NCBI GenBank assembly: GCA_964017155.1
Contig: OZ024858.1
Location: 25,852,687 to 25,916,686, forward strand
DNA from: Oasisia sp. SBJ-2009
Taxonomy: Eukaryota > Annelida > Polychaeta > Sabellida > Siboglinidae
Length of the DNA stretch: 64,000 nt
Direction of reading: 5' to 3'
Of this stretch, positions 1-64,000 are shown one piece after another. The notes beneath the pieces are model-generated. The model saw only the letters and a list, made by a program, of their open reading frames with translations. It was not told the DNA's origin and ran no database searches. Position 1 is the first letter of the stretch. Each line of letters opens with the position of its first letter. The translations under genes and the position numbers were made by a program.

Positions 1-1711
1 CGCACAGACTGTGTATGCTGACATGGCAGAGCTTATCATGGTATTAAGTGATGATGGATTGACACAAACAACATACTGTATTCATTCTATTAAGCATATG
101 CTGTAATTCATGTATACTCCTTTTTTAGCAGCATCTGACAGTGACAGCTATAGCTATTTCCAGTGTCAACGTTGAGTGTTGAACCATCATTGAATATAAA
201 GCGTAAATTCAAAGCACTGAACAATATTATAGCAAAAGATCTTCCGAAATTATCAGACTTCAGAGTTTTGGTGTCTTGTCATTGTGGATGTATAAACATT
301 TGCCAGTTGTGTCTGCAACCCACGTACCTCGGCAAATAGATGTACACCCTTCTACATTTATCAGGAGGCAAAATGTGACATATTTTGCCTATGAGATATT
401 GTTCAAGTGTAGTGTATGCTTAATAGAATGAATATTATAAATGAGTAGCCTGGGAAAAGTCCAAAAGGTGACATGGCGGGATTTCATGTAGGCTGTTAAA
501 TATAACCAATGCTACATGTTAGCCTGTCAGGAAGTTGATCTTTTATTATGTTATCCATGAACATAGATCAAAATAGTATCTAGGGAAACGTTCACACTGA
601 CATACTTTCTTCAGGAACTGCAAGGTGGCACGTCATGAGATGGCAAATACTGGTAGTCACCACAAGACGTCACCTAGACGTGTGCCGTTTGATAAGAAAA
701 TGTCCCCCATGACATCCGGTGTGACGTCACATACACTAGTTTTGGTTTTATTGACGGATTCATTACATCACCTGTTGCCTAGGAACCAGATCAGATTTAT
801 TAAAATGGCCACCATGAATAGGAAGCTGCTGGACTTTGCATCATCTTTGTTGAAATTCTTGTCCAAAATCAGAGGGTGATTTTAAGCAACCCTTGATGGC
901 GGTTACATAAATAATTGGCAGATCCAGTATGCCAGTGTTTGCCTTGCCAATAATGTTTACATGAGTAATTCAGAGTAAATCATGTTACAAACGTGGTGTA
1001 ACATCTGCTACTGTGCTTAGGTCAATCCAACTTGCATGTAGTTCTCAAAATAACTGCCTCGTGGCTTTGTTTTAAGACAAATTATTCCAGGTAAAGCAGT
1101 TACAGAATTGTGGGGCAGTGTTCAAGTGATGGATTCTCATTGTAGTAAAGTATAGAAATGGAACATGTTTGGAGGTGCCAGATGTATAGATGCACCACCT
1201 GTACAGTATGTTTTCTTATTGTGATGGCCCATGGTGCTATGCAACAGGTCAACTATGACATCAGATTCTGAGTCTGTCTGTTAGATGTAAATATGTTGAG
1301 AACTACTAATGCAAACTATTACAGCAATGTAAGGGAGATAAGTGTGTGAATGCATGTGAAGCAAGTCTGTATGAATCGGAATGAAAATAAAGAACAATCC
1401 AAACATTCCACTTTTTTTATTTTTACAACTAATCGTAAACTGATTAGTAATAAACTTGCCTGATTCTTAGTTGGCTATCCATGGACAAGAAGCCTCTCCA
1501 GGCCGAAGCACACTTAACTATGTGACTGGCAACTGAAGCTGTTCAGATGCTGAAGAGAAGTCCACATATATTGTCAAGAAAATACGTCTTGTTTCATTTT
1601 AACATCGTATTTGTGTTGACGATACATTTCTTGCAATTACTGTACAGTACATGTTCACTTGTAAATCATGGCCTGTGTGATGGTGGTGTACACAGTCTGG
1701 CGGCTGGCGAA
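1..1711. other. Non-coding left edge and NDUFA6 3' UTR
   Basis: I see no supported exon here. A plus-strand AATAAA lies at 1386-1391, and a minus-strand AATAAA (TTTATT on the plus strand) at 1416-1421, about 290 bases past the NDUFA6 stop codon. The minus-strand signal is a reasonable NDUFA6 poly(A) signal. The plus-strand one could end an upstream gene whose coding part lies outside the window, making the two genes convergent. The short open frames at 625-879 and 1547-1735 have no recognisable protein character. Confidence 0.4.
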
Positions 1712-1837
1712 TCAGTTGCCTTCATAGAACTTTGAGAGAAAGTCAGCCGGCTTGGGATTCCATGTGTCTTTGAACCACGTCATGATGTGGTTCTTCTGTT
1801 TCCAGATGTTCACTGTCTCCACTAGTTCCATCTGGCC
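1712..1837 (-). CDS. NDUFA6: NDUFA6 exon 3 (terminal)
   Basis: The GTGCAG acceptor lies at 1838-1843. The exon encodes [30 protein letters not shown] and [11 protein letters not shown] followed by TGA at 1714-1712. Its first 29 or so bases are repeated about 13 more times upstream in the intron as part of an 80-bp tandem array. Confidence 0.95.
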   Translation of the reverse strand, partial: GQMELVETVNIWKQKNHIMTWFKDTWNPKPADFLSKFYEGN

Positions 1838-4800
1838 CTGCACAAACAGTCTTATTAAACATCACTGCATTTTATGTTCACTTTTATGTTCACAGTCTCC
1901 ACTAGTTCCATCTGGCCCTGCACAAACAGTCATATTACACAACACTGCTTTCTATGTTCACTTTTATGTCCACTGTCTCCACTAGTTCCATCTGGCCCTG
2001 CACAAACAGTCTTATTAAACATCACTGCATTTTATGTTCACTTTTATGTCCACTGTCTCCACTAGTTCCATCTGGCCCTGCACAAACAGTCTTATTAAAC
2101 ATCACTGCATTTTATGTTCACTTTTATGTTCACAGTCTCCACTAGTTCCATCTGGCCCTGCACAAACAGTCATATTACACAACACTGCTTTCTATGTTCA
2201 CTTTTATGTCCACTGTCTCCACTAGTTCCATCTGGCCCTGCACAAACAGTCTTATTAAACATCACTGCATTTTATGTTCACTTTTATGTCCACTGTCTCC
2301 ACTAGTTCCATCTGGCCCTGCACAAACAGTCTTATTAAACATCACTGCATTTTATGTTCACTTTTATGTTCACAGTCTCCACTAGTTCCATCTGGCCCTG
2401 CACAAACAGTCATATTACACAACACTGCTTTCTATGTTCACTTTTATGTCCACTGTCTCCACTAGTTCCATCTGGCCCTGCACAAACAGTCTTATTAAAC
2501 ATCACTGCATTTTATGTTCACTTTTATGTTCACAGTCTCCACTAGTTCCATCTGGCCCTGCACAAACAGTCATATTACACAACACTGCATTCTATGTTCA
2601 CTTTTATGCCCACTGTCTCCACTAGTTCCATCTGGCCCTGCACAAACAGTCTTATTAAACATCACTGCATTCTATGTTCACTTTTATGTTCACTGTCTCC
2701 ATTAGTTCCATCTGGCCCTGCACAAACAGTCATATTACACAACACTGCATTCTATGTTCACTTTTATGTCCACTGTCTCCACTAGTTCCATCTGGCCCTG
2801 CACAAACAGTCTTATTAAACATCACTGCATTCTATGTTCACTTTTATGTTCACTGTCTCCATTAGTTCCATCTGGCCCTGCACAAACAGTCTTATTAAAC
2901 ATCACTGCATTGTATGTTCACTGTACCTACTAAATTGAATTGAAGTTCTATACGTGCATGCAGTCGTAGTTCAACAATCACTGCATTCTGTGTTGACTGT
3001 CTCCATCGGGTAAAATATGGCCGTGCAGTCTTAATTAAACATCACTGCATAATAAAGTCTGCATTCTGTATTCTATCTGGTTCTGCAAAGTCTTAATTTA
3101 GATATCACTTCATTTTGTGTTCACTGTCTCCATTACTACTATCTGGCCTTGCACAATTTTAATTTCACGAAAATCCAGGAGTCCTGGAAAATCTGGGTAA
3201 AGTCATTAAGTGTTCTATGACCACTGATACATTGTCAGTTCACCAGAAAGCAGGAAAACCACCAACGATAATGTTGAAACTTGCAGAACAAAGTCTAATG
3301 GCAGCACTCACCCTGATCACTAAGAAGTCAATTGCCCGCAAGTCGGTGACATGTTTATTTTTCATAAACATCTCCCTCAGTTTGGCACGGCCATCCTTGA
3401 CAGTGACGCCAGGAATCTCATAGTTCAGCACTGCAGGGAAACAATAGTAAAATGTCTTAACATTTAAACCAGATGTCCTAGGTGAAATAGTATTTTTTTA
3501 TGAACAGTAAGAAGGAAGATGTCATTATATTAGCTACAACAATTACATATATCATACATGTCTTTTATTCATGGATTAAGCATGTTGATATGAAGTAATC
3601 ATATCCAGTTCATAGTTTTATGCAGAGACCCGTCCACCCGTCATTTGGACGGGTAAAACAGTTATGTACGGGTAGAAATATGGGTGGACAGGTTAAAAAA
3701 AGTGTTCCAATATTGTTGAGCTTGGTCGGTTGCAAGTAGTGGTGTTGTGCAGATGTGTGGGGGATAATGACAACATGTAATTATATATATATACATACCT
3801 ATATATATTTCAAGTGCAATTTATGCTTTATGTATCGTTTAATAACTAGTGGTATAATGTAACTCATATGTTAGTATATAGCAACATAAAGAATAAGGTG
3901 CATTTATGAGCGACGGAATGAAGGCTATAGTACGGGGGGGGGGGGGGTATGTTCATTGTGAACGGCCATAACAAAGCTGCCAACTTCGTGTCATTGTGTG
4001 GCAATGACTTTACAGTGCTCATACCTCCCCGTTCCGGCATTCACAATTACAGAACCCCCTTTTCAGTTGTTGGTCTTGGACTTGGTTTGTGATTGTCTGA
4101 CTGTGTAGCTCATTGTAAAAAAGGATTAATCATATTAATGTAACACTAATGTACTGTAGTAAGACATTAAACGATGTCGTAGGATAAACTGTAGGCACTT
4201 ATGTACAAGTCGGACCCACCTCAATTTTGCCATTATAACTGTATTTTTGCCAACATGTGATATTTTATTTTGTTAACTCAATCAATTATAATCATCTTGC
4301 GCATATCTATGTTTTATAAACAGCGCGTCTTGGCATACTTTTGAGGTCGAAAAGACAGCGCGATTTGTGCCAGTCGCAAGCGCAGCAGTGCATGTGTTAC
4401 TGCGCTGTGCACATGGAATGAGCGATAAACAGTTTGTTTATGCCGACCGCGCTGTCTTTTCGACCTCAAAAGTCTGCTAAGACGCGCTGTTTATAAAACA
4501 TAAATATGTGCAAGATAATTATAATTGATTGAATTAACAAAATCAAGTATCAAATGTTGGCAAAAATACAGTTATAATGGCAAAATTGAGGTGGGTCCGA
4601 CTTGTACATAAGTGCCAAACTGTATAACACATAGTTCGCGCGTGAAATATACTACACAAATGTTCACTACAGAAACATAATAAAATGACTGAGTGGACTG
4701 AATGACAGCGAGTTCGTTTCATCCGAGTAAAAAACCGACGATCGACCCAACCAATGCCAATGTCTTCGTGACAACAAGCATTACATGCTCATCTGCTTAT

Positions 4801-5146
4801 GTAATTACTTTTTGAAATTCGCTAAGCTATGGATTTAAACACTTTCATCAAATTGGACAGTACGATTTTCGCTTTAAATGCAGACATTTGCAAGAGTTGT
4901 TCCGTGTGTGATAATTGCAAAAACGGACATTTACGATAATTTTACCGGCACAAACGCGACCCTGGTTTGACCTTGCCTACAACTGCAAAACAGCCAAATT
5001 ATGCACTTACCAACATAAGGGATCTGTCTGTACCAGGCCTTATATAAATTAAGCACCCGTCTTCTGGCTTCTGGTTTGTCGGTAGAAAGGATCTGTTTGA
5101 CAATTTTTGTAGCCCCTTGGCTTTGCCGTATTAGCCTGGACGCCAT
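1712..5146 (-). CDS. NDUFA6: NADH dehydrogenase [ubiquinone] 1 alpha subcomplex subunit 6 (complex I LYR subunit), 3 exons
   Basis: The gene encodes an accessory subunit of mitochondrial respiratory complex I, a LYR-family protein that in known structures docks a mitochondrial acyl carrier protein on the peripheral arm. Coding exons on the minus strand are 5146-5011, 3430-3312 and 1837-1712, giving 126 aa, close to the usual length of about 128. Introns are bounded by GTAAGT/CAG and GTGAGT/CAG, with phases 1 and 0. Diagnostic blocks are [10 protein letters not shown] (about residues 32-41), [13 protein letters not shown] and [10 protein letters not shown] at the C terminus. The LYR tripeptide reads LYK here. 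The ATG at 5146-5144 was chosen because the extended frame upstream has only a TTG. There is no classical N-terminal presequence, as is normal for this subunit. The gene is divergent from XPO6. Confidence 0.95.
1808..2936 (-). repeat. 80-bp minisatellite seeded on the NDUFA6 exon 3 acceptor
   Basis: There are about 14 tandem units with an exact 80-base period (successive unit starts at 1874, 1954, 2034 and so on). Read on the minus strand, each unit carries the intron end (TTTGTGCAG) and the first ~29 bases of exon 3. The unit nearest the exon is the real splice junction; the rest lie in the intron. Two sequence types (AACATCACTGCATTTTATG and ACAACACTGCTTTCTATG on the plus strand) alternate in a higher-order pattern. 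Decayed units continue to about 3165. Confidence 0.95.
3312..3430 (-). CDS. NDUFA6: NDUFA6 exon 2
   Basis: The CTGCAG acceptor at 3431-3436 is followed by 119 bases encoding [18 protein letters not shown], then [12 protein letters not shown] and [10 protein letters not shown], the most conserved part of the family. The donor is GTGAGT (3306-3311), phase 0. Confidence 0.95.
3611..3705 (+). mobile_element. hAT-like MITE fragment (CATAGYTTTATG family)
   Basis: Starts with CATAGTTTTATGCAGAGACC and carries the family's GACGGGTGGAC-rich inverted motifs. It matches the left part of the full copy at 50919-51234. The right end is lost or diverged. Confidence 0.6.
4194..4616. mobile_element. Long-palindrome MITE, complete copy with 8-bp target duplication
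   Basis: The element begins GGCACTTATGTACAAGTC and ends with the reverse complement. The two arms are nearly perfect inverted repeats for roughly 190 bases each, separated by a short centre around 4385-4440. The same 8 bases, AAACTGTA, flank both ends, an 8-bp target-site duplication as made by hAT- or P-type transposases. There is no coding capacity. Related copies lie at 58025 and 61849. It sits in NDUFA6 intron 1. Confidence 0.85.
5011..5146 (-). CDS. NDUFA6: NDUFA6 exon 1
   Basis: Begins at ATG (5146-5144), reads MASRLIRQ... and contains the LYR-like helix [14 protein letters not shown]. Ends in phase 1 at a GTAAGT donor (ACTTAC on the plus strand at 5005-5010). Confidence 0.95.
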
Positions 5147-6538
5147 GTTTGCTGGCTCAGGGACAGACAACTACGGCACGCCAAACGGGACAAACCGTCG
5201 GTCCAATAATTATCCTAGCAGTTAATGTTACCACACATTTGTTAAGATGATGAATAAACCATGTTCTGTCTATGGACAATAACTTTTCTTATTGGAAATT
5301 ATGCATCACATAAAAATAATAATAAAATGAATCCTAAAAATAGGCAAAAATAAAAGGGTAATTCGAATAAGTGTAGTATTGTCAATAATCCCAACTCTCT
5401 GAAACAGTTAAAACAACACTATTATCAGTTTGGCATTGTAGTAGTTGACAATATAATTCTTTGGTGATAAAAGACAAATAAGTCATGCCAAATGCACTTC
5501 AGGGTTAGCGAAATTGTTAATTATTGACACATTTGGCTGTCTATAGCTCTGCTGTCGAGATGTAGCGGTGCAGTGCCCACACACCAATGATCAGAGAACT
5601 AATTTGGCTCACAACCAGGCGCCACGTAATGTTTTCTGAAAATAATTCAGTTTAGTGTGCAAACCTGATTTGTAGAGCAATTCTTTTCTTCTAAATAAAC
5701 TTTATTTTAGTTCTATTGGACAAAAGTTGACGCAACGCGAGGTCTGTGAGCATAGCATAGTTTTATTTTTTATGTTAGGTGTCAGTGTAACAGCACATAC
5801 AATATTGGTTAATGTGTTCTTTTGAAACGTGCTGAACGCGTAATTTTGAAGCTATTACATATACATTTCACAAACGAATAGACAATACAAAGTATGAAAA
5901 CGTTTATATTAATGAAAAATATTATTCTAATCCATGTATAATAATAACATACGGGGAAGGTAACCAGAACTGCAAGTAAAATGAGTGAACAAAGTTCATG
6001 TAAGCCTATGTAATAAAAACAAACAATAACATAAAAAGCACTTAGTTTTATTGGTATGTAGCAGAGGCAGGCAGGGATAATCGTAATTCCATAATCCATT
6101 TGAATTTTGGTGCTTTCGCTTGATACCCATATTCAAGATAACCGATTCAGCAAACTTCACAGGCAGTAAGACGTCAGAGTAACATATGCTCACATCGAGC
6201 AGCAGTAGTTAGACACTTCACCAGGTAGACATGCGTTTTAGGCCTTGGAGGAAACGATTTCCCTGAACATGTTCAATTGTTTTATATAATATTGACACGA
6301 CAAATACCATCAGTGAAGTTTGCCACTGTTTTTTACATTGTCACTTTGCCACAACAAGTGGTTGTGTGTGTGTAGATAATGCGTTATTGAGAGTGGGGCT
6401 ATCCGATCGCGCGGAGCCGCTGCTGCGGCCAGTGGCAGTGGGCGGTGGCAGACTGGATTGAAAGGTCCAGCTATAACGCCTGTCACAACGGCGGCTTTTT
6501 GCATATGAGGTGACAAAAACACATTTGTAAAGACAAAG
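5147..6538. promoter_or_regulatory. Shared upstream region of NDUFA6 and XPO6 (bidirectional promoter candidate)
   Basis: The start codons of NDUFA6 (minus) and XPO6 (plus) are 1.4 kb apart and divergent. The most GC/CpG-rich part is about 6380-6500, next to the XPO6 start, with GCGGAGCCGC and GGGCGGTGGC. A second CpG-containing stretch lies just upstream of NDUFA6 (5160-5200). I see no clear TATA box placed for either gene. The 5.2-6.3 kb middle is AT-rich with no supported gene; the open frames there lack protein character. Confidence 0.5.
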
Positions 6539-6541
6539 ATG
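6539..6541 (+). CDS. XPO6: XPO6 exon 1 coding part (ATG only)
   Basis: The start codon is immediately followed by a strong GTAAGT donor at 6542. Exon 2 continues in phase 0 with ASDAESLAALEALMTEFF, which matches the exportin-6 N terminus right after its Met. The 5' UTR precedes it in the CpG-rich stretch; the transcription start is not visible. No other in-phase ATG next to a donor was found, so the assignment is likely but inferred. Confidence 0.75.
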
Positions 6542-9500
6542 GTAAGTAACACACTCTTGTGTATAATCCGGGTCCACCGTGATTACGCTGTTATGACTCG
6601 TTTGTTGCTTAAATTTGACATCAACTATAGTCTATAGCATCTTCATCTTGAACTTCCCTGGCCTGGGGCTGGGCCTTGACTAGAGCCCGACTGTTGTCAA
6701 CCAAAACCTCATTATCATTGTGTTTATTCCATAATTCACATGACAATCCAGGTATATTAACAGTGGTATAAAAAACATTATGTCTTAAAAGTGACACTAT
6801 TTTTTACAATTTATTTTACGAAGTGGTTACGTAGGCGAGCATCGGAACCCTGTACCTTGGCGTTATAGGTCCGAGCACTCAACGCGCATGCGCCAATTGT
6901 CACGTGTTGCCTCTTGCTTCCGCTCTTTCTCACGGCAGCCGAGCATGGTGCGGTTGTACTTGGGTTGGGATGAACGTAGGCGATGCGTTTGACGCAAATA
7001 AAGGAAATAGAACAGCTGTGCAACTCTACTTTGACTGCAGGCGGGACTGTAAGACATTGGCTGCGTCGGTGGCTCTATATCCTGGCCGCGCTGGCAAGAT
7101 TAAGCCCGAGCACAAGTACTTTGAAGACAAATGCCAGTCGATTCGGCTCACAGACAACTCGGCCCGGGCCGAGTTGGCTCAAGATAACTCAGCGCCGATC
7201 ATGAGAGGACTTAAATTTTGCACCACCTCAATTTTGCAGTCTTTATCGAATTGCAATATGACATTTTTAACCACAGAATAAGTGTCAGTTTTATATTACA
7301 ATAATAATGTAATTCATGCTTAATGTTATTATACTAGTTATTGTTTTGCTTGATTAATGTTATATTAGTGAAATAGTTATGTGTGAAATAGTTATGTGTC
7401 AGTGAATGCATTATTACGTTTTTGATACAATATTTATTTATATAAAATTATAATAAAATGTATTAAAACTGCAATTAAAATGTCGCAAGCATAATACCAT
7501 AATGACCATAATTTTCATTTGTTTGTTATATAAATGTATGTTATGCTGACTAAATTGTTTATGATTGATATTCTTTGCCTACATTTCATAATTTCAGTGC
7601 ATTAAATTAATAATTATCCCAGGCATAATTCTGTTTTACAAATATACCCCTACTACCTTGGATATTACGCAATTCCTGCCTGTTAAATACTAGATTATCC
7701 GCAAATATCACGTGTCATGATAACCCTTTTGTGCAATGATTTTAAAATTGAGTTGTCTATGTATTTATATTTGTATTGAGCATCGAAAATAAATTCACCT
7801 TCATGTCATGTATATGTTTTACATTTCTCCTCTTACATAAACACTGTAATCAAAATACTGCAACCATAACGAAGCTCAAAACTGGCAGTGTTGACTTCAT
7901 GAGCTATTTTTCTATTTCGCTACATTACCCACTAATCTAGCATGTGTCTGATTGTGTCATGGTAACACTTATGTATAACTATATATAACTAGTATTATGT
8001 CATTTGTGAAATGTATATATGTATTAAATTTCTCCTTTCTTACTTTTGTGCTTATATTAGTACACTACATATGCATGTTTTATATTACTGTGTACGATTT
8101 CAAGTGCATGACATGTAGTTATATACCCTGTTAATAATGTCACTATGGAATCAGTTACCATACATTAGTAATGTAGCAAGTTTTTTTTACATTAGTGCAA
8201 TACACGAGTATGCTTTACATTACTGTGTCAGATTGCAAGTTGATTTATCATCGTGCATGACGTGTGCATACATAACTTAAATATTAATGTTACCCAGGTA
8301 ATCATCATTGTAGAGATGTTCTTTTGTCATCTTCCAGTAATAAACTGCTACATACAATATTGCTACATTACACGTGTGTATTTAATAATTCTGCATAAAG
8401 TAATACAGCAGATATATAATTTCAGGAAACAGCAACTATATTCGTATTATTTGTGCCACAGCAACTATTATATAAGCTGCAAATAAATATTATCTTCTAA
8501 AGTACACATATTACTTATAATATTTTTCTAATGGAACTGGCTCTTTTAAAATGATAATATTAAATTTACTATATAAAAATGCGAAGTCCATAAATCATTC
8601 TGCTATACTACAGTAATTACAATCTCCAGTTCTCAAAACGCAATTACTTTACCGTATAACAAAATTTATTCCTCAACCAGCCATATGCTGTATGATGCCC
8701 CAGTTGTTTCTTACGGTGCTCATATAATTATTAATAATGCTTATATTTATTTAATTATAATGTCATTATGGGTATATATTATGTACTTAGATTCATACCA
8801 TTAACGCACAAAACATTTCTAATCATGCAATTTTTCTTATAAATTTTAAGTATTTATTTCAATATTTTTCTACAGGCTATGACTTGTTATAATGGACTTA
8901 TAAATATTAATCGAATATCCTTATGAATCCCTCGTAGCAGTAGTACGACTACGCACCCGTACTGATACTGATGCGAAGGGTAACTTGAAAGTACGACCAA
9001 GAAATCGCCTGTGCGGTGAATGCTCGGACCTGTATCACAAACAAACACGGTTCCGATGTTCAGCCTGCTACACCACATCCGAGCACCGGGGAAAGTCAAA
9101 GTAGGCGCATGCGCGTTGAGTGCTCGGACCTTTATCACCAGCGAACAGAGTTCCGATGCTCGGCTACGCAACAACGTCCTTTATTTTAGGCCTCGTAATA
9201 TTTATTTTCATCTGCTAATAAATTTCGAATAAATTAGGATGAGACCGTTCGCAGAACAGTGATGTCACTGCCCTGTGAATAAGGTCCCACTTGCCACTAT
9301 TCGTAGAGCAGTGATGTCATTGCTCTGCGAATTTGTGAAGAGTTGTGGTACTCGGAGAGCAGGTAAGAACGAGTTGTGATCCGTGCATGTTGTTATAATA
9401 ATAATAAAGTTCTTAGACATTAAAGTCTAAAGTCTCTGTTTAAGAGTGTTTAAGAATGCAGGATTTCAGTGACAATAATTTTGAGTATCTAATGAATTAA

Positions 9501-12500
9501 TACGTAATTTACATCATTAGATAACATAGGAGTTGATCGAATAGGTACAAACAAAATGGTATGTTTCTGGTAACATACTAAAAAAACATGGGCCGGAGGA
9601 ACTGACCCTAATAATTTTGCCTGGTAATTCACCATGGATAAAACATGAACAGGTAAAATAATATTTATAAGCATAGCTTTATGTAGAGATTTGTCCACCT
9701 GTCATTTGGATGGGTAAAACTCATTTTGGACAGGTAGACAATTTGTTGGACAGGCAGAGGAAGTGTAAACAATTAAGGAGCAAAATATGTCTTCGGAAAT
9801 CATAAATTGTCAATAATATGTTTGAAAATGGATGTCTTGTTTATTTCAATACATAGCAATTTGACATGCTTGTATATGTGTGCATTAACATGCATTTGTT
9901 GACCACAAAATGTTTGAACTGGCAAAAGTCTAATCCTGAATGAAGGCCTGTCTGTAGTACTCTCTACAGTAAAGCCAATGTTTGCGATGCCATTATGGTT
10001 ATCCATGGGCAGTTCCATGTAATTTCTATAGAAATAAATAAGGTGCGAGTCCATTTATGCTCAGCTCTATCTTATTATTCAAGAAAATGCTCAGTAATCC
10101 AGCACAAAATGATGCACACAATTGCCCAATGCCCACGTATACCCAAGCAGTGCATTTCTGTGGCTGAAATAATGAATGTTATTGTACTTATTAGTGTTAC
10201 TTCACTTTCAGGCGTCAGACGCAGAATCTCTGGCGGCTTTAGAGGCATTGATGACTGAGTTCTTTGATGGCGGAACCAACAACCAAAGGAAAAGGGCAAT
10301 TGGTTAGTGTCTTTATTATTGACCTTCAGTCGTTCTATCCCTAGCACTGACTGTGTTGTTAGTGTCTCAAACTTGTAATTGTTATTGACAGTGTCTGGAA
10401 GATGACTCAACATATGCTGCTCTAACTGTAGTTAACTTCATCTGTCTGTAAGTTGCATGTTTCACATGCAGCTCTGGGACGCTTGCATCACTATGTACAG
10501 TGTCTTGGTGCAACTTATGTTGAGGGGCCAGCAAATAGCTTTGTGGCATTGCATATCTAATTGAAAGTAAAATTTTCAACAGTAATAGTGGTGTTCTTAT
10601 TAAGTAACTAGCCTAAGTCTAGTTATCTGGAATAACAAGAGGGAGAAGTCATGTAGAAATCTTTCTGAATAATGCTGCGGCTGTTACTATGGCTGAGGAC
10701 ATTCAGAAATGAAATCTTCTAGACTAGTCCAGGTATCGAGTAGACTTGCATTTGACCCACCAACTGTTCATATTAATTGCAGGAACCAATTGTAGTCTGT
10801 AAACAAATTGTTGGTATCCTTCATTTCTGAGCACTGAAAATGTAACCGCCAGCACAATCCCAACACTACAGTGTGGAAAACACAACATCTGTTGCACTTT
10901 GCTGTGTCGTGTTTCAGAGGAGCTGCTGACAAACTTCAGCCAGCAGAAGGACGCGTGGAAACATTGTCTGTTCTTCATCACCACCACTCACAACGAGTAT
11001 GTCATCATGTTCTGCTGTACGGTGCTCGAGGTAGGAAGATTGGTTACAGAAAAGTTGAGTTAATCAACCGGATGATAGCTAGAATATTTTTCAAAAGACT
11101 TGCATCAGTGTTGTTGAAATGGGCCATTGCATAGTTATCTTTCAGGAGTTTGTTGTTGTGGAATTTTTTTCCTGCAACATGATTGTTACACCAATAATTT
11201 TGTTAAAGGCCACATTTATCCAAATCTGATACCACCATGGTGACAAAATCAACAGTTTCAATCAACAGGGTTGTGGGATATTGTCACTAAATTTTATTAT
11301 TCTTTTAATCTAGTCATGCCACTTTGTGATGTTAATGGAGACATTCCACAAGACACAGTTCTATGAATGTTTGAAGACAATTATGTAGCTTGGAACAATA
11401 ATTGAAACATGCACAATATTGCAAACAGATGGTTAAGCACAGTACACCACTGATGCCATTTCTATTTATGCCTAATGCAAAAACCTTTCCAGACAGCAAT
11501 TGTAAACTGCTCTAATATACAACTACATGTATAACTACATATCTACAAATGTATCTCTTCAGCTTGACTTGGTGCTGTGTATAGATGTTTCTAGTGTTAC
11601 AAATCTGAATCTTAACAAATTAGCAAATGATTGTTTACTGGGAATAGGAGAAAAATAACATATGTGCTTTGAAGTGAGGACAGTGTTCTTGATATTCTGA
11701 CAAAACTTTGAAGTGAGGACAGTGTTCTTGATGCTCTGACAGAACTTTGAAGTGAGGACAGTGTTCTTGATGCTCTGACAAAACTTTGAAGTGAGGACAG
11801 TGTTCTTGATGCTCCGACAGAACTTTGAAGTGAGGACAGTGTTCTTGATGCTCCGACAGAACTTTGAAGTGAGGACAGTGTTCTTGATGCTCCGACAGAA
11901 CTTTGAATTGAGGACAGTGTTCTTGATGCTCCGACAGAACTTTGAAGTGAGGACAGTGTTCTTGATGCTCCGACAGAACTTTGAAGTGAGGACAGTGTTC
12001 TTGATGCTCTGACAGAACTTTGAATTGAGGACAGTGTTCTTGATGCTCCGACAGAACTTTGAATTGAGGACAGTGTTCTTGATATTCTGACAAAACTTTG
12101 AAGTGAGGACAGTGTTCTGGATGCTCTGACAAAACTTTGAAGTGAGGACAGTGTTCTTGATATTCTGACAAAACTTTGAAGTGAGGACAGTGTTCTCGAT
12201 GCTCTGACAAAACTTTGAAGTGAGGACAGTGTTCTTGATATTCTGACAAAACTTTGAAGTGAGGACAGTGTTCTTGATATTCTGACAAAACTTTGAAGTG
12301 AGGACAGTGTTCTCGATGCTCTGACAAAACTTTGAAGTGAGGACAGTGTTCTTGATATTCTGACAAAACTTTGAAGTGAGGACAGTGTTCTCGATATTCT
12401 GACAAAACTTTGAAGTGAGGATAGTGTTCTTGATATTCTGACAAAACTTTGAAGTGAGGACAGTGTTCTCGATGCTCTGACAAAACTTTGAAGTGAGGAC

Positions 12501-15500
12501 AGTGTTCTCGATGCTCTGACAAAACTTTGAAGTGAGGACAGTGTTCTCGATATTCTGACAAAACTTTGAAGTGAGGACAGTGTTCTTGATGCTCTGACAA
12601 CACTTTGAGTTGAGGACATTGTTCTTGATGCTCTGACAGAACCTCATCAACCGGCAGTGGGTGGGCTTCCTGGGCAGTGACAAGAACGAGGTTCGCTCCG
12701 TGCTCAGCCAGCTGTTGCTGTCCAATCACCAACAGATGCCAGCCTTCATCCGCAACAAACTCGTCAAACTCATCGTCGACATTGGTCGACATGACTGGCC
12801 GCACTTCTACCCAGACTTCTTTGTCAACATCCTCCAGGTGTGTGACACAAGCTGACACAGGCACTGCAGGTGTCACTGTGTATGTTGAGAATGTACAGCC
12901 ATTTTCATTGGCTAACACAGAGACCTGAACTGTTGCGTAATGAAACGGGGGAGCTATTGTTTAATGGAATGCCTCAACACTGTTAACTTAACGATTACAA
13001 ATTATTTTGATTTAATGGTATCATATTTGATTTTGCTAGTACCTCTGTTGGTGTAGTGTAGTTGCTGTTAGAAACTGGATGGAGTGGATTTTAAACAATC
13101 CAAAAACATCAGACAGTCTCTGTGTGTATGTTACAGCGGGTTCAACAGCCTCAGACTGTCAATCTAATTGTATGTTACAGCTGGTTCAACAGCCTCGGAC
13201 TGTCAATCTTTGTGTATGTTACAGCTGGTTCAACAGCCTCAGACTGTCAATCTAATTGTATGTTACAGCTGGTTCAACAGCCTCAGACTGTCAATCTTTG
13301 TGTATGTTACAACTGGTTCAACAGCCTCAGACTGTCAATCTTTGTGTATGTTACAGCTGGTTCAACAGCCTCAGACTGTCAATCTTTGTGTATGTTACAG
13401 CTGTTTCAACAGCCTCAGACTGTCAATCTATGTGTATGTTACAGCTGGTTCAACAGCCTCAGACTGTCAATCTTTGTGTATGTTACAGCTGGTTCAACAG
13501 CCTCAGACTGTCAATCTTTGTGTATGTTACAGCTGGTTCAACAGCCTCAGACTGTCATTCTGGGCCTCATACTGCTGCAGACGACGTCTGAGGAGCTGGC
13601 GTGTCCTCGCGAGGACCTCAGTGTGGCCCGGAAACAGGAGCTGCACCGACTGCTCCTGGCCCAAGTTCCCACGACACTCCACATGCTCAATGGTGAGTGG
13701 CTGCCTGCTGACCCAGTCACGGGTACAGTGAGAGGGGGCCGTGGATGTCACAAGGGGAGGGTGACGTTTCTGTCAAGAAATACCTCTATGGAAGCAGAAT
13801 CAGGCATCAGTTTTGTGGGAAATTGGTGGGAGTTGACCGGATTACAACTCTGCTTATATTTAGGAGTAAGGGAGGCAGAAAATGTGTAAGTCCGCACATT
13901 TTTACACAAATCAAATAATAACTTAAACAATTAAGTCTGGTTAGTAGTTTATTTGTGTACTGCATATTTATCATTATAGCCGTATTTAATCACGAGTCGC
14001 GTTCATCTGCATTATAGTACATATGGCACTCCAATCTACAATTGTTTACCATTCATAATTGAAATGTAGCCAATAACCCATGGTGGGGTCTCCCATCGAA
14101 ATGTGCACTGTGGCTTCAAGTATTTTCAAAGTAACACATGCAAATTGCAAGTATGATCCATTATTACAAACAGAAAATGATACAAGATGTAAATATCATG
14201 CACATAGAATGTCATGAACAGCCACTTTAATCACTTGATCTGTCTTTTAAAAGTATGGAGTCATGCGAACTTCTTCCTTCCAAGGGACAAATATGGAGTC
14301 CAGAGATGAAACACAGAGTGTCCGACTAACTAGTGGAGTTGTAAGGTTACTGAGTTGTGTGCACCAGGTGTAGTGCAGTTGGAAGATTACAGAATTGTCT
14401 GCGCCAGGTATATTGGAGTTGTAAGGCGACTGAATTGTCTGCGCCAGGTGTAGTGTGGAGTAGTCAGGTGACTGAGTTGTGTGTGCCAGGTATAGTGAAG
14501 TTGTAAGGTGCATGAGTTGTATACACCAGGCATAATGGAGTTATAAGGTGACTGAGTTGTGTGTGCCAGGCATAGTTCAGTTGTACAATGACTGAATTGT
14601 ATGTGCCAGATATAGTGCAGTTGTAAGGTGACTGAGTTGTGTGGGCCAGGTATAGTGCAGTTGCAAGGTGACTTGAATTGTGTCCACCAGATATAGTTGA
14701 GTTTTAAGTTGACTGAGTTGTTTGCACAAGGTATAATGGAATAGTAAGGTAACTTAGTTGTATGTACCGGGCATAATGCAGTTGTAAGGTGACTGAGTTG
14801 TGTACACCAGGTATACTGCAGTTGAAAGGTGACTGAATTGTGTGCACCAGGTATACTGCAGTTGTAAGGTGACTGAATTGTGTGCACCAGGTATACTGCA
14901 GTTGAAAGGTGACTGAATTGTGTGCACCAGGTATACTGCAGTTGTAAGGTGACTGAGTTGTGTACACCAGGAATACTGGAGTTGTAAGGTGACTGAGTTG
15001 TGTGCACCAGGTATACTGGAGTCGATCCTGGAGAAACATCGATCGATGGTGACAGCGACGCCGCCGCCGTCACCGACACACGGCCAGACAGCCAGTGATG
15101 GCCACGTCACCGCGTCAGTGTCTGTCATCAGCTCATCCCCCATTCCACCTGGTGAGTGAAAGAAACATTCACAACATATAACATTACGTGCAGCTGAAAT
15201 CAGATGAGATAGTGGTGAACTACTGCAAATAAGAGGATAAAGCCGACAGTCACATCCGATTATTTGAGCTACTCTGACAGCTGTCAGGTGATTACATGTA
15301 AACCAAAGGTCGTCGAGTTTACATTTAGTGTTTATTTCATATATTTGTGCCCTATTCGTCTATGTTGCTGCATTTAGTTGTGAATCAGTTTTAAACATCT
15401 GAGATGTTTGCATGTTATTGTGGTAACTTGTTAAAACATAACATGCTTTGTAAACTCGATTGTGAAAAATCTGTCATCGAATCTGCAAAAGGAAAAATAC

Positions 15501-18500
15501 ACACGACCTAGAAAAAAACTGTCAGCTATCCAATGGTACCAAATGTTCGCGTGTCATTTACGTGCAATGGAAATGAATTTTTTACAATGGAGGAGGCATG
15601 TGCCGTTAATAATAATGACTTCTTTTGTGCCAATATCCTCGAAGATCAAACTCAGTGGTGCAACAAAACCAAGGGATTAAGCAAACTCGTAATCAAAAAC
15701 AATGCTTGAGTCGTCAATGGATGGATGAAGAAGCTAGGAGGCTAGACAGATTTTGTACTTATATTTTGTGACAAATCCGCTGTCTTGCCTATTCACAAGT
15801 TGTCGGTCGTTTCCTCCAGGCTCCATCCTCAGCAACATGTTCAAGTCGCCCCAACGACACGTCGAGACGGAGCAGCTCCCGCCGCTCGACACAAGCTCCC
15901 GCCTGGTGGCGCAACTGGCTCTCGGCTGCCTCTCGCACCTGTTCAGTTGGATCCCCCTCTCCCGCACCATCACCACGCCCCTGCTAAGCACTATCTTCCA
16001 CTTTGCCGCATTCGGCTGCGAGGTGTCGCCGGGGTCAACCGGCAGTGAGGGGTCGTCGTCCGCGGCAACGACCGCGAGTGTCGCTGGCAACCAGGCGCTG
16101 GGCGTGAGCGCCATGTGCTGTATCAACGAGCTGCTGGCGAAGAACTGCGTGCCCGAGGAGTTCGAGGACTACTTGCTACAGATGTTCCAACAGTGCTTCT
16201 ATCTGCTGCAGAGAATCACGCGCGACACAACGACAAATGTCTCCGGGAACAGACTCGCCGACATGAACGACAGGTCAGTGGCGGTCACTATAGTGGGCTG
16301 TCATGGTCTGTATATTGGAGTTATAAGGTGACTGAGTTGTGGGTGCCAGGCATAGTTCAGTTGTACAATGACTGAATTGTGTGTGCCAGATATAGTGCAG
16401 TTGTAAGGTGACTGAGTTGTTTGCACAAGGTATAATGGAATAGTAAAGTAACTTAGTTGTGTGTGCTGGGTATAATGCAGTTGTAAGGTGACTGAGTTGT
16501 ATGCACCAGGTATACTGGGGTCGATCAGAAACATCGATCGATGGTGACAGCATCTGACTGGATTGGTCAGTCACATTCACTGGGGATACACATGCTATAG
16601 AAGTTTTATTATTAGTGTTATTGCTATCACTGTGGTAGTTGGTAGGTCCAGAAGAAAATACTGTGGCGTCATTTGCGATTGTGATTATAGAATATATATA
16701 TCATCTATGATAACGTAAATAAAATGTGCCTGAACATTTAGCCACAGAAATTTATGTTATCTGTTTAGAAAACATAATTTTAATATATCTGATGACGGAT
16801 CTGATGGAAAAAGAAACTATTGATTTATTTGCCTAACAAGATTCTGGTTTTTACTCAAAGAACGAGACATGTCATAATAGTTGCAATGCCAATGCCCAGT
16901 CTCTACCTTGAGACAGGTATTTTGGGAGCACTGTCAATTGACTACGATTGACACAAAGAGTGCAAAGTGGTGGCAATATGATTGTGCTACTCAGTCAAGA
17001 GCGTCTGACCACAGCTTACAATCCTGTCTGTCATAGATACACTCACATAATTATGATAGTTTCTATAAAAATGCACTGTCACAGAAACAACCGATGCAAT
17101 GTCAAAATGTCATGTTTTGAAATTGTAGCACACATACTGAGAAACTAACACTGTTTAATTAATTATGTTATTAATAAAATATATTTTTGAACAGCTCTTG
17201 ATGTATAATTGCAGTATGCAAGGACACAACATTGGATGTTTTACGTTGGTCTGTGACGACGCTGACATGTACCAACTGTGTCTGTGCAACACGTCTTGTG
17301 TGTTGCAGCTACGTGGACAAGTTCACAGAGTTCCTGCAGTTGTTTGTCAGCATCCACCTGAGGCGCTTTGAGGCGCACACAGAGTTCCCGGTGCTGGATC
17401 TACTCGCGCTTCTCTTCAAGTACACCTTCAAGCAGCCCACGAACGAGGGCTTCTTCAGTTGTCTCGAGATCTGGGCCACCTTCATCGACTATCTCAACAC
17501 GAAACTGACGACACGGAGCAGCGACAGACAGGCAGTGCTGGCCAGGTGAGTCACACAGACAGACAGACAGTGCTGGCCAGGTGAGTCACACAGACAGACA
17601 GGCAGTGCTGGCCAGGTGAGTCAGACAGACAGACAGACAGACAGTGCTGGCCAGGTGAGTCACACAGACAGACAGACAGTGCTGGCCAGGTGAGTTACAC
17701 AGACAGACAGGCAGTGCTGGCCAGGTGAGTCAGACAGACAGACAGGCAGTGCTGGCCAGGTGAGTCAGACAGACAGACAGACAGTGCTGGCCAGGTGAGT
17801 CACACAGACAGACAGGCAGTGCTGGCCAGGTGAGTCAGACAGACAGACATACAGTGCTGGCCAGGTGAGTCAGACAGACAGACAGACAGTGCTGGCCAGG
17901 TGAGTCACACAGACAGACAGACAGACAGTGCTGGCCAGCTGAGTCAGACAGACAGACAGACAGTGTTGGCCAGGTGAGGCAGACAGACAGACAGTGCTGG
18001 CCAGGTGAGTCACACAGACAGACAGACAGACAGTGCTGGCCAGGTGAGGCAGACAGACAGACAGACAGTGCTGGCCAGCTGAGTCAGACACGCAGACACA
18101 CAGACAAAATAAACACCAACAGGGGACTGACAGACAGACAGGATAAACACATACAGGGGATTGACAGAATGACAATAAAACACAACAGATGTACAGTGCA
18201 CAGCCAGATGACAGACAGACAAGTAAATGACATACAACAGACAGACAGAAGGCAAAGAGCTAGACCAATGGACGGACGGATGGAGAACAAGACAGGCCTC
18301 CAGCCAGACAGACATGTACCAGTACTTCCTACACCCTGTTGCTGTGTTCTGTTGCCAGGTACCAGGAGGTGCTGCTGTCTCTGGCGCGGCAGATTCTACA
18401 GAACCTACAGTTCCGCTACAACCAGTCACACTTGGACGAGTTGGACGATGAAGTCTTGGACGACGATGTGAGTTCACTTGTTTCTTGCCTCTGTAGTAAT

Positions 18501-21500
18501 AATTACTCGTTCTCTATAGCACCGTGATAGAATGCTGCATTTTCAGTAAGCAACACCGAGGCTTAACCCATTAGACCCCAGCCGGTTAAATTGATTTGTG
18601 CTCCTGTTCCCCTAGCTGCAGCCACTGATTTCACCAATTCGGGGTGCTTGCACATTTTAAGTTGTATCTTCAAAAGTACTGATTTTCTGTAATTGCAAGT
18701 TGTGTTTATTTTGATATTCATATAATTATCTTTAAAATTATGTAATTATGGTGTATGTTGGTAAAAAATATATGTTGTTATATGTAGGTGACAAACATAG
18801 AACATTACAATTCTGGACAACAATACAGTAGAATATCATGTTTTATTCACATAAAATGTATTATATTGTTCTATTTACAGATGCTCTGCCTTGTTTAGAC
18901 ATAGTACTATATAAATCAGTTCATTTTATCTGGATATGGACAGGAAACACAGCTTTGCAAGACTTTTATCTTGGTTGTCATCATCCTATATGTGACGTCT
19001 GTGTCTTGCCAATGTGTATGTTGACATCGTGGATGACTGGTATTTTGACACCTGAAACAACGAAATGTCAACCATTAGAAAAATTAACAATGTTACCTAA
19101 TGATTTGTTATAATAAAACACCTAATTTTCATATATCACGACATAATCAACAGTTTCGGTGCTGAAAACCCGACTGGTGGTCACCCAACTTCGACAACGA
19201 AACATAAACACAGCTCCGATCATTGAATTCATCCATTTTATCGCTCATTCAGTTGTATTTCGAACGTAATGTAAACTTACCTTCAGTTCAATGTCAGAAA
19301 GAAGTGTCCAATCCAACGATATATAAGCACAAACTTAATCAGCAGTAAACAGCTACGATGTGCAAGGCGCCGCCATTTTTGAAGGTCCACAGATGATGAA
19401 CTTCAATCACGAAAAACTCGAAATTTTTCAATGCAAACCCACGTAAAAATTACCCAGGATTCATAGCTAAGATATCAAAGAATCAATGGGAATTAGTCTC
19501 TTAAGTATCCGCAAGATGAGGCTTTTTCACCACCGGACGCTTTCGGGCGCTCTGGGGAGGAGCGACCCGGACGCTTTCGGACGCGTGGGGTCTAATGGGT
19601 TAATCATATGGGTGTTGTTAAGTTTCCACTTGCTCAGTTCACACAGTTTCTTGTGCAGTTAGGGTTTGAATAAAAAGGTCTGCTAGGTTGTGAAGTGTAG
19701 TGTAATTTACTTGGTATGATTGTGTTCCATTACAATAAATACCATTTATTGTACCATTTATAAACTCATAACAGATGTATACTAACAATGTGTATTGATA
19801 ACTTAAATAAAATAATATTACAACAGTTTTAAAATAGATGTGAAAAGCATCATCTTGCATAATCATTTAAGTGTAGTACATTTGTCTGTCCCTTACTCTG
19901 TATCTATGTGTATTTTATGTTTCTAGTCAGAAACAGAATGGCAACATTTCCTTAGACAGTATCTTGAGACGGTCGCAAAAGTGGCAGATTTATTTCCTGA
20001 AGAAACATTCAGACTAGTCGTAAGTATTTGCAATATACATGATGCATATTTAATACTATGTACACATATTTTCAAGATTTTAGTGTTAATTTGTTTTACA
20101 TGTGACCATTTTAACTCGAAGACAAAGTTGACAAATGACAATAATTTTTGTATTTCATTGTACACTGTTGATAAATCAACTAATGGCCTTTGAGCTAATC
20201 ATGGTATTTATAATTGAAATAAAAATAAGTTACCAGTTGCGTCACAACTGCCAAATAAGGCTAAGTGCTGGCACCTAAACTGAAATCCTGTAAGTGTACT
20301 AAGACAGAATGGTGTCCAGCATGCCTACTCTATGTTACATAATGGCACTGGAGCACAGGTCATTCCAGTAGAACATAGACATCCACCATTAGTCTGTGTA
20401 TTGTAGGGGGAACCATTGGTCTGTGTATTGTAGGGGTAACCATTGGTCTGTATATTGTAAGGGGTACCATTGGTGTGTTTATTGTAAGGGGGAACCATTG
20501 GTCTGTGTATTGTAAGGGGAACCACTGGTATGTGTATTTTAGGGGGAACCATTGGTCTGTGTATTGTAAGGGGGAACCACTGGTATGTGTATTGTAGGGG
20601 GAACCATTGGTCTGTGGATTGTAAGGGGGAACCACTGGTATGTGTATTGTAGGGGGAACCATTGGTCTGTGTATTGTAAGGGGGAACCATTGGTCTGTGT
20701 ATTGTAAGGGGAACCACTGGTATGTGTATTGTAGGGGGAACCATTGGTCTGTGTATTGTAAGGGTGAACCACTGGTATGTGTATTGTATGGGGAGCCATT
20801 GGTCTGTGTATTGTAAGGGGGAACCACTGGTATGTGTATTGTAGGGGGGAATCACTGGTCTGTGTATTGTAGGGGGAACCATTGGTCTGTATGGTAAGGG
20901 GGAACCACTGGTATGTGTATTGTAGGGGGAACCATTGGTCTGTGTATTGTAAGGGGGAACCACAGGTATGTGTATTGTAGGGGGAACCATTAGCTGTGTA
21001 TTTTAGGGGAACCAGTTGTATGTTTATTTTAGGGGAACCACTGGTATGTGTATTGAAGGGGGAGCCATTGGTCTCAGTATTGTTCAGGGTGCCATTGGTA
21101 TGTGTATTGTAGGGGATCTGTTGCTCATGTATTGTAGGGACAACCATTGGTCTGTATTGTAGGGGTAACCATTGGTATGTATTGTAGGGGAACCATTAGT
21201 CTGTATTGTAGGGGGAACCATTGATCTGTATTGTAGGGGGAACCATTGGTCTGTATTGTAGGGGGAACCATTGATCTGTATTGTAGGGGGAACCATTGGT
21301 CTCTATTGTAGGGGGAACCATTGGTTTGTATTGTAGGGGAAACCATTGATCTGTATTGTAGGGGGAACCATTGATCTGTATTGTAGGGGGAACCATTGGT
21401 CTGTATTCTACGGGGAACCATTGGTCTGTTTTCTAGGGGGAACCATTCCAGGAGAATGTTGACATCTACCTTGGTCTGGAGCGCCACGTTGTAACGGGTG

Positions 21501-24500
21501 GTAAGGATACTGCGTGTAGCGGGCGCTGCCTCGCGGTGACGGCTGAGAATGAGTGTCGCCGCCTGCACTGCTCCCTACGCGACCTCTCGTCCCTCCTGCA
21601 GATGCTGGGGCGGCTGTCACACCACTTCATAGGCGAACACTTCATGAGGCAGTTCACAGAGGCTCGGGCTCTAATACACAGGTAGAGACGCCACCTGTCA
21701 TTTTGTGTCATTTTGTGTCATTTTGTGTCATTTTGTGTCATTTTGTGTCATTTTGTGTCATTTTGTGTCATTTTGTGTTGGTTATTAAGCTCAGCAAGAG
21801 TAGCACAACTGTAGTTATGTGTATTCATTTTTTTTATACAAAGGTACAGTTAAGTAGGAAAGACCTTGTGTAATGTATTGACATATCTGCTTTGTTAGAT
21901 TAATTAATACTGTGCCACATGCAACGGACGCAGTAAATGCAATAAATCATCAACAAATAACACCATTACACATCGGAAAGTATTTCATAAGAAGTGGGTT
22001 CAAGGATTGATTTATTCTTTTATGTTCTTATGCCTTGGAGAATTTAATTTCAGCAGGTTAACACAGATTTATTTGTTGTTCTGTCTTTATTGCTATATAT
22101 CACTACCAACGTTCAGAGAATTTTTGCAGTACTACCAGATAAAATTACGAAATTAAATGAATTAAATGTTAAAATATTTTTGTGTCGTTAAGTCGAGTAC
22201 ACAATTAAGAATTGGTTTTAAAGCCAATGATAGCAGATTTTTCTTTCATTGCTGATCAGGTTAATTGAGACAGTGTCGTATGGAAGTCGTGTGAAGTTGT
22301 ATGAAGTGAAGACGTCTGTGGACGGGGTACTGCAGAGTGACTTCATCGAAGTGTAAGTACGTGTATTGACTTCATCGAAGTGAAAGTAGGTGTGTTGGCT
22401 TCATCGAAGTGTAAGTACATGTATTGACTTCATCGAAGTGAAAGTAGGTGTGTTGGCTTCATCGAAGTGTAAGTACATGTATTGACTTCATCGAAGTGAA
22501 AGTAGGTGTGTTGGCTTCATCGAAGTGTAAGTACATGTATTGACTTCATCGAAGTGAAAGTAGGTGTGTTGACTTCATCGAAGTGTAAGTACATGTATTG
22601 ACTTCATCGAAGTGAAAGTAGGTGTGTTGGCTTCATCGAAGTGTAAGTACATGTATTGACTTCATCGAAGTGAAAGTAGGTGTGTTGACTTCATCGAAGT
22701 GTAAGTACATGTATTGACTTCATCGAAGTGAAAGTAGGTGTGTTGACTTCATCGAAGTGTAAGTACATGTATTGACTTCATCGAAGTGTAAGTACGTGTA
22801 TTGACTTCATCGAAGTGTAAGTACATGTATTGACTTCATCGAAGTGTAAGTACATGTATTGACTTCATCGAAGTGTAAGTATGTGTATTGACTTCATCAA
22901 AGTGTAAGTACGTGTATTGACTTCATCAAAACGTGAGTGTGTTGGCTTCATCGAAGTGTAAGTACGTTTATTGACTTAATCGAAGTGTAAGTATGTGTAT
23001 TGACTTATCAAAGTGTGTTGGCTTCATTGAAGTGTAAGTAGATATATTGACTTTATCGAAATGTAAGTATGTGTGTTGGCTTCATCAAAACGTAAGTAGG
23101 TGTGTTGGGCTTGGCAGATATTTATGTATAAATTGATTTTATGTTATAATAATGTAAGCATTCTATGTAAGAAAAATTATGGTGAAAGTGAATAGCAATG
23201 TTTTAATTTAAAACCTTTTTATATTCGGAAACATAGCATTTTATAAAAAGTTATTACATTAATGTCTGACTGACTGAAAACATACAATACACAAAGCTAA
23301 TTCTCAGATACACAGTGAAAGCTTATCCGGTGTGAATGAGTCCTTGTGTCATGTCCGAATCCATCCTGTTTTATTGTTGTTAGCTTGTGGAAAGATGCGG
23401 TCCTTACAGTGGACACGAAAATAACAGTAGGGTATGCAAAACAAATAAGTAACCACATGTTCAGTAATGAAACGTGAATAAAAGAAAGGCTCGATTGGGT
23501 TATTGTGTAGATGTCTGTTTGCAGACACGCCCAAGCCTTCGCTGCAGTCAAGGCGTACTCGGCGTGGTTGGCACAGTTCTACGTGGAGTCGAAGGTTGAC
23601 GAAATGCAGAGGCTTAAATGCACGGAAATGATCAATACCGTGGTGGACACGGTATTGCCGATGTTTACCAAAGAGGTCAGTGGTCCACTCTTGATGACAG
23701 GCTTGTGTTCATGTCCACTGTGTATGTGAGTCATTAGTCATTGGTCATAAACCTAAATTTGTAGAGTAAAAAATGTAGGATATGTTAGTGGGCAGTGATA
23801 TTGTCTGCAGTCCACCTACTATCAGTGTGTTAGTGTTGTATGTTGTTGGGCCAGTCTGTGGCCGAGTGAGTGGCCCAGTCTGTGGCCCACCTCCTGCTGT
23901 CAGTGTGTTAATGATGTGTGTTGTTGGGCCAGCCTGTGGCCGAGCGAGTGGCCCAGTCTGTGGCCCACCTTCTGCTGTCAGTGTGTTAATGATGTGTGTT
24001 GTTGGGCCAGCCTGTGGCCGAGCGAGTGGCCCAGTCAGCGGCCCACCTGCTGCTGTCAGTGTTCACGACGGTGAAGCCTCCATTCCTGCTGCACCTGCCA
24101 CAAGTACAGACCTTCTATAACGCTGTCAGTCATGGCCTCCTTGCACAGCACTCAAAGGAGGTGAGTCTATATCTTGTTCTTGTTATATGTTTTAACTCAA
24201 CACAGCAAAATTAATGGATAATTTAAATGGGCTTTTATTTTTTATTATATGTTTTATTATATTTTTATTTTATTATAATTATATATTTATAATTTTTTAC
24301 TATATTTTTTATTATATTTATAGTATTTTTATTATCTTTTTATTATATATTTTTATTATATTTTTATTATATTTTTTATTATATTTTTTTATTGTGTTAT
24401 TTATTACATTTGTTTATGAATTTTTATTATATTATTGTATTTTGATTTGTTGCACATCTGTGGCATGTTTGATATGACTGTCTCAGTCAACAAGACACAT

Positions 24501-27045
24501 TCCAAACTGACGTGAATTTTTATATCAATGATAGCAATAAAGCATGTGTACGTGTACCTTTGCCCTGCTGTTGTCACGTTATAGGTGCAACTGTTGCTGT
24601 ACCGGTCTCTCTCCAACTACCTGTCATTGTCATGTTACAAGTGCAACTGTTGCTGTACCGATCTCTCTCCTGTTGTTCCTAACCTGTCGTTGTTACATTA
24701 CAGCAACTGTTGCTGTACCAGTCTCTCTCCAGCTACCTGTCGTTGTCATGTTACGGGTGCAACTGTTGCTGTACCGGTCTCTCTCCAACTACCTGTCGTT
24801 GTCACATTACAGGTGGAACTGTTGCTGTACCGGTCTCTCTCCAACTACCTGTCGTTGTCACATTACAGGTGGAACTGTTGCTGTACCGGTCTCTCTCCAA
24901 CTACCTGTTGTTGTCACGTAACAAGTGCAACTGTTGCTGTGCCGGTCTCTCTCCAAATACCTGTCTTTGTCATGTTACAGGTGCAACTGTTGCTGTACCG
25001 GTCTCTCTCCAACTACCTGTTGTTGTCACGTAACAAGTGCAACTGTTGCTGTGCCGGTCTCTCTCCAAATACCTGTCTTTGTCATGTTACAGGTGCAACT
25101 GTTGCTGTACCGGTCTCTCTCCAACTACCTGTCATTGTCACGTTCCAGGTGCAACTGTTGCTGTACCGGTCTCTCTCCAACTACCTGTCGTTTTCATGTT
25201 ACAGATGCAACTGTTGCTGTACCGGTCTCTCTCCAACTACCTGTTATTGTCACGTTCCAGTTGCAACTGTTGCTGTACCGGTCTCTCTCCAACTACCTGT
25301 TATTGTCACGTTCCAGGTGCAACTGTTGCTGTACCGGTCTCTCTCCAACTACCTGTCATTGTCACGTTCCAGGTGCAACTGTTGCTGTACCGGTCTCTCT
25401 CCAACTACCTGTCGTTTTCATGTTACAGATGCAACTGTTGCTGTACCGGTCTCTCTCCAACTACCTGTTATTGTCACGTTCCAGGTGCAACTGTTGCTGT
25501 ACCGGTCTGTCTCCAACTACCTGTTATTGTCACGTTCCAGGTGCAACTGTTGCTGTACCGGTCTGTCTCCAACTACCTGTTATTGTCACGTTCCAGGTGC
25601 AACTGTTGCTGTACCGGTCTCTCTCCAACTACCTGTTGCTGGGCTGGCTGTGCTGTGGAGAGCCCCAGCAGGAGTGGAGCTTCCGCGCAGCGAGTCACCA
25701 GGCGTTTGTCAAACAGTTGACGCTTGAGTTGTGTCAACTGCGTCACGTCACTCACCTGGCCGACAGCAAGCCCCTGCAGGAGGAGGGTGAGTGACATGTC
25801 GTACAGTGGCGCTAGTAATACGTCATATTACGGTGCTACTGACACGTCATGCAATGGTGCTAGTACATGTCATACTATTGCGCTAGTGACACATCATATA
25901 GTAATGTTAGTGATACATTAAGCAGTAGTGGTAGTGACACGTCATGCAGTACTGTAGTGACACGTCATGCAGTAGTGTAGTGACACGTCATGCAGTAGTG
26001 TAGTGACACGTCATGCATTAGTGCTAGTGACACGTCATGCATTAGTGCTAGTGACGCGTCATGCATTAGTGCTAGTGACGCGTCATGCATTAGTGCTAGT
26101 GACACGACATGCAGTCGTGCTAGTGATACATCATGCAGTAGTGCTAGTGACACATACTATGATGACGCTTTTGACATCGTACTACGGCATTAATGATGCG
26201 TCATACTTTGGCACTATTGACACATTGTACTATGGCTAGTGACACGCCATACTATGCCACTAGTGACATGTCATACTATGGCACTAGTGACTGACACGTC
26301 ATACTACGTTGCTAGTGACACATTATATTATAGCACTAGTGACACATCATACAATGGTGTTAGTGACATGTCATACTACAGCACTAGTGATGCATTGTAC
26401 TTTCGCATTAACCCTGCACAAACTGAATAGATAATGTCACCTGTTCATCTTGGTCGTTTCATTGTCTGAAGGGTTTCAAGGCAGACTTTGACAAATATAA
26501 ATTTAGATGACAATATTGACTGGGAAGAATTAAAAACGTTAACTGATCAAACATATTTTGTCCCATGCTGTCAGTTGCAACGATGTGTTCTTAACTAATT
26601 CCCTTATCATTTATACATTGACATTCATGCTGTCAGGACGAAGCACAGAAGTGTTTCTTTTTCGTAAAATAAGAGTGTATCGTGTTTTCTAAGAAAAGCT
26701 AACTACTGTCTGATATAAGCTCCTGGTGCTAGTAGTTGTTGCTTGTTGCCACGACTGATGATCACATGTGGACTGTTATGGCAGCTAAACCTTGCATCAA
26801 GAGGGTGCTCCATATAGTGGCTGATCTGATCGAGTCGATGGCTGTCAGTGGAGTGAGTCGCAGCAAACAGATATGTTACCAGTCAGTGGAGGAAGTCATA
26901 CAGACAACGTCGTTTCTCTTCCCCATCTACATACGCCAGCCGGGTAAGTGCAGTCAAACCACGCTTCATGATTGTCTCGTAATAATACTTTTTGATCTAT
27001 TTCATGAATGTTAAGATTTTTTTATTTAATAATTTTTATACTTTG

Positions 27046-27131
<86 letters not shown>

Positions 27132-28376
27132 CATCAATCATACAACATTATAATATACATGTATATATATATATACATATATACATATGTATATTATAAT
27201 GTTGTATGATTTATGTAAATGATGCATAGATATAGATAATGTGGCCATCAGAAATGGTGTAAACTTAGCAAGTTACCATGAGAAAATTTAATTATCAGTC
27301 ATTATCACTCAAACAACCACCTCTTTGATTTTTTTTAACAGTAAAATATATTAAATTAGTCTTGCAAATAAGGCCACCTTTATATTCAGGTCACTTACCC
27401 TGACCTGGGGCTTACCTTAATGGTGAGGTTCCACTGAATTATATTTTAATATGCTTGATCTCTTTGGTATTGTGATAATGTCAGTGCTTTGAAAACCAAA
27501 AATTATGTTACTAAAACACCCTGCCATATATACCTTCTTTATTGATGTAAGTCTTTATTGATGTAAGTCTTTATTGATGTAAGTCTTTATTGATGTAAGT
27601 CTTTATTGATGTAAGTCTTTATTGATGTAAGTCTTTATTGATGTAAGTCTTTGTTGTGGAAGTTTTTGTTGTGGAAGTTTTTGACGTAGTACGTTTGAAA
27701 GTAGGAAGTAACAATGTTTTCAACAACACATCATGTTGGCAGAGTTGAGTGGGGTGGGTGCCGGGGGGGTGAGTTCTGACGCTGTGTTTGTTTACTTGTC
27801 ACAGATGTGACGGACGAGATCCTGGGCTTCTTCATGGCCACCTTCCAGTGTCTGCGGGTGCAGATGGGAGTCTCCTTCACAGAGCAGATCATCCGCACCT
27901 TCATGACTCTCTTCACAAAGTCTGACCCTTTCAGTTCCTCTCATATACGCACACACATGCATGCACACATGTCGCAAACACACATACCACATGTACGCAC
28001 GCACGCATGCACACACACCACATACACACACGCCTCATACACATACATGCACGCACGCACGCACGCATGCACGCATGCACGCATGCACGCATGCACGCAT
28101 GCACGCATGCACACATGTCACAAACACGCTACACACACACACACACACACACATGCCACATACACATGCATGCATGCATGCACGCATGCATGCACACATG
28201 TCACAAACAGCCCCCCCCCCACACACACACATGCACACACAAACACACACACACGCATGCACACACACACCACACGTATGCATGCACACATTTCACAAAC
28301 ATACGCCACACACACACCACATACACATGCATGCAGGTACGCACACCCACACCCACACACACACACGCCACACACG

Positions 28377-28410
<34 letters not shown>

Positions 28411-28526
28411 CACACACGCACTCCACCTGCCACCTCCACATAACAACCATATAACACATCTGCATCCCTCATTAACAACGCACTCCACACACGTACACAC
28501 TCCACACACGTACACACGTACACACA

Positions 28527-28584
<58 letters not shown>

Positions 28585-28650
28585 ACACACACACACACAC
28601 ACACGCCACACACGCCACACACGCCACACACGCCACACACACCACACACG

Positions 28651-28706
<56 letters not shown>

Positions 28707-31700
28707 CCTGCCACATATACATGCCACATCTACTCCTCACATCCCATATCCACACCCCATATCCACACCCCACATCTGTATCCACACCATCTAACACACC
28801 CCACACTCACTAATCTGGACTAAAAAAACTGGACTATTCATCCACACCCCACATCCACCAACAACTTACTGGTGGATGTTTTACACAGTTGAGGCAAACT
28901 GGAAAATATCACAAAATATAGCTGTTCAGATAAGTCAGTCTTTAACAAATGTCATTAAGCAGTGGCCACAGCTGTGAACCTTTGAGAACTCTCTCACGCC
29001 CTGCTTACTGCTGTTACAGAGAGCAGCTGACGGAGATTATTCAGAATGAAAGCGAGGCTGGTCTCAAGGTCATTGACAGGTCAGTTGGCTAACTAACTTC
29101 ACTGGCAACAGTAAAAACAGAGAATGATGCACAGTGATTCCCAGTAGCACAACAGTGTTGTGTACATGCCAGGCATTTTATTATTGTTATTATTAATTTA
29201 TTCAGCCTCCGTTGCCAGAGAAGAAACATTACATACATATTCATACATACATTCACATATAAAAGACACACGGTGAAGAATACAATGTATGATAAAATGA
29301 ATAGCAACAATACATGGTACAATAATGATCTAATAAGTAAAATTCAGTGTATATTGTGTGTATAAGTTAAAAAGAAAAAGACGTATAATATATTATAGTG
29401 CAGTAGATGAAGTAAACTATGTTCATGTGAATATATCTTGGTAAAATTATCGGTAAATAAAAGGTGTTTAATTGAGACCATCATTGTTTGGCACACTAGT
29501 TTCGGATATATATTGAGAATTAAATTAAAAGCTCACTTAGTTGGTGATTCACTCATAGATACCACCCTATCCAGCAAGGTCCCAGGCACCGTTACACAAT
29601 AAAAAAATAAAAAGAGACAATAAATGCTGCATCAGTCAATGCACTGGACTTTCTACTTTAAATATTCCATTATATTTAACAAGATTTAACAAGATTGCCA
29701 CCTAGAGAATCAACTCTAGATGGCAGGTGGACAAGGAAGCCCTTTGGCTTATCGAGAGTCCAACCTATCTAACTAAATGTACCCAGCCCTTCTTAGGTAC
29801 ATGTCAATTTTATTTTTAAACATTAACACTACTAGCACCTACACAATCAGCCGATAATCTGTTCCATTCATTTACTGTTCTTTGTGAAAATTTTCTAATA
29901 TCTAGTCTACACTGCTTCTTTGCTAATGTCCTCTAGTCCTTCTCTCTTCCTTAACAGAGAAAAAAATATTTCTGTCAATATTTTCATACCCATTCAATAT
30001 TTTAAAAACTTCTATCTGATCTTCTCTCAATCTCCTGGTTTCTAGTGTTGTTAATCCACATTCTTTTAGACGCATTTCATAACTAATATTCCTGAGTTTT
30101 TGTATCATTTTGGTTGCTCTTCTTTGTACTCTTTCTAGTATATCAATATCCTTCTTGCGATATGGCCTCCATGCCTGTATGCAATATTCCAAATGAGGTC
30201 TAACTATTGTTTTGTACAGCGGTATTATTAGGTCTTTTTCCTTGTACACTATATTTCGCCTAATTAATCCAAGAATTTGGTTTCCCTTCGCTGCTGCAAT
30301 TGCACACTGTTCTGATACCTTCATATCAGCACTAATAGTTAACCCTAAGTCCTTTTCCTTTACGGTAGTATTTAGTACAGTATCACCTATTGTATATTGT
30401 GCATCTTCATTTCCATGTCCTGTGTGGAGGCACTTACACTTCCCATAATTAAACAGCATTTGCCACTTATCAGACCATTCGTTCAACTTATTTAGATCAT
30501 CTTGTAATTGCTGTCTATCTGCATCACTTTCAATTTTTCTAAACACTTTTGTATCGTCCGCAAACTTCAACACCTTGCTTGTTATATCATCGTCCAAATC
30601 ATTGATATATATTAAGAACAAAATAGGTCCCAATACTGATCCCTGCGGTACTCCACTCAAAACCGATTTCCAGTTTGAAACCTCCCCATCAACTACCACT
30701 CTTTGTCTTCTATCAATGAGCCATTTTTCTATCCAGTTAATCATACCATTGCCTATGCTATGGGCCTTTAGTTTAAGTAGTAATCTTTGATGTGGCACTT
30801 TGTCAAAGGCTTTTTTAAAATCTAAGTATATTATATCTACTGGTGATCCCTCGTCTACCCACTTTGTGACATCTTCCAAAAAACATAAGATATTTGTTAA
30901 GCATGACCTCGCTTTTAGAAACCCATGTTGAGATGGGTTAATCAAGTTATTTTTAACAAGAAAATCAACCAAGTGATCTTTAATTAGTCTTTCTAATAGT
31001 TTGCAAACCACCAATGTTAAACTAACTGGTCTATAGTTCTCTGACTTGCTTCTTGATCCTTTTTTAAATAATGGTATGATGTTTGCTTCTTTCTATTCTA
31101 ATGGAACTACTCCTTCCTCTATTGACAAATTGAACACTGTTGCAAGTGGTATGCTGATTTGGTCTACAATTTCCAGTAGTAATTTGGGAGGAATCCCATC
31201 CACTCCAGGTGACTTATTTTCCTTCATATCCCTTATTTTCTTAGCTACCATTTTTGGTGTTACAATTAGTTGTCCTAAATAGTCTGACTCTCTCCCTTCA
31301 AATTTAGTCTCTGGTACTGGTAATGCACTAGTATCTTCCCTGGTGAACACCGAACTAAAGTATTCATTTAGGTTTTCTGCCATTAAGAATCCCTCTGTTA
31401 TTATGTTTCCATCACTACCTTCTAGAGGTCCGACCTTATCCTGAACTTTCTGTTTACTTCGAACATACGCATAAAAACTCTTGCTGTCATGTTTTATATT
31501 AAAAGCTAATTTTTGTTCATAGCTTCTCTTTGAATTTCTAATTTCAGCTGTTGCTTGGTTAAGTGCTTCTTTATAAATGGCATAGTCTTCTTCACTTCCA
31601 TTATGTCTATATGTCTTCCACATCGTTTGCTTGTATTTGATTTTTCTAATGGCTTCTTTTGATAAGTGTTTCTTTTTTGACCGTTTCCCCTGTTTTTTCA

Positions 31701-34700
31701 AGGGGACAAATTGTTCGACAATGCAGTCAATTTCCCTCTTTAAGATATTCCAACATTCTGTTGCTGTCTTATTCTCCAGTGTGTTATTCCAGTCTATCTT
31801 TGCTAAATGTTTCCTCATGTCCTTATATCTTCCTTTGTGAAAATTTTTCCTGTACCTTATTTTTTTATTCTGTTCTCCTTTTACTTTGATGATAAAATGT
31901 ATCTGGTTGTGATCACTACACCCCAGTGGCTCACATATCCTGACATTATCAATAAATTCCTTCTGTGAGCTCAAAACTATGTCCAATATGTTCTCACCCC
32001 TGGTTGGTTCTAACACATGTTGAGGAAGGAAACTGTCTTGTACTAAATTAAAAAACTTTTGATCTTCACTCCCAGTACTCTGTTGAGATTTCCACTGTAT
32101 ACGCCCATGGTTAAAATCCCCCATAATTATACAGTCCCGTTTACTGACTTCCTTTATAGCGTTTTGTATTTTCTCATTCTCATCTGTGCTTATGTTTGGA
32201 CTTCAATAAACTAACCCAACAGTTAATGTTGAGTTTCCTGTAACTATGTTACACCACACAGCTTCTTCACATTCTGCTTGTTTTTCTAATTTTATTTCGT
32301 AAGCCTGAATGGATTCTTTAATATATAAAATAACGCCACCTCCCCTTCTCCCTATTCTATCTTTCCTAAACATGACATATCCTGTCTTTCCTAATTCGGC
32401 ATCTGATATATCGGGGGTGGCCCAAGATTCAGTTATACCTATTATGTGAGGGTCATTATCTTCTACCATAATGTTTAGTTCATTTCTTTTGTTTACTATG
32501 CTCCTTGCATTTAAACACACACATTTATAACAAAATGTTGTAGAGTTTTCCAGACTGTTCTTTGCCGTTTTATCTGTGCTGTCCTTATCTGTGCCTCCAG
32601 TATTTGGCTTCTCTGTGAATCCCCCCTGCGAATCTAGTTTAAATAATTGCAACCTGTTCCACTGTCCATAGATTGAAGCAGGTTCTCAGAGAAAACTGCT
32701 GTGCCCTTTCCGCTTAGATGGAGGCCATCTCTCACGTACATGTCCTCCTTCCCAACAAAGCGCCCCCACAAATCCAAGAATCCAACCCCTTCCTCCTCAC
32801 ACATCTGCTCCACCAGAGCATTGATTGCCATCCTCTTGCAGTTTCTATAGGTTGCTCCCCTTCCTCCGATTACTGGCAAGATTCCTGAGAGAATAATCTG
32901 TTCAACTCTTGTCTTCTTCAGTTTCCCTACCAACTGTCTGTATCTTTGCACTATACTAGTTGTCCCCTCCCTGTCTGCATTGTTCGTCCCTACATGTACT
33001 AATATAGATCCTCCCTGGCCATGCCCCAACACGTTCTCTACCCTATCTGTCACATGCTCTATCCGAGCGCCTGGAAGACAAACAACAACATCTTCTCCTT
33101 TACTTAACGTCTTGTCCGTCTTTCGCAAAATTGAGTTGCCCATAAACACCCTTTCTGTTCTCAATGCCCCCTCAATCACTGCTTCAGAGTAACTCCTCCG
33201 TTTTGCATCTCCCTGGTTGCTGACTTCCCCCCTGCCGCTTTCTCTGTTCCTTTCTTTCCTGCCTCTTTTCTTCCTGACACCATCCTTGTTATTGACTTCC
33301 GTTTGGTCACATCTACTCTCAGTTCCTTTCTTCCCTTCGTCTTTCCTCCTGTCGCATCTGCTTCTATCATCTCCTGTCCCATTGTCAACCCCTCATCTAC
33401 TGTCACTTTCTCCCCTGTCACCTTCCTGCATGCCATGTTTTCACTTGTTCTTTCTCCATTTGCTTTCCTTGCACTCGCCCTCCCTCCTCTCAGTATACTG
33501 TCCTCACCTTTCTTGTCACTGCATTGCTCCTTCCGACCTCTTCCATCTGTCTCTTTGGTTATTCTCATCTCCATCCCCTTCACAATATCGGGTAGCCTAG
33601 CTAACTCTGCTGTAAGACATTCCACTTTCAAACACCCTGTGCACTGGAAAGTAAAGTCTTCCTCCATTGTCTCAGCCCATGACTTTGTGCATCCGGATAG
33701 AGCAAAATCTACAAAGCTGTGACAATAGTCACACACTAGGTGCCTCCTTGCCTTCACTTGCCGCTTGCAAGGGGCCATATTATGACTACCCAGGTACTCA
33801 AAATTTACTCAGTCGGTATACCAATTTAGTCTTTAGAAAGACTGTTTTATGTGGACAATAACTGCAGCTCACTTTATGTTATACACAACTGACAAATGTG
33901 GTATTTACTGGTACAGTTCCCTAGCGGATACGATGGACACTACCTGCATAAACAAACTAAGGTTTCTACTAAAAAGCTTGCTTATTTTTTTAATAACAAT
34001 GCTACCTGATCAAAGTATTATCTTACGTATGTAGCTGTTATGCTTGTTATTTGATATGTTATATATTCTATCAAATAATCAGATTTGCTAAATCTTGTAA
34101 ACAAACTTGTTGAAGGCTAGATTACCCTATTATCACCCACTATGCTAATCTGCTCAAAAATACTTTTAACTAACAAACTTTTACCAAAACTTGATTAATA
34201 ATCTTCACATAAGAATAATACTGTAGTTGTTATGTTGAATACTTTATCTGTTAAATATTCTATGAAATAATAAGTTTTGCTAACTCTTGTTTACAAACTT
34301 GTCGAAGGCTAAATTACCCTATTATCACCCACGATGCTAATCTGCTCAAAAATACTGTTAACTGACAAACTTTTAACTAAACTAATACCCAATATATGTC
34401 TAGTACTACTTTATGAATAATCTTCACATAAGAATAATACTTATCAGTCAATATTTCCTCTTGTTTTTCAACTTTTATGCACCACCAAATTCAAACAACT
34501 GCTCCCGCCAATGTTCCCGCCATACAAAGATAACACATTTCTATTTCCAAAATCGACTGTTACGCAGGAATTTCTTTGTATGTTGGTGGCTTGTTTAATG
34601 GCATATCTTATGACTCAGCGAGAGTTTTTATTGGAATTGGCTTAAGGAGACCAGCGGGTCGAGAAATAAAAAAAATACGGTTTTCAGATCATGTCATTTT

Positions 34701-37700
34701 CAGATGCATTGGTATCTTATACAGCTCTGTGCAAGAGCATATTTCAATATTTCAAGAATGAATACCAATAAAAACATCATTTATAACATGCCCCTCATTC
34801 TTCAAGAAGCAAAATCCACTGTGGTAGCCATTTTTAAATGTCCGGGAATGACTAAAAAGAACGTTCGAGTCCAGAGACACGCCGCCTAGTAAATCCGCCA
34901 TGTTTGTAACCGTCTTGTCCGGAAGTTTACACATAACCGGATGTGGTGTTCTGGGAGTTCTAGAATATAATTATATGCATCTATTTCGGGAAAATGTATG
35001 CGACCTCTACTGCCATATAAGGATTTGTTACGCGATCCATGGCTCATTATAATATCGCGTAAATATCTAATCCAATGAACGCGCCCGGCGAACCAATGAT
35101 CGCATCATCGCCCAATCAGCGCCGTTTCCGGCAGCTGCAGGATGAGAAAGCAAATGGCGTCGACCGGCAAAACGTTAACAATTCGTCACGCATTTTGGGT
35201 CAAAAACACACTTATAAATAAGGTTGGCACAATAATAAAATGTTGTTCCTATATGAATCTGATGCTTGGTAGTCATGTTCATTATGCAGACACTTATAAA
35301 TGATTTAGTTAATGGTTATTAGTGGTTTCTAGGTGTGCTGTCAATATTATATGACATGCTGTCGTTTTTTGTCATTTTCTCAAAATCACGTTTTTGCACA
35401 TTTGTGAAATTTCAAATAATTATTCCCAAAAAACTATGAAAGATAGACATCTGAAATTTGTTCCATCTGTTCACATGTTAGTGACACACACAATAAGACT
35501 CATTTGACCATTGCAGCTGACTACATGGAGTTGTCAGATATGAAACATTACAGTTGACCAACGTCCAAAAAACGTTATTTCTGAAAAATCATTTTACAAG
35601 CATAGAACACATTTGATCTTTCAAGCTCAAACCACCTTATTGTATGAAGGGACATTCTAGCTAATGAATTTGAGCAGTTTCATGAATCCACATGAAACCA
35701 TTGACTCAGAATAAATTTTTTTAATTCACCCCTCTGTGTAATTTTAAAATGTCGGTTGCTATGGCAACACATATGCAAATGAGTTCAAATAACACATAAC
35801 GAACGTGTATGCCAAATTTGGTTGAGATATATTGAGTATTAACATTAATATGGCACATAGCTGTTCTCGAGTAGTTGGTACCCTTAAAGTACCTGTACAT
35901 GCATTTATTGAATTTGTCACTATATTGTATTTTCAACACTATATATTGTAAAAGATTTACTGAACGATAATCCCAAATACAAATGGATTCTGAACGTTTG
36001 AAATTGTGAGCACAGTGAGAAGTGAACACATTTTCCCCCAGGTTTTCAGTGGCAGAATTTGAACACGTGTTATTCTCGACTTGAAAATCTGATGCTCAAA
36101 CACTGTGCAGCCAGTACATGTGGTACAGTGCAATTATAAAACGTCTGCCCTGTCTTGACAACCTAATTATATGCTGTAAATTTCCATGTATAACATATTT
36201 TTTTATTTCACTTTCTCTGTAAGTCATTATACATGGTGGTAGGTTTAAACAATGATTTCAGTGTGTACGAAGCGACAAGACAGTGACTGCTTCCCACTTT
36301 TGGAACATGAACATGTGGTGCGTTTGTAGTGTGTCTTTGTAGTTTCACTCTGACTTTTGACTGTGCACTTGGTTCACATAATGTCTTGCTCAGAGGAAAC
36401 ATGTATTCAAATTCTAGATTTCTGAAGATACTACAGTTGATTGTGCAAGAGCCAGGCACGGCATTCAAGGCCTTCCTGCCAAACATCATCTCCATCTGCA
36501 TGGACCACATTTACCCCATCATATCTCAGGTAGGGTCAAGCGTTTCAGTCCCTTGTCTGCGTAGCATTTCCATCACAATTAGTTTTAGCTCTTCAGGTAG
36601 TATCTGTAATCGATGGAAAGTGTGTTATGAAATTTTTTTTATTGTAGTATAATTTAACTTACTTTGGAGCTTAATTGTTGAAGATGAGTACGAAGTTTCG
36701 ACTCGTCATCTACGGGCCTTGTTCACGTACTTGTGTCACGTGTGTTGCCTCATATTTCGGAGGCTATATACATCAAACAAAGAGCCCCTACCATGAACAG
36801 AGACCAGCGATACCATCTGCCTGCCATCTACAATCAAATTATCCCGCCGAAATCTGTGGCAACACACGTGACACCAGTACATGAACAAGGTCCGTAGATG
36901 GCGGGTCAAAACGTCGTACTCATCATCGACAATTAAGCTCCAAAGTAAGTTAAATTATACTACAATAAACCATTCTTGGAGCCATGAACAATATATTCAA
37001 TAATATTTTATTTATTTGGTTAATTAAGCTTGCATAACTCTCCAGTTGTTTTGGCCGTCATGCCAATAGCCCACTGACACTAGCTTTGCAGCACTTGCAG
37101 TCTTTCTTAAGTTTCTCTTTTGTGTGCTGCACTCCCATTATTGTAGTTTTGTTAATCTGTTCAAGATCACTATCAAAAGTAAGCATTTTTAATGTTCTGC
37201 AACTGTGTGCACAATGGCCACTGCACATACAGTCTTCATCACCTGTCTCTGAACTTGCATTCTCTCTTCCTTGTAATCCTTTACAAAGGTTTTCAAGTCA
37301 GTGGAATTCTGGGGTCGACACCAAACATGGTTATTGTATTATGACATGCAGTCACTACACAGACTTTCAATGGTCAGATAAGTTTGCAAAGTCACACGCA
37401 TGTGTTAGTTGGTAGGCAATTTGAATCGTGGCATAAATAAATTGTAAAAACATTGCCAACATGCTAACGTGAACTGACGGTAGTAAGTTTCAACCGAACA
37501 CAACTTATAGTGGGGGAGTATGGAGGTGGCATGCTAAACTCAACGTCTTTTTTGGGTCTTTTAATTGTTTTAAAAATCAAAAATGTCAGGCGTTAAACCT
37601 GGCGAGTTTCCGGTATGTTAACAGAAGCCGACTGTGGACATCAAGCCCGCCCTCTATGAGCTGCTGCATGAACTACTACAGAACAACTGGCGTTACTTCT

Positions 37701-40700
37701 TCAAGGATTCGGTCCTTACCGTGCTGAAGGGGGCACAGAATGACGAGAACGTGGAGAACCAGCAGCAGTTCATTGATATCATGCAGGTCTCTCGTGCTTC
37801 TGTTCTCATTCTACTCACCAGGTGGTGTGGCAGTGTCATCTCAACATTCACTTTTTATACAAATGTACAAAGTTAGATGACCTGAGAACTAAATATATAT
37901 CTTCATGTATTAGGATGAGTGCAAATGTATACAATTTTACTTGTATGCTACAGAACAGTGAACCAGACAAAATTAATAATCTGGCAAAATTCATCATGTG
38001 TGGTTTAAAACTGGATGGTCAATGACCCGACACCTAGTGTGTGATTCATGAACTTGTATAAATGTAATTTTACGTGGATAGTAGTATAACTGTAATTATT
38101 ATCCAGTTGTAATTATTGATATGTAGTGTTATGCATGTTCTATATATGTGTTTGTAAAACTGTGATCCTTTATGTACCATGATATATGGTTAGAGTGAAT
38201 AAAATTTTATTCAATTGTCCTTTTGTTGTTGTTATACAATCAACTAAACTAAACAATACAGTGTAAATGATGATATTGAGTGCGACACTCAGACCACCTA
38301 AATATATGATAATGAAACAGAAACGACTTCTAAATTCAACAAATTAATGTTTAATCAACTCTCCTAGTACCAAGCTTGGATATTTACATGGCACACTGAC
38401 TTACAAATGGTCAGCTTCCGCTTGGAACATTTTCAGATCAACAATAAAACTATCCACATTTTGCCACTTGCAGTCAGTGTGTCACAATGGATACAGTTCA
38501 TACATAAAGATAAACAACGAATGGAGCACTTCCCTTTGATCTGTGATGCCAATAATGCACAGGTGTATTAACGTGTTTGAACATGGTTGCAGGCGTTTGG
38601 CCAGTCGTTTCTCCAGCCGGACATTGCAATATTCAAACAGACACTCCAGACACTACAAGACCTGAACTCTAAGTGGAAACTCTACCACAAAGTAAGTCTA
38701 ACTGGCAGCATTCATTTGCAATATGTAGAACCAAGTTACATATACCACGAATACATGAACACAAGTTGGCAACATGTCAGGTTTACAGCAATGCCATTCT
38801 TGTAAGTCAAATATATGCAAAGTTATGAATGGATAAAGTAACTCTATTCCACGAGACAGTGCTCTATAGTTCCTCACAGTGCTCTTTCTATGTTTACAGG
38901 GCATCTTCCACGAGACAGTGCTCTATAGTTCCTCACAGTGCTCTTTCTATGTTTACAGGGCATCTTCCACGAGACAGTGCTCTATAGTTCCTCACAGTGC
39001 TCTTTCTATGTTTACAGGGCATCTTCCACGAGACAGTGCTCGATAGTTCCTCACAGTGCCCTTTCTATGTTTACAGGGCATCTTCCACGAGACAGTGCTC
39101 TATAGTTCCTCACAGTGCCCTTTCTATGTTTACAGGGCATCTATAGTTCCTCACAGTGCCCTTTCTATGTTTACAGGGCATCTTCCACGAGACAGTGCTC
39201 TATAGTTCCTCACAGTGCTCTTTCTATGTTTACAGGGCATCTTCCACGAGACAGTGCTCTATAGTTCCTCACAGTGCCCTTTCTATGTTTACAGGGCATC
39301 TTCCACGAGACAGTGCTCTATAGTTCCTCACAGTGCTCTTTCTATGTTTACAGGGCATCTTCCACGAGACAGTGCTCTATAGTTCCTCACAGTGCCCTTT
39401 CTATGTTTACAGGGCATCTTCCACGAGACAGTGCTCTATAGTTCCTCACAGTGCCCTTTCTATGTTTACAGGGCATCTTCCACGAGACAGTGCTCTATAG
39501 TTCCTCACAGTGCTCTTTCTATGTTTACAGGGCATCTTCCACGAGACAGTGCTCTATAGTTCCTCACAGTGCTCTTTCTATGTTTACAGGGCATCTTCCA
39601 CGAGACAGTGCTCTATAGTTCCTCACAGTGCTCTTTCTATGTTTACAGGGCATTTTCCGGGAGACAGTGCTCTATAGTTCCTAACAGTGCTTTTTCTATG
39701 TTTACAGGGCATCTTCCGCGAGACAGTGCTCTATAGTTCCTCACAGTGCTCTTTCTATGTTTACAGGGCATCTTCCACGAGACAGTGCTCTATAGTTCCT
39801 AACAGTGCTTTTTCTATGTTTACAGGGCATCTTCCGCGAGACAGTGCTCTATAGTTCCTCACAGTGCTCTTTCTATGTTTACAGGGCATTTTTCATGAGA
39901 CAGTGCTCTATAGTTCCTCACAGTGCTCTTTCTATGTTTACAGGGCATCTTCCACGAGACAGTGCTCTATAGTTCCTCACAGTGCTCTTTCTATGTTTAC
40001 AGGGCATTTTTCATGAGACAGTGCTCTATAGTTCCTCACAGTGCTCTTTCTATGTTTACAGGGCATCTTCCACGAGACAGTGCTCTATAGTTCCTCACAG
40101 TGCTCTTTCTATGTTTACAGGGCATCTTCCACGAGACAGTGCTCTATAGTTCCTCACAGTGCTCTTTCTATGTTTACAGGGCATCTTCCACGAGACAGTG
40201 CTCTATAGTTCCTCACAGTGCTCTTTCTATGTTTACAGGGCATTTTCCGGGAGACAGTGCTCTATAGTTCCTAACAGTGCTTTTTCTATGTTTACAGGGC
40301 ATCTTCCGCGAGACAGTGCTCTATAGTTCCTCACAGTGCTCTTTCTATGTTTACAGGGCATCTTCCACGAGACAGTGCTCTATAGTTCCTAACAGTGCTT
40401 TTTCTATGTTTACAGGGCATCTTCCGCGAGACAGTGCTCTATAGTTCCTCACAGTGCTCTTTCTATGTTTACAGGGCATTTTTCATGAGACAGTGCTCTA
40501 TAGTTCCTCACAGTGCTCTTTCTATGTTTACAGGGCATCTTCCACGAGACAGTGCTCTATAGTTCCTCACAGTGCTCTTTCTATGTTTACAGGGCATTTT
40601 TCATGAGACAGTGCTCTATAGTTCCTCACAGTGCTCTTTCTATGTTTACAGGGCATCTTCCACGAGACAGTGCTCTATAGTTCCTCACAGTGCTCTTTCT

Positions 40701-42304
40701 ATGTTTACAGGGCATCTTCCCTGAGAATGCTCTATAGTTCCTCACAGTGTTCTTTCTATGTTTACAGGGCATCTTCCGCGAGACGATGCTGTACCAGTTC
40801 CTCACAGTGCTCCTGCAGGTGCTCGTGTGTAGGTCACATGACCTACTGCAGGAGGAGATCGCTGTCACTGTCTACAATATGGCATCTGTGGACTTTGACA
40901 CGTTCTACGCGTGCTTCCTGCCTACCTTCCTGGCTGGCTGCGAAGGCATTGACGCGAGTCAGAAGGCTGTACTGGCACAGAACTTCAAGATGGACTGTGT
41001 GAGTGACAGCCAGGGCTTTATGCAGGATCAAATTATTGCCAGTCACACGTTTTGGTGGACACGTGGATGTTAACTGTTAAGCTAGTTAACAAACTTTCAA
41101 ATTGTGCCTGATGACCTGAAATGGCCTACAAACACACATTTGACACCATTTACGATGACACTCACTTTCAAGGCTTAACTAACAATATCTATGGTTTTGG
41201 AAGACCTTCATTTTTTTTACCCGTCCACAACCTGTCCTCCGTATTTCTGCCCGCCCATATTCGTTTTTACCCGTCCAAATGACGGGTGGACGGGTCTCTA
41301 GATAAAGCTATGGTGGCAGCGTAGATAGGTTGTTAAAGGCATACTTCAGTCGGTGAGAGGTTCACAGTATTAATGCACATATGCATAATATATTGGTTGT
41401 GCATAGTGTTTGTGCACAGATATCGTTAATAAATTAATCACAGTATAATTGCACCAAAAAACTTGCGTTCTTGGATTCAGGGTGCTGCTATCTTGGTGCA
41501 CAAAACCAGTGACGTAAACCAAATCGCTTACATCACAGCTTGGCGGAAGCTTCTTATATAATTATGATTTAAGCAAACCGTGACGTATTGGATACATCAA
41601 ATAGCATACCCTTGGACAGAAGTAGGATGTTTGAACATGCATGCGCTAGTGATTTAAGCGGTTTACATCACTGGTTCTGTGCGTCAAGATGGCAGCACCC
41701 TGAATCCAAAATAGCATGTTTTTTGGTACAATTATTGTTTATTAATTATCTTTGTGCACAATTACTATGCACAATCAATATATTATACATATTTATGTAA
41801 ATACTGTGAACTTCTCACTTACTGGAATGTCCCTTTAACTGTTTGTACTAGAATTATTGGAAACAATTTGCAGTATAGCAGAACAAAACATTTCTTAGCT
41901 AGTATGGCTTTGCTTAACCATCGTATTCTTAATACATTAAAAAGTTAACACCTTCTGATCTTTATATAATAATCATGCATATTCTGCAGTGTGCTTTTAT
42001 CGTGAGTCAGGTTTTATGGTTGTGCTTAACATTATATCACCTTGGCACAACAATTGTTCTACAGTTACTAGGCTAATTTGTATTGTGAAGTACTTTTTTT
42101 GAAAAAACAGTATATTTGTCTAAATTGCATTTACATCATACATTGTTTTGTTCTTATGTCTGAAGATAGTTTATTAAAGTTTGTGATATTGTGTTTTTAC
42201 AGGATCTGCCGTCATTTAGCAACAGTCTACAGAGGTTTGTGAGTGACCTGCGATACTACCGCCTGTGCAACAGCAGCCTGCCTGCCGGCTCTGTCCACTT
42301 CTAG
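6539..42304 (+). CDS. XPO6: Exportin-6, complete gene, 23 coding exons
   Basis: Exportin-6 is a karyopherin-beta that, with RanGTP, carries actin-profilin complexes out of the nucleus. Exons: 6539-6541, 10212-10302, 10918-11030, 12640-12837, 13533-13692, 15011-15151, 15820-16273, 17309-17545, 18359-18467, 19927-20019, 21437-21681, 22260-22352, 23525-23675, 24011-24160, 25597-25786, 26785-26943, 27805-27919, 29020-29079, 36418-36529, 37625-37786, 38593-38691, 40768-40998, 42203-42304. Joined, they give 3468 bases, 1155 aa plus stop, with every phase consistent and no internal stop; vertebrate exportin-6 is about 1125 aa. Family-diagnostic blocks include TTSEELACPREDLSVARK, FRYNQSHLDELDDE, LQVLVCRSHDLLQEE and DLRYYRLCNSSLP at the C terminus. 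Introns hold a broken LINE, several MITEs and many exon-edge minisatellites. Confidence 0.96.
6826..9172. mobile_element. Inverted-repeat-bounded segment in XPO6 intron 1
   Basis: The 69-base arm at 6826-6894 (GTTACGTAGGCGAGCATCGG ...) reappears as its reverse complement at 9104-9172 with several substitutions. A further diverged partial copy of the motif lies at about 9024-9090. The 2.2 kb between is very AT-rich (7280-8880) with no coding frame. It could be a non-autonomous DNA transposon or two copies of a short repeat in opposite orientation; no target duplication was identified. Confidence 0.45.
9672..9768 (+). mobile_element. hAT-like MITE fragment
   Basis: CATAGCTTTATGTAGAGA followed by a diverged version of the GTCCACC/GGACGGG inverted motifs. 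It is similar to the left end of the copy at 50919, with the right half missing. Confidence 0.55.
10212..10302 (+). CDS. XPO6: XPO6 exon 2
   Basis: Acceptor TTTCAG at 10206-10211, donor GTTAGT at 10303. Encodes ASDAESLAALEALMTEFF and DGGTNNQRKRAI, phase 0 to 1. This is the start of the importin-beta N-terminal (Ran-binding) region. Confidence 0.95.
10918..11030 (+). CDS. XPO6: XPO6 exon 3
   Basis: Encodes EELLTNFSQQKDAWKHCLFF and ITTTHNEYVIMFCCTVLE. Acceptor TTTCAG, donor GTAGGA, phase 1 to 0. Part of the first HEAT-like helices. Confidence 0.95.
11031..11660. other. XPO6 intron 3, unique part
   Basis: AT-rich intronic sequence before the exon 4 minisatellite. No exon, RNA gene or transposon end was recognised. 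Confidence 0.5.
11668..12639 (+). repeat. 39-bp minisatellite seeded on the XPO6 exon 4 acceptor
   Basis: About 25 units of 39 bases. Each holds TTGATGCTCTGACAGAAC or a close variant (GATATTCTGACAAAAC, GATGCTCCGACAGAAC). The last occurrence is the true acceptor, CTGACAG followed by AACCTC of exon 4. Because the period is a multiple of three and lacks stops, all three minus-strand frames stay open, which makes spurious 335-427 aa frames. Confidence 0.95.
12640..12837 (+). CDS. XPO6: XPO6 exon 4
   Basis: Encodes NLINRQWVGFLGSDKNEV, then MPAFIRNKLVKLIVDIGRHD and WPHFYPDFFVNILQ, the conserved end of the importin-beta N-terminal/Xpo1-like region. Phase 0 to 0; donor GTGTGT. Confidence 0.96.
13117..13532 (+). 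repeat. 44-bp minisatellite seeded on the XPO6 exon 5 acceptor
   Basis: About 10 units of 44 bases. Each has TATGTTACAG followed by CTGGTTCAACAGCCTCAGAC, the true start of exon 5. About 26 exon bases are repeated per unit; the array stops exactly where the real exon continues with a unique sequence. Confidence 0.95.
13533..13692 (+). CDS. XPO6: XPO6 exon 5
   Basis: Encodes LVQQPQTVILGLILLQ, then TTSEELACPREDLSVARKQE, one of the most invariant exportin-6 blocks, and LHRLLLAQVPTTLHMLN. Phase 0 to 1; donor GTGAGT. Confidence 0.97.
14316..15010 (+). repeat. 40-bp minisatellite seeded on the XPO6 exon 6 acceptor
   Basis: About 17 units with a 40-base period near the exon (for example 14841 and 14881), more diverged toward 14320. 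Each carries TGTGCACCAG followed by GTATACTGCAGTTGTAAGG; the real exon 6 starts GTATACTGGAGTCGATC after the last CACCAG. Confidence 0.93.
15011..15151 (+). CDS. XPO6: XPO6 exon 6
   Basis: Encodes ILESILEKHRSMVTATPPPS followed by a Ser/Thr-rich linker ending SSSPIPP. Vertebrate exportin-6 has a similar Pro-rich stretch here. Phase 1 in, phase 1 out; donor GTGAGT. Confidence 0.93.
15152..15819. other. XPO6 intron 6
   Basis: 668 bases of intron with no repeat array or recognised element. The open frame at 15462-15680 is not protein-like. Confidence 0.5.
15820..16273 (+). CDS. XPO6: XPO6 exon 7 (largest exon)
   Basis: Encodes SILSNMFKSPQRHVETEQLP, LGCLSHLFSWIPLSRTITTP, LLSTIFHFAAFGCEVSP, a low-complexity Ser/Ala insert, and CINELLAKNCVPEEFEDYLL QMFQQCFYLL. 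Acceptor TCCTCCAG, donor GTCAGT, phase 1 to 2. Confidence 0.97.
16309..16554 (+). repeat. Ectopic copy of the exon 6 array with an exon 6 fragment
   Basis: About five units of the 40-bp family from intron 5 recur here in intron 7. They end with a CACCAG acceptor and a damaged copy of the first ~45 bases of exon 6 (GTATACTGGGGTCGATC, then AGAAACATCGATCGATGG). A 4-base loss puts the fragment out of register with exon 6. Confidence 0.9.
16555..17308. other. XPO6 intron 7, unique part
   Basis: AT-rich, no further element recognised. Confidence 0.5.
17309..17545 (+). CDS. XPO6: XPO6 exon 8
   Basis: Encodes YVDKFTEFLQLFVSIHLRRF, then LLALLFKYTFKQPTNEGFFS and CLEIWATFIDYLNTKL. Phase 2 to 2; the donor is GCCAG followed by GTGAGT, which is the seed of the array that follows. 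Confidence 0.97.
17546..18090 (+). repeat. Minisatellite seeded on the XPO6 exon 8 donor
   Basis: About 16 units of roughly 30-38 bases; length varies with a CAGA tract. Each contains CAGTGCTGGCCAG followed by GTGAGT, the last 13 exon bases plus the donor. The array begins at the true donor and runs into the intron, so every unit presents an equally good decoy 5' splice site. Confidence 0.95.
18359..18467 (+). CDS. XPO6: XPO6 exon 9
   Basis: Encodes YQEVLLSLARQILQNLQ, FRYNQSHLDELDDEVLDDD. Acceptor TTGCCAG, donor GTGAGT, phase 2 to 0. Confidence 0.97.
18567..19599. mobile_element. TTAA-flanked piggyBac-like non-autonomous element
   Basis: TTAA (18563-18566) followed by CCCATTAGACCCCA at the left end, and TGGGGTCTAATGGG followed by TTAA (19600-19603) at the right. 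A perfect 14-base terminal inverted repeat with TTAA duplication is typical of piggyBac-type elements. There are about 1.03 kb of AT-rich interior; no transposase frame was recognised. Confidence 0.85.
19927..20019 (+). CDS. XPO6: XPO6 exon 10
   Basis: Encodes SETEWQHFLRQYLETVAKVA and DLFPEETFRLV. Acceptor TTTCTAG, donor GTAAGT, phase 0 to 0. Confidence 0.95.
20355..21436 (+). repeat. About 25-28-bp minisatellite seeded on the XPO6 exon 11 acceptor
   Basis: Nearly 40 units, most reading TGTGTATTGTAGGGGGAACC plus ATTGGTC or ACTGGTA. The real acceptor is TTTTCTAG followed by GGGGAACCATTCCAG, the first bases of exon 11. The far end of the array (about 20360-20387, CATTCCAGTAGAACATAG...) is itself a decayed copy of exon 11 bases further inside, so the founding duplication included about 35 exon bases. 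Units near the exon are about 25-27 bases and those further away about 27-28. Confidence 0.93.
21437..21681 (+). CDS. XPO6: XPO6 exon 11
   Basis: Encodes GEPFQENVDIYLGLERHVVT, a short insert, then LAVTAENECRRLHCSLRDLS and SLLQMLGRLSHHFIGEHF. Starting at GGGGAA makes the join to exon 10 collinear with the family without a gap. Phase 0 to 2; donor GTAGAG. Confidence 0.93.
21696..21778 (+). repeat. 10-bp tandem repeat (TGTCATTTTG) next to the exon 11 donor
   Basis: Eight to nine perfect copies beginning 14 bases into intron 11. No exon or donor bases are included, so it is not of the exon-edge class. Confidence 0.95.
22260..22352 (+). CDS. XPO6: XPO6 exon 12
   Basis: Encodes LIETVSYGSRVKLYEVKTSV and DGVLQSDFIEV. 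Acceptor GATCAG, donor GTAAGT, phase 2 to 2. Confidence 0.95.
22353..23110 (+). repeat. 29-bp minisatellite seeded on the XPO6 exon 12 donor
   Basis: About 26 units of 29 bases. Each contains GACTTCATCGAAGT, the last 14 bases of exon 12, followed by GTAAGTAC, the true donor. Two unit types alternate (GTAAGTACATGTATT and GAAAGTAGGTGTGTT); the second has lost the GT. The array decays toward 23100. Confidence 0.95.
23525..23675 (+). CDS. XPO6: XPO6 exon 13
   Basis: Encodes HAQAFAAVKAYSAWLAQFYV and EMINTVVDTVLPMFTKE. Acceptor TTTGCAG, donor GTCAGT, phase 2 to 0. Confidence 0.95.
23790..24010 (+). repeat. 78-bp repeat seeded on the XPO6 exon 14 acceptor
   Basis: TTGTTGGGCCAG occurs at 23843, 23921 and 23999, an exact 78-base period, with a fourth decayed unit upstream. 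Each unit repeats about 50 bases of the exon start (CCTGTGGCCGAGCGAGTGG...). The third is the functional one and runs into unique exon sequence. Confidence 0.92.
24011..24160 (+). CDS. XPO6: XPO6 exon 14
   Basis: Encodes PVAERVAQSAAHLLLSVFTT, VKPPFLLHLPQVQTFYNAV and SHGLLAQHSKE. Phase 0 to 0, donor GTGAGT. The exact 5' border is slightly uncertain because the same acceptor is repeated; this choice gives a two-residue longer join than vertebrate exportin-6. Confidence 0.9.
24224..24440. repeat. TTTTATTATA-rich low-complexity tract
   Basis: Over 200 bases of almost pure A/T, built from TTTTATTATAT-like words. Confidence 0.9.
24585..25596 (+). repeat. 56-bp minisatellite seeded on the XPO6 exon 15 acceptor
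   Basis: About 18 units of 56 bases. Each has TTACAG or TTCCAG followed by GTGCAACTGTTGCTGTACCG and CTCTCTCCAACTACCTGT, about 40 bases of exon 15. The last copy is the true exon. Open frames of up to 380 aa across the array are a by-product of stop-free repeats. Confidence 0.95.
25597..25786 (+). CDS. XPO6: XPO6 exon 15
   Basis: Encodes VQLLLYRSLSNYLLLGWLCC, EWSFRAASHQAFVKQLTLEL and a conserved-length linker ending SKPLQEE. Phase 0 to 1, donor GTGAGT. Confidence 0.95.
25790..26400 (+). repeat. About 24-bp minisatellite directly after the exon 15 donor
   Basis: About 25 variable units of the form GTGACACGTCATGCATTAGT GCTA. The first begins four bases into the intron (GTGAGTGACATGTC), so it touches the donor but carries no exon bases. 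Units in 26180-26400 are more diverged. Confidence 0.85.
26785..26943 (+). CDS. XPO6: XPO6 exon 16
   Basis: Encodes KPCIKRVLHIVADLIESM, SRSKQICYQSVEEVIQTT and SFLFPIYIRQP. Acceptor GGCAG has a weak pyrimidine tract; phase 1 to 1, donor GTAAGT. Confidence 0.9.
27049..27131. repeat. (TA)n microsatellite
   Basis: About 40 TA dinucleotides, with imperfect TA-rich flanks to 27185. Confidence 0.97.
27537..27652 (+). repeat. 16-bp tandem repeat (TTGATGTAAGTCTTTA)
   Basis: Seven to eight near-perfect copies inside intron 16. Each contains a GTAAGT donor-like word but no exon bases of a neighbouring exon. Confidence 0.93.
27805..27919 (+). CDS. XPO6: XPO6 exon 17
   Basis: Encodes DVTDEILGFFMATFQCLRVQ and MGVSFTEQIIRTFMTLFT. 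Acceptor TCACAG, donor GTCTGA (weak), phase 1 to 2. Confidence 0.95.
27940..28735. repeat. (CA)n / CACGCATG-rich compound satellite
   Basis: Almost 800 bases of ACAC, ACGCATGC and ACGCCACAC runs starting about 20 bases after the exon 17 donor. It makes many spurious His/Thr-rich open frames. Confidence 0.95.
29020..29079 (+). CDS. XPO6: XPO6 exon 18
   Basis: A 60-base exon encoding EQLTEIIQNESEAGLKVID. Acceptor TGTTACAG, donor GTCAGT, phase 2 to 2. It joins to both neighbours exactly as the family predicts. Confidence 0.93.
29790..32652 (-). pseudogene. LINE ORF2: endonuclease-reverse transcriptase, inactivated
   Basis: An N-terminal exonuclease-endonuclease-phosphatase domain (CLNARSIVNKRNELN, IIGITESW, then GDFNH and GCSDHNQ) is followed by a reverse transcriptase (SPGVDGIPPKLL, HGFLKARSC, SGVPQGSVLGPILF, catalytic FADD near 30560). 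A TGA at 32203-32205 (in a CpG-type CGA context) and a TAG at 31093-31095 interrupt one otherwise continuous frame. Beyond 29923 the frame shifts and the C-terminal CR1-type tail (KKQCRLDIRKFSQRT) continues. Confidence 0.85.
32634..33778 (-). pseudogene. LINE ORF1 with zinc-finger and SGNH-esterase-like domain, frameshifted
   Basis: The N-terminal part (33778-33176, 200 aa) has Cys/His pairs, for example CDYCHSF and FQCTGC, that resemble a PHD/zinc-finger fold, then a basic low-complexity region. After a frameshift near 33180-33200 the frame continues (33179-32634) with GNSILRKTD, ILVHVGTNNADREG, ILSGILPVIGGRG and DGLHLSGKG. These are the GxS, GxN and DxxH-type blocks of an SGNH/GDSL hydrolase, as seen in the ORF1 of some CR1-clade elements. 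The presumed role is RNA/lipid binding during retrotransposition. Confidence 0.75.
34018..34440. repeat. About 219-bp tandem duplication upstream of the LINE ORFs
   Basis: Two diverged copies; AATCTTCACATAAGAATAAT occurs at about 34199 and 34418, and ACCCTATTATCACCCAC at about 34125 and 34316. They lie just 5' of ORF1 and may be promoter monomers of the LINE. Confidence 0.7.
34441..36417. other. XPO6 intron 18, right part
   Basis: Non-coding. No exon, LINE or MITE ends recognised in 34.5-36.4 kb; CpG-containing stretch around 34860-35170. Confidence 0.4.
36418..36529 (+). CDS. XPO6: XPO6 exon 19
   Basis: Encodes FLKILQLIVQEPGTAFKAFL and PNIISICMDHIYPIISQ. Acceptor ATTCTAG, donor GTAGGG, phase 2 to 0. 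Confidence 0.96.
36639..36969. mobile_element. Snapback MITE in XPO6 intron 19
   Basis: The left arm TATTGTAGTATAATTTAAC... and the right arm are reverse complements for about 115 bases, with a loop around 36780-36830. Non-coding; the apparent frame at 36675-36884 is a shadow. Confidence 0.8.
36970..37624. other. XPO6 intron 19, right part
   Basis: Unique AT-rich intron. The 109-aa open frame at 37086-37415 has no family resemblance. Confidence 0.5.
37625..37786 (+). CDS. XPO6: XPO6 exon 20
   Basis: Encodes KPTVDIKPALYELLHELLQN, NWRYFFKDSVLTVLKGAQ and ENVENQQQFIDIMQ. Acceptor TAACAG, donor GTCTCT (weak), phase 0 to 0. Confidence 0.96.
37787..38592. other. XPO6 intron 20
   Basis: No array or recognised element. 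An AATAAAATTTTATT word near 38199 could act as a premature poly(A) signal but nothing else supports that. Confidence 0.45.
38593..38691 (+). CDS. XPO6: XPO6 exon 21
   Basis: Encodes AFGQSFLQPDIAIFKQTL and QTLQDLNSKWKLYHK. Acceptor TTGCAG, donor GTAAGT, phase 0 to 0. Confidence 0.96.
38845..40767 (+). repeat. 59-bp minisatellite seeded on the XPO6 exon 22 acceptor
   Basis: About 32 units of 59 bases over 1.9 kb. Each contains TTTCTATGTTTACAG plus GGCATCTTCCACGAGACAGT and GTTCCTCACAGTGCTC: 15 intron bases and about 44 exon bases. The real exon differs at a few places (CGCGAGACGATGCTGTACCA). A 10-unit block starting at about 39649 with a variant CATTTTCCGGGAGAC recurs at 40239, 590 bases on, showing a higher-order duplication. 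Confidence 0.97.
40768..40998 (+). CDS. XPO6: XPO6 exon 22
   Basis: Encodes GIFRETMLYQFLTVLLQVLV, CRSHDLLQEEIAVTVYNMAS, VDFDTFYACFLPTFLAGCEG and KAVLAQNFKMDC. Phase 0 to 0; donor GTGAGT. Confidence 0.97.
41011..41312 (-). mobile_element. hAT-like MITE, complete, 12 bases after the exon 22 donor
   Basis: The ends are CAGGGCTTTATG and CTAGATAAAGCTATG, inverted relative to the copy at 50919. The flanking 8-mers GTGACAGC and GTGGCAGC match at 7 of 8 positions and look like an aged target duplication. It lies in intron 22, leaving GTGAGTGACAGC intact. Confidence 0.85.
41333..41838. mobile_element. TTAA-flanked snapback MITE
   Basis: Long inverted arms: left TTAAAGGCATACTTCAGT..., right ...ACTGGAATGTCCCTTTAA, with matching internal blocks such as GATTGTGCATAGT and TGGATTCAGGGTGCTGC. 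TTAA flanks suggest a piggyBac- or Kolobok-type transposase. No coding frame. Confidence 0.8.
42203..42304 (+). CDS. XPO6: XPO6 exon 23 (terminal)
   Basis: Encodes DLPSFSNSLQRFVSDLRYYR and LCNSSLPAGSVHF, then TAG at 42302-42304. Acceptor TTTTTACAG, phase 0. The C terminus matches the family, which ends at about the same residue. Confidence 0.97.
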   Translation, partial: DLPSFSNSLQRFVSDLRYYRLCNSSLPAGSVHF

Positions 42305-43570
42305 TATCGTCTATAGATACTACTGTCTGTGTAACAGCAGTCTGTCTGTTGGTTCTGTCCACTTCTAATATCGTCTATAGATACTACTGTCTGTACAACA
42401 CCAGTCTGTCTGCTGGCTCTGTCCACTTCTAATATCGTCTGTAGATACTATCGTCTGTGCAACAGCCGGCTGGCTCTGTCCACTTCTAACACTCTATAGA
42501 TACTACCGTCTGTGCAACAGCAGTCTGTCTGTTGGTTCTGTCCACTTCTAATAGGGCGTGCAAGTCTCGCGCGCGAAAACGAGCCGGGGGCAGGAAGTCC
42601 ATATTCTCCATGTTAACGTATAGGACTTTGTTTTGTTTTTTGTTGTAATAATCGAACTGTTCCAGTCTAACTATTTCAGTTATACTATCCGAAGGATTAT
42701 TACAAGCAGAAGCAGTGGAACCCTTTACCGGTGACAATGCTCACGGAAATCATGAATTTTAATCGATTATTATGGTGGTTGCCATGGCAACACCGGCTTG
42801 TACTTGTGTTTGGCGATCTTGACTAATAATGAAAAGCGCCATTTTTCGTGCAGTACAACCTGTTTGGGGCAAACGTATACATGTGTTATGATTATGTGCA
42901 TTTAGACAACTTGTCAGATATAAGTGCTTATCGAAACCACAACGTACAGCTACGTAAAATGCAAATCCTGTAAAAGACACATACGACCTAAAATTGTGGG
43001 GAGTGTATTATCTGCGCTACGTAAATCGCTATGTCTATGATTGTGCGGTAAACTCAATATTAAATCGGACATTTCAAATAAGAAAGGTATAACACAAACT
43101 ATTTATGTCCTTATTTTCCTAGTATTCATCAGGCGGAAGTTACAACTCATCCATCGAATATTATTCTTGTGACCAGTCCCCAAATCAGCTCCAGTCGCGC
43201 GGAGTCTCGCCATGTATCGTGACCCACTTGCACGCCCTATATCGTCTATAGATACTACCGTCTGTGTAGCAGCAGTCTGTCTGTTGGTTCTGTCCACTTC
43301 TAATATCGTCTATAGATACTACTGTCTATGTAATAGTAGTCTGTACACTTCAAAAACACTGTCTATAGATACTACAGTCTATGTAACAGCAGTCTGTCCA
43401 CTTCTAACACTGTCTATATATACTACTGTCTACGTAATAGCAGTCTGTACACTTCAAACACTGTCTATAGATACTACAGTCTATGTAACAGCACTCTGTC
43501 CACTTCTAACACTGTCTATAGATACTACCATCTGTATAACAGTAGTCTGTCCACTGGGTCTGTCCATGTC
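42305..43570 (+). repeat. Degenerate tandem array of the XPO6 terminal coding segment, split by a transposon
   Basis: About 10 diverged units of about 60-65 bases (TATAGATACTACTGTCTGTG... GTCCACTTCTAA) that copy the last ~60 coding bases (GATACTACCGCCTGTGCAAC... GTCCACTTCTAG) and the stop codon. They form the start of the 3' UTR. The element at 42553-43238 sits inside this array. Confidence 0.9.
42553..43238. mobile_element. Non-autonomous DNA transposon inside the XPO6 3' array
   Basis: Terminal inverted repeats AGGGCGTGCAAGT and ACTTGCACGCCCT bound 686 bases. The adjoining array units give the empty site (CTTCTAATATCGTC), showing a 2-base duplication (AT, or TA depending on where the ends are set). 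There is no convincing transposase; the small minus-strand frames are not recognised. Confidence 0.85.
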
Positions 43571-45519
43571 TGACACCGTTTACAAACGTGGACAGACCCA
43601 GTATGGTCATCCAGCTAGTTGCGTGCACAGTACAGTCTCACAGACAGCATGCTGTGAGGCCCAACACTTGAAGACATGTTTCTTGACTGCATGGCAACGG
43701 CTCACAGTGGCAACAAATGTGTCACAATTGAGTGGCATGAGTGTTTTCAGTCACTAATAGTGTTAACAGAAATGTGACTTAAATTATAACTATCAGATGG
43801 TGATGGAGAGATATGTGGCTCATGTAACTGCCGTTTTCTGCTGTTTAGAACAGTTGTGTAACTTATTTGTTTTGTCAGTTGCGAGATTGAATTTGGACTG
43901 TTACGTCTTTGTCACTTATAACATTTCCGAGGGGAAATTGTGGTCAGTACAGACGGAATCTCGAGTCGCAACACATTGTCACTGGCTAGGAAAAAACTGA
44001 AGTTGAATTGTTGGCCTTGCTGCATCATAATAGTGCCTTGATTAGCTTGTATTTATTATAATGCAATGTGTATGGTCTGCATGACGTAATATTGGTAGTC
44101 AGTTGTAAAAATGAATCGTTGAATCTGGCCACATGAGTTTGAGTGATCCAAAATGGATTCCAGAAACAGCCAGTAACTGGCGGACTCAACTTGCATCACA
44201 TGATTCTGGTATCCACAACAGTGTACATTTATTGTTCTACTTGATGCGTGGCGTTACTGAGTCAATTTGTTTTCCCTGTGATGCGTAAGGATGCTCAAAT
44301 GGCCACTCACTCACCAGAAACGCTATATGTTTTTTTGGGACTGCAATTTGATTGTTATCAATGATGACGCACCACTGTGACTTTTGCACTGACACGTAAC
44401 AGTCAGTTTTGTATTATAGTTAACTGCCAAATGCATGGTTGCAATTAGGTAACATAAACCATCAATATAGTCAATGTGTATTGTTTGCTATGTTGGTGAT
44501 TAGTCACGATTAACTGTGACTATAATGCCTTATTTACACTGAAATATAATATGTTGTAATAAAATTTTAACTATACATGTACATGTCTATTTGTTGAGTA
44601 TAAGAATTAAACAATGTACTTTTAACACTAATAATTGCCATAAGCTGTATTTTCATGGCATATAGAGATGGTCAGAGAGAGAAAGAGAATATGTTAAAAA
44701 CTAAGTGAAATTGACTTTTTATTCCCATTCGAATTGAGTGGTACTGATGACCTGCTAGAAAGTACAATACGAAAGAAACCTAACAGGTCTTGAAATATCT
44801 CCGAACATGACTTCACTGTCAACGTTTAGACTGCCTGTAGGCATTGCAAACACTGCACCCAAGTTTCCTTCAACCAGTTAGCAAAGGGCTCCCCTCAGAT
44901 CAGGCAAGGCCACTCCTTGTCATCAGCACTGCCCTCCAGGGGGAGTTGAAGAATGCTTGATAATTTATACTTAACTTTTCCATTTCAGGTTGTTTATTAG
45001 TTTTTCTTTCCCTCTGTAGTCACGATACAGCATGCTGTTATGGTTTGAGGCAAAATGCCATTTAGGGATTTCAGATAATCAACAATGCATATATTTAGTT
45101 ATACATATGACATGGTTACTAATTGCTCTTAACTAGTTCTTGATGTATCTCACACAGCACAGCATTCCATTATTTGTATATAAGGATTTGTCCAAATATG
45201 CAACTTTCCACTTGGAGCGTCACAACTTCAATCAATCATGCCAACTGTAAACATAGCATATTGGCTAGATCGCAGCATCCTTATAACACAGCAGCCAATG
45301 TTTTAAAACGTGTAATAACTTTAGGGTAGGCATTTAAAATAAACTAGGCATTTTTTATAACTAGTCAGTGAATTATTGAGGGAGTTCCAAAGTTTAACTC
45401 CAGTAACAGAAATACACATACGTTATTCAAGTAGGAGTCCATCCAAAATAGGTTCATGCATTATTGTGCATGCCGGACTTTACATAATTTACAAAGTTGA
45501 ACAGACTTGTAGATAATAA
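43571..45519. other. XPO6 3' UTR and intergenic
   Basis: An AATAAA at 44558-44563 is the best-looking plus-strand poly(A) signal after the XPO6 stop codon. It would give a long 3' UTR, so an earlier end is possible. No coding exon is recognised. Confidence 0.35.
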
Positions 45520-46060
45520 TAATAACTTTATTGTCCAGTCATGGAATGGATAAACATCTTGCACTTTCGAGGATGCATAAAAATAACACATTTAAATCAC
45601 ATCACATAGTTAGTAATACAAAAAAATCCAGTATTTAAATATGTAAATGATAGCTGTAAAAATAGACCAAGTACTGGAATAAATATGCTAAAAACAGTAC
45701 GACAATATAAGATAAATAATGATAAAACAACATTGCAGTGGCAATGGTAGGGACTGTGACATGTCAATGGTTTATCTTATGTGCCTGGATCAAATACTTG
45801 ATGGAGGATGGAATGAATGATTTGAGGGCACATTGGGATTTTACATTTGGCATTCTGTAACTCCTTCCAGAGGGGAGAAGGTCGTAATGGTCGTGTAAGA
45901 AGTGGGTGTGGTCAGATAAGATTTTAGTTGCCATTTGCCATTCTTGACTTGTATAATTGCTACAGACTGGTATCAGGTGTACAGCATCAATTGATCTTGC
46001 AGGAAATGGTGTACATTCCGTTTATTTTCCCTCTGTTTTTGACGGAGAAGTTACCTCACC
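45520..46060 (-). mobile_element. 3' fragment of a non-LTR retrotransposon
   Basis: On the minus strand an interrupted frame reads HTHFLHDHYDLLPSGRSYRM and then LKSFIPSSIKYLIQ, which resembles the C terminus of LINE ORF2 proteins (LLPSGRRYR...NSFIP type). The element ends in TTATTATTATTAT near 45520. 5' truncated. Confidence 0.6.
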
Positions 46061-46069
46061 TGCAAGAAA

Positions 46070-47340
46070 GAAAGAAAGAGACCGAACGTCAAAACACTTC
46101 ACAAATGAGTCATGAAACATACAAACCTGCCACATTTTTGACCTAAAATTCTATAAGGATCTCTATCAACCTGTATCAGATAACTTGTATAAAAATGTGT
46201 CACACCATGACAAATTGACAACACATGAATACAACATAAATCCCCCGGGGGGCCCTTAAGCGCTGATCGACCTTCATTTGACATTTATGTACACAAATGG
46301 TTATTTGTTGCTACACTACATATTATGTACACTACACTACGTATATTGACTAAGTACATATACAGTCTTGTTACTCTGTCTTAATAAATATAATACCTTA
46401 GACAAATTTAAAAAAAAACTATTTTATTATTTTGTATAACGTGGAGGCCAAAGTGAGCCCCCTCACAACTTATTGGCGTAAATCTCACACAAAGCCTTTA
46501 GGCTCATACATGGTGTGTCTACTGGCTACACTCCCCGCAAGATAGCCAGCTTTTCCATTTTCTGCTGTTGGAATGCAAATATATGAACAACACAGACAAG
46601 GCGTAGTGTCACCGTCTTCCTTCAATTTTTTTGACATGTTCTCAGCTTTTGTGTGCCCTCTCTTCTTTGAACTGGTTGGTTGTTGGCACGTTACCAGTTT
46701 TGCCGTGGCCTCGACGTCTTTCTTGTAAGGGCTGCCAGTAATGATCCAGGTCGTCCCTCTGTAGCTTGTTGCACTGTAGCCCATGTGGCCTCTGCCATAG
46801 ATTAAGCCATTTTGAGATTAATGCGTTTATTCAATTCAAACTGAAATTGCTCATTTAATTAACTATGGCCTATTGCTCCAAAGACCACTTTTACAGTTAT
46901 GTACCTTGACAATTTATGAAAAGCTGGTGTTTGTAAGGCACAACATTTATTTAAAGAAAACTACCTAAAACCCAAATTTGCTACTTTCTGTTTTGCATTC
47001 GCGCCTAAGAAACAAATACGACGTTGAATTATGTCCCCTGGAGGTCTGTAAATACTACTACCGTTGCTTTGCATTATATAACAGGAATGCAGTGACAGGG
47101 GCCCACTTTGGCCGAGAGGCCCACTTTACCCGTCCTTCCCCTACGCGTTTTGTTCTAGGTTAGACGCGACTTTCAAGTTTCGCCGCGTCATTTGTACACT
47201 GTTTTTTGTTTTCTTTCGCCGCGTCCCATCAATGCAAGTCTACGCTTGTTCGAAGTTCTAGGCACGCGTATATGTTTACGTATCCAAGTCCTAGCTAGGC
47301 ACGCGTATATGTTTACGTATCCAAGCGCGTATAGTAACCC
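46070..47340. other. Unassigned, probably transposon-derived
   Basis: The minus-strand frame 46784-46485 has TWIITGSPYKKDVEA and a Cys pair (PCLCCSY), faintly like the C-terminal tail of pogo/Tigger transposases. GGCCCACTTTGGCC-type words recur at about 46450 and 47105. Not strong enough to name. Confidence 0.2.
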
Positions 47341-47343
47341 TCC

Positions 47344-47690
47344 TTATATTCATCAGCAAGAAATGCCAGACAGCTACGATCAGTTAGTAACCCTTTACAT
47401 TACGCGGGTGAAAACGAAAGCTGGAACCCGAGCTTTCTATGTTGCCGCACCAACTCTGTGGAATTCGCTTCCTACTACTTGTATTAAATTAGAAGGCGTC
47501 TAAAAACCTATCTGCCTTATCCTAGCTCCCTGGCACCTTCATCAATTCGTCTCGCACACGACTCGCGCATTGTTGTACGATTACGAGATTAGGCCTACTT
47601 ATTCCCTTGGTCTTGTCACACCACTGAGCTCGATCTTTGAGGATATTGGCGCATAAGAAGTAATCATTATTTGCGAGAAGTGTATATAAA
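47344..47690 (+). mobile_element. LINE 3' fragment
   Basis: The frame RVKTKAGTRAFYVAAPTLWN SLP is the common C-terminal end of CR1/L2-type ORF2 proteins. It is followed by the typical non-coding tail ATTGGCGCATAAGAAGTAAT near 47646. Confidence 0.7.
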
Positions 47691-47720
47691 CAGCTTGTCA
47701 GACACTATCGTGCACGTGGC

Positions 47721-48700
47721 ATGCATTTGGCCCGGTGTATACAAGCCACAGTTCTGTTCCTAATATACATCAACGATTTACCTAACAATATCCACTCCAC
47801 AGTCCGTCTGTTTGCAGATGACTGTGTCCTGTACAGAGAAATTAACAACCAATTAGATTCACAAGAACTACAGAAAGACCTAGACGAACTAACTAAATGG
47901 GAACATGACTGGCAAATGAACTTTAACCCTGACAAATGCTTTGTGATGATACTAACTCATGCAAGAAATATAAAACAATTTGATTACACCCTAGGAAACA
48001 CAACACTATAAGAAACAGACAGCCACTCATACCTAGGAATATGCATAACAAAATACTTAAACTGGAACAAACATATACATCAGATAACAGCCTCAGCAAA
48101 CCGCACCCTAGCATTCATCAGACGCAACCTCCACTCATGCCCGATAAACATCAAAACAATAGCCTACACAACCCTAGTCAGACCACTCTTAGAATATTCA
48201 TCTTCAGTATGGGACCCCCACACCCAAACCCTTATAAACCAAATCGAAATGGTCCAAAGACGCGCAGCCCGTTTCTGTCTCAACGACTATACATCTAGAG
48301 AAGCGGGCTGTGTGTCAGAAATGCTAAACCAATTAAAACTACATCAAATAAAAACCAGACGAACAAACAGACGCTTCACCATACTCCACAAAGCCATATA
48401 TGGACACCTATCCTTGCCTGTCAATAACCTCCTCCAGCCCGTACAACGCCTATCAAGACATTTAAACAATAAAGCTTTCAACACCATCCATGTCAGCAAG
48501 AACTGCTATAAATATTCATATTTCCCTAGAACAATAAGAGACTGGAATTCCCTGCCAGATGCAATAGTTAACATTTCTAAACCACAACATTTCAAACAAG
48601 CTTTAATACACGACTAAAAACCCAACAGCATGCGCACCCAACCCTGACCGTTTGACTCCACCAGGAGTGTTGGCCAGTATAACGACAAGACAAGACACAG
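47721..48700 (+). mobile_element. 5'-truncated Jockey/CR1-like LINE fragment
   Basis: Starts within the reverse transcriptase (VLFLIYINDLPNN, FADDCVLYREI, catalytic FADD near 47814) and continues to the ORF2 C terminus (WNSLPDAIVNISKPQHFKQ). About 300 codons in one frame are broken by only one stop, TAA at 48009-48011. The tail is near 48690 (GACAAGACAAGACAC). Confidence 0.85.
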
Positions 48701-49383
48701 CTATCAACGTGGGAGAACCGTCGCAGAAAATCCTTCAGCTGTCCCGCGTCCGTTAAGGTGGAAAATACTAACTTCGCGATTAACTCCAGTTTCAGTTTAG
48801 TCATGTAAATCGCAACAAAACCAACATGTAATTAGTATGCATACATACAAGCATCCATGCTCACACGTAGACATTCTCAGTACGAACGAGTGTACGCAAT
48901 CATGCGAAAAAAAATGTGTGTGAGCGCCTGCCTGTTTTTTGGTATTGATGTTACACCGGCTGTCATTGAGCTCTAATGACGTAACTATTCGTGCGAGACC
49001 TTGGTTGCCTCGAGGCTAATATTCACCTTGTTAATCTAGATCAAGGATGGTCATGTAACCAATTATTAAGACCTTGTCTGCTCTACTCTAAGCGAGACTA
49101 TCTCAATTGGTACCTGGCGTTACTCGGGTTACTAGCTGAATCGAAGTCGGCGAGTCGACACGTTGTCAGCTGCGTTTCGTTTGTCTCCTTGAAACTCGGT
49201 GAGTAGCATCTGCGTTTTACAACATTTGCTGATGTTTTATTAATACAAGTTCAAAGAAAATATATATTGAAAGTTAGGCATATGTCTTGGGTAAACAAAA
49301 CCAATTTTCGAACATCAGTCAATTGTTATAGACTCGATCCTGATTTCAAGTCTCAACACGTAGGCCCCTACCTACAACATTGT

Positions 49384-49384
<1 letters not shown>

Positions 49385-49471
<87 letters not shown>
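49385..49471. repeat. (TA)n microsatellite
   Basis: About 43 uninterrupted TA units. Confidence 0.97.
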
Positions 49472-49473
<2 letters not shown>

Positions 49474-49568
49474 CTTGCATAATTGGAACTAAATAAATGT
49501 TACAGGTTTCGAATATCGGTCTACTTTGCAAATATCTTCAGATATTTATAAAAGAAACTGCCATGTTT

Positions 49569-49669
<101 letters not shown>

Positions 49670-50890
49670 ACGGGCGTCGATCGGTGGGGGACGGGGGGAC
49701 GTGTCCCCCCACTTTTCAGGGCGGGGGGACAGCATAGGAATTGTCCCCCCCCCCACTTTTCAGTTAAGAAAAATTGCGAAGCATATAACCTGACTCAACA
49801 CTCCTCTCTCTTAAATGCCGGTACATAGACAATAGACTCGCGATATGAAGTTCAGCAAAGTTATTTATCGCAAATTAACACGAGGCAAACAAGTTTTGAG
49901 GCCAGTTTTGCTGTCAGTGCGCCATAATCCGTGATAGTTATTTAAACAAACGTAATATTTTAATGTATTGAATGAATTTTAAACAACTCTTCACAGTAGT
50001 TATCATAGGACAGTTATCGAACAGCCGGTGGCATTTATACCAAAAAGGCTTTGTTATTTCGCTGCACATTGATGATTTTTAATTTGTCGCGCAGAAAGGC
50101 CAATCGGAAAGTTTATAACTACCGGAAAAATGTAAGCCGCTGCCGGGCTCTATCAACCTTGTGTTGATATTATTAATAGGTTCTAGCCATCAAGCACATT
50201 TTTAATGATGACATTTGTGTTGCACTTTCACCCCTCGCCTGCTTGATGCTTATCGCCTACGACAGAAGCGGCGGATTCGTGCACTTTGTGTAACAGATTC
50301 CCATTTGAGTGCATGCATGATGACAAATTTCTTTGCCAAAATGTTGGACTGGGAAGTTCTACACAGGCACAGCAATGGCATCGATCAGTGGGGGACGAGG
50401 GGGACGCTGACCACCCCACGGTCTGAGGGGGTCAGCATAGGAAATGTCCTCATACTTTTTCAGTTCATAAAACAAATTTATAGGCATATATAGCGAGACT
50501 GATCACTCCCTTCTCTTAAAAACCCTACATCGGTCTAGTAGTAAAATTAATAATAAGAACTAAACTTCCGACTACCTAGTGGAAAATCACTAGATAAATT
50601 GCTTGGTTGGCAGCAGCCCGCAACTTGATCTAAGTCCAGTAAATATTCATCATCTCTGTCATTTTGCACCCTTGTATTTATATATAGCCATCAAGCACAT
50701 AATAGATTATTAAATTTTGTTTGCCCTGTGACCCTTTGGATTGCAGCCTGGTAGCCCTGGTGGATATTTATATCGCCTACGGCGGAACCAGAGGATTTAT
50801 ACACTTTGTGTAATTTGATCTCATTTTAGTGATGACAAATTTCTTTGCCAAAAGGTGGGATTTGTAAGCTCTGCATATTGTCACTCTATG
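49670..50890. repeat. Two diverged copies of a dispersed repeat
   Basis: Shared words in the same order: ATCGGTGGGGGACG at 49679 and ATCAGTGGGGGACG at 50384; CCATCAAGCACA at about 50187 and 50687; TATCGCCTAC at about 50250 and 50771; TTTCTTTGCCAAAA at about 50328 and 50840. The element type is unknown. Confidence 0.65.
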
Positions 50891-50918
50891 AATCAGGCAA
50901 GAAGTGTTGGGTCCAAAG

Positions 50919-51234
50919 CATAGCTTTATGTAGAGACCCGTCCACTCGTCATGTGGTCGGGTAAAAACGAATATGGATGGATAGAACTATATTTGTGGAC
51001 GGGTAGAAATATGGGTGGACGGGTGGTGGACGGAGTAAAAAAGTCTTCGAAAACCATAGATATCGTTAGTTATGCCTTCCTTGAAAGTGAGTGTAAATGG
51101 TGTCATATGTTTGTTTTTAGCCCATTTCAGGTCATCAGGCACATTTGAAAGTTTGTAAACTAGCTTAACAGTTAACATTCATGTGTCCACCAAAACGTGT
51201 GACTGGCAATAATTGTATCCTGCATAAAGCCCTG
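50919..51234 (+). mobile_element. hAT-like MITE, complete, with 8-bp target duplication
   Basis: The ends CATAGCTTTATG and CATAAAGCCCTG form imperfect inverted repeats with the CAGGG start typical of hAT elements. The flanks GTCCAAAG (50911-50918 and 51235-51242) are a perfect 8-bp duplication. Internal GACGGGT/ACCCGTC hairpins. About 315 bases, non-coding. Young relative to the other copies. Confidence 0.9.
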
Positions 51235-51428
51235 GTCCAAAGTTTACCCCCAAATAGTCAGTGATTGGGGTAGGCCATGGCCCCTCTTCAAATATATGTT
51301 GTCAACATAACCATTATAAATAGCATAACACCAAGGCATTTTTTAGTTTTGAATTAGCACCAGACCAACAATGAATTATGATTTATATTTAAAAAAAACT
51401 TATAACATATTATACTATATATTATATG

Positions 51429-51688
<260 letters not shown>

Positions 51689-51689
51689 G

Positions 51690-54280
51690 TTTCGAATGTG
51701 TCGAAGAAGAAACGCGGTTAAAACTCATTGCCATACTGCAACCATTTAGGTCAGCCAATCAGCCTTCGCGCTCCAGCGGTAACCAATCAGTGCCGGATTG
51801 CGGCCAGCGTCTCAAATTAAAATGGGGTTGGGTCAACGCATGTTTATCGATCGAACCCGCGATGGATTTGATCTTCAAAAATGGATTTGATACAATATTG
51901 GAGGCAGTAAACTAGTGAAGCCAGGCGTGTATGTATGTTTTAGTTGAGTTAATTAAGCACATATAAGCTTGTATCATTGCAAAAGTACATGAAATGATAA
52001 ATTATGGTACAGTATTTATTACGTCTTCGTCCCATTTGCTTTAAGTTTTGGACATTCGCGATTCGGTCTTGTACAGTACGTTGTCACGTTGTTCGTGCTG
52101 ACAGTCGTGTTGATCTTCTTCTTCACAAACGTGTGGTTACCTGGGTGCAGAGAAACATTGCATAGTTCGCACATGATGTTCGCTTTTCAACATACCAACC
52201 AACTAAATTGGTACGTTTGGCTTTGCAGTTTCGGTCTGCGCGCGCCTAGCCTCGATGACATAGACTCCGTGGGGTGGCAGCACTTTTCTCCTAGCCTAAG
52301 CCGAGGCTAAGCTAGTATTGGGAATTATTATGGCTATGTGGAACAAAATTTAAAGGTTAACCCTTCCCAACTTAATTGGTATCATTGGAAAGGGCTTGAA
52401 CATGCCTTTCAAATGGTACCAAGATCACCTTTATGTGACAATTATTAAAACAAGTTATGGTGTTCTATATCTCAGAAATTACGCTCGTTTTTTGGCCTTT
52501 GGCAAAGCCTGAGGCTTTGGCTTTGGCTTAAATTTTAATGGAAAACAGTTAGCAGATCTGATGTAACTTGTGACCCGTTTCTTAGTTTTCTGGTGGTTTC
52601 ATGCCATAACTTTCTTAATTCTTGTTCGATTTTCAAAATCTTGGTACCATTGGAAAGCCTAGGAAATCAGAAATAAGAATAAACCATTTTAAATATAATT
52701 CATCAATGATTATGATCTATAACTAATTATAACCTAATCAATTGTTTAAATGTTTATTTTAAAATTATAATTTATTTAAATAAATTTAATGTGTATTTTA
52801 TTTATTATCATATTGCCATCATTGTATTATATTGCCATACATAATGTAAATTATATATCATCATATTATAGTACTTACTGTATTACTGTACATATTTAAT
52901 GTTCATGTAAGGCAGCCAATGACAATGTGGATCATCAAAGAAAGTGTTCCTGTCCTGATTCTGAAATATATTGACAAAAATGCCTAATACAATGGACACT
53001 AGCATACTGGTGTCACTATTTGTAAACAAACGATATTGCCGAATCAGATTGCTGGAATGTGGTAACGTGACCTCCACTCATCAAACCAGCCTACAATTTA
53101 GAGTAGAATGCATGCATCAAAATCATCAATCATCGGTGTATACAAACTACAATTATCACTTACCTTAGTAAATATCAATTCTCAGGACTTTAACACTATC
53201 GATAATCCACATGACCACAGTTATTTTCACCCAAAAATCTGTTTACATGGGGGCCTTTCCAGAGCCTATGTGTACTTTTGTGTGGGGAAAAACATGAGAG
53301 GATCGATAAATTTCCTCCAAATTCAGCATACACATTGTAAATAGACTGAATAAAAATATATTATAGGTTTCACAAATAATTATGCTTACATTCAATGTGA
53401 TCATTGATGGTTTTATTCAATTTTCTTGGTATAAAATGGCAACAATTTTCGCATGCAAAATTCATAAACTTATCGGTTGCCGATTTACAAAATAAAACTG
53501 TGAGGCTGCAGAGGAAGATGTGAACTACATCATCAAAACAAAAGCACATAGCTTTCTTAGAACACAAAGCAACACAACCCTCCGCAAGGTACGGTATTTT
53601 GACCGATCTCCGCCAGTGGTGGTAGTCATATCAATCACGCGATCCGCAGATCGAGGCCAAAGCGATAAGCCAGTTGACCGGGTATTTACACATATCTAAT
53701 TATTATGATACGCTAAAAACACCTCGTATTTATGTCTGTTTACAGTGACTACCAGTTCGTCACCCTTCGTGATCCAGTTGCTTAAATTAGCCTTAATTTT
53801 ACCAGTTGCTAATTGGAGGAGCTCGAGACTTTCCCAGTTGACAACTTGCACGAGATGAGGTGATTGGAACACAGCATTCCAGCCTCCAGCCCTTACAAAA
53901 AAGACCCAATGCAATGGTATACAATTGATTACCATTGAATACCATTCAGTATCAATGATATTTCAGCAGGACCCAGTGGTATTCTGAACGGTAATTTAAA
54001 ATACCATTCGATATCACTGAACGGTTCAAAGAATCCAAAATACCATTCAAAATATTATTCAAAAAACCTTTCAGATACCATTCAAATACCCTTGGCCATT
54101 ATACCCCCTAGGACCATTCAAGTACCATTCAAAAACCATTCAAAAACCAATGGTATTTTAATGCTATTTTTTTCAGTCAACAAGAGGGATTATAAAGTCC
54201 ATGTATTACCCCGCCTCTCTTAGTAACATAATGAAGTAAAGTTATGGAGGCAGTGTTACATAAGACTCATTTGTTATTTC
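51690..54280. other. Intergenic, no gene recognised
   Basis: AT-rich sequence between XPO6 and the TRPM-like gene. Around 52250-52320 and 52500-52540 are short GC-rich CCTAGCC/GGCTTTGG motifs. I see no exon with protein character in 51.7-54.3 kb. Confidence 0.4.
53915..54165. repeat. Degenerate ATACCATTCAA tandem repeat
   Basis: More than 15 irregular copies of ACCATTCAAAATACC-like words over 250 bases. Confidence 0.8.
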
Positions 54281-54281
54281 A

Positions 54282-56341
54282 GATGATGGAATAGTGAAAA
54301 GAAGTATGGCGAAGCAGAAGAAACATTCCAGACAAATCACACCACTCACCTCAGGTAATGAAACAAATGGCCCTGAAAAGTGACATGCAAACAATGGTTG
54401 TCTTATAAAAATAAAAGTGTTTATCACTGTTTTTTGAACACAATTTCACTGATCTTGTTGAGAGCTCTTACACCCGATTTTGCACTTTAAGTTCAATTTT
54501 GGTCTGTAATGGTGATCTTGAATACCTGAAGATTGTCAGCTATATAGATGACAAACTAGGTTTGTTTTTTATTTAATGATGAATGTTACTTAAAGGAAAT
54601 AAAAACAAGGCATTACTTCAAATTTGTTTTCCATGTATACACATAGATTAAGTATATATAACATTCAACAACATTCAGAAATAAATAAAAATACATTTTT
54701 ACTAGGTTTTATACTTGTCAGCATAACGATTCCCGCAGAAAGCTGAAATTTAATTAACTAAGTGATCACGTGGTATCATTGTATCAGAGATAGCACATAC
54801 TGACATCATGCAGACCCTTTCTGTGTATCCAATGCATATAGCTTCTGGGTTGAGCATCATAATGGATTAGTGTACATAATGTTCCGATATAATACAAACA
54901 CTTGTCATCACATAGAACATATATTTATATTACGGTTCCACATGAATCAAATTTTGTAAAAACAGAAGCCAGATGTGGGCGTCATGTTCATTGCCAACTT
55001 TGGCTCCTTTTCTGAGTAATTTTATCAATTGCAACTACACAAGGACACATACAATACAAACACAGTTTTTTAACTTCAGACGGAAATGTTATATAATCCA
55101 CACACTAGGTTAACAAAATTTTATAATCATTTAAATTCATGTAAAGAATAAAATTCACAAAACACACTCGTGTAAAACTCAGCATTATCTCCAGTGGCTA
55201 TGCATAGCTCGGCAATTACTATAACATTGGTAATTTATCATGGCATTGCTACATAATAATTTTCAAAAATTATGGCTTTATCGTAACCCTAAGTAACCCT
55301 AAACTAACTTTAGCTAATCCTAAACTAAACCCAAACCCTAACTATTAACCAGACACTACTAACATAACATTCCTCAACACAATACCAATGTTACAGTAAT
55401 CATAGAGTTATGCGTGCTATTGCCGGTGATGTCAAGTGGGTGGCGAGTTTCTTGAATTTTATTCTGTGAATTTTATTTGTTTCAGTAATGTCAGTTATTT
55501 TATTTTGTAACCTAGTGTGTGTATATGTACATACGGTATGTGAGGAGAAGTCAAGTAAGATAAGTCCTCATTTTTGATAGATAAACATGCTGTTTCGGTA
55601 TGCAGTAATTTGGGCACATGCTGCTGGAGCCCAAACTAGAAACTGTAAGTGGAGTAATTTTTTGATATGTTTTTGGGAATATAAGTGATTAGTAAAATAC
55701 TTATAATAAAATGTAGGTATAGAGTTACATGAAATAATAAATATACTAACATGCATACATTACAAAGAGTTTAACATAAATTTAAAAGAATCCATTTACC
55801 TAGAGTAAAGACAGTGTGGAACTCACAATCCTTTAAAAAAAATCAAAATATTCAACTCGAACATGAAAACTGTAATGATCTTTGGCTCTTATCAAAAAGG
55901 AGAATTACAAAAGAAAAGAAACAACCCAAAATGTGCAAATCAACAATTGACACAGAAATATTTTGAAAATCAAATGAAAAGGCCCAACAGGACAGACAAA
56001 AAAACAAGCATCATTTATGATTTAGTACTAAAATGAAATGAAAATGTACCGTGAAAGGATATACATATAGAAAAGATATAAAAGTAGTTACAAAACGAGC
56101 TCTAGAGTGGCATCTCATGGAAAAAAAGCCATGCCACCCCAAATGTTTTTGGAGAAAAGAAATAACCAAAAACGTTATAAAAAGCAATCAACATATAAAT
56201 GGAGAAGTTTTGTTTCACCCCTGTGACCCTAATCAAAAAGGATTAAGTAAGTCGAATATAGAACGGGATGAATGAACCTCTGTGGCCCAGAGAAGGTGTT
56301 TTAGATTTTATTAAAGCATTTGTTTCATTTGTCAATTATAG
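54282..56341. other. Possible 5' exon and intron of the TRPM-like gene
   Basis: TTATTTCAG at 54276-54282 is followed by a 73-base segment to a GTAATG donor. One frame reads RSMAKQKKHSRQITPLTS. It may be an upstream or 5' UTR exon, but it does not join in frame to 56342 in a way I can confirm. The rest is intron with a telomere-like stretch near 55285-55345. Confidence 0.2.
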
Positions 56342-56494
56342 GGACGGATGATCCAGATCTGCTGGAAACTACAGGCACTTTGTATAAGAGATGTAACTAG
56401 ATTCTACGGTGACTCATCACCATATGAAAATGAAATGGATGAAGAAAACAAGTCTGAAAACAGTACTAAAAAGCGAACATATGGCCTCGATGAG
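56342..56494 (+). CDS. TRPM-like gene, possible upstream exon
   Basis: Bounded by ATTATAG and GTAAGT; the open phase 0-0 frame includes MIQICWKLQALCIRDVTRFY and an acidic tail ENEMDEENKSENSTKKR. The phase fits the next exon. Family similarity is not obvious here; the ATG at 56348 or 56435 could be the start. Confidence 0.4.
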
Positions 56495-59400
56495 GTAAGT
56501 GCTTTTGTTTCTGTTGATATATCACACAATATTCAACAGGCCTTGACATTAAGATTTTGTATCCACTGGCCCGGGGAGGGGGAAAGTACATTTTAAATGT
56601 TACTGACCCAATTTTTGTAAATAATATATATGCTGCTAGTCCAGGGTTGGGTGCAAATACATATTTGAATTTGTATTTGAATACAGATTTTTGTTATTGG
56701 AAATTACAATTGGGCATGTATTTAAAAAAGTATTTGCAAATACAGTTCCAATTACACATATTACCAACAAAAGGCAAAGCATTGCCTAACATTCATTATA
56801 TACGTAAACTGTAGAATCTTGGAAAATCGGGCTTTATAAATTGTTTTTTTTTGCCCAGAAATGCAAATAATATACACAAAAAGGAATACATTCCATTGAT
56901 TAAGACATTAACACAAATTTGTATTATCACTAACAGTTCACCAGTCATAATACACCCAAAAAATCCTGTTAATCTTATAAAATAATTATGTAGTGCTGTT
57001 TAGCCCTTGTCAGTTAAAAAGAAGACATCTAGGTATAACATTAACATATATGTTCAACTTCTGATATGTATCATATCTTGAAAGTGATTTGCCTCCTCTC
57101 CTGTAATTGTTATGGAAGAATATTTTGAGAAATAAATTGAACATATACGGCTTCCAGGATAATATTAACCATTACAAATAATTCATTTGGAATACTTAGT
57201 GATGAAGATTAGTTTTGGGCATAACAAAAAAAAGTACCTATTAACATTTCATGATTTGTTGGCGTAGTTAATCATGGATGTGGGCTATATTATAGCGTGC
57301 ATCTTTGCTATATAGTGTGCCTTAGATTCAGCCTGTCGTACTGTCATACTGTCGTACTGTAAAAATATTAAATTTCTATAATTTTTTATTTTACAGAGAC
57401 ATTATATAAGTAAAAACAAAAATAATGAAAACCTATTTTGGGCTACTGTCAAGAATTACTTACCATACCATCTTTATATATACAGTAGGAAACGGATGCA
57501 TTCCCTGAAAGAACTTGTCGAAAAGAATGATTTACGTGTGAGATACCAAATAAGGAATTTATATTATGTGGAAAATTAAAAACAATGTCAGACTTTTTTG
57601 GGAATGACCGCAGAGGACTGGATATTGCACTGCATTAAAATATTACCTTTACTTTTCTTTAGTAATTTAATTAGAGTTGTCACACTCGATAAAGAAATTA
57701 TATGTGTCATGCTTACATTGTTACTTTGGCATAAATCTATAAATTTCTCTCTGCTAAAATTTAGTTTAATTTATTGAAGTCTTATATTATTTATTTCAGT
57801 TACTTTTTTTGTATTAAACACTCCTAAATAAACTTTTACTCTGGAAATGATTATATCTAAGCAAGATGTATTACTATTACTAATATTTAAATTGTGTATT
57901 GTTTCTATGTATACAGGGACGTGTCGCCAATTACGTGACAAATACCTTCAAACACAAGTAAGTTGAAGTTTAGATATATTGTCTCAGGTGTCTCGAAAAC
58001 GAGGCTTTGGGCAGGAAGGCCGTTGGCACTTATGTACAAGTCGGACCCACCTCAATTTTGCCATTATAACTGTATTTTCGCCAACATTTGATACTTGATT
58101 TTGTTAATTCAATCAATTATAATCATCTTGCGCATATTTATGTTTTATAAACAGCGCGTCTTGGCATACTTTTGAGGTCGAAAAGACAGCGCGATTTGTG
58201 CCAGTCGCAAGCGCGTGTGTCACTGCGCTGTGCAATGGAATGAGCGATAAACAGTTTGTTTTTTGCCGACCACACTGTCTTTTCGTATAAGCGAGTGTGA
58301 TGTGGTGTTTATGTAACGATATTGTGTGTTTTTCTAGCATTTTTTCTAACAATGCTATAGAAATATTATTTTCATAGAGATTGAAAAATCTTGTTTTATA
58401 ATGTCAGGCCACAGGTTTACTGATGTGTTTCAGAGTGCTCAAGGACAAGAAGCACACACAGGACAAACTTGTTAAAGCAACTTGCTTTGGAACAGTTAAA
58501 TTCACAGGTTTTGGACGAATAGCAAGCACAAATGCTCGGGTAAGACACACTTGAAAGTGGTAGCACCAAGCTGATGACACTATGGGCAGCAGTGTTCTTA
58601 TCTTCTTGTTGCACATGGGCTGAACCATTGCAGGCAGCCTCCAATTGACAGGAGGTTCAGTACCTGTCTTATTTCTTCATTTGTCTCAAAACTATTTGCA
58701 TTTATTGCTGTGGTGTCAGAATTCTGTTTTCATGAATTAACCATCCACTGTCATCAGGCGTTGATGTCATCTGGTGCCCATATCATCTGGCATCGGTGTT
58801 ATCTGGTGTCTGTATCATCTGTCATGAGTATCTGTTATCAATGTTATCTAGCATTATTGTCATCTAGTGTTGATGTTGTGTGGCGTTATTTGATGTCAAC
58901 CTTGTTACAGCATTGCAGCCATTGCTGTCATCTGGTGTCAATGTCTCCACAGAAATAGGGCTACTCTGTGTCAAAAATGACATTGCCATGACACTGGACA
59001 GTAAATGGACAACACTTCTTATGATGTCATCCACATTCAATTCAACTGTTCTTGAGTTGTTGATGACTTGACTTGCACCAATAAGGCACTTACGTGGTTG
59101 AAATCATACATTGGCAAGCGGTAAGGAAAGGTGGTAGTACAAAGTGAAAAGTCTGGTTCAGTCTTGGCTTATGGTGTCCCACAAGGGTTGGTGCTAGGGC
59201 CTATTTTATATTGTATCTATACAAAGCCAATTGCAGAATTGTCGCTAGACATGGCATGAACTATCATTGTTATGCCGATGATAATAAAATCTACCGGACT
59301 GTTGATCAAGATCAACCTATTATAGCGGCACTGGATAAGATATTGTATTTTGTGTTGCTGAAGTAGCTGACAAAGAAACAGTTAAAACTTAACATGGAGA

Positions 59401-62400
59401 ACTCTGAGGTGATCCTTTTTTCTGTGATGAAGATATGCGACAGCCTACCTGCTAATGTGTGTATTATGGTAGCCGGCCATCAAATTCAACCTTCATCGTG
59501 CGTGTGCAATTTGGATATGATGTTTGGCTGTAACATGAGGATGGAGCAGCAGATTGCTAACACAGTGAAACTGTGTTATTACCAGATCAGAAACATTGGG
59601 TGAATTCGTCCACATCTGACTAATGAATCGTGTAAAATACGTATTCATGCACTAGCGACATCCAGCTTAGGCTAAGTGATTCGCTTCTCTATGGGCTACC
59701 AAACAAACATGATGCAACGCTTGCAAACGGAGCAGAACTGTGCCGTTCGAATAATTACGTGCACAAGCATATTCGAACATATCACACCCGTGTTGCAGTG
59801 ATTACACTGGTGACTAGTTAATCTGGCACAAACATATAAAGTGCTGCTATTTACATGTCGTGCATTGAATGGGCTAGCGCTGGACTACTTGATAATAATA
59901 ATGGCAATTTGGCTACCCTGACTGAGTTGATTAACTGGTAGCTGCAGACCCATCAACAAAACACTATGATCTGCCTCGCAGCTTCGCATTTCGTTTATAC
60001 TGACCTCACAAACTGTCACCCATGGTGATCATCACTGTATTGTGAGTTTACAAAACCTTTGCATGCAATAAAAGGTCTTTTCTTCTCAAAGATTATCTCT
60101 GAAATTTCAACACAGTTGTTTTCTCACTCAACCTCATATTTTTAGCCCATACATGTGGTATATTAAATATAATTGTCTGCAACTCTAGTGTGGATGTGAT
60201 GAGATGCTGATGTCATGTTGCAGTATGTCCGACTACACCATGAGACAAAAATGAAAGACATAACGAAGCTGTTGTTGGACTACTGGAACATGCCACGACC
60301 AAAAATCATTGTGTCTATACCAGGGGAAGTAGAAAAGGAGCTTGAGACAGATGACAGGCTTAACACATGCTTCAAACAATGGCTAATGCATGCAGTTACC
60401 CATTCTGGTGAGTACATAAAGTATTATAATTCAATTTGTATTTGTGTTCTTCTACACCACACTAGTCAACATCACACAAATGTAATTAATTCACCCAGAA
60501 ATATACATGGTTATAAAGGATCTACCATTTAAAATGGATGCCTACAACATAAAAGTATAAATACTAACAAAATAAAAACAAATTCATGGTAAATACTTTA
60601 TATGTTCTTTCTTTTGTTTTCTTTCTTTTAAAAATATGAATAAATTATGATTAAAAATAATAATAACTAGATCAAAATGTCTCGGTGGCCATTAATTGCT
60701 GTACGTCATAATAACTAGGTGAGTTTTTAGTGTAGCCTTGAACGATTTTAAAGTGTGTGACAATTAGTTGGCATCAAAATTAAGAAATTTATTTATTACC
60801 TCAAGAAGAAACATACACCATCTTACAATTTAATATGTTCAACTTATAAGAAGTAATATATATACTGGTATGTTGAATAATTAAAAAAAGGTCACATTTG
60901 CTATTTTATATGATCCATTAAAGAGATTCCTTTTTAGTTTAAAACTTTTCGTAATCTACACATTTAAGAAAAATTAGTCCTGTCACTCCTGTCAATGCCT
61001 TTATTTCATTACAGTTATGTTTTATTAACCTCTTAAGCCCCGAGTTTCCTACACCCTCAAAAGTCAAAACTGTGACTACATGGTTCACATAATGAACCGT
61101 ATTGTAAAAATTGTGCTTTATAAATATACAAAAGCATACAACCCTGTTTATCTGGAATACGATTCTAGTCGTAGTTACCTTTTTTATCTGGAATATGATT
61201 TTAATCAAGGTTTGCACTTGGCACGGCTTCCCCGCTGTCTAACGTTTTGGAATCCAATTGGCTGATTAATCCTGAATGACGTCAGTATATCAGCATCACC
61301 AGAAAACCCATTATTAGTTGTCATCCAATCATTACCATTCTTTGTGTATTTGCTATACAAAGAGGGTACCTCCAAGCTAAAGTGAAGTCAAAGATGGAGT
61401 TGAATCGTAAAGACTGTTAAATGTTGACGCATTTTGAAGGATAACTTTGCTAATTTACTTCATACTCGTGATAACAAGAAGGCAGACAAGTGGATAGATG
61501 ATACAATATCAAGATACATGATATTTAATGACATACTTTGAAGCCATCGAAATCGGGTCAACCAACAACGGCACCTATTTTCACCCACCTTTTTTTCAAC
61601 GATGGTAACTACATACTTCGTAAATAAAGTAATGTTAAAATGTTGACCGAAGTTGTACTTCTTTATTAGTTATAAGAAACGAGCCACAAAATTATACGTT
61701 GTTGTTAGAAAATATTTCACAAATTTGCATAATTCCGCTCAGCTATGTCACATGTTGGCGATTCAGTCGACTGACATGGGGGTATTACAATTATTTTTCA
61801 CAATGAGATTATTATCCAAGATATGTGGACCAGTTTTATACCTTTGTTGGCACTTATAATTCAGAGCCACCTCAACTTTGCCATTATATCTGTTTATTTG
61901 GCTGTATTGGATACTTCACACAAACTCTAATCCTAAACATGATCAATCAGCATTGCCAGGTATATATATGTTTCACATATACAGGTGTATTGCATTTTGA
62001 GACCCAAATAGTGCTCCGGTTTATGCCAGTCGCAACCACAGCAGTATATATGTTACTGTGCCATGTACATGGAATGAACCATAAACAGTTTGTTTATGCT
62101 GACTGCGATGTCTTTTTGATCTCAAATGTCTGCTAAGACGCGCTGTTTATAAAACATAAATATGAGCAAGACTAAATGATTGAATTAACAAAATCAAGTA
62201 TTAAATGTTGGCAAAGATACAATTATAATGGTAAAATTGAGATGCGTCCGAATTCTGCATAAGTGCCCCCTTTGTTATCAGTTGAGAGTAATGCATAAAA
62301 TAAACTCAACTTGCTCATTGACATGTTGCCTCATTCAGGGCCAAAATGTCAGGTGAAAAGTATGTGACATGCCTCAACCTAGGTTTGAATTTATTGGGGA

Positions 62401-63319
62401 TGTTTTATTGTATGCCACATATAATATATGTTATCAAACTATGAAGTCCTCGATGTGACTTAATTTTGATAGTTTATTTTAACTACTTTCTAAGGTTCAA
62501 GTACAATTTCTGATTATATACTTCCAACTTGATGAACATTTTCACGAATACTTTCTAAGGGTATATCACATTTAAAAATTGATTGAGAAATAATAAAGTT
62601 ATATCCATTTTAAATGAAGGCCTGTCATTTGTTAATGCTGTCAGATTGATTTTATGGAAATGATCAGGAACTGGCTGCAACTCGTCTTTACTAGCGTCAG
62701 GATAAAATGGATTAAATGAACCGGAAAGGAACTACCTATATTATTGGTATACAAATCATTGTTTTATGACTAATTGAAACTAATTACTATATAATTTACA
62801 TGTGTAAAATACCCAAGATGGCTGACAATAAGTATGAAAATCTGTTTTGCATTGTGATTCCTCCACAATTATAAGCAGTTATCTAATCATTTATTATACC
62901 AGTGCAAGATATAAGGTATTTTGTATGAGAAACACAAAAATTACATTCATACATCAATTGGGTTTCCATGTTATGTCACTGTCACAAGTTGGCCCCGTCT
63001 TTCTGCTTACAGCAAGTTATTTGTTCATAGTTGGTTTTCAAATTATCAGTAGCCTACCACGACTAAGTTGTTACATCCATGAGTGTCATTATTTAGGGCC
63101 TATTTAGTAATTCTGTAAAATGTTTTTTTTTTTGTATGTACGATAGGTGCATGGATTATCACAGAAGGAACCAACTCTGGTGTGATGGCATTAGTCGGAG
63201 AGGCTGTGCGTGAACACAGGGTCAAAACTGGTGCACCAGAACATGATGTTGTCGTCCTTGGAATTGCTTCTTGGGATGCTGTCGACAACAAGGAGAGTCT
63301 AGAACCAAAACAAGATGAG
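56342..63319 (+). CDS. TRPM-type (melastatin) cation channel, N-terminal exons, partial
   Basis: TRPM proteins are tetrameric cation channels of the plasma or endosomal membrane; their ~700-residue cytosolic N terminus (melastatin homology region, SLOG-like) precedes six membrane segments. Exons seen: 56342-56494 (tentative), 57917-57957, 58434-58539, 60224-60407 and 63147-63319, all phase-consistent. The joined frame runs YGLDE, GRVANYVTNTFKHK, ATCFGTVKFTGFGRI, YVRLHHETKMKDITKLLLDY, PRPKIIVSIPGE and then GAWIITEGTNSGVMALVGEA and VVVLGIASWDAVDNKESL. The order and spacing match the start of the TRPM homology region. Where most TRPMs have a GG pair after I-S-V and after W-I-x-T, this one has GE and EG. 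The channel domain lies beyond the right edge. Confidence 0.85.
57917..57957 (+). CDS. TRPM-like gene, 41-base exon
   Basis: Acceptor ATACAG, donor GTAAGT. Encodes GRVANYVTNTFKHK (last codon split). The assignment rests on phase and position before the conserved exon. Confidence 0.6.
58025..58286 (+). mobile_element. Long-palindrome MITE, right arm mostly lost
   Basis: Matches 4194-4460 closely, starting GGCACTTATGTACAAGTC. It ends after the start of the right arm (CACTGTCTTTTCG), so the hairpin is broken. Confidence 0.85.
58434..58539 (+). CDS. TRPM-like gene, exon with FGTVKFTG motif
   Basis: Acceptor TTTCAG, donor GTAAGA, phase 2 to 0. Encodes VLKDKKHTQDKLVKATCFGT and VKFTGFGRIASTNAR, corresponding to the D-A-F-G-x-I-x-F block of TRPMs. 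Confidence 0.8.
59100..60065 (+). mobile_element. Old LINE reverse transcriptase fragment in a TRPM intron
   Basis: Several frames together show GVPQGLVLGPILY, YADDNKIY (catalytic YADD near 59273), a middle region at 59394-59603, and MMQRLQTEQNCAVRIIT, KVLLFTCRALNGLALDYL at the C terminus. Many stops and shifts; L2/CR1-clade character. Confidence 0.8.
60224..60407 (+). CDS. TRPM-like gene, exon with YVRL motif
   Basis: Acceptor TTGCAG, donor GTGAGT, phase 0 to 1. Encodes YVRLHHETKMKDITKLLLDY, WNMPRPKIIVSIPGEVEKEL and CFKQWLMHAVTHS, matching the start of the TRPM homology region (Y-V-R...L-P-K-L-L-I-S-V). Confidence 0.88.
60408..61848. other. TRPM-like gene intron, left part
   Basis: AT-rich; no element named. 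Open frames at 61080 and 61653 lack protein features. Confidence 0.4.
61849..62267. mobile_element. Long-palindrome MITE, diverged full-length copy
   Basis: Ends GGCACTTATAA... and ...TAAGTGCC; internal blocks match the copy at 4194 with many substitutions. The flanks CCTTTGTT (left) and CCTTTGTT (right, one extra C between) support an 8-bp target duplication. Confidence 0.85.
63147..63319 (+). CDS. TRPM-like gene, exon with GAWIIT motif
   Basis: Acceptor GATAG, donor GTAATC, phase 1 to 0. Encodes GAWIITEGTNSGVMALVGEA, VREHRVKTGAPEHDVVVLG and IASWDAVDNKESLEPKQDE, the most recognisable TRPM N-terminal block. Confidence 0.92.
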
Positions 63320-64000
63320 GTAATCAAAGAATTGTGTGTGGATCTGTATTTGTTTGTTTGTTTGTATATCCATAAGAGATTACCCATCCCCAGGCATTTC
63401 TACGTTCCTTGAATGAGGGGGCAAGAGTTAACACTTTACTGTGTAGAGTGGCCAAACCTTGCTAACCCATCCTAAGGACAGAGCAGCCAAAACTGACCAG
63501 TAAGCTCATAGTTCCTAGGGCTTTCGTTTACCACATCAGATTCTTCTTTTAGACAGAGTTCATGGAAATATTTATGTTGCCATCTTGTGAAAAATACTTT
63601 TCGTTTGCAAATTAAGTGAGTTTATTTCGAAGGATGTTGAAGCGCATTCATCTAAATGACCACCTACATCGTGCAGCATTTGGTGGGTTTTACTGAGATA
63701 ATTTCTTGACAATTTCGAGTCAGATATCAATGTTTGTAGCATCAATAATATTGGCAGTGATTACAGAGACCATATTATCATCCAACTACGTTGTGTGTGA
63801 GATTTTTCGTTGTAGAGATACAAAGAATGAAAGATGACTGATCGGCGGCATCTTCATTTCCCCAATGTACAGCCATCATATTGATCAGAGCTCTTGAATG
63901 ATTTTTTATGGTACTGAGATATCCAAATTTTAATGCAAGCAATATGTAACGTAATTCATGTGTTTTGGGATTTATCTAGGCTATAGATCATTATGCTGTG
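63320..64000. other. Intron at right edge
   Basis: No further TRPM exon is visible before the window ends. Confidence 0.5.

Follow-up and report, generated by a model that had tools for sequence, protein, structure and literature searches.

Exon-edge minisatellites in unlinked genes of an annelid resemble the mirages of amphioxus

In this study, tandem arrays placed at exon edges beyond chance were confirmed in a stretch of 64,000 nucleotides of the genome of Oasisia sp. SBJ-2009 (the window, with positions counted from its first letter). We consider it probable, at roughly 0.7, that these minisatellites are of the type known from amphioxus as 'mirages', that they recur in unlinked annelid genes, and that they result from duplication linked to the splice junction, a filter on the splice site and expansion on the intron side. 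By structural comparison with amphioxus mirages, the phenomenon is already known in kind; what is new is the second phylum, the occurrence in unlinked genes, the bias towards acceptors, an intron part of at least 12 nt in every spanning unit measured (20/20), and decoy splice sites that are not conserved.

The host genome is that of an annelid on mitochondrial gene order, which is identical to the order in the leech Torix tukubana for the compared part of the published table, nad5 being left out, and which holds blocks common to Lumbricus and Urechis, most of them not listed as shared by Branchiostoma in the available part of the source; amphioxus (a cephalochordate) as host is ruled out by this gene order. 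Exons 2-23 of XPO6, joined through the exon-contiguous copies of the arrays, gave 1155 codons with one stop, the terminal one, in a reading-frame check, with AG or GT present at every internal edge, and the three exons of NDUFA6 gave a complete frame. Pfam matches were Xpo1 and IBN_N within XPO6 residues 1-501 and Complex1_LYR in NDUFA6. A PDB sequence search returned distant exportins only, and an Rfam search at gathering thresholds gave no match.

All arrays named in the initial annotation of the window were recovered by Tandem Repeats Finder, and the edges it had assigned to them proved correct: the acceptors of NDUFA6 exon 3 and of XPO6 exons 4, 5, 6, 11, 14, 15 and 22, the donors of XPO6 exons 8 and 12, and the coding end of XPO6 exon 23, where the array has no splice site. 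The donor of XPO6 exon 15 carries a further array, which had been overlooked. The additional copies sit on the intron or UTR side, as described there. At the acceptor of NDUFA6 exon 3 (1806..2922, minus strand; exon start at 1837), 14 copies of an 80-nt unit, about 48 nt of intron and 32 nt of exon, all keep an intact AG (14/14). The remaining arrays are on the plus strand. The acceptor of XPO6 exon 4 (exon 12640-12837) carries 25 copies of a 39-nt unit (11667..12645) with an exon part of about 3 nt, and AA replaces AG in 16 of the 25; that of exon 5 (exon 13533-13692) carries ten copies of a 44-nt unit (13119..13561) made of about 18 nt of intron and 26 nt of exon, and that of exon 6 (exon 15011-15151) 17 copies of a 40-nt unit (14331..15022). 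A displaced copy of the exon 6 array lies off any edge in intron 7 (16310..16560), where five units are joined to a partial exon 6 start; the repeat was found at 16310-16514 by Tandem Repeats Finder and the exon-6-like stretch by direct reading. Further acceptor arrays were found at exon 11 (40 copies of 27 nt, 20385..21452; exon 21437-21681), exon 14 (three copies of 78 nt with an exon part of about 52 nt, 23815..24062; exon 24011-24160), exon 15 (19 copies of 56 nt, 24571..25640; exon 25597-25786) and exon 22 (33 copies of 59 nt, about 15 nt of intron and 44 nt of exon, 38847..40812; exon 40768-40998), the decoys of the last sharing differences from the exon copy.

Donor arrays occur at XPO6 exon 8 (16 copies of 35 nt, 17523..18103; exon end at 17545), with GT in 14 of 16 copies, and at exon 12 (a 29-nt unit with a higher order of 58 nt, 22335..23108; exon end at 22352), with GT in 19 and GA in seven of 27 copies. 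The array at the exon 15 donor is a degenerate 24-nt repeat starting at the donor itself (25787..26390), with GT retained in four of 25 copies; its start was placed at 25790 by Tandem Repeats Finder and at 25833 in a stricter run. At the coding end of exon 23 and in the 3' UTR, five copies of a unit of about 64 nt (42252..42553; the stop codon ends at 42304) are followed by an inserted element (42554..43238), recognised by direct reading from its inverted ends GGGCGTGCAAGT and ACTTGCACGCCC, which splits the array; the second half lies at 43240..43555, as given by Tandem Repeats Finder (43289-43555) plus reading. Unit sequences differ by locus and carry local coding sequence, as the initial annotation had concluded in setting aside one dispersed satellite; the displaced exon 6 copy is the only unit shared between loci of the window, and a genome search with the exon 5 array, which skips very common words, returned its self-match only. 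A single dispersed satellite or transposon family is thus rejected.

Placement in the window was assessed on 15 arrays with a period of at least 20 and at least three copies, merged by hand from Tandem Repeats Finder output; shorter periods, fewer copies and TA, TG and CA repeats were left out. Twelve of the 15 partly overlap an exon edge of XPO6 or NDUFA6 (11 splice junctions and one coding end), against shuffle means of 1.8 over the window and 3.0 over the gene span, and none of 20,000 shuffles reached 12. Under a looser criterion, by which an array touches or covers an edge, the 12 compare with 4.6 expected in the window (0/20,000) and 7.5 in the gene span (P = 0.011). Of the three off-edge arrays, one is the displaced exon 6 copy, one is AT-rich, and one is the part of the terminal array that lies beyond the inserted element. 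When arrays in XPO6 introns were collapsed to one founder unit each, with coding-end arrays left out, ten of 13 spanned an edge, where 1.7 would be expected by chance (P = 2.5e-7).

A Pfam search for chaperonins supplied a second gene set; its hits grouped into about nine clusters resembling genes, apart from three long ones that stood alone. Eight clusters (CCT and HSP60, the latter in part), belonging to one protein family on seven chromosomes, were analysed; neither the ninth, which covers about 32 kb of contig C8 near 45.4 Mb, nor the isolated hits entered the analysis. The choice was not fully blind, since long open frames, which hint at arrays, were visible first, and nearly all clusters were taken; the protein mapping of exons was automatic and was done after the array flanks had been read. 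Exon edges held 12 of the 19 arrays in these eight genes by protein alignment and 15 of 19 by reading. At the edges of Pfam-hit exons there were seven of 16 arrays against 2.5 expected (P = 0.006), at protein-mapped edges of CCT genes ten of 17 against 2.7 (P = 1e-4), and in the HSP60 gene two of two (P = 0.019). Off-edge arrays in the CCT genes numbered seven of 17 by protein mapping and four of 17 by reading, and at least three chaperonin arrays adjoin an acceptor without clearly containing its AG. Overall, nine genes out of the ten examined carried arrays, and these were spread over seven chromosome-sized contigs.

In random regions, exons were taken from a codon model, a weak annotator that recovered 55 of 64 training exons together with 16 other segments. 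At one coding threshold seven of 25 arrays were at edges (P = 0.004), two of the seven on a doubtful coding segment, and at two stricter thresholds three of 25 (P = 0.15 and 0.10); the excess is weaker here and depends on the threshold. The excess at junctions is present in the examined genes, and its cause is a matter of inference. Chance placement, which the initial annotation had judged implausible, is contradicted by the shuffles and the founder null in the window and by the chaperonin genes. Extended in part to the rest of the genome, the expectation of an edge excess was not refuted, the chaperonin genes being positive and the random regions threshold-dependent. The further claim of a process linked to exon ends stands as far as non-chance placement goes; either a generating process or selection may be the cause of the excess.

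With edges assigned by reading across the window and the chaperonin genes, arrays occur at 20 of 83 acceptors and at four of 82 donors (Fisher P = 6.5e-4); in the window alone the difference (8/24 versus 3/23) is not significant (P = 0.17). Among CCT arrays, automatic assignment gave eight at acceptors and two at donors, and reading gave 12 and one. Acceptor and donor arrays do not differ in unit length (P = 0.26). In all 20 spanning units the intron part is 12 nt or longer (P = 0.003 if breakpoints were uniform, with lengths measured partly by eye). The acceptor bias favours a mutational bias, and the missing short intron parts suggest that a selective filter acts too. The array at the coding end of exon 23, having no splice site, raises the possibility that the arrays are tied to coding edges and not to splicing.

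We propose that each array would be founded by a short tandem duplication across an exon-intron junction, such duplications being putatively commoner at acceptors than at donors and at junctions than elsewhere in introns. A duplication would survive only where every unit contains a full splice site, since splicing must still work at the copy attached to the exon body; such a filter is supported by the 20 spanning units, all of which include at least 12 nt of intron. Unequal exchange or slippage may then multiply and homogenise the further copies within the intron, as suggested by the divergence of units and the higher-order repeats. The exon-contiguous copy is probably the one in use, the remaining copies being removed as intron, since it gives an intact conserved frame and decoys would shift the frame unless the period is a multiple of three. 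Decoys themselves would be free of maintaining selection and might slowly be lost.

Alternatively, survivorship might suffice: duplications would arise evenly or with a bias to exons, those disturbing coding would be purged, and survivors at edges would extend into the intron, with no process tied to splicing. We regard this as unlikely, although the exon 23 array repeats the pattern without a splice site, the exon parts of spanning units range from 2 to 57 nt, as expected of random breakpoints, and the missing short intron parts are themselves suggestive of a filter. Under survivorship, however, arrays in intron interiors should be equally free, yet they are a minority in these genes; the preference for acceptors over donors, with an odds ratio of 6, has no obvious reason in selection alone; and duplication hot spots at exons would be required, which already amounts to a mutational bias.

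The initial annotation had spoken of hundreds of decoy splice sites; intact AG or GT dinucleotides are confirmed in the decoys, but their number is about 150. That extra splice-site copies are kept by positive selection, for aiding or regulating splicing, seems improbable. A full splice site is present in all 20 measured spanning units and AG or GT is retained in 164 of 228 copies, but in the 11 window arrays the splice dinucleotide columns show no higher conservation than other adjacent columns and, if anything, a lower one (one-sided P = 0.02), which speaks against selection maintaining the decoys, and both the exon 4 array, with AG lost in most copies, and the exon 15 donor array, with GT kept in few, argue against it. 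In-frame translation of decoys was also rejected, the period being a multiple of three in just nine of 24 arrays. Misassembly as the source of the arrays, or of their copy numbers, is very improbable: while the draft amphioxus assembly of one mirage locus was reported as aberrant (PMC3087553), copies within the window arrays are 74-98% identical by Tandem Repeats Finder and form higher-order patterns that misassembly would not invent, the window exons are intact and in frame, and the arrays extend over most of the genes examined, on seven contigs. Chance in a minisatellite-rich genome, with a window chosen for its odd look, is hardly credible, since the excess recurs in the chaperonin set and after collapse to founders, even though random regions hold 30 arrays in 200 kb, mostly not beside recognisable coding sequence.

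In amphioxus, mirages are described, in the available sections of the reports, as minisatellite-like tandem duplications across an exon-intron boundary, donor or acceptor, at single loci in Adh3, the globins BflGb6 and BflGb9, PGBD5 and troponin C, with units of 10-72, 60, 108 and 150-160 nt (PMC3087553, PMC3902484), and RT-PCR suggested regular splicing despite the decoy signals (PMC3087553). The Oasisia arrays likewise span boundaries, at 11 splice edges in the window and at more in the chaperonin genes, involve acceptor and donor edges, and vary in unit length between loci. Unlike amphioxus mirages, the annelid arrays have units of about 24-80 nt in up to 58 copies, many arrays per gene, a bias towards acceptors and a statistically tested excess at edges. 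The human IFI6 (6-16) gene reportedly contains a minisatellite with multiple splice donor sites, several of them used in the transcript. Its tandem unit includes a donor, as here, but in one gene and at a donor only. According to the accessible part of the source, human genes in segmental duplications carry variable internal tandem repeats, with minisatellite expansion at exon-intron boundaries, but these concern recent primate paralogues, lie for half within coding exons and are tied to new introns (PMC2812944). Tandem genomic duplication carrying splice signals has reportedly been linked to intron gain (for example PMC4974935), whereas the annelid arrays are many-copy, lie at edges of existing introns and show no new intron. 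In another annelid, the earthworm metallothionein gene has minisatellites in intron 1 and exon 4 duplications absent from the transcript, and these intronic minisatellites are not described as junction-spanning arrays in the portion available (PMC12783039). The available portions of papers on amphioxus huntingtin and on C. elegans minisatellites describe no exon-edge arrays, and a literature search covering few subscription papers found none in annelids.

In the literature surveyed, mirages have so far been a lancelet curiosity in a handful of genes. Now that ten genes of a distant phylum have yielded about two dozen cases, their cause becomes testable, and one genome with arrays of different ages allows founder breakpoints, acceptor bias and decoy decay to be counted. 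The finding bears on the origin of minisatellites, on the choice of the spliceosome among near-identical sites and on the source of new introns and splice sites, and such arrays can mislead gene predictors. More tentatively, at somewhat less than even odds in our view, the annelid germ line may sustain a standing amplification of splice junctions, mainly acceptors, such that about a quarter of the acceptor edges in the examined genes carry arrays of splice-site cassettes; this would be either independent of amphioxus mirages or an old bilaterian process suppressed in most lineages, and would feed intron sliding, intron gain and new splice forms. Exon-edge arrays may in this way feed the evolution of introns and of splicing.

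The two genes of the window carry tandem arrays whose units span an exon-intron junction, each unit joining the end of an intron to the start of the next exon, or the end of an exon to the start of the next intron. NDUFA6 lies on the minus strand with three exons and a full frame (Pfam: Complex1_LYR), and XPO6 lies on the plus strand, mapped over exons 2-23 with the start exon left out (Pfam: Xpo1 and IBN_N within the first 501 residues); when joined via the exon-contiguous array copies, exons 2-23 of XPO6 form a frame of 1155 codons whose only stop is terminal, and all internal edges carry AG/GT. Every array named in the initial annotation was recovered with Tandem Repeats Finder (TRF), and a total of 11 lie at splice junctions, eight at acceptors (NDUFA6 exon 3; XPO6 exons 4, 5, 6, 11, 14, 15 and 22) and three at donors (XPO6 exons 8, 12 and 15). 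The XPO6 exon 15 donor array (window 25787-26390), which that annotation did not list, has a degenerate 24-nt unit with GT in 4 of 25 copies. A twelfth array extends over the coding end of XPO6 exon 23 and part of the 3' UTR; an element with inverted ends GGGCGTGCAAGT/ACTTGCACGCCC (window 42554-43238) is inserted within this array and divides it. Units of the window arrays measure 24-80 nt and their copies are 74-98% alike by TRF, with higher-order repeats at XPO6 exons 12 and 22 (TRF) and in NDUFA6 (read from sequence).

Several further repeats were observed in the window. A displaced exon-6 array copy lies in intron 7 together with part of the exon 6 start (16310-16560), representing a junction array duplicated away from its junction, and two arrays have no exon edge, one of 10 nt x 8 beginning 15 nt past the end of exon 11 (21696-21778) and one of 16 nt x 9 whose unit holds GTAAG (27536-27683). 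XPO6 intron 18 contains the remains of a non-LTR retrotransposon (29923-33808, minus strand; RVT_1 and Exo_endo_phos_2 by Pfam, two frames tested). A dispersed repeat around cgtccacccgtcatttggacgggtaaaa occurs in at least three copies (about 3626, 9690 and 41270, the third inverted), and a long inverted repeat at about 4200-4615, with the gtacaagtcggacccacctc motif in both arms, is probably a foldback element.

Twelve of 15 window arrays (period at least 20, at least 3 copies, hand-merged from TRF output) partially overlap an exon edge. Shuffled arrays did so on average 1.8 times when placed across the window and 3.0 times when confined to the gene span, with 0 of 20,000 shuffles reaching 12; when an array need only touch or cover an edge, 12 do so within the gene span vs 7.5 expected (P 0.011). 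When arrays were listed automatically (period >=15, >=2.5 copies, slack of 30 nt), 11 of 17 in the window lay at exon edges, the exon-15 donor array being missed because its TRF start is 47 nt inside the intron. Since long arrays inflate introns, each array was collapsed to a single founder unit, and under this null 10 of the 13 XPO6 intron arrays lie at edges vs 1.7 expected (P 2.5e-7). The window was chosen for its odd look, thus these figures are insufficient on their own.

A second gene set, obtained by a Pfam search with Cpn60_TCP1 (49 matches), comprised seven CCT genes (67.6 kb) and part of HSPD1 (9 kb), chosen by match clusters and not by arrays, although open-frame lengths, some noticeably long, were visible beforehand. 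When exons were defined by the Pfam matches alone, 7 of 16 arrays were in contact with an exon edge vs 2.5 expected (P 0.006). Mapping of the seven CCT genes with human proteins as queries (approximate sequences) gave 64 exons, at whose edges 10 of 17 arrays lie vs 2.7 expected (P 1e-4), or 3.2 under the founder-collapsed null (P 2e-4), and both HSPD1 arrays are at exon edges (P 0.019). Flanks read by eye placed 13 of 17 CCT arrays and again 2 of 2 HSPD1 arrays at exon edges, at least three of the 13 adjoining an acceptor without clearly including its AG. CCT4 lacks arrays at the thresholds used, and arrays are present in nine of the ten genes. In CCT8 (sequence piece L032, 4315-5279), arrays flank an exon of ~72 nt on both sides, 49 nt x 13 at the acceptor and 75 nt x 3 at the donor. 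In CCT3 (L031, reverse complement 219-473), the intron that separates the first mapped exon from the second consists mostly of a 53-nt array, whose unit resembles the acceptor edge of the second exon.

Twenty random 10-kb stretches held 30 arrays, 25 of which were kept after leaving out those cut by stretch ends, and a codon model, for which the window and chaperonin genes served as training set, was used to call coding-like segments. At the loosest coding threshold, 7 of 25 arrays lie at segment edges vs 2.3 expected (P 0.004), two of the seven depending on a doubtful segment in region L020, while two stricter thresholds left 3 of 25 (P 0.15 and 0.10). Some of these hits are in recognisable genes, with SOS-like exons in region L009 and an oxoglutarate-dehydrogenase-like exon in L013. 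Arrays are present away from exons as well; L020 has seven minisatellites in 10 kb and no clear coding sequence, so array-rich stretches exist away from recognisable genes too. The earlier proposal that arrays are placed at exon borders otherwise than by chance thus holds for the window and the chaperonin genes; well-mapped genes show a clear excess, random sequence only a suggestive one that varies with the threshold.

With edges assigned by reading and HSPD1 left out, arrays occur at 20 of 83 acceptors vs 4 of 82 donors (Fisher P 6.5e-4); the window alone (8 of 24 vs 3 of 23) is not significant. When edges in the CCT genes were assigned automatically, eight arrays fell at acceptors and two at donors, one of these two being the intron-filling CCT3 array, whose unit was read by eye as the next acceptor. 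This acceptor bias argues against the main rival explanation, survivorship of arrays without a junction-linked cause, as does the scarcity of interior arrays, while the array at the coding end of XPO6 exon 23 is in its favour. In the most likely scenario, junctions would be prone to the founding duplication, arrays would grow via unequal exchange or slippage, and the exon-contiguous copy would be the one spliced.

Across 20 spanning arrays of the window and CCT genes (some lengths by eye), the exon part measures 2-57 nt and the intron part 12-73 nt, no unit having an intron part <12 nt (0 of 20, P 0.003 under uniform breakpoints). Because exon sequence lies upstream of the copy joined to the exon, the splice signal has to come from that copy's own unit, and the absence of short intron parts fits such a filter. 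Of the 228 copies in the window's 11 splice-edge arrays, 164 retain AG or GT, giving about 153 decoys. These extra splice sites are unprotected, as conservation of the two splice columns does not exceed that of other adjacent columns and tends to be lower (one-sided P 0.02, within-array copies being non-independent). Periods are multiples of three in 9 of 24 arrays, close to the third that would be expected in the absence of coding constraint.

The assembly (764 Mb, 33 contigs) includes the mitochondrial genome as contig 33 (15,483 bases), of which 14,000 bases were analysed, the nad5 stretch lying outside them. The genes analysed share a single strand and are arranged as cox1-N-cox2-D-atp8-Y-G-cox3-Q-nad6-cob-W-atp6-R-(non-coding)-H and F-E-P-T-nad4L-nad4-C-M-rrnS-V-rrnL-L-A-S-L-nad1-I-K-nad3-S-nad2-cox1. 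ARAGORN supplied the tRNAs, a few of its predictions being discarded as overlapping or odd, and Pfam supported 8 of 9 reading frames tested besides COX1. The places given to nad6, atp8, nad4L and the rRNAs are probable ones, based in part on position. The order equals that of the leech Torix tukubana over cox1 to trnE, nad5 apart, in the part of that report available (PMC9957428), and has blocks common to Lumbricus and Urechis, most of which are not listed as shared by Branchiostoma in the accessible text of PMC521484. From this gene order the genome is taken to be that of an annelid.

A literature search covering few subscription papers found the term 'mirages' for such arrays only in amphioxus, and no annelid report. 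A human minisatellite reportedly supplies multiple splice donor sites. Repeats at exon-intron boundaries appear in human segmental duplications (PMC2812944), and intronic minisatellites and exon duplications missing from the transcript in an earthworm, the passages concerned not describing junction arrays (PMC12783039). In amphioxus globin and Adh3 genes, mirages are minisatellite-like tandem duplications of exon-intron boundaries; they occur at donor as well as acceptor edges, their length is unstable, and the data suggest that splicing is regular (PMC3087553). Further mirages are reported in PGBD5, troponin C also being mentioned (PMC3902484). As far as these passages describe them, the exon-edge arrays of Oasisia are identical in structure to amphioxus mirages.
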